From NCBI GenBank assembly GCA_001797255.1, contig MGOW01000069.1, positions 1 to 44,451 on the forward strand: a stretch of DNA of 44,451 nt, read 5' to 3'. This DNA comes from Clostridiales bacterium GWE2_32_10 (GTDB lineage: Bacteria > Bacillota > Clostridia > Lachnospirales > UBA12420). Both the position numbers and the translations under genes were made by a program. Every line of letters starts with the position of its first letter. Within the stretch, counting starts at the first letter, position 1. Below, in pieces: positions 1 to 44,451 of this stretch. The notes under the pieces were generated by a model. It saw nothing but the letters and a program-made list of their open reading frames with translations, was not told where the DNA came from and did not search any database.

Positions 1-776
1 ATTTTTATTGAATAATCTACTCTTTCTTCTCCTATTGCTGTCTTTACTTGTCCAAAGCTTACAGTTCTACCCGTATATCCTGTTTTTGATGCATTTTTAC
101 TTAGTGGATATCCTTGCAGCCTTTTTATATCTTCTTGGCTTATGATTTCTTTTACTGCTACCCTTTTACTTGCATCTATCATTCTAATCATTATTACACT
201 AGCTTCTGCTCTTGTTAGGCTATTACCTGCTTTAAATTCTCCGTCTTCGTAGCCCCCTATTATGCCTTTTGAGTAAACTTTTAATATATAATCTTTATAG
301 AAGTCTTTTATATTATCATAATCTTTTATTAAAGCTTTGTAGTCTTTTATGTTTTCAGCATAGCTCTCTTGTAGTGCTCTTGTTACTATTACTGCCATAT
401 CAGCTCTAATAATCGGACTTTCATATTCTCCTATATTTATTTCTTTTGGAGAAAGTATTCCTATTTGCATTGCTTTTTTTATATAAGTATTTGCCCAATA
501 ACCATTACTGTTTTGTATATCCCTATATCCTAATGAAATTATTATCATCTTTACAAACTGAGCTTTTGTAACTGTAATATTAGGCTTAAACGTACCATCT
601 GTGTATCCATTTACTATACCTTTTTGCACCAACTGATCAACATTTGATTTATACCAAGCTGTTTCAGATACATCAGTAAACTTTAGTGAACTCGCTTCTA
701 TATTATTAACTCCTATGCAACAAACTAGTGTTAGTATAAGTATAATACTCCTTACTATATATACATCCTTTTTCAT
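1..776 (-). CDS. SLH-domain surface protein (3' end cut by window edge)
   Basis: Frame open from an ATG at 776-774 to the window edge, so the C-terminus is missing. The N-terminus MKKDVYIVRSIILILTLVCC is a signal peptide. Three SLH motifs follow: about residues 30-75 (FTDVSETAWY, then NGYTDGTFKPN), 88-135 and 145-195 (GGYEDGEFKAG, TRAEASVIMIRM). SLH motifs bind pyruvylated wall polymers and hold proteins in the S-layer. The start is set by a GAGGGGG ribosome binding site just upstream. It is the last visible gene of the surface-protein cluster and directly follows an RCC1-like protein that lacks SLH motifs. The residues after the third SLH do not match a domain I recognise. The class is secure; the cargo is unknown. 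Confidence 0.85.
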   Translation of the reverse strand, partial: MKKDVYIVRSIILILTLVCCIGVNNIEASSLKFTDVSETAWYKSNVDQLVQKGIVNGYTDGTFKPNITVTKAQFVKMIIISLGYRDIQNSNGYWANTYIKKAMQIGILSPKEINIGEYESPIIRADMAVIVTRALQESYAENIKDYKALIKDYDNIKDFYKDYILKVYSKGIIGGYEDGEFKAGNSLTRAEASVIMIRMIDASKRVAVKEIISQEDIKRLQGYPLSKNASKTGYTGRTVSFGQVKTAIGEERVDYSIK

Positions 777-797
777 TTAGTTTTACCCCCTCTTCTA

Positions 798-938
798 TTA
801 TGGTCTTACTTCTTTAATTTGCGTTTCATCCCCATTTACTTTCATTTCATACCCCTTTGCATCTGAAGATCCTAGCTTGATATAATATGTTTTATTATAA
901 TCGTTCTTATAATCATTAGGATTTAATCTACTATTATG
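798..938 (-). pseudogene. Out-of-frame coding tail of the RCC1-like protein
   Basis: Past the stop of the preceding 1417-residue protein, the -1 frame stays open for about 46 codons and reads like a protein tail: ...LNPNDYKNDYNKTYYIKLG, then SSDAKGYEMKVNGDETQ and IKEVRP, ending in TAA at 798-800. It has no start codon or ribosome binding site of its own, and stops TAG/TGA lie just upstream in that frame. The simplest reading is a one-base insertion (real or a sequencing error) near 925-945 that truncated the big protein by about 40 residues. Length and composition alone cannot exclude chance. Confidence 0.5.
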
Positions 939-3900
939 TCACTAATTAAGTCTTTAGTAGCCCATATAGAATCCATAGTCCCTACGCCGTATTTAGTATA
1001 ATGTGCATTTTCTATAATTTTAGGTAATGTTATCTTTGATATTATTCGTTCATATCCTTTATCATCTAACCTTTTAAATAATAATATCGGTTTAGTCGAT
1101 CCTATATCTGTAACCAATACATTAGCAACTGTATACCACCCAACATTATCTATCCCAGTAAATGTATATGTGCCATTTGCATGTACTTTGTATATGTTTG
1201 TCATATATTGTCCATTTGTGCTTGTTGAATATAATTCTACTCCTTGATTATTATATAGTATTATACTCTTAGGTCTACTTTCTGTATCTACCATTGTTAC
1301 TGTTATATATGCTGCTGTGTTATTTTCTATATATTCTATAAGTGTTGCTACTGTTGGACTTGACAAATCTGTTCTATTTGGTAGTTGTATTTCTTTAACT
1401 GATTCTGAACCTATCGGTCCTTCAATAGTTTGTTCTATTATCTTTCCATCTGATGCTTTTATAACAGTTGTTATATATGGTCTTACTCTTACATAATATG
1501 CTGTTTGGTTATCTAGCATTTGTCCTATTGTTTTTAGGTATACTTTTATCGGGTTATCTTTTAATTCTAATCCTGTATTATGTAAAAACATCTCTTCCTC
1601 GTAGGTATTATCGACAAAATTATTTAGAGAACTTTCTGTAGGATATATTTTTGCAGCACTACTATCCCATGTAGTTGCATCCGATACATCATATCTATCC
1701 CACTTGTTACCATCACATATTTCTACATAATATCCTGATGCCCCCTCTACTGGTTGCCATGATAATACTATCCTTCCTCGCCCCGCAATCCTATCCCAGT
1801 TTAGTGGTATAATTAAAGAATTTTGTAGTGATTTTGTCTCTATTTCCCCTTGCGTAATTGTTTGCGGTACAACTATAGGTTCATTTATTTTTACAGTTCC
1901 TAAATTTACATATGTTTCTTTCCATGATGATTCTACTATATTTTCTATATTATTTATATTTACTATTTCTCCTGTTATTAATTCCGTATCTTTAAATTTT
2001 TGAGGTACTACACCTTCATCCCATTCATCCTTTATTCCATAATATGTAATATAATCTAATGCTGCCTTATCTATATGTTTTATGTTCACTCTATATTTAA
2101 CGCCATTTCCGTTTATTATTTCTTTTGTTAGTGCATCTGTAACTGCTTGATTTACTTGGTCTTCATTTGTTATCTTTATATGTTCACCGTCTTTTAATAT
2201 ATTATACCAACCATAGTTTTCAGAACTTCCTAATTTCCCCCATCTCTGTACGTACAATCTCATTTCACCAAATCCTGATGACATCATTTCTATATTATCC
2301 CCACTTGATTGTATTGTTACTGTTGTACCTATTGATGTCTGGTATGTATATCCTTCTTCTGAGTTTATCTTATCTAATTCTTCTTGTGTATATTCTTGAA
2401 ATTTCGACCAGCTTACCTGCATCACCCCACTATTATCTATTAATACTTCTATTGATGGAGTCTTAGGCGCTAGTGTGTCTATTTCTATTTGTTTATCTAG
2501 TCTTTTCGAAGTCATATTTGCTTTATTATCAACCGCTTGGACAAACAAATACCATGGACCGCTTTGTCTAAATGTTATAGTTTCAGTTAGTATATTTTGA
2601 TATCCTGTTACTATCTTCCAATCATCACTCATAAAAGAATTTAAAGTTTCATTTTTAATTTCTTCCCCTAATAAACTTTCTGGTGGATTACATATCCATT
2701 TATATCTGTATTTTTGTATTCCTGACTGTTCATCTTCTACTATCACATTTACCGGCGCTTGATACATTATATTATTATTTGTAGGAACTTCAAAACTTAT
2801 TGTTGGTGGTATACTATCATCTTTTGTAAATGCTACTGTTTGAAATGTTGATGTGCCGAATTCTACTTGATGTGGTGAAGGGAAAAAAGTTATACCCAAT
2901 CTAACATCAGAATACAAGTTAGTAGTAGTAGGCTTATATCCCCATTGCCATACTGTTCCATCTTCTTCCATGGCTAAACTATGATAACTTCCCATTGATA
3001 TACTTTTTACATTAGTTAAATTCGGTACTTGCACGGGACTTGTTACACTCGAAATAGGAATTATATTAGTTTTCTCCCCATCTCCTAATAACCCATATGA
3101 TGTATCTCCCCATACCCATACTGTCCCATCTTCTTTTAAAACCATGACACTACGTGTATTACTACTTAAAGATATACTTTTTATATTAGTTAAACCTGTC
3201 ACCTGTACTGGGATATCACTATCATTTGTTGTTCCATTACCTAAGCAGCCTCCCCCCCAAGTCCATACTGTTCCATCTTCTTTTAACACCATGCTTTGAT
3301 AATTCCCTGCAGCTATACTTTTTACATTAGTTAAACCTGGTACTTTTACTGGAGTAAGTGCTTTGTAATTAATATCAATGTTGTCCCACTGATCCCTTAC
3401 ACGAATTCCTAGGCAGCCACCCCAATTGTGTCCCCATGTCCATACTGTTCCGTCAGTTTTTAATGCAATACAATGTCCTTCTCCCACTGATATACTTTTT
3501 ACATCAGTCAAATTTTTTACCATCACTGGTGTATCTCTATTTGTTACTGTCCCATCTCCTAGCTGCCCACTACTATTATCTCCCCAGGACAATAATTCTC
3601 CATTTTCTTTTAATAGCATGTAATGCGACCCACCTGCTACTACACTTTTTGCTTTAGTAAAAAGTTTACTTTCTACTTTTTCTATATCAAACAGTGCACC
3701 ATCTAACGAATTCCACGTATACACTGTCCCATCTTCCTTTAATGCTATTACCCTTTTTCCATTTACTGATATGCTTTCTACATCATCTAATTCAAACATT
3801 TTTACTGGAGTATATCTGCGCTTTTCATAAGCATTATTTCCCCATGTATATATTGCACCATTTCTTATCGACATACTGTTAATTCCAGCTGCTATACTTG

Positions 3901-5176
3901 TTTGTTTTATACTTCCCTTTGGTTCTAAATATACTTTCAAAAGATAATAACTAGCTTCTGTTAGACCACTATTTGATATATCTACCCCCTTTTTTTCAAA
4001 TTGTATTTGTTCTCCATTTGATACTAAATCGTCTATTATAGTACCTGGTCCTACCTTTATATTGCCATTTTGATCCTCTAATTGATATTTTAATGTGTAA
4101 TGATCGGGAGTTTGTGTTATAACATCTCCTTCTATATCTATCTTATTATTATATTCTACTATATTTTGCGATAAATTAATACATGCTAGTGTCTTTATCC
4201 TTGCATATCCATTTCCTATATTACCTTGTCTTTGGCTTCCATCTGGAGATTTAAAATTTTGATTGCCAGCTATTGTGCTACCATTTAATACTCCACCTAC
4301 ATAGCTTGATCCACCCGAACTATTACTTACATGTCCATCCCCAGCTTTTCCACCAAAAAATCCTCCTCCTCCTCCACAAGCATAGTTAGTTTCACTTTCC
4401 AAACCACAATCAGCACTACCTCCTGATCCACCTGTTCCAAGCATATATCCTTTAGTCTGTGTAGCATAGTCAATATCTGTAGTATCATAATGATCCATCC
4501 CTAACCATGTTGATTTATATCCTTGATTTCCAACAGTAGATCGTAATCCTCCACCGTCTCCCCCTCTTTGAGGTGCTCTATAGTCCGACCAAAACGCCCA
4601 ACCTATACCACTCACATAATATATGTCATCATCACTTGCATCAACTCCACCACCGCCACCGGCAACTATTATTCTATTGTAGTTATACCTTATATCTGTG
4701 GCTCCACCACCACCAGACGCATCAGGAGTAATATTATTTACTCCTCCTGCACTTCCACCACCATTCCAACCACCTTTTCCACCATCAGAAGAGTTTTTTC
4801 CTTTTCCTCCTACGTATACCTTTAATGTCTCACCTTTTTTTAACTCAATTTCTCCATATGAATAACCACCATATCCACCTATACTATCCCCTCTCTCAAC
4901 TTTGATTAGATCATTAGGATGGCTACTATTAGGATTAATATCACTTTCACGTGCCCAAGCTATAGTATTTTCTGCATTCCCCCCCTGAGCTCCCCATGTC
5001 TCTAAACTATACGTAGCTGTTTTTGGTGCAGTAAAAGTTTGTACATCACCAGTATGCTCAAATTCCCAAGTATCTGAAGCTGCGTTTACTGTAGTAATAT
5101 TAATTATAGAAGACATTAAAGATATTATCATCGTATAAGCTACTATTTTTCTGAACTTTTTCTTACTGTTTTTCAT
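923..5176 (-). CDS. Giant secreted protein: glycine-rich domain + RCC1 repeats
   Basis: 1417 residues, with a signal peptide at 1-33 (ending ITTVNAAS). Residues about 37-330 form a glycine-rich domain of the ALK-ligand-binding type (starts WEFEHTGDVQTFTAPKTATY; many GGGG runs). About 425-800 carry seven RCC1-like blades (DGTVWTWG.. pattern), a fold that makes a beta-propeller. About 790-1105 is a region shared with the next gene upstream (YKWICNPPE, WYLFVQAVDN, WSKFQEYTQEELDKIN, GFGEMRLYVQ). About 1140-1245 looks fibronectin-III-like (GRIVLSWQPVEGASGYYVEI). No SLH or sortase anchor is present. The protein may be held through partners or the SLH protein encoded 147 bases downstream. Start chosen at an ATG behind a GGAGTGGTGCGAT ribosome binding site. 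The 3' end appears frameshifted (see 798-938). Ligand unknown. Confidence 0.85.
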   Translation of the reverse strand: MKNSKKKFRKIVAYTMIISLMSSIINITTVNAASDTWEFEHTGDVQTFTAPKTATYSLETWGAQGGNAENTIAWARESDINPNSSHPNDLIKVERGDSIGGYGGYSYGEIELKKGETLKVYVGGKGKNSSDGGKGGWNGGGSAGGVNNITPDASGGGGATDIRYNYNRIIVAGGGGGVDASDDDIYYVSGIGWAFWSDYRAPQRGGDGGGLRSTVGNQGYKSTWLGMDHYDTTDIDYATQTKGYMLGTGGSGGSADCGLESETNYACGGGGGFFGGKAGDGHVSNSSGGSSYVGGVLNGSTIAGNQNFKSPDGSQRQGNIGNGYARIKTLACINLSQNIVEYNNKIDIEGDVITQTPDHYTLKYQLEDQNGNIKVGPGTIIDDLVSNGEQIQFEKKGVDISNSGLTEASYYLLKVYLEPKGSIKQTSIAAGINSMSIRNGAIYTWGNNAYEKRRYTPVKMFELDDVESISVNGKRVIALKEDGTVYTWNSLDGALFDIEKVESKLFTKAKSVVAGGSHYMLLKENGELLSWGDNSSGQLGDGTVTNRDTPVMVKNLTDVKSISVGEGHCIALKTDGTVWTWGHNWGGCLGIRVRDQWDNIDINYKALTPVKVPGLTNVKSIAAGNYQSMVLKEDGTVWTWGGGCLGNGTTNDSDIPVQVTGLTNIKSISLSSNTRSVMVLKEDGTVWVWGDTSYGLLGDGEKTNIIPISSVTSPVQVPNLTNVKSISMGSYHSLAMEEDGTVWQWGYKPTTTNLYSDVRLGITFFPSPHQVEFGTSTFQTVAFTKDDSIPPTISFEVPTNNNIMYQAPVNVIVEDEQSGIQKYRYKWICNPPESLLGEEIKNETLNSFMSDDWKIVTGYQNILTETITFRQSGPWYLFVQAVDNKANMTSKRLDKQIEIDTLAPKTPSIEVLIDNSGVMQVSWSKFQEYTQEELDKINSEEGYTYQTSIGTTVTIQSSGDNIEMMSSGFGEMRLYVQRWGKLGSSENYGWYNILKDGEHIKITNEDQVNQAVTDALTKEIINGNGVKYRVNIKHIDKAALDYITYYGIKDEWDEGVVPQKFKDTELITGEIVNINNIENIVESSWKETYVNLGTVKINEPIVVPQTITQGEIETKSLQNSLIIPLNWDRIAGRGRIVLSWQPVEGASGYYVEICDGNKWDRYDVSDATTWDSSAAKIYPTESSLNNFVDNTYEEEMFLHNTGLELKDNPIKVYLKTIGQMLDNQTAYYVRVRPYITTVIKASDGKIIEQTIEGPIGSESVKEIQLPNRTDLSSPTVATLIEYIENNTAAYITVTMVDTESRPKSIILYNNQGVELYSTSTNGQYMTNIYKVHANGTYTFTGIDNVGWYTVANVLVTDIGSTKPILLFKRLDDKGYERIISKITLPKIIENAHYTKYGVGTMDSIWATKDLISDIIVD

Positions 5177-5225
5177 ATCGCACCACTCCTTTTTTGTTTC
5201 TAAATATCGTTATGCTAATCTATTG

Positions 5226-8200
5226 TTATTCTTTTTCTAACAGTCTCACTATTATTGTACTAGCCTCAGCCCTTGTTGCATTATTATTCGGTTTAAACTC
5301 TCCATCTAAATAACCTTGTATTATCTTGTTTTTATATGTTTGTATTATATATAACCTATCTTGTCTACCTATCTTGTCAAAATCTTGTATCTCTTCTGCA
5401 TATTTTATTATTTCTTCATTGCTTGGCTCATCTTTTAATATTTTGGCTATTATTATCGCCATTTCTCCTCTTGTAATAGGTGCATCATAATTTTGACCCT
5501 CGCTATATTTATTTTCTATGAGTCCTTCTGAAAATGCTTTTTCTATGTATTCACTTGCCCAGTATTGTTTTCCTATTGGTACATCTTTATATCCTAATGC
5601 TGTAATTACAAGTTTTATAAATTGTGCCTTTGTTATTGTGTTATTAGGCTTAAAACTCATATCATCATATCCAGTTATTATATTCATTTCAGTTAGAATA
5701 GCTACATTTTCTAGATACCATTCATTTTTATCTACATCTTTAAATTTTTCTATAGTTTTTTTCTTTAGTTCAACTATTCTCTGTCTCAACTCATCTAAAG
5801 TTTGTGTAAATTTCAGACCTATTGCAGATACTTCTTTCCATCCTGAATAGCTTATATTTCCTATATCACCTATGTTTACTACAGTTCCACCTTCTAGTAT
5901 TGTGTCTTTAAATTTCTGTGGTACAGCACTCTTATCCCATTTATCTATTATATCGTGTTTTGTTATATAATCTAGTGTTGCTTTATCTATATGTCTTATG
6001 CTTACTCTATATCTTGCTCCTTTTTTATTTATTTCTTCTATTACTAGTGCATTTGTTATTATCTCACTTATTTTTTCCGCATTTGTTATTCTTATATATT
6101 GCTTATCCTTTAATATGTTATACCATCCATTATTTTCATTATTATCTATTTTACCCCATTTCTGCACATACAATCTCATCTCTCCAAATCCAGATGAAAT
6201 CATATCTATATTTTCTCCTCCTGATTGTATCGTTACTGTTGTACCTATTGATGTTTCATATGTATATCCCTCTGGTGAGTTTATCTTATCTAACTCTTTC
6301 TGTGTATATTCCTGAAATTTTGTCCAACTTACATTTATCATATTATTATTGTCTATATTTACGTTTATTGCTGGTACTTTTGGTGCTAACATATCAAATT
6401 TTATTTTTTTATCTAGTTTAACTGAAATTTTGTCTCCATTATTATCAACTGCTTGTGCAAATAAATACCAATTTCCATTTTCTCTAAATATTGTTTGTTC
6501 AGTTATTGTATTTTGTTTACCTATAACAGTTTTCCAATCATTCATATATACATCTAAGTCTTCATTTACTATAATTTTTCCTATTAGTTTTTCTGGTGGA
6601 TTACATATCCACTTGTATCTATATTTTGCTATACCAGACTGATTATTATTTACTATTATATTTACTAGTGCTTGATATGTTATTTCATTATTTTCTGGTA
6701 CTTCAAATGTTATCATTGTTAACATATCATCCACATTTTTTGGTAGGGTATTATCGACTTTTATAAATTCTATAGCTTTTTCTATTTTTTGTTCTTCTAC
6801 TGCAAAATCTGTTTTTACTGGACTATATCTATTAATTGCAGTTCCATCTCCTAGCTGTCCATTACCATTATATCCCCACGCCCACAGTGTTCCATCACTT
6901 TTTAATACTAAACTGTGGTAGTCTCCCGCTGCTATACCTGCTACATTAGTTATCCCACTTACCTGCACGGGTGTATGTCTATAATCCATAGTTGATAAGG
7001 TAGGTTGTAAATTACTTACTTCTCTTGCTTGATTATTATCAGCTCCTTTTCCTAACTGTCCGTCACCGTTAGATCCCCATGTCCAAACTGTTCCATCATT
7101 TTTTAATACTAAACTGTGGAACGCTCCCTTTGCTATGCTTATTACGTTAGTTATTCCAGTTACCTGCGTTGGAGTATAATTAGCATCTGTTCCTTCTCTT
7201 CCTAGTTGTCCGAACACATTATTTCCCCATGTCCATACAGTTCCATCTTCCTTTAAAGCCATACTATTAAATCCTCCTGTTACTATAGCTTTTACATTAG
7301 TTAAATTCGGTACTTGCACTGGACTATATCTATCATTTGTTGTTCCATCCCCTAGCAGTCCATTACCATTATATCCCCATGCCCATACCGTTCCATCATT
7401 TTTAAATGCAAAACTTTGATTGTATCCTGTTATTATACTTGATACATTAGTTAATCCTCTGACCTGCACTGGAGTATAGCTATCATTTATTGTTCCATCT
7501 CCTAGCTCTCCTTCATCATTTTTCCCCCATGACCATACTGTTCCATCAGTTTTTAATGCTAAACTAATATCCCCTCCTGCTGCTATACCTGATACATTAG
7601 TTAATCCACTAACTTCCACTGGGGCATGTTTATCATATTTTGTTCCATCTCCTAGCTGTCCGTAACGGTTATGTCCCCATGACCATACTGTTCCATCATT
7701 CTTTAATGCCAAATTGTGAAAACGTCCCGTTGCTATACTTGATACATTAGTTAGTCCACTAACCTGTACTGATGTATACCTATGAGTTGTTGTTCCATCT
7801 CCTAGCTCTCCAAACTGGTTAAATCCCCATGCCCATACTGTTCCGTCTTTTTTCAATACCATACTGCGTAATGCCCCTGCTCCTATGCTACTTATTTTTA
7901 CCTCTTCATTTTCTGTTTCTAAAAATACCTTCAAAATATAATGATTATCCGATACTAAACTAGCACCAGATATATCTACTCCTTCTTTCATAAATTGTAC
8001 TTTTTCTTCATTCGATACCAAATTTCTTATTATTATATCTGGCCCTAACAAAATTTTTCCTCCCATATCTTCTATTTGATATTTTACTGTGATATTACCA
8101 GTACCGGGATAATTAATTCTTCCTATTATATCAATCTTCCCCAAACATTTTTCCATACCTGTAGGTGAAATTATTTCAATACTAGGAACTAAACTTGCTA

Positions 8201-8288
8201 TTGCATATCCATTTCCAATATTTACATTAATTATAGTAAGCATTAGAATAAATACTAAAAATCTTTTTACATTAGTTTTAATCTTCAT
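5226..8288 (-). CDS. Secreted RCC1-repeat protein with SLH anchor
   Basis: 1020 residues with a signal peptide at 1-31. Residues about 137-480 hold seven RCC1-like blades (e.g. DGTVWAWGFNQFGELGDGT), enough for one closed seven-bladed propeller. About 500-830 is the same C-terminal module as in the downstream 1417-residue paralogue (YKWICNPPE, WTKFQEYTQKELDKIN, GFGEMRLYVQ). About 850-1020 are three SLH motifs (FKDVDKNEWY; TGYDDMSFKPNNTITKAQF; QGYLDGEFKPNNNATRAEAS) that would tether it to the wall. Start ATG follows AAAAGGAGGAAATAAT. It lies 49 bases upstream of the paralogue, so the pair is probably one transcript from the promoter at 8387-8414. RCC1 propellers act as binding scaffolds in other proteins; the target here is unknown. 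Confidence 0.88.
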   Translation of the reverse strand: MKIKTNVKRFLVFILMLTIINVNIGNGYAIASLVPSIEIISPTGMEKCLGKIDIIGRINYPGTGNITVKYQIEDMGGKILLGPDIIIRNLVSNEEKVQFMKEGVDISGASLVSDNHYILKVFLETENEEVKISSIGAGALRSMVLKKDGTVWAWGFNQFGELGDGTTTHRYTSVQVSGLTNVSSIATGRFHNLALKNDGTVWSWGHNRYGQLGDGTKYDKHAPVEVSGLTNVSGIAAGGDISLALKTDGTVWSWGKNDEGELGDGTINDSYTPVQVRGLTNVSSIITGYNQSFAFKNDGTVWAWGYNGNGLLGDGTTNDRYSPVQVPNLTNVKAIVTGGFNSMALKEDGTVWTWGNNVFGQLGREGTDANYTPTQVTGITNVISIAKGAFHSLVLKNDGTVWTWGSNGDGQLGKGADNNQAREVSNLQPTLSTMDYRHTPVQVSGITNVAGIAAGDYHSLVLKSDGTLWAWGYNGNGQLGDGTAINRYSPVKTDFAVEEQKIEKAIEFIKVDNTLPKNVDDMLTMITFEVPENNEITYQALVNIIVNNNQSGIAKYRYKWICNPPEKLIGKIIVNEDLDVYMNDWKTVIGKQNTITEQTIFRENGNWYLFAQAVDNNGDKISVKLDKKIKFDMLAPKVPAINVNIDNNNMINVSWTKFQEYTQKELDKINSPEGYTYETSIGTTVTIQSGGENIDMISSGFGEMRLYVQKWGKIDNNENNGWYNILKDKQYIRITNAEKISEIITNALVIEEINKKGARYRVSIRHIDKATLDYITKHDIIDKWDKSAVPQKFKDTILEGGTVVNIGDIGNISYSGWKEVSAIGLKFTQTLDELRQRIVELKKKTIEKFKDVDKNEWYLENVAILTEMNIITGYDDMSFKPNNTITKAQFIKLVITALGYKDVPIGKQYWASEYIEKAFSEGLIENKYSEGQNYDAPITRGEMAIIIAKILKDEPSNEEIIKYAEEIQDFDKIGRQDRLYIIQTYKNKIIQGYLDGEFKPNNNATRAEASTIIVRLLEKE

Positions 8289-8386
8289 ATTATTTCCTCC
8301 TTTTATATTTTTATTAAATTATATATATACACTTTAATTTAATAGTTATTACCGTCTCTTTTTATATTTAGTTTCTATATATTTAT

Positions 8387-8414
8387 ATTATAAATCTTTT
8401 TATAAATTTTTCAA
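8387..8414 (-). promoter_or_regulatory. Sigma-A-type promoter for the RCC1 surface operon
   Basis: On the minus strand, TTGAAA (8414-8409), a 16-base spacer and TATAAT (8392-8387), about 100 bases before the 5226-8288 gene. It lies just past the hairpin at 8444-8480, so it starts a new transcript. The surrounding sequence is very A/T rich, so chance matches are possible. Confidence 0.6.
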
Positions 8415-8443
8415 GTGTTTTTGTAAAAATTAAGTAACAAATC

Positions 8444-8480
8444 ACAAAAAAGATATAAACTTTACTTATATCTTTTTTGT
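8444..8480. terminator. Bidirectional hairpin terminator
   Basis: Perfect inverted repeat: 15-base arms ACAAAAAAGATATAA (8444-8458) and its complement (8466-8480) with a 7-base loop. The arms end in A6/T6 runs, so it can work in both directions. It sits after the decayed ATPase fragment and before the RCC1 operon promoter, separating the two transcripts. Confidence 0.8.
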
Positions 8481-8501
8481 AATACAAAATCTAAAATAAT
8501 A

Positions 8502-8759
8502 TTACACCAAATAAGCAACATATAATGGTACGGACCTTATTCCATTTTCAAATCCAAAGTTTTTACTTGATATTCGTATTTCATATATTAGTTTATATTT
8601 TGTTATAAATTGGTTTAAACTTTTTGCTCGTACATTGTCACTCGCCTTAACTTCAACAGGTATTATATCTCCGTTTTTATCTCGGATAATAAAGTCTACC
8701 TCCACAGTTTTAATAACCTTATACTGAAATTTCTTATTTTCTTTTGCAAGTTGAGCTGG
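8502..8759 (-). pseudogene. Decayed DUF4143-type ATPase fragment
   Basis: Only pieces of the C-terminal half remain. Reading from 8759, PAQLAKENKKFQYKVIK matches the segment that usually follows the AAA domain in ATP-binding DUF4143 proteins. It runs in frame straight into EVDFIIRDKNGDIIPVEVKA, the nuclease-like C-terminal segment, and on to a TAA at 8502-8504. The roughly 100+ residues that normally separate these segments are missing, and no ATPase domain with a P-loop is upstream (an in-frame TAA lies immediately before PAQ). An internal ATG could give a 67-residue product, but I see no convincing ribosome binding site. Family identification rests on memory of the motifs, not a search. Confidence 0.7.
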
Positions 8760-8861
8760 TTACTATTGGTAGTCATTATCTTAGTTGTTTCAATTGGTGT
8801 TGTGTACTTTGCCATGTCAACAATATAAGAATCATTAATATTTTATTAAATATTCCTTTAT

Positions 8862-10679
8862 CTATACCTCAGCTGCTGCTCTTCTCGCTGCCCTTACTCT
8901 TTCCTGCTCGTTTAATATTTTCTTCCTCAGTCTTATTTCTCCCGGAGTCACTTCAACTAACTCATCATCATTTATAAATTCTAATGCTTCTTCAAGTGTA
9001 AATTTTATTGGTGGTGATAATTTTATTGACTCATCAGAGCCTGATGCTCTCATGTTTGTCAGCTTTTTATTTTTGCATGGATTAACAGTCATGTCCTCTT
9101 TTCTACTGTTTATCCCTACTAGCATACCTTCATAAACCTCGACACTAGGGTTTATAAACATTTCTGCTCTTTCGCTTAGGTTAAATAGTGCATATCCCAT
9201 AGCAATTCCAGCCTCTCCTGATATAAGTACCCCATTTTTTCTCTGAACTATTTCACCTTTGTGTGGCTCGAATCTTTCAAATCGTCTTATAAGTGTACCT
9301 TCTCCCCTAGTTATATTTATAAATTCCGACCTAAATCCGATTAGTCCTCTAGTTGGAACCATATATTCTATTTTTACATGACCTGCTTCTGTGTCCATTT
9401 GCTCCATCATGCCTTTTCTTAAATTTAGTGCTGAGATTACACCTCCTGAATACTCTTCAGGCATTGTAGCTACAACTCTTTCCACTGGCTCTACAAGCTC
9501 TCCTTCTTTTTCGTACATTATAACCTCAGGCTTTGAAACTCCCATCTCGTAACTTTCTCTTCTCATATTTTCAAGAAGTATCGCTAGGTGAAGCTCTCCA
9601 CGCCCAGAGACTTTAAATCCATCAGTTCTATCAAGTGCCTCAACTCTAAGTCCTACATTCACTTCAAGCTCCTTTTCAAGTCTTTCTTTTAGATGCCTAG
9701 TTGTTAGAAATTTCCCGCTTTTACCTGCAAATGGTGAATCGTTTACATAAAAATTCATTGTAAGAGTAGGTTCCTCTATTTTTAGCATCTCCATTGGAAT
9801 TGGTGTACTTTCATTACATACAGTCTCCCCTATTGATATGTCACTTATCCCAGCTATTACAACTATCTCCCCGCTTGTAGCCTCTTTTACCTCTGTTCTT
9901 TTTATCCCTTGATAAATAAATAGCTTTGTTATCTTAGCTTTTCCTATAGTTCCGTCGCTCTTGCACACTGAAACTATTTGCCCATCCTTTATTTTTCCTC
10001 TAAATACTCTTCCTATTCCCAGTCTTCCAATGTATTCATCATATGCAAGCGAACAAACCTGAAGCTGCAAATTTTCATGCTCTAAATTAGGATACGGCTT
10101 TACATGATGTATAATAGTTTCAAATAATGGATCTATGTTAGTAGAAGCATCCTCAAGACTCTTTTTTACTATACCTTCCCTAGCTATACCGTAAAGTATA
10201 GGAAAGTCTAACTGCTCATCTGTAGCACCAAGCTCTACAAATAGGTCAAAAGTCATATCAACAACCTTTTCCGCTCTTTGATCTTTTTTATCTACTTTGT
10301 TTATAAGTAAAATTGGTCTTACTCCCATTTCAAGTGACTTTTGCAATACAAATCTTGTTTGTGGCATAGGTCCTTCTGATGAATCAACTAAAAGTATTAC
10401 TGTATCTACAGTTTTCATTATACGCTCAACCTCTGATGAAAAGTCAGCATGCCCTGGAGTATCTACTATATTTATCTTATAATCCTTATACTTAACTGCA
10501 CAATTTTTTGAATATATCGTAATACCTCTTTCTCTTTCTAAATCATTACTATCCATTACACATTCACTCACAAACTCATTATCCCTAAATACCCCACTTT
10601 GGTTTAGAAACGCATCTACTAATGTTGATTTTCCAGCGTCAACGTGCGCTATAACTGCTATGTTAATTATTTTTTCCAT
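8862..10679 (-). CDS. typA: GTP-binding translation factor TypA/BipA
   Basis: 605 residues, the usual length for TypA. This ribosome-associated translational GTPase acts in ribosome assembly and stress adaptation. Visible GTPase motifs: P-loop AHVDAGKST, switch region RERGITI, DTPGHADF and NKVDKKD. EF-G-like domains follow, with the family segments GRGELHLAILLENMRRE and PTRGLIGFRSEFI. The start is the ATG of MEKIINIAVIAHVD, 6 bases after AAGGAG; the frame is open further upstream but those residues have no binding site. It has its own consensus promoter at 10745-10773 and a hairpin at the 5' end of the leader. Codon use and neighbours give no sign of transfer. Confidence 0.97.
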   Translation of the reverse strand: MEKIINIAVIAHVDAGKSTLVDAFLNQSGVFRDNEFVSECVMDSNDLERERGITIYSKNCAVKYKDYKINIVDTPGHADFSSEVERIMKTVDTVILLVDSSEGPMPQTRFVLQKSLEMGVRPILLINKVDKKDQRAEKVVDMTFDLFVELGATDEQLDFPILYGIAREGIVKKSLEDASTNIDPLFETIIHHVKPYPNLEHENLQLQVCSLAYDEYIGRLGIGRVFRGKIKDGQIVSVCKSDGTIGKAKITKLFIYQGIKRTEVKEATSGEIVVIAGISDISIGETVCNESTPIPMEMLKIEEPTLTMNFYVNDSPFAGKSGKFLTTRHLKERLEKELEVNVGLRVEALDRTDGFKVSGRGELHLAILLENMRRESYEMGVSKPEVIMYEKEGELVEPVERVVATMPEEYSGGVISALNLRKGMMEQMDTEAGHVKIEYMVPTRGLIGFRSEFINITRGEGTLIRRFERFEPHKGEIVQRKNGVLISGEAGIAMGYALFNLSERAEMFINPSVEVYEGMLVGINSRKEDMTVNPCKNKKLTNMRASGSDESIKLSPPIKFTLEEALEFINDDELVEVTPGEIRLRKKILNEQERVRAARRAAAEV

Positions 10680-10713
10680 TTCTTTCTCCTTATAAAAATT
10701 ATTTTCACAAAAT

Positions 10714-10739
10714 AAAATGACAGAATATACTGTCATTTT
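10714..10739 (-). terminator. Hairpin between S41 protease gene and typA
   Basis: Inverted repeat AAAATGACAG (10714-10723) and CTGTCATTTT (10730-10739) with a 6-base loop, followed on the minus strand by TTTTATTTTG. It can end the S41 protease transcript. Because the typA promoter lies just upstream of it, the same hairpin would also form the first ~25 bases of the typA mRNA. Confidence 0.65.
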
Positions 10740-10744
10740 ATGTA

Positions 10745-10773
10745 ATTATATCATATTTTCAAATATTTGTCAA
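10745..10773 (-). promoter_or_regulatory. Consensus sigma-A promoter of typA
   Basis: TTGACA (10773-10768), exactly 17 bases, TATAAT (10750-10745) on the minus strand. Both hexamers are perfect matches. Expected start of transcription is near 10738, about 60 bases before the typA ATG. Confidence 0.88.
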
Positions 10774-10784
10774 TGCATTTCATT

Positions 10785-12200
10785 TTATTCACCAAAAACC
10801 TTCTTTTTCAATATCTCATACCCAACATCTAACTGTCTATCCTCTGCTTTTAGTTTATTATACAATGCTTCGTTCAATATATTTTGCGTTGTATAATCAG
10901 CTACACCATAAGGGAATAATCCTTTATCCTTTTGAAATTTTAATATTGCATCGTATGTATCTTGTTCATAGTAATCATCTAGATTTTTTATTTGATATCC
11001 TAGAAAGCTAAGTATTTTTTTAATTTGCTTTACTTCGTCTGATCTATCATCTAATTTATATTTCGAGCTTATTCCGCTTAAAAAATCTGGAGTTTCTACA
11101 ACAATATCTGGTTGTATTCCTATTTTATTTATAGAAGTACCATTCCTAGTTAAATATTCTTCAACTGTAAGTTTAAAATAATTACCATACACATCCCTGA
11201 AAATTTTCTGCACAACACCTTTTCCAAAGGTCTTCTCACCAACTATTATCCCCACTTCTGAATCTTTAACGGCTCCTGTAAGTATTTCGGAAGCACTCGC
11301 TGTATTTTCATTAACAAGTACAACTATGCTAAACGGTGGAGTTTTTAATTCTGAAGTATATGTAATTTTATTCCCATTCTTATCTATAGTATGAACTATC
11401 GGTCCTTCTGGAATAATTAATTTACATATACTTATAACCTGATCTAGGTATCCTCCTGGATTATTCCTCAAGTCTATTATTATCCCTTTAACATGCTTAT
11501 CCTTCATTTCCTCTATTTCTTTCCTAAACTCACTATATACACTCGAATTAAATTCTGAAATACTAATATATCTCATTCTTTTTATTTCTCTATCCGAGGC
11601 ATCCAGAAATAATTCATTAATTCGTTTAACCTGTACAGCATTTATTTGTATCTTATCTCTTGTTATAACCTTATCTAATGTATCTACTCCTCTTTTTATA
11701 GTCAATTTAACTTTAGTACCTTCTATCCCTTTTATTTTAACTAACGCTTCATCTAGGGTCATTTTTCCTATATCCACTCCATCTACTTTAACTATCACAT
11801 CACCCGGTAACATACCACCTTCCTCTGCTGGTGTCTTAGATAGAACATTAACAACAGAAATATATCCATCATCTTTTTTTTCAACCTTTATTCCTATACC
11901 GACAAATTCTCCAGAAACAGATTCTACAAAGTCTTTATACTCATCTAAAGTATAGTACTCGCTATAGTTATCAAGCTTCGAAAACATACCTTCTAGTGCC
12001 CCTTGAACAAGCTCATCTCTGGTTACTTGTCCACCTACATAATTTTCAAGTATAGTATCCATCATATCTTTTATTTGATAGACCGCTTTTACTTGTTCCT
12101 CATCATCTGTATATTTTACATCCTCTGAGTATCCTATAGTATTAAATATAAAAACTAACATAAACAAACTAACACTAAAACCATATATTATCTTTCTCAC
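10785..12200 (-). CDS. S41 (CtpA-type) carboxy-terminal processing protease with PDZ and peptidoglycan-binding domains
   Basis: About 471 residues. An N-terminal membrane anchor (IIYGFSVSLFMLVFIF) is followed by a PDZ domain (GIGIKVEKKDDGYISV...PAEEGGMLPGDVIVKVDGVD) and the S41 catalytic core with the nucleophile serine in TASASEIL and the lysine in GEKTFGKGVVQ. The C-terminal ~70 residues are a peptidoglycan-binding repeat (VKQIKKILSFLGYQI...ILKFQKDKGL). It would cleave proteins outside the membrane near the wall. I chose the GTG start at 12200, which has an AAGGAAGG site 5 bases upstream, over an ATG 12 codons earlier that overlaps the preceding gene. It follows the SLH gene by about 25 bases, so they are probably one operon; such pairing suggests S-layer or wall-protein maturation, which is inference. 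Confidence 0.93.
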   Translation of the reverse strand: MRKIIYGFSVSLFMLVFIFNTIGYSEDVKYTDDEEQVKAVYQIKDMMDTILENYVGGQVTRDELVQGALEGMFSKLDNYSEYYTLDEYKDFVESVSGEFVGIGIKVEKKDDGYISVVNVLSKTPAEEGGMLPGDVIVKVDGVDIGKMTLDEALVKIKGIEGTKVKLTIKRGVDTLDKVITRDKIQINAVQVKRINELFLDASDREIKRMRYISISEFNSSVYSEFRKEIEEMKDKHVKGIIIDLRNNPGGYLDQVISICKLIIPEGPIVHTIDKNGNKITYTSELKTPPFSIVVLVNENTASASEILTGAVKDSEVGIIVGEKTFGKGVVQKIFRDVYGNYFKLTVEEYLTRNGTSINKIGIQPDIVVETPDFLSGISSKYKLDDRSDEVKQIKKILSFLGYQIKNLDDYYEQDTYDAILKFQKDKGLFPYGVADYTTQNILNEALYNKLKAEDRQLDVGYEILKKKVFGE

Positions 12201-12225
12201 AGCAACCTTCCTTTCAATATTCAAT

Positions 12226-13752
12226 TCAATATTCAATTAATTTTTCGACATAATCATTCTCTATGTCTTTTCGCAAGTAATTTATTAATCTATTAATTAT
12301 CGCTGCTCCTTCTGCCTTTGTTATCTCATCCTTTGGTCTTAAATTCCCAGTAACATCCCCTTTAATAAGTCCTAGATTATATAGTCCATAAATGTCCTTT
12401 TTCGCCCAAGGTGCAATCAAGTCATCATCCATAAAAGGAGTGACAGGAGTTATATCTTGCCCCAGTCTAGAAAGTCCAAGTGCCCTCATATATATAAGAA
12501 ATGCCTCCTCCCTTTTTACAGGATTATCAGGCTGAAAGTTCCCCTTATTCGTACCTTTTACAAGACCTACCTCTGATGCTATCTCTATATTTCTAAAATG
12601 CGGATGATATATATCGACATCCCCAAATGTAGCCACTGGCTTATAACCTTTTGGCTCTTTATACTTTTTATCAAGACCTAATGTTTTGACGAGTAAAGTC
12701 ACATACTGAGCTCTGGTAAGTTTTTCATTAGGAATAAATTCAAATGTGCTATCTAAAATCTCTAGACTATAGAGCTTTTTTATATCCTCTTCTGCAAAAC
12801 TTCCCTCAAGATAATCAGTATTTAGAGGTGCAACTAAATGCTCAAAAGTATTATATGAAGGTATACTTACAGTTCCTTCTACATCCTTATAATCCATATT
12901 AGTAGGTTCTGTAGTTACTTTATACGCAATTCCACTTTCATTCTGTGTAACCTGAAGATAGTTTCCTCCAAAGCCTATAGCATTAGGTTTATTTGAATCA
13001 TATTGCATTGTTTTATTTACGCTAATCGACGGCTTAACTTCTGCTTCTAGTCTCCATGTATTTTGATCAGAACCAGCAACAGAATCCACCACTACCTTCA
13101 AAAGCTGAGTTTCAGTTTTCCCCCATACTTGGTCATAACCATAAATCGCATTATCTCCTACTACATTTACCGTTATTACCTGATCATCATTTTTATAAAT
13201 CGCTCTATACCCTATACTCCCTTTATAATATTTAATCCCTGGAGCATTATATTCAATAAAAGTATTATTAAATACTGAGTTAGTTGAATCTAATGTATAT
13301 AATACTTCACCTATTGTTATAGTTTCCTTCCACGATTTAAGCTCATAATTTTTAAGTATCTGATTATCAACTTTTCTATAGTTCACGTTAAATGTTACAA
13401 CTCTTTTTATCAATGTATCTTGCGTTATAGGATCTTTATATGGTGTCACCGAATATGTTACAGTATATGTGCCTGAATCCAGATTAGGGTCAACATCTCC
13501 TGTTTTAGAAAAAGTTAAAAGTCCTTCAAATATTTGAGGTTTCCCTGTCAAAAAAACTACTTCCTTATAACGTAATTCTTTCTTATTATTAGTTTGCACC
13601 ACACTGCTTACATAATCATCCATCACCTTAGGAAGTTTTACACCTTCTGAAACCCCACAAAAGAATCCCATTTCTCCTACATCTGCATTTGAAACCGACA
13701 TATTTACTATCATGATCAATGCTATTACAACTAAATATCTACACCAACCCAT
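12226..13752 (-). CDS. SLH-domain secreted protein
   Basis: 508 residues with a signal peptide at 1-23 (MGWCRYLVVIALIMIVNMSV). Residues about 70-310 are a beta-rich region with no domain I recognise. About 320-490 carry SLH motifs: a degenerate one (PNEKLTRAQYVTLLVKTLGL) and two clearer ones (FGDVDIYHPHFRNIEIASEV; GDVTGNLRPKDEITKAEGAA). It should be tethered to the wall. Start ATG follows the strong site GGGGGGAGGAGC. It is the first gene of an operon with the S41 protease. What the N-terminal part does cannot be read from the sequence. Confidence 0.87.
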   Translation of the reverse strand: MGWCRYLVVIALIMIVNMSVSNADVGEMGFFCGVSEGVKLPKVMDDYVSSVVQTNNKKELRYKEVVFLTGKPQIFEGLLTFSKTGDVDPNLDSGTYTVTYSVTPYKDPITQDTLIKRVVTFNVNYRKVDNQILKNYELKSWKETITIGEVLYTLDSTNSVFNNTFIEYNAPGIKYYKGSIGYRAIYKNDDQVITVNVVGDNAIYGYDQVWGKTETQLLKVVVDSVAGSDQNTWRLEAEVKPSISVNKTMQYDSNKPNAIGFGGNYLQVTQNESGIAYKVTTEPTNMDYKDVEGTVSIPSYNTFEHLVAPLNTDYLEGSFAEEDIKKLYSLEILDSTFEFIPNEKLTRAQYVTLLVKTLGLDKKYKEPKGYKPVATFGDVDIYHPHFRNIEIASEVGLVKGTNKGNFQPDNPVKREEAFLIYMRALGLSRLGQDITPVTPFMDDDLIAPWAKKDIYGLYNLGLIKGDVTGNLRPKDEITKAEGAAIINRLINYLRKDIENDYVEKLIEY

Positions 13753-13816
13753 GCTCCTCCCCCCAGTTTGAAAAGTCGCGTTATTTTTTAATACCTATAT
13801 ATATACTTATACATCT

Positions 13817-13845
13817 ATTGTACCACACTTATTATATTTTTTAAA
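13817..13845 (-). promoter_or_regulatory. Probable extended -10 promoter of the SLH/S41 operon
   Basis: On the minus strand, TGGTACAAT (extended -10, hexamer at 13822-13817) lies 17 bases after a weak -35 TTTAAA (13845-13840), about 65 bases before the SLH gene start. Confidence 0.5.
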
Positions 13846-13877
13846 TAATTTTATAAAAAATTTATTTTTATTTTTTT

Positions 13878-15482
13878 TTATTTAGTTTCTTTTGCAAGAG
13901 TTACTCTGTTCTTACCTGAATGTTTTGAAGAATATAAAGCCTTATCTGCTGAATCTATTGCTTTATCAATATTTTTTTCGATTAAAGGGTATATTGTAAA
14001 TCCGATACTTATAGTTATACTTTTCTCTATACTATTAAATTTAACAACATGTTTTTGAATCTTTTCTCTATATTCGTCCAAAATTTTATTAGCTACTTCT
14101 TTTTCCATTTTAAGTATCAATATAAGAAGCTCCTCGCCACCATACCTTATCACTTTTCCTTCATATGTCTCAAAAAACTTTTTGGTTATTCGAGCCAAAT
14201 CCCTCAATACTTGATCACCAAAAATATGCCCATAATTATCATTTATAAATTTAAAATCATCTATATCTACCATAGCAACTACTAAATTTTGGTTAGCTTC
14301 TGTTGCTTTTTTAACAATAAATGGCCATAATTTTTCTAAATAATTTCTGTTATATAATTTTGTTAGGTTATCTGTTACAGCTAATTTCTTAACTTTTTTG
14401 TATAAAATCACATTTTCCAATGCTAATGCCACTTGCATTCTAATATCCTCTAATAAATTTATATTGCTATCATTAAAATAATTATTATCCTTATGTGCTA
14501 AAATAATCTCTCCGTATTTAATATCGCGCTTGCATATTGGTATTATAATATTAGAATTTAAACACTCATTGTAGTCATTTTGATTTTTTATATAAATACC
14601 TGTATTATCTTTAAAATTTTTATCTATATCATTTTTTATCATCTCTATAATCTCTACTCTATCTATATCACATAATATCATTTTAACATACGTTTCAACA
14701 ATTTGCCCATTCTCATTATATAATATTACACAACAAAAATTAAAATTAATAACTCCAACTAATGCATCTATAACATTCTCAATAAACACATCTTCCTCTA
14801 AAGAAGTATTTATAAAATTACCTATTACTTTTAATAAATATAATTCATTAACCTCATCCTTATATCTCTTTAAAAGCTGATTTATTTCCGACTCCTTTAT
14901 TTTCAGCTCTATATTTTTGCCCCTTATACCCTCTATTAACTTTTTATTTTCTCTTAGCTTCCTTCTAATAGCTTCTATGTTAACCTTCATTTCACCCTCT
15001 ATTATTAAGAACAACACAAATACATATACTAAATACCCTATATTATTTATATTTATAATGTCTAGTTTATACGTAACAATATCTATCATCAAAAATATAA
15101 TAATATAATAAAATTTATACCATTTTAAATTTATATTTTTAGTCAATAAATAGATTTCAAGCACTATAAATAAATAAACCATGGTTATGTCTAAATTATA
15201 TATATACCTAAGCCTAGCTACTACTATAGCACATAGGATTATCTCTAACATCCTACTTAAGTTTAAAATACCCACGTCTAGTATCCTCTTCTTTTTAATA
15301 AATAGCTCAATCCCTATGTATTTTATAATTATGAACATGCACCAAAATATAATAGTATAATTAACTATACTATCGTGCTTATGTAAAGTCCCATAACTTA
15401 CTAAGCAATAAAAACTAATTAAGCTTAGTATCAGTACATGGTAAAGTAAATACTTCTTTTCTGTCCTTACTAAGTTTCTCAT
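13878..15482 (-). CDS. Membrane GAF-GGDEF diguanylate cyclase
   Basis: 534 residues. The first ~165 residues hold about six hydrophobic helices, a membrane sensor module without a recognised name. A charged coiled-coil linker follows (ANIRRKLRENKK-like; residues ~170-215), then a GAF-like domain (~215-365) and a GGDEF domain (~375-530; DNLTKLYNRNYLE, VDIDDFKFINDNYGH, YGGEELLILIL). GGEEL is an active-type variant, so it should make cyclic di-GMP from GTP. No RxxD inhibitory site precedes GGEEL (FFETYEGKVIRYGGEEL), so product inhibition through that site is unlikely. Start ATG follows AGGTGATT. It is transcribed alone, divergently from the AbrB-like gene. Whether its c-di-GMP controls the nearby appendage operon is unknown; no c-di-GMP riboswitch was seen. 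Confidence 0.92.
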   Translation of the reverse strand: MRNLVRTEKKYLLYHVLILSLISFYCLVSYGTLHKHDSIVNYTIIFWCMFIIIKYIGIELFIKKKRILDVGILNLSRMLEIILCAIVVARLRYIYNLDITMVYLFIVLEIYLLTKNINLKWYKFYYIIIFLMIDIVTYKLDIININNIGYLVYVFVLFLIIEGEMKVNIEAIRRKLRENKKLIEGIRGKNIELKIKESEINQLLKRYKDEVNELYLLKVIGNFINTSLEEDVFIENVIDALVGVINFNFCCVILYNENGQIVETYVKMILCDIDRVEIIEMIKNDIDKNFKDNTGIYIKNQNDYNECLNSNIIIPICKRDIKYGEIILAHKDNNYFNDSNINLLEDIRMQVALALENVILYKKVKKLAVTDNLTKLYNRNYLEKLWPFIVKKATEANQNLVVAMVDIDDFKFINDNYGHIFGDQVLRDLARITKKFFETYEGKVIRYGGEELLILILKMEKEVANKILDEYREKIQKHVVKFNSIEKSITISIGFTIYPLIEKNIDKAIDSADKALYSSKHSGKNRVTLAKETK

Positions 15483-15568
15483 ATAATCACCTATCTATCC
15501 TTAAAATAATATTATATATCTATACATATTAAATCATATTTTAGTGTTTTTGTCATTAATTTATTATA

Positions 15569-15607
15569 AATTTCTAGATATTTTTATTAGTAATTTCTAG
15601 ATATTTT
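15569..15607. repeat. Two direct repeats in the divergent intergenic region
   Basis: AATTTCTAGATATTTT occurs at 15569-15584 and again at 15592-15607, 23 bases apart (about two helical turns). Each contains the palindrome TCTAGA. They lie between the GGDEF and AbrB-like genes, so they may be an operator. The rest of the 291-base gap is A/T rich and shows only the AbrB promoter. Confidence 0.5.
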
Positions 15608-15689
15608 ATAATAATTTCACTATATATGTTAAATTTTTAAAGTAAAACAGAAAATCTTACAAAATATATACTATTTTGTTTTCTTCCTA

Positions 15690-15718
15690 TTGACATTATA
15701 TTACATATATGGTATTAT
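15690..15718 (+). promoter_or_regulatory. Sigma-A promoter of the AbrB-like gene
   Basis: TTGACA (15690-15695), 17 bases, TATTAT (15713-15718), about 50 bases before the ATG. It is the only clear plus-strand promoter in the window. Confidence 0.82.
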
Positions 15719-15773
15719 AGTATCTGTAAACTTAGTAAAATTTACATTTACTTTTACTTTAGGAGGTTGTTGT

Positions 15774-16064
15774 ATGAAATCGACAGGAATTGTTAGAAAA
15801 GTTGACGAATTAGGAAGAATAGTTTTACCTATTGAATTAAGACGTAATTTAGGCATACAAGTTAAGGATTCGTTGGAAATTTTCGTTAATGATGAGGGTG
15901 TTATATTGCAGAAATATCAACCTGCATGTGTTCACACAGGCACAATGGATAATCTTATTGATTACAATGGTAAGAAAGTATCACGTAATGCTATCAAGGA
16001 AATGGCTATTAGGGCAGGTTTTGAAATAAAAGAAGACATGGAGACTAATAAAACTAATTTCTAA
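15774..16064 (+). CDS. abrB: AbrB/SpoVT-family transition-state regulator
   Basis: 96 residues. MKSTGIVRKVDELGRIVLPI is the swapped-hairpin DNA-binding domain typical of AbrB, with the conserved arginines. The C-terminal half (about 50-96) starts PACVHTGTMDNLIDYNGK. In many clostridial relatives this part carries paired CxxC motifs; here only one cysteine remains, so any zinc ribbon is lost. The start is the ATG directly after AGGAGG (15761-15766); an upstream in-frame ATG would overlap the promoter. It is monocistronic, with a strong terminator after it. AbrB proteins repress stationary-phase and surface genes, so the appendage operon next door is a candidate target, but no binding evidence is visible. 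Confidence 0.93.
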   Translation: MKSTGIVRKVDELGRIVLPIELRRNLGIQVKDSLEIFVNDEGVILQKYQPACVHTGTMDNLIDYNGKKVSRNAIKEMAIRAGFEIKEDMETNKTNF

Positions 16065-16078
16065 ATTTATTAAAACTA

Positions 16079-16123
16079 AAACAAAAAAGATTAAATCCCA
16101 CATATATTTAATCTTTTTTGTTT
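16079..16123. terminator. Strong bidirectional terminator ending both abrB and the appendage operon
   Basis: Perfect 18-base arms (AAACAAAAAAGATTAAAT at 16079-16096, complement at 16106-16123) around a 9-base loop. A- and T-runs on both sides let it stop plus-strand abrB transcripts and the long minus-strand operon after the CPBP gene. Confidence 0.88.
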
Positions 16124-16129
16124 AATCTT

Positions 16130-16912
16130 TTATACCGAATACTCCTTAATCTTTTTAAATAATAAAATAAGTATAGGTAGGCATATAATAGAAATAACAC
16201 CAATAAATCCTATAGCACCAATCTTTACTGACATGCTAGCATTTCCCTCTATATCACCTAAATCTAGTAAGCTTCGCATCAGTATAACCTGTGTAGCATT
16301 AATCACAAAATGAATTATTATACTACTATATATTGAGCCTGTTATATTTACTATATATACAAATACTATACCTAAAACAAATGCGTAAAAAAACTGTGTA
16401 AAATTCATATGCATAACCCCAAATATAAAACCATTTAAAACAGCAGCTGACTTTAGCCCTAGACCCCTCAAATCATATAAAATTATCCCCCTCATAAAAA
16501 TCTCTTCCATGATTGCTGGTATTATAGCTAAGGCTACAATCATTACCACGAATGATGTATTACTAAGTAGTGCCATATACTCCATAACCTTATCCCCAAA
16601 AAAAAGATTTGTTACACTTCCTATTAGCATTGAAACTGGTTGAATAAAGAAACCAATCAATATAAGTATAAATATTTGCCTATAGGATATCTTTTTAAGT
16701 TTTAAACACTCTTTTATATTAATATCATATTGAAAAATATACAAATATATTAAACACGGTACCACTATAATACATATACTAACAATAGCATTTGCAACAG
16801 CAGTATCTATATCTATTCTACTAAAAATCATATCATAAACTATGTTAGGTACAGTATACATCAGAAAAATAATACATATTGAAAATGCTACCGCTCGAAT
16901 TGCCCTTTTCAT
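16130..16912 (-). CDS. CPBP-family intramembrane metalloprotease
   Basis: 260 residues with about seven or eight membrane helices. The three CPBP (Abi/CAAX-protease-like) motifs are visible: MEEIFMRG (glutamates plus arginine), FGVMHMNF (histidine) and HFVINATQ (histidine and asparagine). These residues bind metal within the membrane, so it is probably active. Start ATG follows GAGGAGTTATAA. It lies 35 bases after the last pilin-like gene and before the operon terminator, so it is probably co-transcribed. CPBP proteins process membrane-anchored peptides or give bacteriocin immunity. Here it could process leaderless pilins in place of a prepilin peptidase, which is only inference. Confidence 0.88.
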   Translation of the reverse strand: MKRAIRAVAFSICIIFLMYTVPNIVYDMIFSRIDIDTAVANAIVSICIIVVPCLIYLYIFQYDINIKECLKLKKISYRQIFILILIGFFIQPVSMLIGSVTNLFFGDKVMEYMALLSNTSFVVMIVALAIIPAIMEEIFMRGIILYDLRGLGLKSAAVLNGFIFGVMHMNFTQFFYAFVLGIVFVYIVNITGSIYSSIIIHFVINATQVILMRSLLDLGDIEGNASMSVKIGAIGFIGVISIICLPILILLFKKIKEYSV

Positions 16913-16947
16913 TTATAACTCCTCATTTCTTAGTTTTCACCCTTAAC

Positions 16948-17976
16948 TTATTTTAGAGTATATCCCGAAACAATATATTCTTTAAAATCCATTTGCTTAT
17001 CTTTTATAGTTAAATAACTATTTTCTTTATATATAACTAAAAATGTAACACCTTGAAAAAAATTTAATTCCTTTGTTCTTATATCCTGTAACAAACTTTC
17101 AGAATTTGGGAAGTTTATCACTAATCCATCTGTATACTCAGATATAACTTGGTTTATTTTTTTTATAATTATTTCATTTTTTTCTTTCTTGGTTAAGCTA
17201 ATATAGTCAATATGATAAGGAATTATTATTTTATCAACAGCAGGATCAGAATCATAATATCCCACCTCATCATCATTCATTACATTGATATACTTATTAT
17301 ATACTTTATTATCTCTAGTGTTTAAATAATATAATTCTACTACTCCATCATTGTCCATATCAATTTCATATTTCTTAAAATATTCATAATTCGGCACCGT
17401 TAATGACACTCCATTACTAAAATTTTCTTTCTTGCTAACCATTTCGAAATTCTCATCATAAACATAATCATCTTTTGTATTTAAATAATATACATCAGTT
17501 CCAACGGTCTTTGTAAAATAATATGCTGGTCCAAAAGTATCAACTATACCATCTTTATATTTTTGAAATTCTGTTTTATAATCATAATTAGTTGAATTTT
17601 GATGTCCTACAATTACAAATCTATTGCTATATATTAATACCTTAGCCAATATGCTAGCTTGTATTTTGGAATATAATTCAGGATCTTGATAATTTTTAAA
17701 TAGTAGATTATTAAATTCAACTAGCAGTTTAGGCTCATCTATGTCTATGTTTGATTTATTCACATCAAAATTCTCCATATATCTTCTATAGCCTTTAGAT
17801 AATTCATCATAATTAACCTGCTCTATCTCTATAGTATCAGCTAATGCAGTTGTAGCAAAATATAAATTCTTTTTTAGATTTTCTTTATTTGAATTTGTAG
17901 TAGTTAAGAAAACAGCTGGTACAAACAAAAATATTATAAAAACTGATATTACTATAGCCGTCAATCCCTGCTCCAT
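16948..17976 (-). CDS. Pilin-like/TadE-like membrane-anchored protein
   Basis: 342 residues from the ATG of MEQGLTAIVISVFIIFLFVP, which has a GGTG binding site 6 bases upstream; an ATG four codons earlier has worse spacing. One N-terminal membrane helix is followed by a long exported domain. The EQGLTAIVI start resembles the first turn of TadE/Flp-like pilins. An internal repeat is seen (YYLNTKDDYVYDENF and YYLNTRDNKVYNKYI), the second copy behind a DMDNDG loop like the calcium loops of dockerins and EF hands. It is the largest of six single-helix proteins at the end of the Tad module, so it may be a tip or adhesin subunit. No database family is recognised. Confidence 0.7.
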   Translation of the reverse strand: MEQGLTAIVISVFIIFLFVPAVFLTTTNSNKENLKKNLYFATTALADTIEIEQVNYDELSKGYRRYMENFDVNKSNIDIDEPKLLVEFNNLLFKNYQDPELYSKIQASILAKVLIYSNRFVIVGHQNSTNYDYKTEFQKYKDGIVDTFGPAYYFTKTVGTDVYYLNTKDDYVYDENFEMVSKKENFSNGVSLTVPNYEYFKKYEIDMDNDGVVELYYLNTRDNKVYNKYINVMNDDEVGYYDSDPAVDKIIIPYHIDYISLTKKEKNEIIIKKINQVISEYTDGLVINFPNSESLLQDIRTKELNFFQGVTFLVIYKENSYLTIKDKQMDFKEYIVSGYTLK

Positions 17977-18021
17977 AAAAATCACCATCCTTAAAATTTA
18001 TTAACATATAACTACCTTTAT

Positions 18022-18933
18022 TTAATTTTGTATAAATTCTACTATCTTCTCATAATCAGCCATATCTTTTCCTGCTGGTAAAACACCCGTAGCTGGTATA
18101 GGATAATATTCAGTTACTTGTCTATAAAATTCAACCGTATCAAATATATAATCTTTACCTAAATTATTCCCCCCCGTATATTGTTCATTCAAATCTGACA
18201 CATTTCCATACTCTGGATTTGAAATGTTATAATTATACCCCGTTCCACCTGATTTCTGATCCATCTCTGTTTTTACATTTATTGTAACTGGACATAGTTG
18301 GGGATCATCCATTCCATTATCAGTTATGTCTATATTTGTTACCCATCCTTCTTTATTCTTTTTAGCTATCTCTGCTTTTAGTTCGTATCCTTTTACTATA
18401 CTCTTTGCATTACGCCCGACTACAACTGTCTTTAGCGACTTTATTCTCATATCTGTATATTGATTTATCATCCCAAAAAATGGAGCATTTAGTAGCTTTA
18501 CAAATAAAGTCTGGTCCTGAGCCTCAAGATATATGCTAACTTTATCCCCTATGTGCATAGGAACAGGTTTTCCAATTATTGTTAATATTTCATCTTCTTT
18601 TGTACTTCCATCTGGATTTTTATTTGTTAGCTCTCCAAAGTCAATCCAATCTTTTTTCCAATATGTATCGTAAGTGCCTGGTTTTACTTTCTTTTCATAT
18701 TTTATAACTACCTGATATTTAGTTTCTGATCCGTATAAAAATACTTGCTTCTTAAGATATTCATATATATCATCAGTAAATACACCCGTAGTAGCTACTG
18801 TATCTAAAATCGAGTAATTTATTTCATTTATGTTATTTTTCAACACTTCATGTAAAAAGAAAAAAGATATTAACAATATAACATATGTTAAAAAAAGTAT
18901 AGTTATTATCGTATTTAGCATCCTTCCTATCAT
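18022..18933 (-). CDS. Membrane-anchored exported protein, pilus-module subunit
   Basis: 303 residues. It has one helix at the very N-terminus (MIGRMLNTIITILFLTYVIL), then a soluble beta-rich domain with no motif I recognise (for example ITDNGMDDPQLCPVTINVK). The topology matches a minor pilin or TadE/TadF-like pseudopilin. It has a strong AGGAGGTGATATT binding site. Gaps to both neighbours are under 35 bases, consistent with one operon. The role as a pilus subunit rests on position and topology only. Confidence 0.65.
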   Translation of the reverse strand: MIGRMLNTIITILFLTYVILLISFFFLHEVLKNNINEINYSILDTVATTGVFTDDIYEYLKKQVFLYGSETKYQVVIKYEKKVKPGTYDTYWKKDWIDFGELTNKNPDGSTKEDEILTIIGKPVPMHIGDKVSIYLEAQDQTLFVKLLNAPFFGMINQYTDMRIKSLKTVVVGRNAKSIVKGYELKAEIAKKNKEGWVTNIDITDNGMDDPQLCPVTINVKTEMDQKSGGTGYNYNISNPEYGNVSDLNEQYTGGNNLGKDYIFDTVEFYRQVTEYYPIPATGVLPAGKDMADYEKIVEFIQN

Positions 18934-18959
18934 AATATCACCTCCTATTGGTTTATTAA

Positions 18960-19442
18960 TTAAGTATGATTATTAATTAATAAAAATGTTATCTTTTTTG
19001 TTATTTCGTCATATGAAATCCGATACTTTGCTTCTAATAGTCCTGTTTTGTCAGAATCAAAATTTGCATTTATATATTCCTCTATAAGCTTTATCTTACT
19101 TTGCCTCTGCTTATAGTCATCTGCACTGTCATATTTATATTGCAAATACGTACTACCTGGGCTAGATGAGTATTTTTCTATATCTATTTCAGATATTTCT
19201 ACGTTTGTTTCATGATATCTTACAAATGCTAGTATTTCTGCCCCTGTAAGTTCTCTGCTCTCATGTGAATATTTTATATATTCATCATATTTAAAGGAAT
19301 TATATTTACTATTTTCTTGGGTATCTCTAACATAACTTCCTTTTTTAAGAGCATCGGAGCTACTATTTGAAATATTGATTATTATTACTACAAAAACTAG
19401 TATTACAATCCCAATCATCACATCATACACTATATTATCCAA
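18960..19442 (-). CDS. Minor pilin-like protein
   Basis: 160 residues from a TTG start, preceded by GGAGGGATAAGC. The N-terminus MDNIVYDVMIGIVILVFVVI is a membrane helix with no leader. A motif TGAEILAFVRYHE (~residue 67) also occurs as TGTELLEFVRYNE in the next upstream gene and as TAADLLAYINDEA in the 20645-21010 gene, so these three are diverged paralogues. It lies 20 bases from the 19462-19884 gene. A structural subunit of the Tad-like filament is likely. Confidence 0.7.
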   Translation of the reverse strand: MDNIVYDVMIGIVILVFVVIIINISNSSSDALKKGSYVRDTQENSKYNSFKYDEYIKYSHESRELTGAEILAFVRYHETNVEISEIDIEKYSSSPGSTYLQYKYDSADDYKQRQSKIKLIEEYINANFDSDKTGLLEAKYRISYDEITKKITFLLINNHT

Positions 19443-19461
19443 GCTTATCCCTCCTTTTTTA

Positions 19462-19884
19462 TTAACTCTTTAATTTAAATTCGCAACTAGTATTTCCCAT
19501 ACTAATCACGTCATAGTCTGCATCTAAGTAACCCTTTTCATCTGTCCCAATTGTATATAAACCTACTTTTATCTTTTCTATTGCTTCTGCATATTTGTTA
19601 GGTCTATCTGCATTATTAGTAATTGTCATCGTTTCTGAACCATGAAAGTCAATTTTTATAATAATATCGCTCTTTTCATTATATCGCACAAATTCAAGTA
19701 ATTCCGTTCCTGTATATATGTCCCCAGATTTAAGCATACTATTTGCAGATAGATTTCCTGTTTGGTTATTCACAGTTGATGTTTTATATACTGCATCATA
19801 GTTGCTTTTATACAGCTCTACAACCATTTGTACTATAATAAGTACCACTACAGTGGATATTATAATATATACTATATTCTTCAT
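19462..19884 (-). CDS. Minor pilin-like protein
   Basis: 140 residues, starting MKNIVYIIISTVVVLIIVQM, one leaderless membrane helix. The shared motif TGTELLEFVRYNE lies near residue 60; after it comes a short beta-rich domain (IIKIDFHGSETMTITNN). Strong AGGAGGTG binding site. It is the first gene after the hairpin that follows the major pilin gene, so it should be made in smaller amounts. Paralogue of the neighbours at 18960-19442 and 20645-21010. Confidence 0.7.
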   Translation of the reverse strand: MKNIVYIIISTVVVLIIVQMVVELYKSNYDAVYKTSTVNNQTGNLSANSMLKSGDIYTGTELLEFVRYNEKSDIIIKIDFHGSETMTITNNADRPNKYAEAIEKIKVGLYTIGTDEKGYLDADYDVISMGNTSCEFKLKS

Positions 19885-19971
19885 AAGCCAACACCTCCTA
19901 AAAAATATGTGTAATTTATTCCTCTTTGTTATATTATATCACTTTTATTTCTATTTTGAAATAGTTTTTAT

Positions 19972-20011
19972 AAAAAAATAACAATAACTTTAAAGTTATT
20001 GTTATTTTTTT
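19972..20011. terminator. Strong hairpin downstream of the major pilin gene
   Basis: Perfect 20-base arms meeting at the centre: AAAAAAATAACAATAACTTT (19972-19991) and its complement (19992-20011), with a T7 run. It lies about 30 bases after the pilin stop and inside the operon, so it probably works as a partial terminator or mRNA 3'-end stabiliser that raises pilin over minor subunits. Confidence 0.85.
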
Positions 20012-20039
20012 ATAAATCACATATATTTCTTAAATTTAA

Positions 20040-20561
20040 TTATTTTCTTACATATAATACGAATGTGTGCGGTACACCTGTAGTATCTTTTGCACTAACA
20101 GACATTCTTCTAAACACAACATTTGCTGTTATTGTAGGTGATGCTGTTGCAGTTGTTACTTGGATACCTCCATTATTTCCCGCTGGTGTATTAGTCCATA
20201 AACCATTGTTAGCTGGATTTACTGCTTCACCATATGATAATGATGTTGCTGCTACAGCACCGGTATTTAAGTATACTCCTATTCCTGTAGATGTTGTAGT
20301 TACTGACATTGCTGCATTTGCTGTATTATAAAAAGCTACATATGTGTTTGGATCTGTAGCAAGAAGTGGATATTCTGCAGCCACTTGTGCTGATGTTACT
20401 TCTGACGATCCTGCTCCACCCATACTAGTTGATACTGAATCAATTTGTCCTTGGGCTTTTCCTCCTACTGACTCAACTTGTCTACCTTGAGGCATTACTA
20501 CTACTGCTATAAGACCTACTACTATAACAACCATAATTACTACCGCTATAATCTTTTCCAT
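20040..20561 (-). CDS. Probable major pilin of the Tad-like appendage
   Basis: 173 residues. It starts MEKIIAVVIMVVIVVGLIAV, an uncharged helix right at the N-terminus with a glutamate at position 2. No prepilin leader or G|xxxxE cleavage site is present. The exported part (about 28-173) is rich in A, T, S, V and G and low in charge (for example AAMSVTTTSTGIGVYLNTG, VTTATASPTITANVVF), the composition of abundant surface-fibre proteins. It has a perfect AAAGGAGGTG binding site, a consensus promoter one gene upstream and a strong hairpin directly after, all pointing to high expression. Pilin identity is inferred from these features and context. Confidence 0.72.
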   Translation of the reverse strand: MEKIIAVVIMVVIVVGLIAVVVMPQGRQVESVGGKAQGQIDSVSTSMGGAGSSEVTSAQVAAEYPLLATDPNTYVAFYNTANAAMSVTTTSTGIGVYLNTGAVAATSLSYGEAVNPANNGLWTNTPAGNNGGIQVTTATASPTITANVVFRRMSVSAKDTTGVPHTFVLYVRK

Positions 20562-20644
20562 TGCGTCTCACCTCCTTTACAAATAAAATATTTATAATAA
20601 ATATACCTATATGCATTTATATATTAAATTAAGTATATTACTCT

Positions 20645-21010
20645 CTAAGTCTTTGTAAATGTAAAGCTAACTTTATCATATGTATATTTTGTATCCAGAT
20701 TTACTTTCAGATAGCCTATAATATAATTTTTTTCACCAGCATCTGAAATATTATAAATCTGGCTAGGTGAGAGAATTATGATTATCAAGCTGCTATCTGC
20801 CTCATCATTAATATACGCTAATAGATCAGCCGCTGTATATGACGATTCGCTCACACTACTTTTATTATTATCTATCTGCTTAACCTGATCTGTTTTTTCT
20901 ACAGTTGATACGCCTATCAAACCTATATTTGAACTAAATAATGATATCATAGTATATATTATTATCATAAATATAAACCCTATAATAATGTCATATATTA
21001 AATCATGCAT
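20645..21010 (-). CDS. Minor pilin-like protein
   Basis: 121 residues, starting MHDLIYDIIIGFIFMIIIYT, again a leaderless helix. The start resembles MDNIVYDVMIGI of the 18960-19442 protein, and TAADLLAYINDEA (residue ~60) is this family's shared motif. It is the first gene after the internal consensus promoter and stands directly before the major pilin gene. Start ATG follows AAGGAAGTGAGTAA. Likely a filament initiator or minor subunit; function inferred from position. Confidence 0.7.
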   Translation of the reverse strand: MHDLIYDIIIGFIFMIIIYTMISLFSSNIGLIGVSTVEKTDQVKQIDNNKSSVSESSYTAADLLAYINDEADSSLIIIILSPSQIYNISDAGEKNYIIGYLKVNLDTKYTYDKVSFTFTKT

Positions 21011-21047
21011 TTACTCACTTCCTTTTCAGAAGTTAATTACTACTTAA

Positions 21048-21075
21048 ATTATACCACTATATCCTATAATGTCAA
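21048..21075 (-). promoter_or_regulatory. Consensus sigma-A promoter for the pilin genes
   Basis: TTGACA (21075-21070), 16 bases, TATAAT (21053-21048) on the minus strand, both hexamers perfect. It lies in the 84-base gap between the TadC-like gene and the first pilin-like gene, giving the pilins a transcript separate from the machinery genes. Confidence 0.85.
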
Positions 21076-21094
21076 TATTTTTTGTTAAATTTTC

Positions 21095-22255
21095 TTATAC
21101 TAACGCATCTATTTTATAAGCTGACATCCATGGTAGTATTAAATACATTATAACGATAACAATAAGTAACATATATCCTACTATACCAAAAATATGTATT
21201 AATTCTACCGTCTTTTTTATCTTCCTTGCTTGAGTTCTTTTATCTAAATTAAACTCATTTTTTATATTCAATATTGCTTGATCAAAATCATAATTATTAG
21301 CTTCATCTAATTTTTCAAAAAATAATTTTTCCTGTAGACTTTTCGATGCTCTTATATATAGTAAATATATTTGAGTATTTGGTAAATAATTTTTCTTGTT
21401 TTTATCTTGTATTTCTTCTAATGTTTTTGTGTAGTATGTTGATTTTTTTATTAAATCTTTTAAAACCTCCATAAAATCCACAGGCTTTATGCTTCCGTTC
21501 ATTATTATAAGACGTTTCATAAATCCTAGTTCTCTTCGAGCATCTACTTTTATAAAAAAGTTATATAATAATACAAAAAGTTCTGGTATAAAGCCAACAG
21601 CTAATGAAATTAAAAATATTAACGCTACATCCCATTCTCTAATCTCATAGTATTTTTTTAATTTGTAATATACTTCGTTCGCTAAAGACTCATCACTTAT
21701 TGATGTATTATTTCCTAAACCTTTTATTACTGGAACTAAATAATCTTGTATTGAATTTTTATCCATACTTTTAAGTCGTTGTTCAGTAATTAATCTTAAA
21801 GCTTCATCTAAACACTTTTTCTTAAACTCAATTACCTGTGGCTTAATTTTTTCATCTATCTTTTCTGTTTGTACCATTATTACATCTTGCTCATATTGAA
21901 ACTTTGTGTATAATTCATCTGTATATATCATAATATCTGTAGTCTTTACTACTATAGCTACTGTTATTACTATAAAAAATAATACAAGCTTTACTCCTAT
22001 AAATCGTTCAACAGAAAATTTTGTATATATAAGGAACTTTTTATACCATATATAAAAACGAGTATCTTCTTTATATATGTAGCTTCTTAAAAAGTATTTA
22101 TATCCTTTCTTCGCCCTTTCATAATTATACATAATATTTTTTTCTATATTTATTATTATTTTAATAAACCAATCCTGATTTATCAAATAATATACTAATA
22201 AAAATATACCTAATAAAAATAATACTATATAAATTATTTGAATAAGTATTTCCAT
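21095..22255 (-). CDS. TadC-like pilus assembly membrane protein (T2SF/GspF family)
   Basis: 386 residues from the ATG 7 bases after GGAGG (a TTG just upstream is the alternative). Helices near 5-27, ~88-110, ~215-240 and ~355-378 enclose two cytoplasmic helical regions. The second of these (~245-345; MKRLIIMNGSIKPVDFMEVL) resembles the T2SF domain of TadB/TadC. Such inner-membrane platform proteins couple the CpaF/TadA ATPase to pilin insertion. It follows the TadB-like gene and precedes the pilins, the normal Tad gene order. Similarity is weak by eye; order and topology carry the call. Confidence 0.75.
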   Translation of the reverse strand: MEILIQIIYIVLFLLGIFLLVYYLINQDWFIKIIINIEKNIMYNYERAKKGYKYFLRSYIYKEDTRFYIWYKKFLIYTKFSVERFIGVKLVLFFIVITVAIVVKTTDIMIYTDELYTKFQYEQDVIMVQTEKIDEKIKPQVIEFKKKCLDEALRLITEQRLKSMDKNSIQDYLVPVIKGLGNNTSISDESLANEVYYKLKKYYEIREWDVALIFLISLAVGFIPELFVLLYNFFIKVDARRELGFMKRLIIMNGSIKPVDFMEVLKDLIKKSTYYTKTLEEIQDKNKKNYLPNTQIYLLYIRASKSLQEKLFFEKLDEANNYDFDQAILNIKNEFNLDKRTQARKIKKTVELIHIFGIVGYMLLIVIVIMYLILPWMSAYKIDALV

Positions 22256-22338
22256 CAAAATTCCTCCAATACAATTAAAAACTAATACCTAAAACTACCG
22301 TCTGTTACTCTCAATTTACTAATACAATTAAACTAAAT

Positions 22339-23346
22339 TTACGCTGATCTTTCCATAAATAACAAAAATGCAATATATGCTAATACTGCTACTATTATAA
22401 TTACTGGCAGTTTTTCACCTAATGATGACTGATAGAAATTAGCTGCTTTTTCACCAATTGAATCTTTGTTAAATTTTTCAATCATAGGTATACTAATTGG
22501 AATAAATAAGGATAAGAATATATATGATTTACTTGCTGCTGAAAGATCCGCTCTGTTTTCAATTTCTTCTAATATTTCTTCTGTAAGTGTCTCAAATTGC
22601 TCTTTTATCATATTATTTCCACCCTTATAATGTGCTTGCTTTATAAGACTAAGTAGTATTGTTAAAAATTCATCTTTATAGGTTTCATCTATACTGTTTA
22701 ATACAAAGTCTATTTCCTCCATATTATTTTTCTTTAGCACATTATATATCTTTATCATTTCTTTTCTTATAACTATATCAAAATCCTCCATCGAAACATT
22801 AATCGCTTTGAGTATATTACCTTTACTTATATATCTACTATTTAATATTTTAAATGTGTCAGGTAATTTTTTTATAAAATTCATCCTCGCTATAGCAAAA
22901 AACATATATATTATTACTGTTATCATTACTAAAGCTATGGCAAAGTAGAACATTGATATATACCAAAATCTATTTCCTGGTACAAACACCATTATTATAA
23001 GAACTGATACCCCTATTGATAAGACTAGTGTGCTTGTCGCATATTCAAGATTCTTTTCAAATGAATATTTTGTAAACATCCCTATCTTAATAGCAAGTTT
23101 TCTAAGTATAATATAAAAAAACTTAATTTTTATTATTTTAACTGTAAAAATATGTAAAATAGACTTTTTATCTTTTTTTATCAAATACCTCATTTTTACT
23201 TTTTTATATCTATATTGATCATATACGTGATTAAATATTATAATCAATCCAGATATAAGTAACGTCAGCCATATTAGATTTTGAGGTGTGAGTAATGCAG
23301 CAATCTTAGTAATTAAAACCCCTATTTTTTCTGTCACACCATTCAT
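22339..23346 (-). CDS. TadB-like pilus assembly membrane protein (T2SF/GspF family)
   Basis: 335 residues. Helices lie near 23-40, ~105-150 (two) and ~270-330 (two). The cytoplasmic stretch between (about 155-260; LPDTFKILNSRYISKGNILK and FLTILLSLIKQAHYKGGNNM) is the T2SF-type helical bundle. It overlaps the CpaF-like ATPase gene by 4 bases (ATGA), so translation of the two is coupled, as expected for a motor and its platform. The ribosome binding site AGGTG lies inside the ATPase gene. Confidence 0.8.
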   Translation of the reverse strand: MNGVTEKIGVLITKIAALLTPQNLIWLTLLISGLIIIFNHVYDQYRYKKVKMRYLIKKDKKSILHIFTVKIIKIKFFYIILRKLAIKIGMFTKYSFEKNLEYATSTLVLSIGVSVLIIMVFVPGNRFWYISMFYFAIALVMITVIIYMFFAIARMNFIKKLPDTFKILNSRYISKGNILKAINVSMEDFDIVIRKEMIKIYNVLKKNNMEEIDFVLNSIDETYKDEFLTILLSLIKQAHYKGGNNMIKEQFETLTEEILEEIENRADLSAASKSYIFLSLFIPISIPMIEKFNKDSIGEKAANFYQSSLGEKLPVIIIVAVLAYIAFLLFMERSA

Positions 23347-25034
23347 TCTTTACACCTACTTCGCTCTTGCTTTTTTACTTCTAATATTTTATCTATCCGA
23401 TTTTTTTCTTCTGAAAAATATTCTTTAAATTGTTCTATTCCTTCCTCACCAATATACTTCTTTATCTTTGTGAAATATTGTTCAGAAGGCATTGTTTTAG
23501 GAACCCAAATGTCATAATCTCTATCATATTGAATAATCGTATTGTATTTATATGCTTTTGTATATAAATACTTAGATAATCCCATTTGAGCCAATTTAAG
23601 AAAATTCATCATCCTTTGCTTTAAAGTACCCTCTTCTATATTATCTATATAATGATCCTGTTCTACATATTCTACTTCTACTACGTATTCAACAATAATT
23701 CTACCATTTGGCAATTTTGCTAAATGAAATACTGTATCTAAACCTCTCGCTATATCTGTCTCCGCTATTGCACCATCACTATACATGTCAGTTCGTAGCA
23801 TAAGATTTCTTAGGTTTGTAACAACCTCGTACGGCGATAATGAGTGAAGCGTTCCACCAACTCCAGAATTAAGACGCAAACTCGCATTTATAAGTTCCCC
23901 TACTTCTTCTGGCTTTGTAATCTCACCTACATATAGTACATCCCTTGCCATCTTAAGCATTATTTGAAAGCATCTCTTTATATCCATTGTTTCAGTTTCT
24001 ATAAGGGTAATAACATTCTTTCTTGGATACTTCTTTCTAGATTGTAACTCGTTTTGTGTATCTAAAACTCCTATTCCCCACTCATCTGGAACCTTTTCAA
24101 GCATGGCAAGCAGAAATGTCGATTTACCAACTCCCATGTCTGAACCAGTAATAAAGTGAGAACCCCTTCCTTTTTGATTTAAGCACCCAAATGTATATAT
24201 AAGCTGATCTATTGTATTATAGCTATCTCTCATTTCCTCTAGTGTAATCTTTGATAAGTTAAATATACGTTCATTATAGTACAAGTCATGTGTAGGTGTA
24301 CATCCATAACCTGCAACTGTTATACGACTTGAATTTCTCTTTGCCGCAACAAGAACCGGATTATGCTGATCATAATTATTTGGTGAATCTTGTGTTGTCT
24401 TCTTTTGTATATTAAGAATTACACTTTCATCTTTAAACTGTAGAAATTTTAAATGTATTTTATCACCCTTAATAACATATATGTAGTTAGTATCTAATAT
24501 CCCTATTTCATTTATATTATGATGTTGTATAGTATCTACACAATCTTGACCATATTCACGTGCATATACTAATGTTGCCATTATCTTAAATCTATTTGCT
24601 TGATTACTCAAAAACTCCCTTATTAAATCACTTTCCTTGTCAATTATGTCCCTTATTTCTTCCTCTGTAACCCTTATAATAATATTATATTCTTTTATTA
24701 TATCTCCTATATCCATTACATTCATTAAAAACTCAAAGCTTATTATAATATCGTTATTCTGAATATTTTCAAAATCAATAAGTTCATCAACATCTATTCT
24801 ATTTTTTTTCATAAAATAAAGTAAAAATTTAGAATATTGATTTATAAGATATTCTCGTGCTTCCTTATTCCCTAAAGAAGCTGCATCTTTTAAACTTGTG
24901 TACGATGATATTTCAACTTCAGCTTGTTCTCGAGGTATATCATATATCTCAACATATTTATCTGCATTACTATAAGTTTCATCAATCTTACTTGTTATTA
25001 AATCATATATGGGAGTATCAAAAAACTTTGGCAT
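23343..25034 (-). CDS. CpaF/TadA-type secretion ATPase
   Basis: 563 residues. The N-terminal ~270 residues are a helical and beta region like the CpaF N-domain. The ATPase core has Walker A GSDMGVGKST (297-306), a Walker B-like DVLYVGE (365-371) and the family's histidine box GGTLHS (393-398). The Asp-box region reads LDTQNEL (~324-330), where relatives have E-D/T-x-E-L. This VirB11/GspE-class hexameric motor powers filament assembly at the membrane. The arginine-rich segment after Walker B, usually VGEVRGxE, is EITKPEE, so it is a diverged member. Start ATG follows AAGGAGTGATTTTTT. It is the only VirB11-class ATPase seen in the operon, so it may serve both the Tad and the type IV halves. Confidence 0.9.
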   Translation of the reverse strand: MPKFFDTPIYDLITSKIDETYSNADKYVEIYDIPREQAEVEISSYTSLKDAASLGNKEAREYLINQYSKFLLYFMKKNRIDVDELIDFENIQNNDIIISFEFLMNVMDIGDIIKEYNIIIRVTEEEIRDIIDKESDLIREFLSNQANRFKIMATLVYAREYGQDCVDTIQHHNINEIGILDTNYIYVIKGDKIHLKFLQFKDESVILNIQKKTTQDSPNNYDQHNPVLVAAKRNSSRITVAGYGCTPTHDLYYNERIFNLSKITLEEMRDSYNTIDQLIYTFGCLNQKGRGSHFITGSDMGVGKSTFLLAMLEKVPDEWGIGVLDTQNELQSRKKYPRKNVITLIETETMDIKRCFQIMLKMARDVLYVGEITKPEEVGELINASLRLNSGVGGTLHSLSPYEVVTNLRNLMLRTDMYSDGAIAETDIARGLDTVFHLAKLPNGRIIVEYVVEVEYVEQDHYIDNIEEGTLKQRMMNFLKLAQMGLSKYLYTKAYKYNTIIQYDRDYDIWVPKTMPSEQYFTKIKKYIGEEGIEQFKEYFSEEKNRIDKILEVKKQERSRCKE

Positions 25035-25040
25035 AAAAAA

Positions 25041-25898
25041 TCACTCCTTATTCTTTGTGAAAGATTTTAAAAATAAATTTTTAATACTTTCCCTTTGTCC
25101 TTGTTCATCCTTTATTAACGCATAATATACTTTATCATTTGATAAAATATACTTAACAAGTTGCTTTAACTGTGTTGTATAATTCCTCTTTTCTTTTATT
25201 TCACCCATAACAAGTCCTAATATTGAACCAAAATTACTTCCATTAACAACCTCTATATCAAAGTTAAGAGGAAATATTTCATTCTCATACCCTAACGCAC
25301 GAAGTTCTTTTTTAATAATTTTTAGGCTATATTCCATCACACCTGTTTCAGTATTATCAATATTTTTATTTAATACAAAAACAACTTTATCTTTATATTT
25401 TATATATATATGTTTCTCATATATCAACTGCATAACACTTTTTATTTGATTTATAACCACTACTATTATATCAGATTTTTCATAAAATGGTTCTGATACT
25501 GTAGGTATATTACTAGCTCCAATTGCATCAAGCACAGTAAAAGAATATGCCATCATTGAATATTCCAATAATGCCTCTGCCGAACTTTTATCTAGCTCAT
25601 AATAATCATTTGTAGCCATTATATCTATATAAGGATTAATGCTTTTTATACATGATTGAAAAGTATCCTTATTAAGTAATTTCGATTTATATAAGTTACA
25701 AAAATCATCAAGTCCTCTTGTTGCAGTGGTATCACAAAGGTAATATTCTATATCTTTACAATATTTATTAATATCTAATAGTATTACTTTGTCATCCTTT
25801 CCTTCTATTTTTAAATATTTGGCTATCATTGCTGCAATATTTATAGCGGTAGTTGTTTGCCCTAATCCTTTTTTTGGTGCTGTAACCGTTATTAACAT
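25041..25898 (-). CDS. CpaE/MinD-like ATPase with altered P-loop
   Basis: 285 residues. MLITVTAPKKGLGQTTTAIN is a MinD/ParA-type deviant Walker A. The signature lysine (first K) is kept but the second, phosphate-binding lysine is glutamine (GLGQTT, where KGGVGKTT is usual). Later parts fit the fold: VILLDINKYCKDIEYYL (Walker A' region) and FTVLDAIGASNIPTV (Walker B). CpaE/TadZ proteins place the Tad machine in the cell. It stands 6 bases upstream of the CpaF gene. Nucleotide hydrolysis is doubtful; it may bind ATP or act as a scaffold. Start ATG follows GAGGAGGGAG. Confidence 0.82.
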   Translation of the reverse strand: MLITVTAPKKGLGQTTTAINIAAMIAKYLKIEGKDDKVILLDINKYCKDIEYYLCDTTATRGLDDFCNLYKSKLLNKDTFQSCIKSINPYIDIMATNDYYELDKSSAEALLEYSMMAYSFTVLDAIGASNIPTVSEPFYEKSDIIVVVINQIKSVMQLIYEKHIYIKYKDKVVFVLNKNIDNTETGVMEYSLKIIKKELRALGYENEIFPLNFDIEVVNGSNFGSILGLVMGEIKEKRNYTTQLKQLVKYILSNDKVYYALIKDEQGQRESIKNLFLKSFTKNKE

Positions 25899-26005
25899 TT
25901 TATATACTCCCTCCTCTTCACTTAAATTTATATTTCTTAGTTCTTAGTTAAGAGGTATTATTTACTCCTCATTTTTTATTTTTATAATTTACATACTATA
26001 TTACT

Positions 26006-26935
26006 CTACTGCCCCACATTTTCTTCTGGTACAGTGGTATCCTTCAATATGTTGTTAAGTTCTAATTGTTCTTTATAGTAAGCAAGTCTTGCTTTTAGTT
26101 TTTCTGAAATATCTGTTTTATCTCCTAAAAACCCTATATATGCACTTGTTCCATAGTTAATTATTTCTCCTGTTAAGTTATTATTTCTTGCTATAGTTGT
26201 TATCAAATTTCTCATTTCAGCGTATTTAAAAGTTTCTAGCGATGATAGTTGTTCTTCATCATTATAAACTCTTAAATCTAAAGTCCCTAGCTTTTGAGCT
26301 AGTTCCATATCTCTAAATTGAACTTCATCAACCGATAATATAACAGTAGAACTCCCTACAGCTGGTTCAGCATTTTCATCAGTAGGAGCACTGCTTATAA
26401 CCCTTTCAACCTTTACTTTTGAAATAACCACATCATAATCCCCATTTTTATAATTTACTAGAACATCTACTAAGCTTCCAGTTTTAACTTCACCTGCTAC
26501 ATTATTAGTAAAATTATACTCTCTTCTTCTTTTAAATTGCTGATCATCAGGATATGGGGAATTATCTAAAGCTTTCTTTAAAATATATTCTCCTTTTACA
26601 AGCTTTTTACTAGTTTTATTCCTCAGCATTTGTTCTTTTTCTTGTTCTGTATATACTAATAATTTACCATCGAGATCCTTTGGTAAAAATATTTTAGGGA
26701 CATCTACAGCAACAATAGTTTTTTGTGTAAATAAATCTTCTGAAATCATGGTATCTGAATAAAGACCTAAATCATTATTAACCATAAAAACTTTCTCTGT
26801 TTGATATTGTTGTTGGTAAAAGGCCTCAGCTTTCTTTTTCTCATTTGGTAAATAAACAGATGATATGTACCAAATAATTAAACCAAATATTGTTAAAGAA
26901 ATTCCAATTGTTAATATAACTCCTTGATTTTTCAC
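26006..26935 (-). CDS. CpaB/RcpC-like SAF-domain pilus protein
   Basis: 309 residues from a GTG start after AAAGGAGGATTTAAC. One N-terminal helix (~7-29) is followed by a SAF-like region around 50-130 (MISEDLFTQKTIVAVDVPKI, LVKGEYILKKALDN) and an RcpC-like beta region around 145-230 (VKTGSLVDVLVNY, STVILSVDEVQFRDMELAQK). The segment 'ILSVDEVQFRDMELAQKLG' matches the usual CpaB pattern V.x..A..l..A...G.l.l. CpaB acts outside the membrane in Tad pilus assembly; in Gram-positives it may contact wall polymer. It is preceded by an 86-base gap with a small GTCAGTT/AACTGAC hairpin. Confidence 0.85.
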   Translation of the reverse strand: MKNQGVILTIGISLTIFGLIIWYISSVYLPNEKKKAEAFYQQQYQTEKVFMVNNDLGLYSDTMISEDLFTQKTIVAVDVPKIFLPKDLDGKLLVYTEQEKEQMLRNKTSKKLVKGEYILKKALDNSPYPDDQQFKRRREYNFTNNVAGEVKTGSLVDVLVNYKNGDYDVVISKVKVERVISSAPTDENAEPAVGSSTVILSVDEVQFRDMELAQKLGTLDLRVYNDEEQLSSLETFKYAEMRNLITTIARNNNLTGEIINYGTSAYIGFLGDKTDISEKLKARLAYYKEQLELNNILKDTTVPEENVGQ

Positions 26936-27021
26936 GTTAAATCCTCCTTTAGTCAGTTCATCATTATTTAAACTGACATTATTATTTATAATATACTATC
27001 TTATACATCTAAACCTTTATA

Positions 27022-28776
27022 CTAATATTTAATTATATAATCTGCTAACTGCTTTATTCCTGTATGTAATAAGTTGCTTTTTACATTTATTGCTGGTTGT
27101 CTAGGTGCAGTCAATCCAATTATTATAGATTTCAAATCATAAGCAATGGAGAAAGTTTGATTTATAGGTGCAGTAAATCTTTCATTAATATTATTTGGTG
27201 AAGAAATATTTTTAAAATAACTTATTACTGAACTTCTTTTAAAATAATTTATTTCTTCATCCATATTAATAATTAAATCAATTTTTTTATTTTGTAAAGC
27301 TTTTCTTTGTTCAAAAATTCCAGAAGATAATCTATATACCATATTTACTTGCCTATTTGCAACTATATAAACTTCATATGCTATTTCAATAAGTTTACTA
27401 ATTGCACTCTCTTCTAAATAATTTGCACAATCTACAATAACAACTTCAGAATGTCTTGTTGAAATTTTAATAAGCTTTATTATATCATCAATTGTTACAT
27501 TTACATTAACTCCCTTATGCTCCGAAAACAATTTTAAATTCTTATTTATTTGTAATCCCAAATCATATACATCTGCAAGAATTTTTACTGTTGATAGTTT
27601 ACTTAAGCATCCTTTTTCCTCCGTATTGAAGTAATAATAAGCATCTTGCTTTTTCGTATCAGTATCTATAAGAGTCGTCTTAATACCTCTACTTGATATT
27701 TCCTCTGCTAAGTTAACCGCTATTGTTGTTTTTCCAGTCTTCTCAGGGCTTAATAAAAGTATTATTTTATTATTTGAAAAATCGTTATCTAAATTATACT
27801 CAACTTCTTCAAAGCTAATTTGTTGTAAAATACTTCGTGTCTTTTCTTCAATAGATTTCTTGTAATTTTCCTTTAATAAAATTTGCTTTTGCTCTTCATT
27901 AATATCAACTTTTTCCTCTACTATTTTAGGAACTTCGATCTTAGGAATTTCAATATTCACTTTTTCTTCTGTTACTTCAGGAATTCCCATTTTTGTTTTT
28001 TCTATCTTCATTTTATCTTCTATTTTATCTTTTTGACTATCTTTAATTACAATAACTTTTTCAGACTCTATAAATTCTATAAAATCCTTTTCCTCTGGCT
28101 TGTTTTCTATAATCATTGATGGTTCTTCATTTTTATAAAAATCGTCTGAATATTTTAGCTTGTTTAACATTTCGAAAAGTCTATGGTTCAACTTTCTATC
28201 ATTATTTTCATTTTTCCCCATTTTCTCAACTTCCTTTTTTTGTTGATAGTTTATATTCTGTTTATTTTCTTTTAATTCTTTTGATTCTTGATTCACCAAA
28301 ATTGAGCTGTATTCAACTTTCTTATCCTTTATCATATCTTTTTGTTCTTCTTTTTGTTTTAAATCTTTACGTATTTGTTCTTTTAGTTCATTAATGTATT
28401 CATCATTAATTGTATTGTTTTTATCTGTTACTGTTTCTACTTTTATATTAAGGGTGTTCTTTTTTTCAGTATTCTTGTATTCTCTATTTTTATCCTCAAT
28501 GATTACTTTACCTCCATTAATAACTATATTTTTTTCAGTTGCTTCTTTTTCCTCATTTTCTTTTACAAGCTTAGGGGTTGTCAGTTTGTTTTTTTGTTCT
28601 CTTAGCCTTTGCAGTCTTTTTTCTTCTATTTTATTTATCTCCTCATCATAATTAATTTTTCTGTATAATGCCACTCCAAAGAAAAATGCAGCACTTATAA
28701 TAATAATATAATATACATACACTGGCACTCCTATATTATTTGTAACAGGTACACTTGCCACAATCATTGCATACAT
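27022..28776 (-). CDS. TadZ-like membrane-anchored ParA-fold ATPase
   Basis: 584 residues. An N-terminal helix (~20-40) precedes a long charged, coiled-coil-prone region (~45-330) with repeats such as EIPKIEVPKIVEEKV. A ParA-fold ATPase domain (~335-584) follows with P-loop SPEKTGKTTIAVNLAEE and TTLIDTDTKKQDAYYYFN. The P-loop lysine is present but the MinD/ParA signature lysine is absent. The ATPase domain is paralogous to that of the 28797-30173 gene (TESTGKTTIAVNMA; TILIDTDFKKKDIYFHFD). It probably anchors or positions the machine. A membrane-anchored TadZ with a 300-residue linker is unusual. Start ATG follows AAGGTGG. Confidence 0.8.
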   Translation of the reverse strand: MYAMIVASVPVTNNIGVPVYVYYIIIISAAFFFGVALYRKINYDEEINKIEEKRLQRLREQKNKLTTPKLVKENEEKEATEKNIVINGGKVIIEDKNREYKNTEKKNTLNIKVETVTDKNNTINDEYINELKEQIRKDLKQKEEQKDMIKDKKVEYSSILVNQESKELKENKQNINYQQKKEVEKMGKNENNDRKLNHRLFEMLNKLKYSDDFYKNEEPSMIIENKPEEKDFIEFIESEKVIVIKDSQKDKIEDKMKIEKTKMGIPEVTEEKVNIEIPKIEVPKIVEEKVDINEEQKQILLKENYKKSIEEKTRSILQQISFEEVEYNLDNDFSNNKIILLLSPEKTGKTTIAVNLAEEISSRGIKTTLIDTDTKKQDAYYYFNTEEKGCLSKLSTVKILADVYDLGLQINKNLKLFSEHKGVNVNVTIDDIIKLIKISTRHSEVVIVDCANYLEESAISKLIEIAYEVYIVANRQVNMVYRLSSGIFEQRKALQNKKIDLIINMDEEINYFKRSSVISYFKNISSPNNINERFTAPINQTFSIAYDLKSIIIGLTAPRQPAINVKSNLLHTGIKQLADYIIKY

Positions 28777-28796
28777 CAGAAGACCACCTTCTTAAT

Positions 28797-30173
28797 TCAC
28801 TCTTGCTTAAAAAACGAAAAGCCCTTTTTCTTTTTTTGCTTATCATAAGATATATAATAGTTATTACATATCTTTTTTATATCGTCATCTATAAAGTTAT
28901 TTTTAAGTTCAATAGCTGGAGTTCTATTCGCTAAACCTTGTAATACTGACTTTGCATCATCACTAACAGTAAAAACTTTATCTATTGTATAATCAAATTC
29001 CTTACCATTTGATAAGTCTACATTTTCAAAAAATTTTTCTTTAATCTGATCAGCTTCAAGATGTTTTAAAGGATAATATCTATTTACTACAATACTTGCA
29101 TTATGTAATTGTGCTCTAAACTTTGCTAGTTCTTCAGGTACTCTATTTAAAGTTGTTACTTTTTGATCGACTATAATAAGTGGATTATCTGAAATTTCTA
29201 AAATATTTCTTATAGTATCATCATCTAAGTTGTGACATAGATCTATTACAACTATTTGTGCATTATTTCTAGCTGAAACTATAAGTTTCATTAAATCATA
29301 TTGACCAAATTCTACAGGACAATCTTTATTTTCAGTAAATATTTTCAGATTAGGAGTTACATCAATACCTAGATTTAATACATTCTCTTCTTCTGATAAT
29401 TTTGATAAAGAATTATTAAAATTTTTATCAAAATGAAAATATATATCTTTTTTCTTAAAATCAGTATCTATTAATATTGTTTTTATATTTTCTTTACTAA
29501 AATACCATGCCATATTAACAGCTATCGTCGTTTTGCCGGTTGACTCTGTACCTAATATTACTATAATTTTTTTATAGTCACTTGGCACTCTATACACTAT
29601 TTCTTGTACAGTTTCTTTTATAACTTCTTTTTTATTATAATTTCTAAAATCATCTTCTGTTAAAGGTTTTACCTCTCGTACTTTTATTTTCTCTTTTTTA
29701 TCTTTTTCCTCATTGTTTTCTTGAATTTCTTCTTTATTTTGCTTAGTGGATAGTTCCATAAGTCTGTTTAAATCTATTGTTTTATCTGCTACATTTTTGC
29801 TATTTACCAAAAGAAAAAGCTTCTTTACATCACTAAATTTTTTAGGTTGTTTATATACTTTATTAATAAGTACAGCATCTATTGGATCTACCAAAATATC
29901 ATTTATACCATATTTAAAACAAAGCTTTATCTCTCCTTCTGAATCTTTATTTGTCAAATACATAATTCTAATATCTCTTTCCCTTAATGTTAAAATTAAA
30001 TATTCTATTTCTATATTACCTACCAACTTATTGGATATAATAACAGTATTGAAACTTGACTTTAGTAAAAACTCACGATAATTTACTATCATACTGTCTT
30101 TTATATCACTTTTTTCAAACTCCTGTTTTATCTTTTGATCAAGAGCGTCTATACCAGTTGCAATAGCTATCAT
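28797..30173 (-). CDS. TadZ-like ATPase with N-terminal pseudo-receiver domain
   Basis: 458 residues. About 1-115 looks like a receiver fold without the phosphate-accepting aspartate (FNTVIISNKLVG where relatives have D; later FKYGINDILVDPI), the arrangement of TadZ/CpaE atypical receivers. A charged linker (~140-195) leads to the ParA-fold domain with P-loop ILGTESTGKTTIAVNMAWYF (G208-T215) and LIDTDFKKKD. The signature lysine is absent, as in its paralogue at 27022-28776. It is the first gene of the Tad half and lies after a palindrome overlapping a possible promoter. Start ATG follows AAGGGAG. Confidence 0.85.
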   Translation of the reverse strand: MIAIATGIDALDQKIKQEFEKSDIKDSMIVNYREFLLKSSFNTVIISNKLVGNIEIEYLILTLRERDIRIMYLTNKDSEGEIKLCFKYGINDILVDPIDAVLINKVYKQPKKFSDVKKLFLLVNSKNVADKTIDLNRLMELSTKQNKEEIQENNEEKDKKEKIKVREVKPLTEDDFRNYNKKEVIKETVQEIVYRVPSDYKKIIVILGTESTGKTTIAVNMAWYFSKENIKTILIDTDFKKKDIYFHFDKNFNNSLSKLSEEENVLNLGIDVTPNLKIFTENKDCPVEFGQYDLMKLIVSARNNAQIVVIDLCHNLDDDTIRNILEISDNPLIIVDQKVTTLNRVPEELAKFRAQLHNASIVVNRYYPLKHLEADQIKEKFFENVDLSNGKEFDYTIDKVFTVSDDAKSVLQGLANRTPAIELKNNFIDDDIKKICNNYYISYDKQKKKKGFSFFKQE

Positions 30174-30236
30174 TCAATCAACTCCCTTATTTTTACTTTA
30201 TTGTTTAAAAATGTATTTTAAACTTATAAATACACA

Positions 30237-30283
30237 ATACTACTTGTATTATATAATATATTATAATATTATACAAGTAGTAT
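30237..30283 (-). promoter_or_regulatory. Palindrome overlapping a candidate promoter between the two modules
   Basis: Arms ATACTACTTGTAT (30237-30249) and ATACAAGTAGTAT (30271-30283) are perfect complements. On the minus strand TTGTAT (30276-30271), 17 bases and TATAAT (30253-30248) lie within it, so both hexamers overlap the arms. No T-run follows, so it is not a typical terminator. It sits in the 154-base gap between the type IV half and the Tad half; an operator-controlled internal promoter is a reasonable reading. Confidence 0.55.
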
Positions 30284-30327
30284 CACCATATTTTTTATTG
30301 AAATTTCTGTTAAATTTGTGTTACAAA

Positions 30328-30783
30328 TTAGTTTTGACTTTTTGTAATTTCATAATCTATTATTTTTTTTGTTTTATTATCAAATTTTAATGTCAAAATT
30401 TCTTTATATGCACCCTTTTTCTTTGCAAAAAATTCTTCTGCTTTCATTACTTCTACTTTCATATAATCTATTTTTCCGTCAGAACCATAATCTTTAAGAA
30501 TGTACATCGCCTTATATTTATAATCTATTGCCGATTTTAATTTATCAAAATCTACTTTATTACGATCTACAATTTCAGATATTTTTTCAAATTCTTTATC
30601 TTCTATGTAAAGTAATATATTATATCCATCAATACCTATTTCTTCATCGATATACGTTTCTTTTTCAGCCATTCCACTTTTTCTATAAACTTCTTCCTGA
30701 TTTTTTGAAATAACAAAAGACATAATTAATGAAAGTGCATAAAAAGCTAGCAAAAGTAAAATAGTTTTCTTTAAAGGACTCAT
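30328..30783 (-). CDS. Small membrane-anchored exported protein, unknown
   Basis: 151 residues. One N-terminal helix (ILLLLAFYALSLIMSFVI) precedes a ~120-residue exported domain ending in KKIIDYEITKSQN. The end resembles GKITKYSIEKTNNQ of the 32230-32730 protein, so the two are probably distant paralogues flanking the wall-hydrolase gene. A DYGSDGKIDYM loop resembles calcium loops. Start ATG follows GGGGGGAGTTAG. A VirB8-like bitopic subunit is possible in this position but the fold cannot be confirmed by eye. Confidence 0.65.
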   Translation of the reverse strand: MSPLKKTILLLLAFYALSLIMSFVISKNQEEVYRKSGMAEKETYIDEEIGIDGYNILLYIEDKEFEKISEIVDRNKVDFDKLKSAIDYKYKAMYILKDYGSDGKIDYMKVEVMKAEEFFAKKKGAYKEILTLKFDNKTKKIIDYEITKSQN

Positions 30784-30814
30784 CTAACTCCCCCCATTTA
30801 ATATTATAAATATA

Positions 30815-32188
30815 CTAATTATTAGGCATTTCATATTCAAATCCTGTACCTACAGGATTTACTGGTGTACCATTTACTCTTGTTTCGAAATGTAAATGTG
30901 GACCTGTTGAATCCCCAGTACTTCCCACAAGTCCTATTTGCTGTCCCTTCTTTACTTCATCTCCAACCTTCACTATCAAATTGGGTTGATGTGCATAGAG
31001 TGTTACTAAACCAGATCCGTGGTCTATCATTACATAATTTCCATATCCTCCTCCTTCTCCTAAATTATTAGGATCCTGAGGAGCACTGAAAACAACTGTT
31101 CCATTTGCAATTGCAACTATAGGATGATTTAAGTTACCATTTATATCTATTCCTGTATGCATCTTAAGTACTTTCTTTATAGGGTGCATTCTCATACCAA
31201 ATTCTGAACCTATTGAAATATTTTTAGGTGTCGGCCACACATACTTTCCATTGGCTAATTGTAATTCAGTATAATATGTAGTATCCCCACCTAATGACAT
31301 TAAATTAACATCATTGATATTAGTTGTCCATGCATCAATCCCTCTTATAGCACTATACCACGTTGCCATATCATCTCCATAATCGTCAGCAGCTGAGCCA
31401 CCGCCATTATATTTCTTAAATACATTTCTAATTGTCGCTCCCTTTGCTTCTACACTATCAGCTATTGCTATTTTACCTTTTAATATCTGAGTTCCAACAT
31501 CTATATTATGTTGTGGATCATGAAGCAATTTTTCTCTTTCTTCACCTGTTGCTCCATTTGTAACTTGCATAAGTCCCATACCACCATCAAAAGTAATAGG
31601 AATATCTGGTCTTCCTTTTGACTCTTTTACTATTATTAATTTTATCATTAATGGATCTATCTCGTATTTCTGTGCTGCTTCCATTATATATTTATCATAT
31701 ATACCGTCTATATTATAATCTGTATCCATTTTTAATAATTGATCCCAAGCTAGTGGATTTATTTTAGCCCCTGATTTTAGAGAACTTAGTGTGGCAACTA
31801 ATGGATCTAATTCATCATTCATTTTCTTAAAATTAGGTAAGCTTCCAAAAAATCCTCCTCCAAAGCTTGAACCATTACCTTCACTACCGTCCTTTATATC
31901 AGGATTTAGCATTTGATCCATCGCCTGTTTTCCAGCTGGTTCAAAAATCATTCGTTGTCTCATTATATCATCTCGTGCATCTTTTATTGTTCTTTCATCA
32001 GACTTATCATTTGTTACACCTATATCTTTTAGCATAGTATCGAAAGCTACAGATTTTTCGACTTCTTTAGAATAATCTATTTCTAAGTAATCATAAACAT
32101 CTTCATCAGCATAGGAAATAATAGTATTAATAAACATTAATACTATTATAAGACTTAAAGTTTTAATTTTCTTTAAATTTTTTATCAT
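30815..32188 (-). CDS. Bifunctional lytic transglycosylase / M23 peptidase (VirB1-like)
   Basis: 457 residues with a signal peptide or anchor at 1-26. About 160-300 is an SLT (lysozyme-like) domain: IDPLMIKLIIVKESKG with catalytic glutamate E189, then GGMGLMQVTNG. About 315-450 is an M23 (LytM/gametolysin-like) endopeptidase with zinc residues H344 and D348 (HTGID), H400 and H431/H433 (HLHFE). It would cut glycan strands and peptide cross-links to open the thick wall for an envelope-spanning machine, like Tn916-type and other Gram-positive conjugation hydrolases. It is located between two small single-helix proteins in the type IV half. Confidence 0.93.
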   Translation of the reverse strand: MIKNLKKIKTLSLIIVLMFINTIISYADEDVYDYLEIDYSKEVEKSVAFDTMLKDIGVTNDKSDERTIKDARDDIMRQRMIFEPAGKQAMDQMLNPDIKDGSEGNGSSFGGGFFGSLPNFKKMNDELDPLVATLSSLKSGAKINPLAWDQLLKMDTDYNIDGIYDKYIMEAAQKYEIDPLMIKLIIVKESKGRPDIPITFDGGMGLMQVTNGATGEEREKLLHDPQHNIDVGTQILKGKIAIADSVEAKGATIRNVFKKYNGGGSAADDYGDDMATWYSAIRGIDAWTTNINDVNLMSLGGDTTYYTELQLANGKYVWPTPKNISIGSEFGMRMHPIKKVLKMHTGIDINGNLNHPIVAIANGTVVFSAPQDPNNLGEGGGYGNYVMIDHGSGLVTLYAHQPNLIVKVGDEVKKGQQIGLVGSTGDSTGPHLHFETRVNGTPVNPVGTGFEYEMPNN

Positions 32189-32229
32189 AAGCCATCAGTC
32201 CTTCCTAAATGCTCATATTAGTTTTTTAT

Positions 32230-32730
32230 CTATTGGTTATTAGTTTTCTCTATGCTATATTTTGTTATCTTGCCTGTATTAGAATCTACCTTCATATTAA
32301 TAAAAATCATTATCTTAATTTTCCCTTCCTTGTATTCACTTTCGCTTAATAATTTCAACCTTACTTGCCTATAGCTTTCTTCTTGTTCGTTTTTTTCAAC
32401 TATTAGCAACTTTTTTCCATCAAATGTAAAATCTACTTTTATCTTTTCTACATCAAATGTATTCGGAGCAAAAAAACTTACTATACCTTCTACATTTTTA
32501 TCATTTATATATGTCTTAAATTTTTCTAAATCAAAAACACTTTCTTCTATTGCAGGCTTATCATCTCCGATTTCAAGATACTCAACTGGTGGCTTTTCTA
32601 TCTTGCTGTCTACAACTTTATTTGAATTTTGCTGTGAATTGTTATGTCTACTACTAAATATCAATACTGCTGTTATTAATATTAATAATATTATCATCGC
32701 TAACAATATTATTTTTTTAGACATGTCCAT
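32230..32730 (-). CDS. Small membrane-anchored exported protein, unknown
   Basis: 166 residues from the ATG of MDMSKKIILL, 8 bases after GGAG; a GTG three codons upstream overlaps that site. One helix (~8-28), a short polar linker (residues ~30-65), then a ~100-residue alpha/beta domain (FDLEKFKTYINDKNVEGIVS) that ends GKITKYSIEKTNNQ like the 30328-30783 protein. Single-helix anchor plus small exported domain is the layout of VirB8-type subunits of type IV systems, but there is no decisive motif. Confidence 0.65.
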   Translation of the reverse strand: MDMSKKIILLAMIILLILITAVLIFSSRHNNSQQNSNKVVDSKIEKPPVEYLEIGDDKPAIEESVFDLEKFKTYINDKNVEGIVSFFAPNTFDVEKIKVDFTFDGKKLLIVEKNEQEESYRQVRLKLLSESEYKEGKIKIMIFINMKVDSNTGKITKYSIEKTNNQ

Positions 32731-32752
32731 TATTTTCACTCCTTTATTCTTT

Positions 32753-35700
32753 CTAATTTTTTGAAATTCCTTCTATTAGTTGTTGCCATGGGAAGTTTGG
32801 ACCTGGACAATACGGTCTACCAGTAGGATCTATTTCATAATGTCCTATTATATAATCCCTATTAGGTAATATTGTAGATCCATAGTTTTGTTTAGCATAA
32901 TTTATTATATATTTATGTAACCATACACTAGCATCAAATTGCTCTTGTGTAAGATTTCCAACTACACTACCTGGTGCATCTGTAGGAGATGTTCCTGTAT
33001 GCTCTATATTTGCTGTAAAACCATTTATACTACCACAGTTTCCACTGGCTATCTTATCTTTTATTATTTCAGCTGTTACCTTACTGTAGTTACTCGAAGA
33101 TATTCCATTTCCATTTGCTATATAATTTAGCGGTATTACTTCATGTATTTTACCTTCTCTATCTATTACATAGTTTGTAGATGATTTCAATGTACCATTT
33201 TGTCCTGTCCACCACCAATTAGTTACTCCATCTCCTCCTTGGGCTCCAGCTGTAATATGGTCTACTATCATTTCTATCTGGTATCCTGCATCTACTCTTT
33301 GGACTCCACCTTTCCCTAAATTCTTAGTTGGGATTCCTCCATTTACAGCTGTATCATATTTATATATAGTTCTACTTTCACCATCTACTGTATACTCAAC
33401 AGGTAACCATGAATAATAAGTTTCTTTTACTGTTTCTCCTGGTGTTCCCCCTGACACATCTACTGCTATAGGTGTTGTACTTCCATAATATCCCGAGCTA
33501 CCACTACTTCCTCCCATATCATTCTCTGCTGATACAGTTTCAGACCCATTAAACACTGACCAATTTTTTGTATATTTGTTATGATATATTATCTCCGCAT
33601 CTAGAACTTCTTTTGTTCCAATATATTTTTCATATTTCTTACCCTTTTTATTAGTTGCCATTCTATATAACCTACATGTTTTATTTATATGTACTATATA
33701 GGATTGACTCCTATCAAGACTTCCTGCAGATGCAGATTTAGGAATAGACCGTTTAGTGTATTTATACTCTTTTGAAGAAAATAAATTACTCCTTTTAGTA
33801 ATTTTCAAACTTGGTAATGTTCTGTCAACTTTTCTTCTAACAGTAATGCTGTTATTTAAAACTTGTGCACCTTCTTTTTCGTTTTGACTATCATCATATG
33901 CATGTTCTGTTACTGGAATTGTTGTTATATACACTATCGGTGCCAAACTATTGCAATATTCATCAGTATAATTTACTTCATGATACATAACTTCTTTATC
34001 TCTCTCAATTTCATACGTATCAGTCCACGAATCATACGCATAGGTAGGGTCCACTTCACTATGTAGACTATGCTGTACATAGTATTTATCTACATCCTTG
34101 TCAATAATATCATGATTTTTTGCATCATACGCTTTCTCACTTGCTGGAACATATTCTATTCTCATATCCAAAATTTCTGCAAGTGGTTTAACAAAAATCC
34201 ATTCTAAACCTAAACTCTGATAAAATGGTACTACAGAGTTCATCATAATATTGTACCATTCATCACTATCCATCTTACTTAATATATCTTCTACATCTTC
34301 TTTCTTTATCCCACCTGCGTATCCAGTCGGATATATTTCTTTATCATTCGCATCTTTCTTATCAAATACATACGAACCGTCATTAACCTCCCAGTCAAAG
34401 AAAGGTCCTGTATATCCATTTTTTATATCAAAATTATTATATGCTGGGCCATATTTTGCTGCTACTGCCCCTTTAGTTGCTGGATCTTTTAATGGATCCA
34501 TACTACTTGGATAAGCATATTTAAAATACGGCATGGAAGCTGCTAATATTTTGTATAGAACATCGTATTTATCAATCTCTTTTCTTTTTATTGCATCCTT
34601 TCTTTCTTCTACTAAATCACCATCATCCTCTTCTATTCTAGTTTCTTTGTCATACTTTTCATGTAAAACTGCAGCTATATATTGCCAGTTAAGTCTATTC
34701 GAATATTCAAACTTTTGAAGATCTATTATAGTGTCCGTATATAATCTATCGATAGATGATAAGTGCATTCCTTTTTTTATCATATCATCTATTATATCTA
34801 ACTCTGAGTTAGAATAAGTTAATTCTATATCAGGTATAGAAGTGTTATCTTTTTCATCATTCATCTGATATTTAATATTTATATTTTCATTAAATTTCAT
34901 ATATTTATGTATTAAGGACTTCTTCATATATACTTCAGCTACTCCACCACTTGTATTCTCTTTATACATCATATTTACATTTGGATTTGTACTAGCTGGA
35001 AGATATTTAGCTGGAGTAGCTAAACTATAGGCATCATCACATTTTTTTATTAAAGCAAAATAGCTCTTATATCTATTTACAAAATTCTTATACATTATAT
35101 CCATTTCTTTTTTTAATAGTGTCTTCTTTTCTTCATCAGTTGTTATTTTTGTAAAATCTTCAAAATATAAACTATTTCTTACTATTTTTATTTCCTCTTT
35201 TTTAAAAGTCTTCTTATATTCTTCAAAAATCTGATCTTCTGTAAAATCAGGATAATAGTCATAAATCTGTTTTCTCACACTTCCATTTATATCCTTTATT
35301 ATATATTTATCTACTTTTATCTTATTTTTAGTAAATAACGTATTGTACATATTAAAAATCTTTTTTTCTGTTTCGTTTGTTATAGGCTCCCAATCAGGAT
35401 AAGCCCATGCATATGACTGTCTTTCAAATTTAAGTATAAAAGGAATCTCATCTAATGTACTCGCGGCTATTCCTTCAGCAAATAATCCCTCTCCTAGATT
35501 CGTTTTTATCTTATCTATAGCAGTCATCAATTCTTCACTTTTTACATTATTCATATAAAGCATAAACAAATCTGCATATTTTTCCATGTCTTTAGTAGTT
35601 ATTCTATCCTCTGCCTGTTGTATTTGGTCTATTTCATCTATTAAATAAGCCTCCTTTGCAAAGTCTGAATATATATTTTGTATATTTTTAGCTGTTGTGT

Positions 35701-37204
35701 TAGCTACAGCACTTGGAGCTAATACAAAATTAATAACAAGAAGTATTAATAAAAATCCTATTGTATAGAAAACTAATGGTGGAGTAAATAACTTTTTTAG
35801 AATACTTTTACCTATCTTTTTCATTGCATCCTTACCAAATTTCTTACCCATCTGCTTTGCTTTATTTATACTATTAGCTACTTTATTTCCTAGGTTATTT
35901 AATAACCCACCATTATTATTAGGAATACCTTCGCTAAATCCTCCATTGTTTACTGGTTGTCCACCATTAGCTACGCCGGTATTTCCTCCAGTAGGAAGAT
36001 TCCTTCTTATTCCTGTATTACTGCGTGGATTCATATCTGTACTATCATTTACTTGTCTCCCATATTCTGCTGTTTGCATATTATTTGGTTCTTTAGATTC
36101 ATATCCTTGAGTATTTTGTGAATTATAATTGTATTTTCTTGGAGTATATGTTTCTTCCTCCTCAACTTCATTCACAGCACTTGTATTATCACTACTTACT
36201 TGGTTTTTATAATTTATATACTCTTGATACTCTTCAAATTTTCTAAGTTTGTCTTCACCTATACTTGTAGTTATTGTAGTACTTATTGGTTCATTTTGAA
36301 TTATCTCATCTACATTATTTCTATATCCATCTTCTATTTGTTGTTTATAAATTTCAATCTTTTCTTTTGCAACCTTGGCAAAATCACCCTTTGTTCCATC
36401 TGAAACTGTATTATAAGCTCCACCATTTTGAGTAGAATCTTTTTTGTTTGCTTCTAAAATTCCATCAAATCCTGAAGTTTCTTCATTCATATTTGTAACA
36501 TATGGTAATTCCTTATTAGAATCTTCGTTATAACCTAAACTTTTTGGTTTCTCATTATAGCTCAATTCTTCTGTATTATTAGTAGAAATTCTAGGTTTAT
36601 TTTGAATTGTCACATCTAATTTATTTTTCACATCTAATTTATTTTTGTTTTCATTTTCATTTTTAATTTTTTGTTTTACTATTTCAGTCTCTACAAGATT
36701 TTTCATAACACTTCCCGAACTTACATCTCCGTACTCAACTGGTCCATCTTGAGAACTATTAAATGCTCCTACTTTATCAGTAGTACTCCCCCCATATATT
36801 CCTGCATTACCTTGTGATGTATCTATTATATTATCCTGGGCATCATAAGCTTTACTTCTTATTGTTTGTTCTTTAGTACTACTTTCTACCTTTTTATCAC
36901 CATATAAGCCTTTTCCTCCACTACTACTTTCACCTTTATTATCCCCTGTATTTCCAATACTTCCCTGCCTAATTATAGGTCTGTTTGCCTGTTTAAAATC
37001 AACTATAGAAGCTCCAGTATCAATAGTATCTATCCTATCTTCGTTTATTGCCATACCAACAGGTGCTCTATCATCTGTATATGCAGTCTTTGTAGGTGGT
37101 TTCTGACCTTTCTTAAATCCATTTCTAAATTTATCTTCCCCTACTTTTAATTTATCAACTTTATGTATTTCTTTACCTTTTTTCTGTTCAGATGTAACTG
37201 ACAT
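32753..37204 (-). CDS. Giant membrane protein with C-terminal N-acetylmuramoyl-L-alanine amidase domain
   Basis: 1483 residues from the ATG of MSVTSEQKKGKEIHKV, 6 bases after GAGGGTG (a GTG three codons earlier overlaps that site). Residues 1 to ~470 are hydrophilic, low-complexity and rich in N, G, S and E, so probably disordered and in the cytoplasm. One strong helix lies near 480-505 (FYTIGFLLILLVINFVLAP). A large exported region (~510-1300) has no recognised fold. The last ~180 residues are an amidase_2 (PGRP-like) domain: likely metal-binding or catalytic residues in IVDHITAG (H ~1316), IGHYEIDP (H ~1455) and YCPGPNFPW (C ~1466). It would cleave the sugar-peptide bond in peptidoglycan. 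Such a fusion of a type IV membrane subunit and an amidase is unusual. Follows the VirB6-like gene. Confidence 0.85.
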   Translation of the reverse strand: MSVTSEQKKGKEIHKVDKLKVGEDKFRNGFKKGQKPPTKTAYTDDRAPVGMAINEDRIDTIDTGASIVDFKQANRPIIRQGSIGNTGDNKGESSSGGKGLYGDKKVESSTKEQTIRSKAYDAQDNIIDTSQGNAGIYGGSTTDKVGAFNSSQDGPVEYGDVSSGSVMKNLVETEIVKQKIKNENENKNKLDVKNKLDVTIQNKPRISTNNTEELSYNEKPKSLGYNEDSNKELPYVTNMNEETSGFDGILEANKKDSTQNGGAYNTVSDGTKGDFAKVAKEKIEIYKQQIEDGYRNNVDEIIQNEPISTTITTSIGEDKLRKFEEYQEYINYKNQVSSDNTSAVNEVEEEETYTPRKYNYNSQNTQGYESKEPNNMQTAEYGRQVNDSTDMNPRSNTGIRRNLPTGGNTGVANGGQPVNNGGFSEGIPNNNGGLLNNLGNKVANSINKAKQMGKKFGKDAMKKIGKSILKKLFTPPLVFYTIGFLLILLVINFVLAPSAVANTTAKNIQNIYSDFAKEAYLIDEIDQIQQAEDRITTKDMEKYADLFMLYMNNVKSEELMTAIDKIKTNLGEGLFAEGIAASTLDEIPFILKFERQSYAWAYPDWEPITNETEKKIFNMYNTLFTKNKIKVDKYIIKDINGSVRKQIYDYYPDFTEDQIFEEYKKTFKKEEIKIVRNSLYFEDFTKITTDEEKKTLLKKEMDIMYKNFVNRYKSYFALIKKCDDAYSLATPAKYLPASTNPNVNMMYKENTSGGVAEVYMKKSLIHKYMKFNENINIKYQMNDEKDNTSIPDIELTYSNSELDIIDDMIKKGMHLSSIDRLYTDTIIDLQKFEYSNRLNWQYIAAVLHEKYDKETRIEEDDGDLVEERKDAIKRKEIDKYDVLYKILAASMPYFKYAYPSSMDPLKDPATKGAVAAKYGPAYNNFDIKNGYTGPFFDWEVNDGSYVFDKKDANDKEIYPTGYAGGIKKEDVEDILSKMDSDEWYNIMMNSVVPFYQSLGLEWIFVKPLAEILDMRIEYVPASEKAYDAKNHDIIDKDVDKYYVQHSLHSEVDPTYAYDSWTDTYEIERDKEVMYHEVNYTDEYCNSLAPIVYITTIPVTEHAYDDSQNEKEGAQVLNNSITVRRKVDRTLPSLKITKRSNLFSSKEYKYTKRSIPKSASAGSLDRSQSYIVHINKTCRLYRMATNKKGKKYEKYIGTKEVLDAEIIYHNKYTKNWSVFNGSETVSAENDMGGSSGSSGYYGSTTPIAVDVSGGTPGETVKETYYSWLPVEYTVDGESRTIYKYDTAVNGGIPTKNLGKGGVQRVDAGYQIEMIVDHITAGAQGGDGVTNWWWTGQNGTLKSSTNYVIDREGKIHEVIPLNYIANGNGISSSNYSKVTAEIIKDKIASGNCGSINGFTANIEHTGTSPTDAPGSVVGNLTQEQFDASVWLHKYIINYAKQNYGSTILPNRDYIIGHYEIDPTGRPYCPGPNFPWQQLIEGISKN

Positions 37205-37230
37205 TTTTGTCACCCTCTTTTTTTTAAGGA

Positions 37231-37262
37231 ATACAACTAGAAAAAATTTTTTCTTGTTGTAT
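37231..37262. repeat. Imperfect 32-base palindrome before the giant amidase gene
   Basis: ATACAACTAGAAAAAA (37231-37246) pairs with TTTTTTCTTGTTGTAT (37247-37262) with one mismatch and no loop. It fills the 78-base gap between the VirB6-like and giant amidase genes. A weak intrinsic terminator/attenuator or a protein-binding site are both possible; no T-run follows on the minus strand. Confidence 0.55.
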
Positions 37263-37282
37263 AGTTATTTAAATATTTCTTA

Positions 37283-40198
37283 TTATATATGCGAAGAACT
37301 ATTTATTTTATCAATAGCATCAGCCTTAGCATCTAGCTTTTTCTTTTCTTGTTCCGCTTTAATCCTTCCTGCAGCAAACTTTTTAGGATCATTTGTTCCT
37401 GTTTTCATAATATTATATCCGCCTCGTACACCTTCCAATCCCCTAACAAATGTATTTTTATTAGTTGGGTTAAATTTAGCAAATCCTTTATCTAGTGTAC
37501 CACTAACTTTTTCATCTGCAAGCCCTTTAACTGAATTATAGCGACCTTTAGTCATACTAGCAAGTGGACTTGCCATACCTTCCTCGTCTATACCAGACAA
37601 TGATTTGAAGAATCCTCCTTGTAATGAGTTTTTAAGTGCCTTAGCAAGTTTTATTACCATTGTCATCCATACTAAATATAAAAGCCAATGATCGGTTGTC
37701 ATTTTCCCTAAGCCTATAGTTGCTACAAAAAAAACTAAAGCATATATAAATTGGGTTGCTGCATTTGTAAGAAGTTCACCCCACCATACTTTTATAAGCT
37801 CTGCATTTCTACTTATAGCCCATACAAATATTACTATAGGAGTTATGATATACATTACGGTCAGCATTACCTCCCTGACTAGAAATATAAATACTATAGT
37901 TAGTTCTATATACAATAGGTAAAGCCCACCTATTATATCCGCTACTGCATTTCCCGTGTCAAACTGATCTGCTATACTAAATTCATACTGAAATGGCAGT
38001 AGCATGGTAGCCATATTAAAGGCTATTAATATTCCTTGGAAAACAAAAGGTCCAACAGCTACAAAAACTAATGCTACAAAAAATCTTCTAAAATCATCTT
38101 TTATCTGAGTTATTTGATTATAATTAGAAGAATGTATAACATAGGAAAATCCAGTTTTTAACACTGCAATAAACATAAGCGGAACTGATATAGCAGCACA
38201 AGCTATATATCCTGCAGTATATGCGTCTAATTTCCCAGCTCCATCAAACGGTGCAAGATATTTATTTATATCACTCAAATTTATATTATCTCCAAAATCT
38301 TTTAATGTTATTAATTCTTCTATAGAAGTAAACCCAGGTATCCAATGGAAAATACCTCTTATCCCTGCAATTATAACTTTTGCAAATCCTGAAAATAAAT
38401 ACCATACAGTAGAAGATCCAGTATCTACACTGGCATCATCTATATCACCTGGTGTATACGAACTAGTAATCGTAGTTAATGCATTATTTAATTCTACATA
38501 TGCCAAATTAACTATAGTAAGTGCAAAGCCTACTATAAAAACTCCGATAAGAATATTTTTAAATCCCTCCATTATTTTTACACGTTCTTGTGGATTATCT
38601 TTCGTTGCACTACCTATAGCTCTAAATCCTATAAATAATATAGCTATTAATACAAGAAAAGCTAGGGCAGGCATAGCCATGTCTTGTATCCATTCGTTTA
38701 ATTTTATTGTATTAGCCTCTGATACGTCTTTACGGTCAACTTTCCAGTCAGTACTTGTAGCTGTATATGTACCTGTAGATTGTTTATAATTGTTTAATAG
38801 CTGTGATAAGGGAATTGTAACTATTAATTCATCTTTTAGTGTATCTTTCGATGTAGTTTCTTTTGTCTCTAAAGGGCTTCCTTCTGTACCTTCCCCGTTA
38901 CTTGTATTATGTATATGAATTTCTATATTTACTTTTCTACTATTAATATTATCTTCTAAATCATTATCATCTGGAGTTGTTCCATCCGACACAGCAAAAA
39001 TTCCATATATACGGTCATTTACATTCTCAAGTTCTCTAAAATTACTTTGGTCTCCGTCACTTATCTTAGAACCCTTATTATAATAAACATTTAAATTATC
39101 TAAATTATTAATTCCTACACTGACATGTAAATCGTATCTTTTATTATACCCTACATACTCTAAAAAATTATTTGGACCTGTTACTTTTATAATCTCATTA
39201 TCCAATAAATAAGCCTTATACCCATTACCGAGTTCTAAATTAGCTAAACTATCGTCAGCTTGTACTGCCGATAGTGTTGTATAATCACTATATTGAACAG
39301 TAGGTGCATAGTTTGTGCCATACTCAGGAGTATAATCTTGTTTCCATGTAACACCATCCATAAGCATATAACCTGTAATAAAAATAGATCTAAACTCTCT
39401 GTCTTGAAAATGTATTGAATATTTTGTATTATTATCACTATATGTAATATAAATCAATTCATTTGGATCACTGCCTAATGTTATTGATTCTCCAACTTTA
39501 TCTTCATCACTAACATTTCCCGCATATATATTAGCAACCGCTCCAGTTATAGCACCAGTAGTATCATCCACCGTAAATGTAACCTTTATTACATTTCCAG
39601 CTAAATCACTGAGCTGCGTCTTATCCCTACCTACTTCACTTAGTGTAAATACTTTCTCTTTATAACTAACCGCCATATCATTTTGATTAATAGTAATGTC
39701 TTCTTTAGCATAATTTCCAAGACTAATAGCTGAATAATGAGAATTACTTTTTATATAATCCCTTAGAATTCCATATTTTGCATCTTTTTCACCTGAATAT
39801 TCAGAATTTATTTCATCTCTTATTTGCTCTACTGTTGTAAAGCTCGCAAGTTCTGAATCTGTTATTTTCGCAAATTCACCCTCAAAAAATATAATTCCAC
39901 TGTTATTTTCATCTATAAATTTTTTAAGATACTCAAAAGGAATTTTCTCAGTTACACCATATTCTATTCCATTACTTAAATAGTTAGGTAAACAAGAAGT
40001 TGATGAATCCGTACAAGTACTTAATCTTAATATAACAGATTTCTCATCATTTAATTTCTGATACGTTCCAGTACTTGTACCCGTTATAACTGGCAGAGTA
40101 TCTAAAGCCAACGAATAATTAAGAGTCATCCCCATTCCAATAACAAATATAACACACACTACTAATATTTTTTTCATCTTTCCCATCTTCTTCATCAT
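37283..40198 (-). CDS. TrbL/VirB6-like polytopic channel protein
   Basis: 971 residues from an ATG with GGTGAT 6 bases upstream; several in-frame starts lie close together, so the exact start is uncertain. A signal peptide (KKILVVCVIFVIGMGMTLNY) is followed by a ~490-residue exported region (VTGTSTGTYQ-like, beta-rich). Next come about seven membrane helices between ~500 and ~860 (PALAFLVLIAILFIGFRAIG, ILIGVFIVGFALTIV, FFVALVFVAVGPFVFQGILI, MLTVMYIITPIVIFVWAI), then a charged cytoplasmic tail (~870-971). The helical block with long loops is the TrbL/VirB6 pattern, the inner-membrane channel of type IV secretion. Downstream of VirB4 as in Gram-positive conjugation operons. Confidence 0.82.
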   Translation of the reverse strand: MMKKMGKMKKILVVCVIFVIGMGMTLNYSLALDTLPVITGTSTGTYQKLNDEKSVILRLSTCTDSSTSCLPNYLSNGIEYGVTEKIPFEYLKKFIDENNSGIIFFEGEFAKITDSELASFTTVEQIRDEINSEYSGEKDAKYGILRDYIKSNSHYSAISLGNYAKEDITINQNDMAVSYKEKVFTLSEVGRDKTQLSDLAGNVIKVTFTVDDTTGAITGAVANIYAGNVSDEDKVGESITLGSDPNELIYITYSDNNTKYSIHFQDREFRSIFITGYMLMDGVTWKQDYTPEYGTNYAPTVQYSDYTTLSAVQADDSLANLELGNGYKAYLLDNEIIKVTGPNNFLEYVGYNKRYDLHVSVGINNLDNLNVYYNKGSKISDGDQSNFRELENVNDRIYGIFAVSDGTTPDDNDLEDNINSRKVNIEIHIHNTSNGEGTEGSPLETKETTSKDTLKDELIVTIPLSQLLNNYKQSTGTYTATSTDWKVDRKDVSEANTIKLNEWIQDMAMPALAFLVLIAILFIGFRAIGSATKDNPQERVKIMEGFKNILIGVFIVGFALTIVNLAYVELNNALTTITSSYTPGDIDDASVDTGSSTVWYLFSGFAKVIIAGIRGIFHWIPGFTSIEELITLKDFGDNINLSDINKYLAPFDGAGKLDAYTAGYIACAAISVPLMFIAVLKTGFSYVIHSSNYNQITQIKDDFRRFFVALVFVAVGPFVFQGILIAFNMATMLLPFQYEFSIADQFDTGNAVADIIGGLYLLYIELTIVFIFLVREVMLTVMYIITPIVIFVWAISRNAELIKVWWGELLTNAATQFIYALVFFVATIGLGKMTTDHWLLYLVWMTMVIKLAKALKNSLQGGFFKSLSGIDEEGMASPLASMTKGRYNSVKGLADEKVSGTLDKGFAKFNPTNKNTFVRGLEGVRGGYNIMKTGTNDPKKFAAGRIKAEQEKKKLDAKADAIDKINSSSHI

Positions 40199-40298
40199 AA
40201 CCCCATCACCGCCGTTCTCCAAATTAAACTACCCGCAATTCCATACTAAAATTATACACTATTTTACATATTTTGTCAATATATAAAATAACTCCCCA

Positions 40299-42137
40299 TC
40301 AAGTCGTTACATAATCCCACTCGAAGTCAAAAGGTATCATCTTCATAACAACCAAATCCGTATCAGTCATAAGCAAACCTTCACCTTGCCCAAACGATGA
40401 TATCATTTCCTTACATGCTTCTGATAACACAAGATACTGAGCTACCTCTCTTGCCACATTCGCATCTTGTTTCATAATAAACTTAGTCGCACATTGGTTT
40501 ATAACAGCTTTCCCCGACTCTGATGATAAAAATTCATTTACTTGCTGTGAAGCTATAAGTAGCGATATTCTATACTTACGTCCACGTCTTGCTATCGACT
40601 CTAAGAAAACTGCAGCGTGAGGATATTTTGCAAACAACCAACCTTCATCGACGATAACACGTTTATGCATTGCTTTAAACTTCCAGTTAGAAAATCTACT
40701 CCAAATCCATGACATTACATTAACAACGGCAAAGAATTTCATAAATTCGTCTGTCAAATGTTTTAAATTTATACCTATGATACGTTTTCTTAAATCGATT
40801 TTAGTTTGTCCATCAAACATAGATAGCGACCTTCCGTCAACTAATATCTTCATCATTTCAGCGAGTCCCTTAGTAGGCTCATAATTATTTAATTCTACTC
40901 TCATTTCTGAAAGTGTGGGCATTTCTTTTTTTACCTTACCTGTAAAAAACTTTCCGTGTAATTCTTCCCTAACTTCTCTATATAAAGACTCTGGATCTCT
41001 TGTTATACCTTTTCTTGTATACAGTGTGTTTATAACCTCTTCAACTATAGATATTTCTTGACCTCTTAATGGTTCCTCTCTAAACTTCTCACAAAACATC
41101 GAAATCAATTCTCTTATCTCTGATAACTTACTATATATATTTACCTCTTGTCCTTTATCCCCATCTTCAATATCAAGCTCAAAAGGATTGATACCAGAAA
41201 ACTCCCCAGATTTTATTTCGAAATATTGTCCTCCAAGATGCTTTATAAGATTTTCATACTCGTTTTCTGGGTCAAGTATTATAATCCACTCACCAGAAGC
41301 TGCTGCGCGAGCTGCTATAGTCTTCATTGTAACAGATTTACCAGCTCCAGCCATACCAAATATAGCCATCATCGGATTAGTAAGTAGTGGTGGACCTATA
41401 AAGCTATCAAAAAATACTGGTGAATTTGTATAAAGGTTATTCCCTAGATATATCCCTCCAGGATGTGACATTTCTGTATTACCAATAGGCACTAGACTTG
41501 CAACTACTCCTGTAACTGCATTTCTCATATTATCCATATACTTTATGTTCTTATAAGGAAGTGATGTAATGTATGCTTTAGCCTGGTCATATATACATAC
41601 TCTAGGTCTCATACCCTTTCTAGCACATATATCCTCTAACCATTCCCCTTTTTGGTCTAGCTCTTCCATATTTTTTCCCCATAAAGTAATAAGTATCTGT
41701 ACATAACTCATCCTATCTCTATTAGTTTGAACTGCCTCTCTCATAGCATCAAGGTCTGCAACTGCTTGTTGTGAACCATAATCTATCATATTACCTCTTT
41801 TTAGCTTCATATACATATTTGACTGATATGAAACTAATTTACTTGTAAGCTTTTTTACAACCTGTGCGTCTGGTACATTTTCTATATAAGTACTTACACT
41901 TATATTATCTATTTCAAATAAATCATTTAAAATCCCTACATGCATTTTCCTAGGGTATTTATCTATAACATATACTCTGGCATATTTGCCTGGACCAGTA
42001 TATACATAATCTTTACCTTCCTCAAAAGCATCAGGCAAAAACAAATCTATAATATCCCTTCTAGGCATAAAGCTTCTTTCATCCTTTTGAGCCACTTCTT
42101 TTTCTTTTTTCTTTTTCTTTACATTCTCTATTGCCAT
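40299..42137 (-). CDS. VirB4-family type IV secretion ATPase
   Basis: 612 residues. A CagE/TrbE/VirB-type N-domain (~20-240) precedes a RecA-like motor: Walker A GMAGAGKS (261-268), LDPENEYENL (~288-297), Walker B VIVDE (494-498), and the SRRGRKYRISLLIASQQVN-like arginine/glutamine segment (~515-535, IARRGRKYRISLLIASQQ). VirB4 is the most conserved part of type IV secretion and powers substrate transfer or machine assembly on the membrane's inner face. Start ATG follows GGAGGTGTGACGT. It stands 57 bases after the TraC-domain gene. No VirD4 coupling protein accompanies it in the window. Confidence 0.95.
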   Translation of the reverse strand: MAIENVKKKKKEKEVAQKDERSFMPRRDIIDLFLPDAFEEGKDYVYTGPGKYARVYVIDKYPRKMHVGILNDLFEIDNISVSTYIENVPDAQVVKKLTSKLVSYQSNMYMKLKRGNMIDYGSQQAVADLDAMREAVQTNRDRMSYVQILITLWGKNMEELDQKGEWLEDICARKGMRPRVCIYDQAKAYITSLPYKNIKYMDNMRNAVTGVVASLVPIGNTEMSHPGGIYLGNNLYTNSPVFFDSFIGPPLLTNPMMAIFGMAGAGKSVTMKTIAARAAASGEWIIILDPENEYENLIKHLGGQYFEIKSGEFSGINPFELDIEDGDKGQEVNIYSKLSEIRELISMFCEKFREEPLRGQEISIVEEVINTLYTRKGITRDPESLYREVREELHGKFFTGKVKKEMPTLSEMRVELNNYEPTKGLAEMMKILVDGRSLSMFDGQTKIDLRKRIIGINLKHLTDEFMKFFAVVNVMSWIWSRFSNWKFKAMHKRVIVDEGWLFAKYPHAAVFLESIARRGRKYRISLLIASQQVNEFLSSESGKAVINQCATKFIMKQDANVAREVAQYLVLSEACKEMISSFGQGEGLLMTDTDLVVMKMIPFDFEWDYVTT

Positions 42138-42194
42138 ACGTCACACCTCCATATTATTTTGTTTCCTATGTAACTTAATGATAGAAAAGCCTTT

Positions 42195-42995
42195 TTATTT
42201 ATTACTATTTTCTAATTTTTCGCCTACACTATATGTACTAAACACATCATTTTCTAACATATGCTCTATTGAAATATTAGAGCCTTTGTTTAACACATTA
42301 GCAAATAATTGAGCTATTTTCTCTTTTTCAAGAACATTTACCCTCATTTTAGCCATTGATAATGCACCCATTACTGTTCCTACTCTATTTCTAAGCTCTG
42401 ATAATGCTCGTTTCTTATCAACCACGCCATCTATACCAATAACGCAATAGCTTTTTCTAACATATACATGCCTTGAATTTTCTAATTCTAGTAATCTTTC
42501 ATATAAACTCAAAGAATAATCCTTAAGCTTTTGATCTATTGCATCATCTATATCCTTAGTAACGGCAAGTGCCTTCTCTGCTGAAACTTTAGTATCAACC
42601 TTTGTAGAAGTAGTAAAAAATTGGATTGAAAAATTCAAAGCAAGTCCTAGCTCTACTAATGAATTTTCAAAAATGTTTTTTTCGTCATCGTTTAGCAGTG
42701 CAAAGTCTGGAGAAGATATCGAAAGAATTATTCTAAGTCCATTACCTCTCTTTAGCTTTATTATAGAGTTCTCTATATCCTCTATTTCTAAGTATTCCTG
42801 CAACTTACTTCTCTCTACCTCTTCTTTTTTTATGTCCCTTACATTTTCACCAGCATTAGGATTTAAATCAAATTTACCTATACTAATATTTACTCCAGCA
42901 CCTGACTGCTTTCGATAAACTAACCAAAATCCTATACCTGATGCTATCGATGCAAAAACCATAACCATTGTGATAATATTACTTATATTTCCCAT
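42195..42995 (-). CDS. Membrane protein with TraC/VirB4 N-terminal-like domain
   Basis: 266 residues from the ATG 6 bases after GGAGGTG. One N-terminal helix (ITMVMVFASIASGIGFWLVY) is followed by a domain (~90-245) with the pattern of the VirB4/TraC N-domain: SLYERLLELENSRHVYVRKS, then CVIGIDGVVDKKRALSELRN and RVGTVMGALSMAKMRVN. It has no P-loop, so it is not an ATPase. Similar stand-alone TraC-like proteins occur beside VirB4 in clostridial conjugation modules. It probably docks VirB4 to the membrane. Confidence 0.72.
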   Translation of the reverse strand: MGNISNIITMVMVFASIASGIGFWLVYRKQSGAGVNISIGKFDLNPNAGENVRDIKKEEVERSKLQEYLEIEDIENSIIKLKRGNGLRIILSISSPDFALLNDDEKNIFENSLVELGLALNFSIQFFTTSTKVDTKVSAEKALAVTKDIDDAIDQKLKDYSLSLYERLLELENSRHVYVRKSYCVIGIDGVVDKKRALSELRNRVGTVMGALSMAKMRVNVLEKEKIAQLFANVLNKGSNISIEHMLENDVFSTYSVGEKLENSNK

Positions 42996-43026
42996 ATAAA
43001 ACACCTCCGCTTAGTTATATTAATCT

Positions 43027-43341
43027 TTATTTATCGTTATACTTTATTACTTTTTTCCTCAATTTAAATCTCGTCATTTTAAAAACATATGAATCTGAAT
43101 TCATACTATCCATGGAGCCAAAAGCTAAAAATGCAGATATAGCAAGAGCTATTAAAAGAATTACAACTTTCAATATTACAATAAATATATTAAAGTTAGT
43201 TAACCAACTCATATCTACAACAAACTCAACTATAGCAACAATCAAAGCTATAGAAAGCCATCCTGCTTGCCTAAGAGATAAATATCCACCTATCAATTTA
43301 TCCTCTTCTTCCATATCAAAAGGAACTCCAAACATCCTCAT
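43027..43341 (-). CDS. PrgI-family (VirB3-like) membrane protein
   Basis: 104 residues. FGVPFDMEEEDKLIGGYLSL is the start signature of the PrgI family; two helices follow at ~30-48 and ~52-75, with a basic tail (FKMTRFKLRKKVIKY). PrgI proteins accompany VirB4 in Gram-positive type IV systems such as pCF10 and Tn916-like elements. It is the first gene of the appendage operon; start ATG follows GGGGGTGTTTTAG, and the operon promoter is at 43402-43430. Confidence 0.88.
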   Translation of the reverse strand: MRMFGVPFDMEEEDKLIGGYLSLRQAGWLSIALIVAIVEFVVDMSWLTNFNIFIVILKVVILLIALAISAFLAFGSMDSMNSDSYVFKMTRFKLRKKVIKYNDK

Positions 43342-43401
43342 CTAAAACACCCCCAAATACAATTTATAATATTAAATTTATTTTAATTTATCGTTACTCT
43401 T

Positions 43402-43430
43402 ATTTTACATCATTTTTCTTTTAAATTCAA
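43402..43430 (-). promoter_or_regulatory. Probable main promoter of the secretion/pilus operon
   Basis: TTGAAT (43430-43425), 17 bases, TAAAAT (43407-43402) on the minus strand, about 60 bases before the PrgI-like ATG and after the terminator at 43452-43477. Each hexamer has one mismatch. Confidence 0.6.
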
Positions 43431-43451
43431 TAATAATTTACAAAAAAAATA

Positions 43452-43477
43452 AAAAAATTAGGAAACCCTAATTTTTT
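43452..43477 (-). terminator. Intrinsic terminator after the spermidine-synthase-like gene
   Basis: Arms AAAAAATTAGG (43452-43462) and CCTAATTTTTT (43467-43477), 4-base loop; on the minus strand the stem ends in T6 and the next bases stay T rich. It begins 12 bases after the stop at 43489 and separates that gene from the appendage operon. Confidence 0.85.
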
Positions 43478-43488
43478 ATTTTTTGATT

Positions 43489-44451
43489 CTACCTAATTCC
43501 CATTGTATAATACTCAACTGGCGAATAATCATCTGTCAATATTGGTATATCATTCGGTATCTCTTCCTTCCATAAATGTGCTAAATATTCGTTTAATTCT
43601 GAATCTGTACTCTCAAACGAAGGTTTATCCTTCGATTTCAATGCCACTAACATTATATTTTGAATTTCTTCTCCATTCTTTATACCTTCTACAGGAAATA
43701 CATATACTTGTGGGAAAATATTTTTATAGGTTTTATATTCACCCCTAAAAAATTTACCTTTATCACCTTCAATTGATGATATTATATTAATCACTACTAC
43801 TCCGTTATCATTTAATACATTATACATTTTTTCTACAGCATCTTTTGTAGTTAGTTGATAAGGTACAGATTTTGATCTAAAAGCATCTCCATAAATAACA
43901 TCATATTTATTTTTAGTCTTATTTAAAAATATTCTTCCATCTTCATGAAAGATTCTAAGTCTAGGATTATTTTTTAATCTAAATTCACTTTTAGCAATAT
44001 CAGTAACTCTAGAATCTATCTCTGCAACATCTATCGTTGCATTAGTATATTTATTTAAATAATATTTAGGATAAGAATATGCAGCTCCACCTAACATTAA
44101 AGCTTTATTAAAACCTGTATTAAAATGTTCAGCTAAATCATAATATTTTGTATATTCAAAAACCAACTCATCATTATTTAAATACATTGCTGAACTATAC
44201 TCATTTCCAGTTTGAAAGACTTTTACTTCCTTATTCTCATAATACGTAGGATATATCCATATTCTGCTGTATTCAGTATCAATATCTTTTAAATCCGTTT
44301 TCCCATATACAAGAAATGCAGGATTAGGTATTAGTAATGTCATAATTAAAATAATAAAAAATAGTATATTTAATTTAAATCCCTTATCAAAATATACTAT
44401 AAAAGAAGTAAATAACAATACAATACTAATAATAAGTAAATTTTTTTCACT
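43489..44451 (-). CDS. Fused MFS/spermidine-synthase-like protein (5' part beyond window)
   Basis: The frame is open to the window edge, so the N-terminal part is missing; at least 320 residues are seen. The first visible ~45 residues hold two hydrophobic helices (ISIVLLFTSFIVYF, LNILFFIILIMTLLIPN). Then comes a polyamine-synthase-type Rossmann methyltransferase fold: ALMLGGAAYSYPKYYL (nucleotide-binding loop), IDVAEIDSRVTDIAKSEF (acidic residue for the ribose) and DVIYGDAF. It would transfer an aminopropyl group from decarboxylated AdoMet, but relatives of this fused type are poorly defined, so its real substrate is uncertain. It has its own terminator and is not part of the appendage operon. 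Confidence 0.82.
   Translation of the reverse strand, partial: SEKNLLIISIVLLFTSFIVYFDKGFKLNILFFIILIMTLLIPNPAFLVYGKTDLKDIDTEYSRIWIYPTYYENKEVKVFQTGNEYSSAMYLNNDELVFEYTKYYDLAEHFNTGFNKALMLGGAAYSYPKYYLNKYTNATIDVAEIDSRVTDIAKSEFRLKNNPRLRIFHEDGRIFLNKTKNKYDVIYGDAFRSKSVPYQLTTKDAVEKMYNVLNDNGVVVINIISSIEGDKGKFFRGEYKTYKNIFPQVYVFPVEGIKNGEEIQNIMLVALKSKDKPSFESTDSELNEYLAHLWKEEIPNDIPILTDDYSPVEYYTMGIR

What the first reader, a model, noticed from the sequence alone, without database searches (positions are those of the whole stretch)
16130..43341. Type IV secretion core and Tad pilus module joined in one operon
Seen: 17 minus-strand genes (about 27 kb) with mostly small gaps or overlaps, PrgI-like, TraC-like, VirB4, VirB6/TrbL-like, amidase and LT-M23 genes first, then TadZ-, CpaB-, CpaE-, CpaF-, TadB-, TadC-like genes and pilin-like genes. 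Known: these belong to two machines that are normally separate. Inference: a composite trans-envelope filament or secretion system in which VirB4/VirB6 and CpaF/TadBC share one envelope channel and dedicated wall hydrolases. I know of no named system with this layout.
Basis: partly seen in the sequence, partly recalled or inferred. Interest (0 to 1): 0.88.

Follow-up and report, generated by a model that had tools for sequence, protein, structure and literature searches.

The report
Chromosomal secretion channel fused to Tad pilus
A small gut Clostridia genome carries, in one conserved chromosomal gene cluster, the core of a conjugation-type secretion channel next to a divergent Tad-pilus machine, a pairing also found on several Bacillota plasmids, which suggests that the two may work together to move something between Gram-positive cells without the usual DNA-nicking enzyme.

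Summary
Window 16130-43341 holds 22 (not 17) co-directional minus-strand genes: PrgI, a split VirB4 N-domain, VirB4, a VirB6-like protein, two wall hydrolases, then TadZ/CpaB/CpaF/TadB-like genes and leaderless pilin-like genes. It is not chance. The whole cluster recurs in two congeners and another family. VirB4, CpaF and a chromosomal VirD4 occur in exactly the same 5 of 196 genomes of the order. The same VirB4 clade sits within 20 kb of CpaF in 13 sampled loci, including plasmids pVpro, pESS17301a and pGspE55-1.

Two corrections. (1) "One operon" is too simple: near-perfect promoters precede VirB6 and the pilins, a terminator-like hairpin follows the probable major pilin, and a conserved hairpin sits exactly at the T4SS|Tad junction. 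(2) The pairing is not unprecedented: Tad genes sit in conjugation loci of several Bacillota plasmids, and a C. acnes plasmid was published with both.

What is unusual is this chromosomal version: no MOB_P relaxase found, coupling proteins elsewhere, no prepilin peptidase in the locus, and pilins lacking leaders that canonical Tad pilins of the same genome keep. Best reading: a chromosomally fixed T4SS-Tad hybrid exporter derived from a conjugative element. Joint function and substrate are inferred.

The parts
43027..43341 (-). PrgI / VirB3-like membrane protein
   Evidence: PF12666 46.6 bits; independent plasmid profile 69 bits
   Evidence: 34% identity over 188 aa to residues 38-220 of the 871-aa fused VirB4 of pESS17301a
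40299..42137 (-). VirB4 ATPase, Walker A GMAGAGKS, Walker B VIVDE intact
   Evidence: P-loop_TraG/AAA_10/DUF87; best PDB relative 4ag5, a VirB4-like protein, 185 bits; motifs
40251..40279 (-). perfect sigma-A type promoter before VirB6
   Evidence: 12/12 match, perfect also in G013 and G032; absent in G020 where the gap is closed
37283..40222 (-). VirB6-like polytopic protein with internal VirB2/T4SS_pilin domain (aa 512-573)
   Evidence: PF18895 31.5 bits
32753..37213 (-). 1486-aa protein: long N-terminal region, one TM, C-terminal Amidase_2 wall hydrolase
   Evidence: PF01510 46.4 bits
32230..32739 (-). single-TM protein, possible VirB8-like (NTF2 topology only suggested)
   Evidence: AF2 pLDDT 51.7, weak SnoaL/NTF2-type matches, none significant
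30815..32188 (-). lytic transglycosylase + M23 peptidase (VirB1-like)
   Evidence: PF01464, PF01551
30328..30783 (-). single-TM protein similar in layout to 32230-32739
   Evidence: weak
30236..30284 (-). conserved hairpin/palindrome exactly between the T4SS and Tad halves
   Evidence: z -4.5 (window) and -10.9 (G013); present in G032; A-U to C-G paired change
28797..30173 (-). TadZ/CpaE-like MinD-type ATPase 1
   Evidence: CbiA PF01656 31.7 bits; 70-77% identical in congeners
27022..28776 (-). TadZ/CpaE-like ATPase 2, membrane-anchored
   Evidence: weak CbiA; paralogue of the previous gene
26006..26935 (-). CpaB/RcpC-like
   Evidence: TIGR03177 43 bits, below cut-off 71
25041..25898 (-). ParA/MinD-like ATPase 3
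   Evidence: weak AAA_31 and ParA_partition matches; conserved position
23343..25034 (-). CpaF-type assembly ATPase
   Evidence: family profile: CpaF structures 226 bits > FlaI 138 > VirB11 91; outside-only profile 71.7 bits
22339..23346 (-). TadB-like platform protein
   Evidence: outside-only profile 31.7 bits, HHalign 94%
21095..22258 (-). second platform-like membrane protein ('TadC' by position)
   Evidence: position only; sequence test negative
21048..21075 (-). perfect extended -10 promoter for the pilin genes
   Evidence: 12/12; 12/12 in G032, 11/12 in G020, 10/12 in G013
20645..21010 (-). leaderless pilin-like protein p121
   Evidence: N-terminal TM at residue 8, no prepilin leader
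20040..20561 (-). probable major pilin, leaderless (MEKIIAVVIMVV...)
   Evidence: own promoter upstream and terminator directly downstream; start conserved in G013, G020, G032, G002
19967..20016 (-). 23-bp hairpin with U7 tail, terminator-like
   Evidence: similar hairpin at the same place in G013 (L026 6907-6940)
19462..19884 (-). leaderless pilin-like protein p140
18960..19442 (-). leaderless pilin-like protein p160
   Evidence: long N-terminal helix plus small head in a low-confidence model
18022..18933 (-). TadE/DUF4320-like minor pilin, leaderless (assignment by N-terminal resemblance and position)
   Evidence: linked to the T4SS locus in G002
16948..17988 (-). TadF-like minor pilin, leaderless (assignment by N-terminal resemblance and position)
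   Evidence: linked to the T4SS locus in G002
16130..16912 (-). CPBP-type intramembrane protease-like last gene (by inspection)
   Evidence: 53-54% in congeners, followed there by a strong hairpin

Best explanation
The cluster is a chromosomally fixed hybrid machine descended from a conjugative-element T4SS with a linked Tad module. Inferred mechanism: PrgI, VirB4 and the VirB6-like protein form the membrane translocation channel. The amidase and SLT-M23 proteins open the thick wall. A CpaF-driven, TadB-like platform with TadZ and CpaB extends a short filament or pseudopilus of leaderless pilins that reaches the target cell or pushes through the wall. VirD4 coupling proteins encoded elsewhere on the chromosome feed substrate. 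Because no MOB_P relaxase is found, the substrate is more likely protein (or DNA handled by an unrecognised relaxase) than a conjugative element. Shown: gene content, conservation, co-occurrence, intact VirB4 motifs, promoter-like sites and hairpins. Inferred: joint assembly, filament, substrate.
For: The cluster keeps its content and nearly its whole order in G013, G020 and (over two contigs) G032. VirB4-clade, CpaF and VirD4-A share the same 5 of 196 genomes; G014, G078 and G146, as close as G020 by TypA (70-71%), lack all three. VirD4-B of G020, 8 kb from the cluster, passes the CD1115 conjugation cut-off (309.7 vs 250) and is related to pVpro VirD4 (30%, 1e-63). CpaF lies within 20 kb of this VirB4 clade in 13 sampled loci, in either module order. 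In G002 the TadE/F-like genes sit just upstream of VirB2-PrgI-VirB4 while the rest of Tad is on other contigs. Predicted VirB6-to-TadC transcription crosses the junction. The genome also holds separate canonical Tad loci with normal leaders, so this one is specialised.
Against: About 18 VirB4-clade loci show no Tad within the flank read, though several are cut by contig ends. The VirB4-CpaF trees agree weakly. The pilins have their own promoter and terminator, and the junction has a hairpin, so the halves may be expressed apart. VirB8 and TadC are not established by sequence. Leaderless pilins may not polymerise. G000 is 92% complete, so a relaxase could be missed; PF13814 and PF01076 searches were uninformative.
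Confidence: 0.5

Rival explanations
1. Two separate machines that share a locus and regulation: a T4SS channel, and a Tad-like pilus acting only as a mating or attachment pilus, as the R64 thin pilus does for its T4SS. They cooperate in contact but do not share a channel.
For: Weak VirB4-CpaF tree agreement and swapped module order; separate promoters and terminator for pilins, hairpin at the junction; many VirB4-clade loci without Tad; the R64 and PAPI-1 precedents described in PMC12857230.
Against: Strict co-occurrence in the order and TadE/F-like genes placed with the T4SS in G002 suggest tighter dependence.
Confidence: 0.3
2. An integrated conjugative element or its remnant, still or recently mobile, with relaxase and oriT elsewhere in the draft genome.
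For: Closest outside relatives are plasmid-borne with VirD4, integrase or relaxase nearby; the genome is a 104-contig draft, 92% complete.
Against: No PF03432 relaxase in any of the 5 genomes; no integrase next to it; chromosomal flanks: TypA, CtpA, mnmG/mnmE in G013, argS/soj/spo0J in G020; conserved over genus and family.
Confidence: 0.12
3. A DNA-uptake or adhesion device: the Tad-like filament binds surfaces or DNA and the VirB-like channel imports rather than exports.
For: VirB4/VirB6-like proteins serve DNA import in archaeal Ced systems, and a Micrococcus tad locus is needed for transformation (cited in PMC5696575); CedB is among weak NCBIfam matches.
Against: VirD4 coupling proteins and wall hydrolases fit export; no link to com genes seen.
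Confidence: 0.08

Closest known systems
Plasmid-borne T4SS-Tad clusters: pVpro (Vallitalea pronyensis), pESS17301a (Clostridioides), pGspE55-1 (Geobacillus)
   Same: PrgI - VirB4 N-domain - VirB4 - VirB6 - M23/NlpC hydrolase plus CpaB-CpaF-TadB-TadC on one strand
   Different: Plasmid-borne; pilins have prepilin leaders; A24 peptidase in the operon of pESS17301a; VirD4, and in pGspE55-1 a Replic_Relax protein, nearby. The window copy is chromosomal, leaderless, without A24 or VirD4 in the locus.
Cutibacterium acnes linear plasmid with tad and conjugation loci (PMC5696575)
   Same: VirB4- and TcpC-like genes next to a tad locus with a detected pilin
   Different: Actinobacterial plasmid with a TraB/FtsK-type translocase; that paper calls the functional link unclear
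PAPI-1 of Pseudomonas aeruginosa (described in PMC12857230)
   Same: VirB4 and VirD4 paired with a type IV filament, proposed as a chimeric transfer machine
   Different: Gram-negative, a type IV pilus rather than Tad, mobile island
cst-type clostridial conjugation loci (PMC5770547)
   Same: VirD4, VirB6, VirB4, SLT-NlpC hydrolase
   Different: cst has a relaxase; the words Tad, pilus and CpaF do not occur in that paper's text
Patescibacteria chromosomal T4SS (PMC12102498, PMC12857230)
   Same: Chromosomal monoderm T4SS with VirB2-like pilins, needed for life on host cells
   Different: No Tad module reported in the text; separate T4P

Membership tests
Monoderm (MPF_FATA-like) conjugative T4SS | VirB4 ATPase | tested here: met
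Monoderm (MPF_FATA-like) conjugative T4SS | VirB3/PrgI next to VirB4 | tested here: met
Monoderm (MPF_FATA-like) conjugative T4SS | VirB6 polytopic channel protein | tested here: inconclusive
   position and T4SS_pilin domain; no VirB6/TrbL family match
Monoderm (MPF_FATA-like) conjugative T4SS | VirB1 wall hydrolase | tested here: met
   SLT+M23 and Amidase_2
Monoderm (MPF_FATA-like) conjugative T4SS | VirB8 NTF2-like protein | tested here: inconclusive
   low-confidence model, no significant fold match
Monoderm (MPF_FATA-like) conjugative T4SS | VirD4 coupling protein | tested here: met
   in the genome, not in the locus
Monoderm (MPF_FATA-like) conjugative T4SS | relaxase of the element | tested here: not met
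   no PF03432 match in G000, G013, G032, G002, G020; PF13814 and PF01076 searches uninformative. So not filed as a conjugation system.
Tad/Flp pilus | CpaF/TadA ATPase | tested here: met
Tad/Flp pilus | TadB and TadC platform pair | tested here: inconclusive
   TadB met, TadC by position only
Tad/Flp pilus | CpaB/RcpC | tested here: inconclusive
   TIGR03177 43 bits, below cut-off; outside-only profile misses it
Tad/Flp pilus | Flp pilin with prepilin leader (G before the N-terminal helix) | tested here: not met
   all six pilin-like ORFs start at or within a few residues of the hydrophobic helix; canonical leaders exist in other Tad loci of the same genome. So called Tad-like, not a canonical Tad pilus.
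Tad/Flp pilus | prepilin peptidase in the locus | tested here: not met
   only A24 gene found in G000 is on contig C75
PAPI-1-type T4SS/T4P chimera | filament required for VirB4/VirD4-dependent transfer | not testable with these tools
   needs mutants

The most novel reading that the evidence does not exclude
A chromosomal, relaxase-less T4SS-Tad hybrid that injects protein (or chromosomal DNA) into neighbouring cells in a Gram-positive lineage, with leaderless pilins assembled without prepilin peptidase.
Probability: 0.2. Interest if true: 0.88.

Novelty: new variant of a known kind. Interest (0 to 1): 0.62.

Why it matters
Monoderm T4SSs mostly lack known pili, and how they cross a thick wall and reach partners is open (PMC12857230). 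Recurrent pairing of VirB4/PrgI with CpaF/TadB on plasmids, and its fixation on chromosomes with VirD4 but no MOB_P relaxase, makes the idea of a Tad-powered T4SS testable. Leaderless pilins, if assembled, would break a basic rule of type IV filament biogenesis.

Tried and rejected
Chance juxtaposition or mobile boundary at 30.2 kb: rejected. Strict co-evolution as one unit across Bacillota: rejected, trees agree weakly. CpaF as VirB11: rejected, CpaF structures score far higher. 'TraC-like' separate protein: rejected, it is a split VirB4 domain. Viral origin: no relative in viral contigs; phage-collection hits are about 25% identical in the listed records, all unannotated faecal contigs. Structure models of the VirB8 candidate and of p160 were too poor to use. 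The search for related loci in genome contigs gave only two close relatives. Replic_Relax and Mob_Pre searches rang in no control and prove nothing. A first iterative profile run timed out and was rerun in a lighter form.
Full report
Observation. The window (44,451 bases, contig C69 of a 1.87 Mb, 92% complete draft) carries 22 consecutive minus-strand genes from 43341 down to 16130, with gaps of -4 to 155 bp. The first half is a monoderm T4SS core: PrgI, VirB4, a VirB6-like protein with an embedded VirB2-type pilin domain, an Amidase_2 protein and an SLT-M23 protein. The short gene between PrgI and VirB4 is not a separate TraC: it matches the N-terminal domain of the fused VirB4 on pESS17301a. 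The second half holds two TadZ-like MinD-type ATPases, a CpaB-like protein, a third ParA-like ATPase, a CpaF, a TadB-like protein, a further membrane protein in the TadC position, and six pilin-like proteins. CpaF is firmly CpaF-type. TadB is supported by profiles that contain no sequence from this lineage; TadC is not.

Not chance. The order PrgI-VirB4-VirB6-amidase-SLT/M23-TadZ-TadZ-CpaB-ParA-CpaF-TadB-TadC-pilins-CPBP is kept in G013 and, over two contigs, in G032; G020, in another family, keeps PrgI-VirB4-VirB6 followed by TadZ-CpaB-ParA-CpaF-TadB-TadC-pilins. Searches of the same 196 genomes of the order found close CpaF and the chromosomal VirD4-A only in G000, G013, G032, G002 and G020, the same five that hold the close chromosomal VirB4 (two Vallitalea-family genomes hold a 40-43% VirB4, in one on a plasmid). 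These genomes may share ancestry, so the co-occurrence is not a set of independent events, but G014, G078 and G146, as similar to the window genome in TypA as G020 is, lack all three.

The wider picture. A tblastn of the Vallitalea VirB4 found the gene on plasmid pVpro and relatives on many Bacillota plasmids, the best at 25-36% identity. pVpro, pESS17301a, an Aneurinibacillus plasmid and pGspE55-1 all carry VirB4-PrgI together with CpaF, TadB and TadC, in either module order. C. difficile pCd5_2 and Terrisporobacter pTPHSE1 carry Tad genes beside VirD4 and a distant VirB4. In sampled genomes of the class and phylum the VirB4 clade is fairly common (16 of 391 and 30 of 398 genomes), and a CpaF lies nearby in G917, G861, G711, G933 and G879 but not in about 18 others. 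The VirB4 and CpaF trees correlate weakly (r 0.28-0.41) while VirB4-PrgI correlate strongly (0.75). So the modules have been joined or swapped several times. Recurrent joining is better evidence for a functional link than a single inherited neighbourhood.

What distinguishes the window's lineage. (a) It is chromosomal: beside mnmG/mnmE and rnpA in G013 and beside rsmG-argS-soj-spo0J and a VirD4 in G020. (b) VirD4 genes are in the genome but not in the cluster. No PF03432 relaxase is found in the five genomes. (c) The pilin-like proteins start at or within a few residues of the hydrophobic helix in the window, G013, G020, G032 and G002, whereas plasmid and other-genome counterparts have a leader ending in G. 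The same genome's other Tad loci (contigs C5, C15) keep canonical leaders with Flp1-like and TadE domains, and the only A24 peptidase found is unlinked. (d) In G002 the TadE/TadF-like genes precede VirB2-PrgI-VirB4, while TadZ-CpaF-TadB-pilins are on contigs C67 and C119.

Expression layout. Perfect TTGACA-N16/17-TATAAT sites lie before VirB6 (kept in G013 and G032) and before the pilins (12/12 in G032, 11/12 in G020, 10/12 in G013). A 23-bp hairpin with a U7 tail follows the 173-aa pilin, marking p121-pilin173 as a separate unit and pilin173 as the probable major pilin. The junction between the halves has no U-tailed terminator but holds a long hairpin conserved in three congeners, with a paired A-U to C-G change. 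It could be an RNA processing or stability element or an operator. So 'joined in one operon' should read: one co-directional cluster with at least three predicted transcription units, of which the middle one, VirB6 to TadC, spans the junction. All of this is sequence prediction.

Mechanism. Most likely: a VirD4-fed VirB4/VirB6 channel with wall hydrolases, served by a CpaF/TadB-driven filament or pseudopilus. The joint machine, the filament and the substrate are inference. A close rival is a T4SS plus an accessory contact pilus. Precedents exist: the C. acnes plasmid with tad and conjugation loci (PMC5696575) and PAPI-1 with VirB4/VirD4 and a type IV pilus (PMC12857230). The 2025 T4SS nomenclature review does not contain the term Tad or CpaF. 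I therefore call it a new variant of a known kind.

Limits. The genome is a draft; the organism is known only as a relative of MAG UBA12072 and a horse-faeces MAG; VirB8 and TadC remain unproven; the two structure models were too weak to use.

Noticed in passing
window 30236-30284 (-); L025 15683-15733; L168 4592-4642: Long conserved hairpin/palindrome exactly at the T4SS|Tad junction, without a U tail, absent in G020.
   Followed up: partly
window 923-5176 and 5226-8288 (-): Two giant RCC1-repeat surface proteins, one with SLH domains; SLH or very large proteins also follow the Tad half in G020 (L030) and pVpro (L044).
   Followed up: partly
L027 and L028 (G002 C48): Several successive large VirB6-like genes (1399-1580 aa and a further piece), an unusual VirB6 expansion.
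   Followed up: no
L037 4811-8982 (G020): A CD1115-type VirD4 sits directly downstream of soj-spo0J at the chromosomal origin region.
   Followed up: partly
L171 and L172 (G000 C15): A second Tad-type cluster with two different CpaF-like ATPases about 11 kb apart.
   Followed up: no
L053 8949-10574 (-): VirD4-A is a solitary chromosomal coupling-protein gene preceded by a small membrane protein (135 aa), present in the same five genomes.
   Followed up: partly
L112, L114, L116 (G900, G742, G880): Three chromosomal loci of one genus with this VirB4 clade plus VirD4 10-16 kb downstream and no Tad genes.
   Followed up: no
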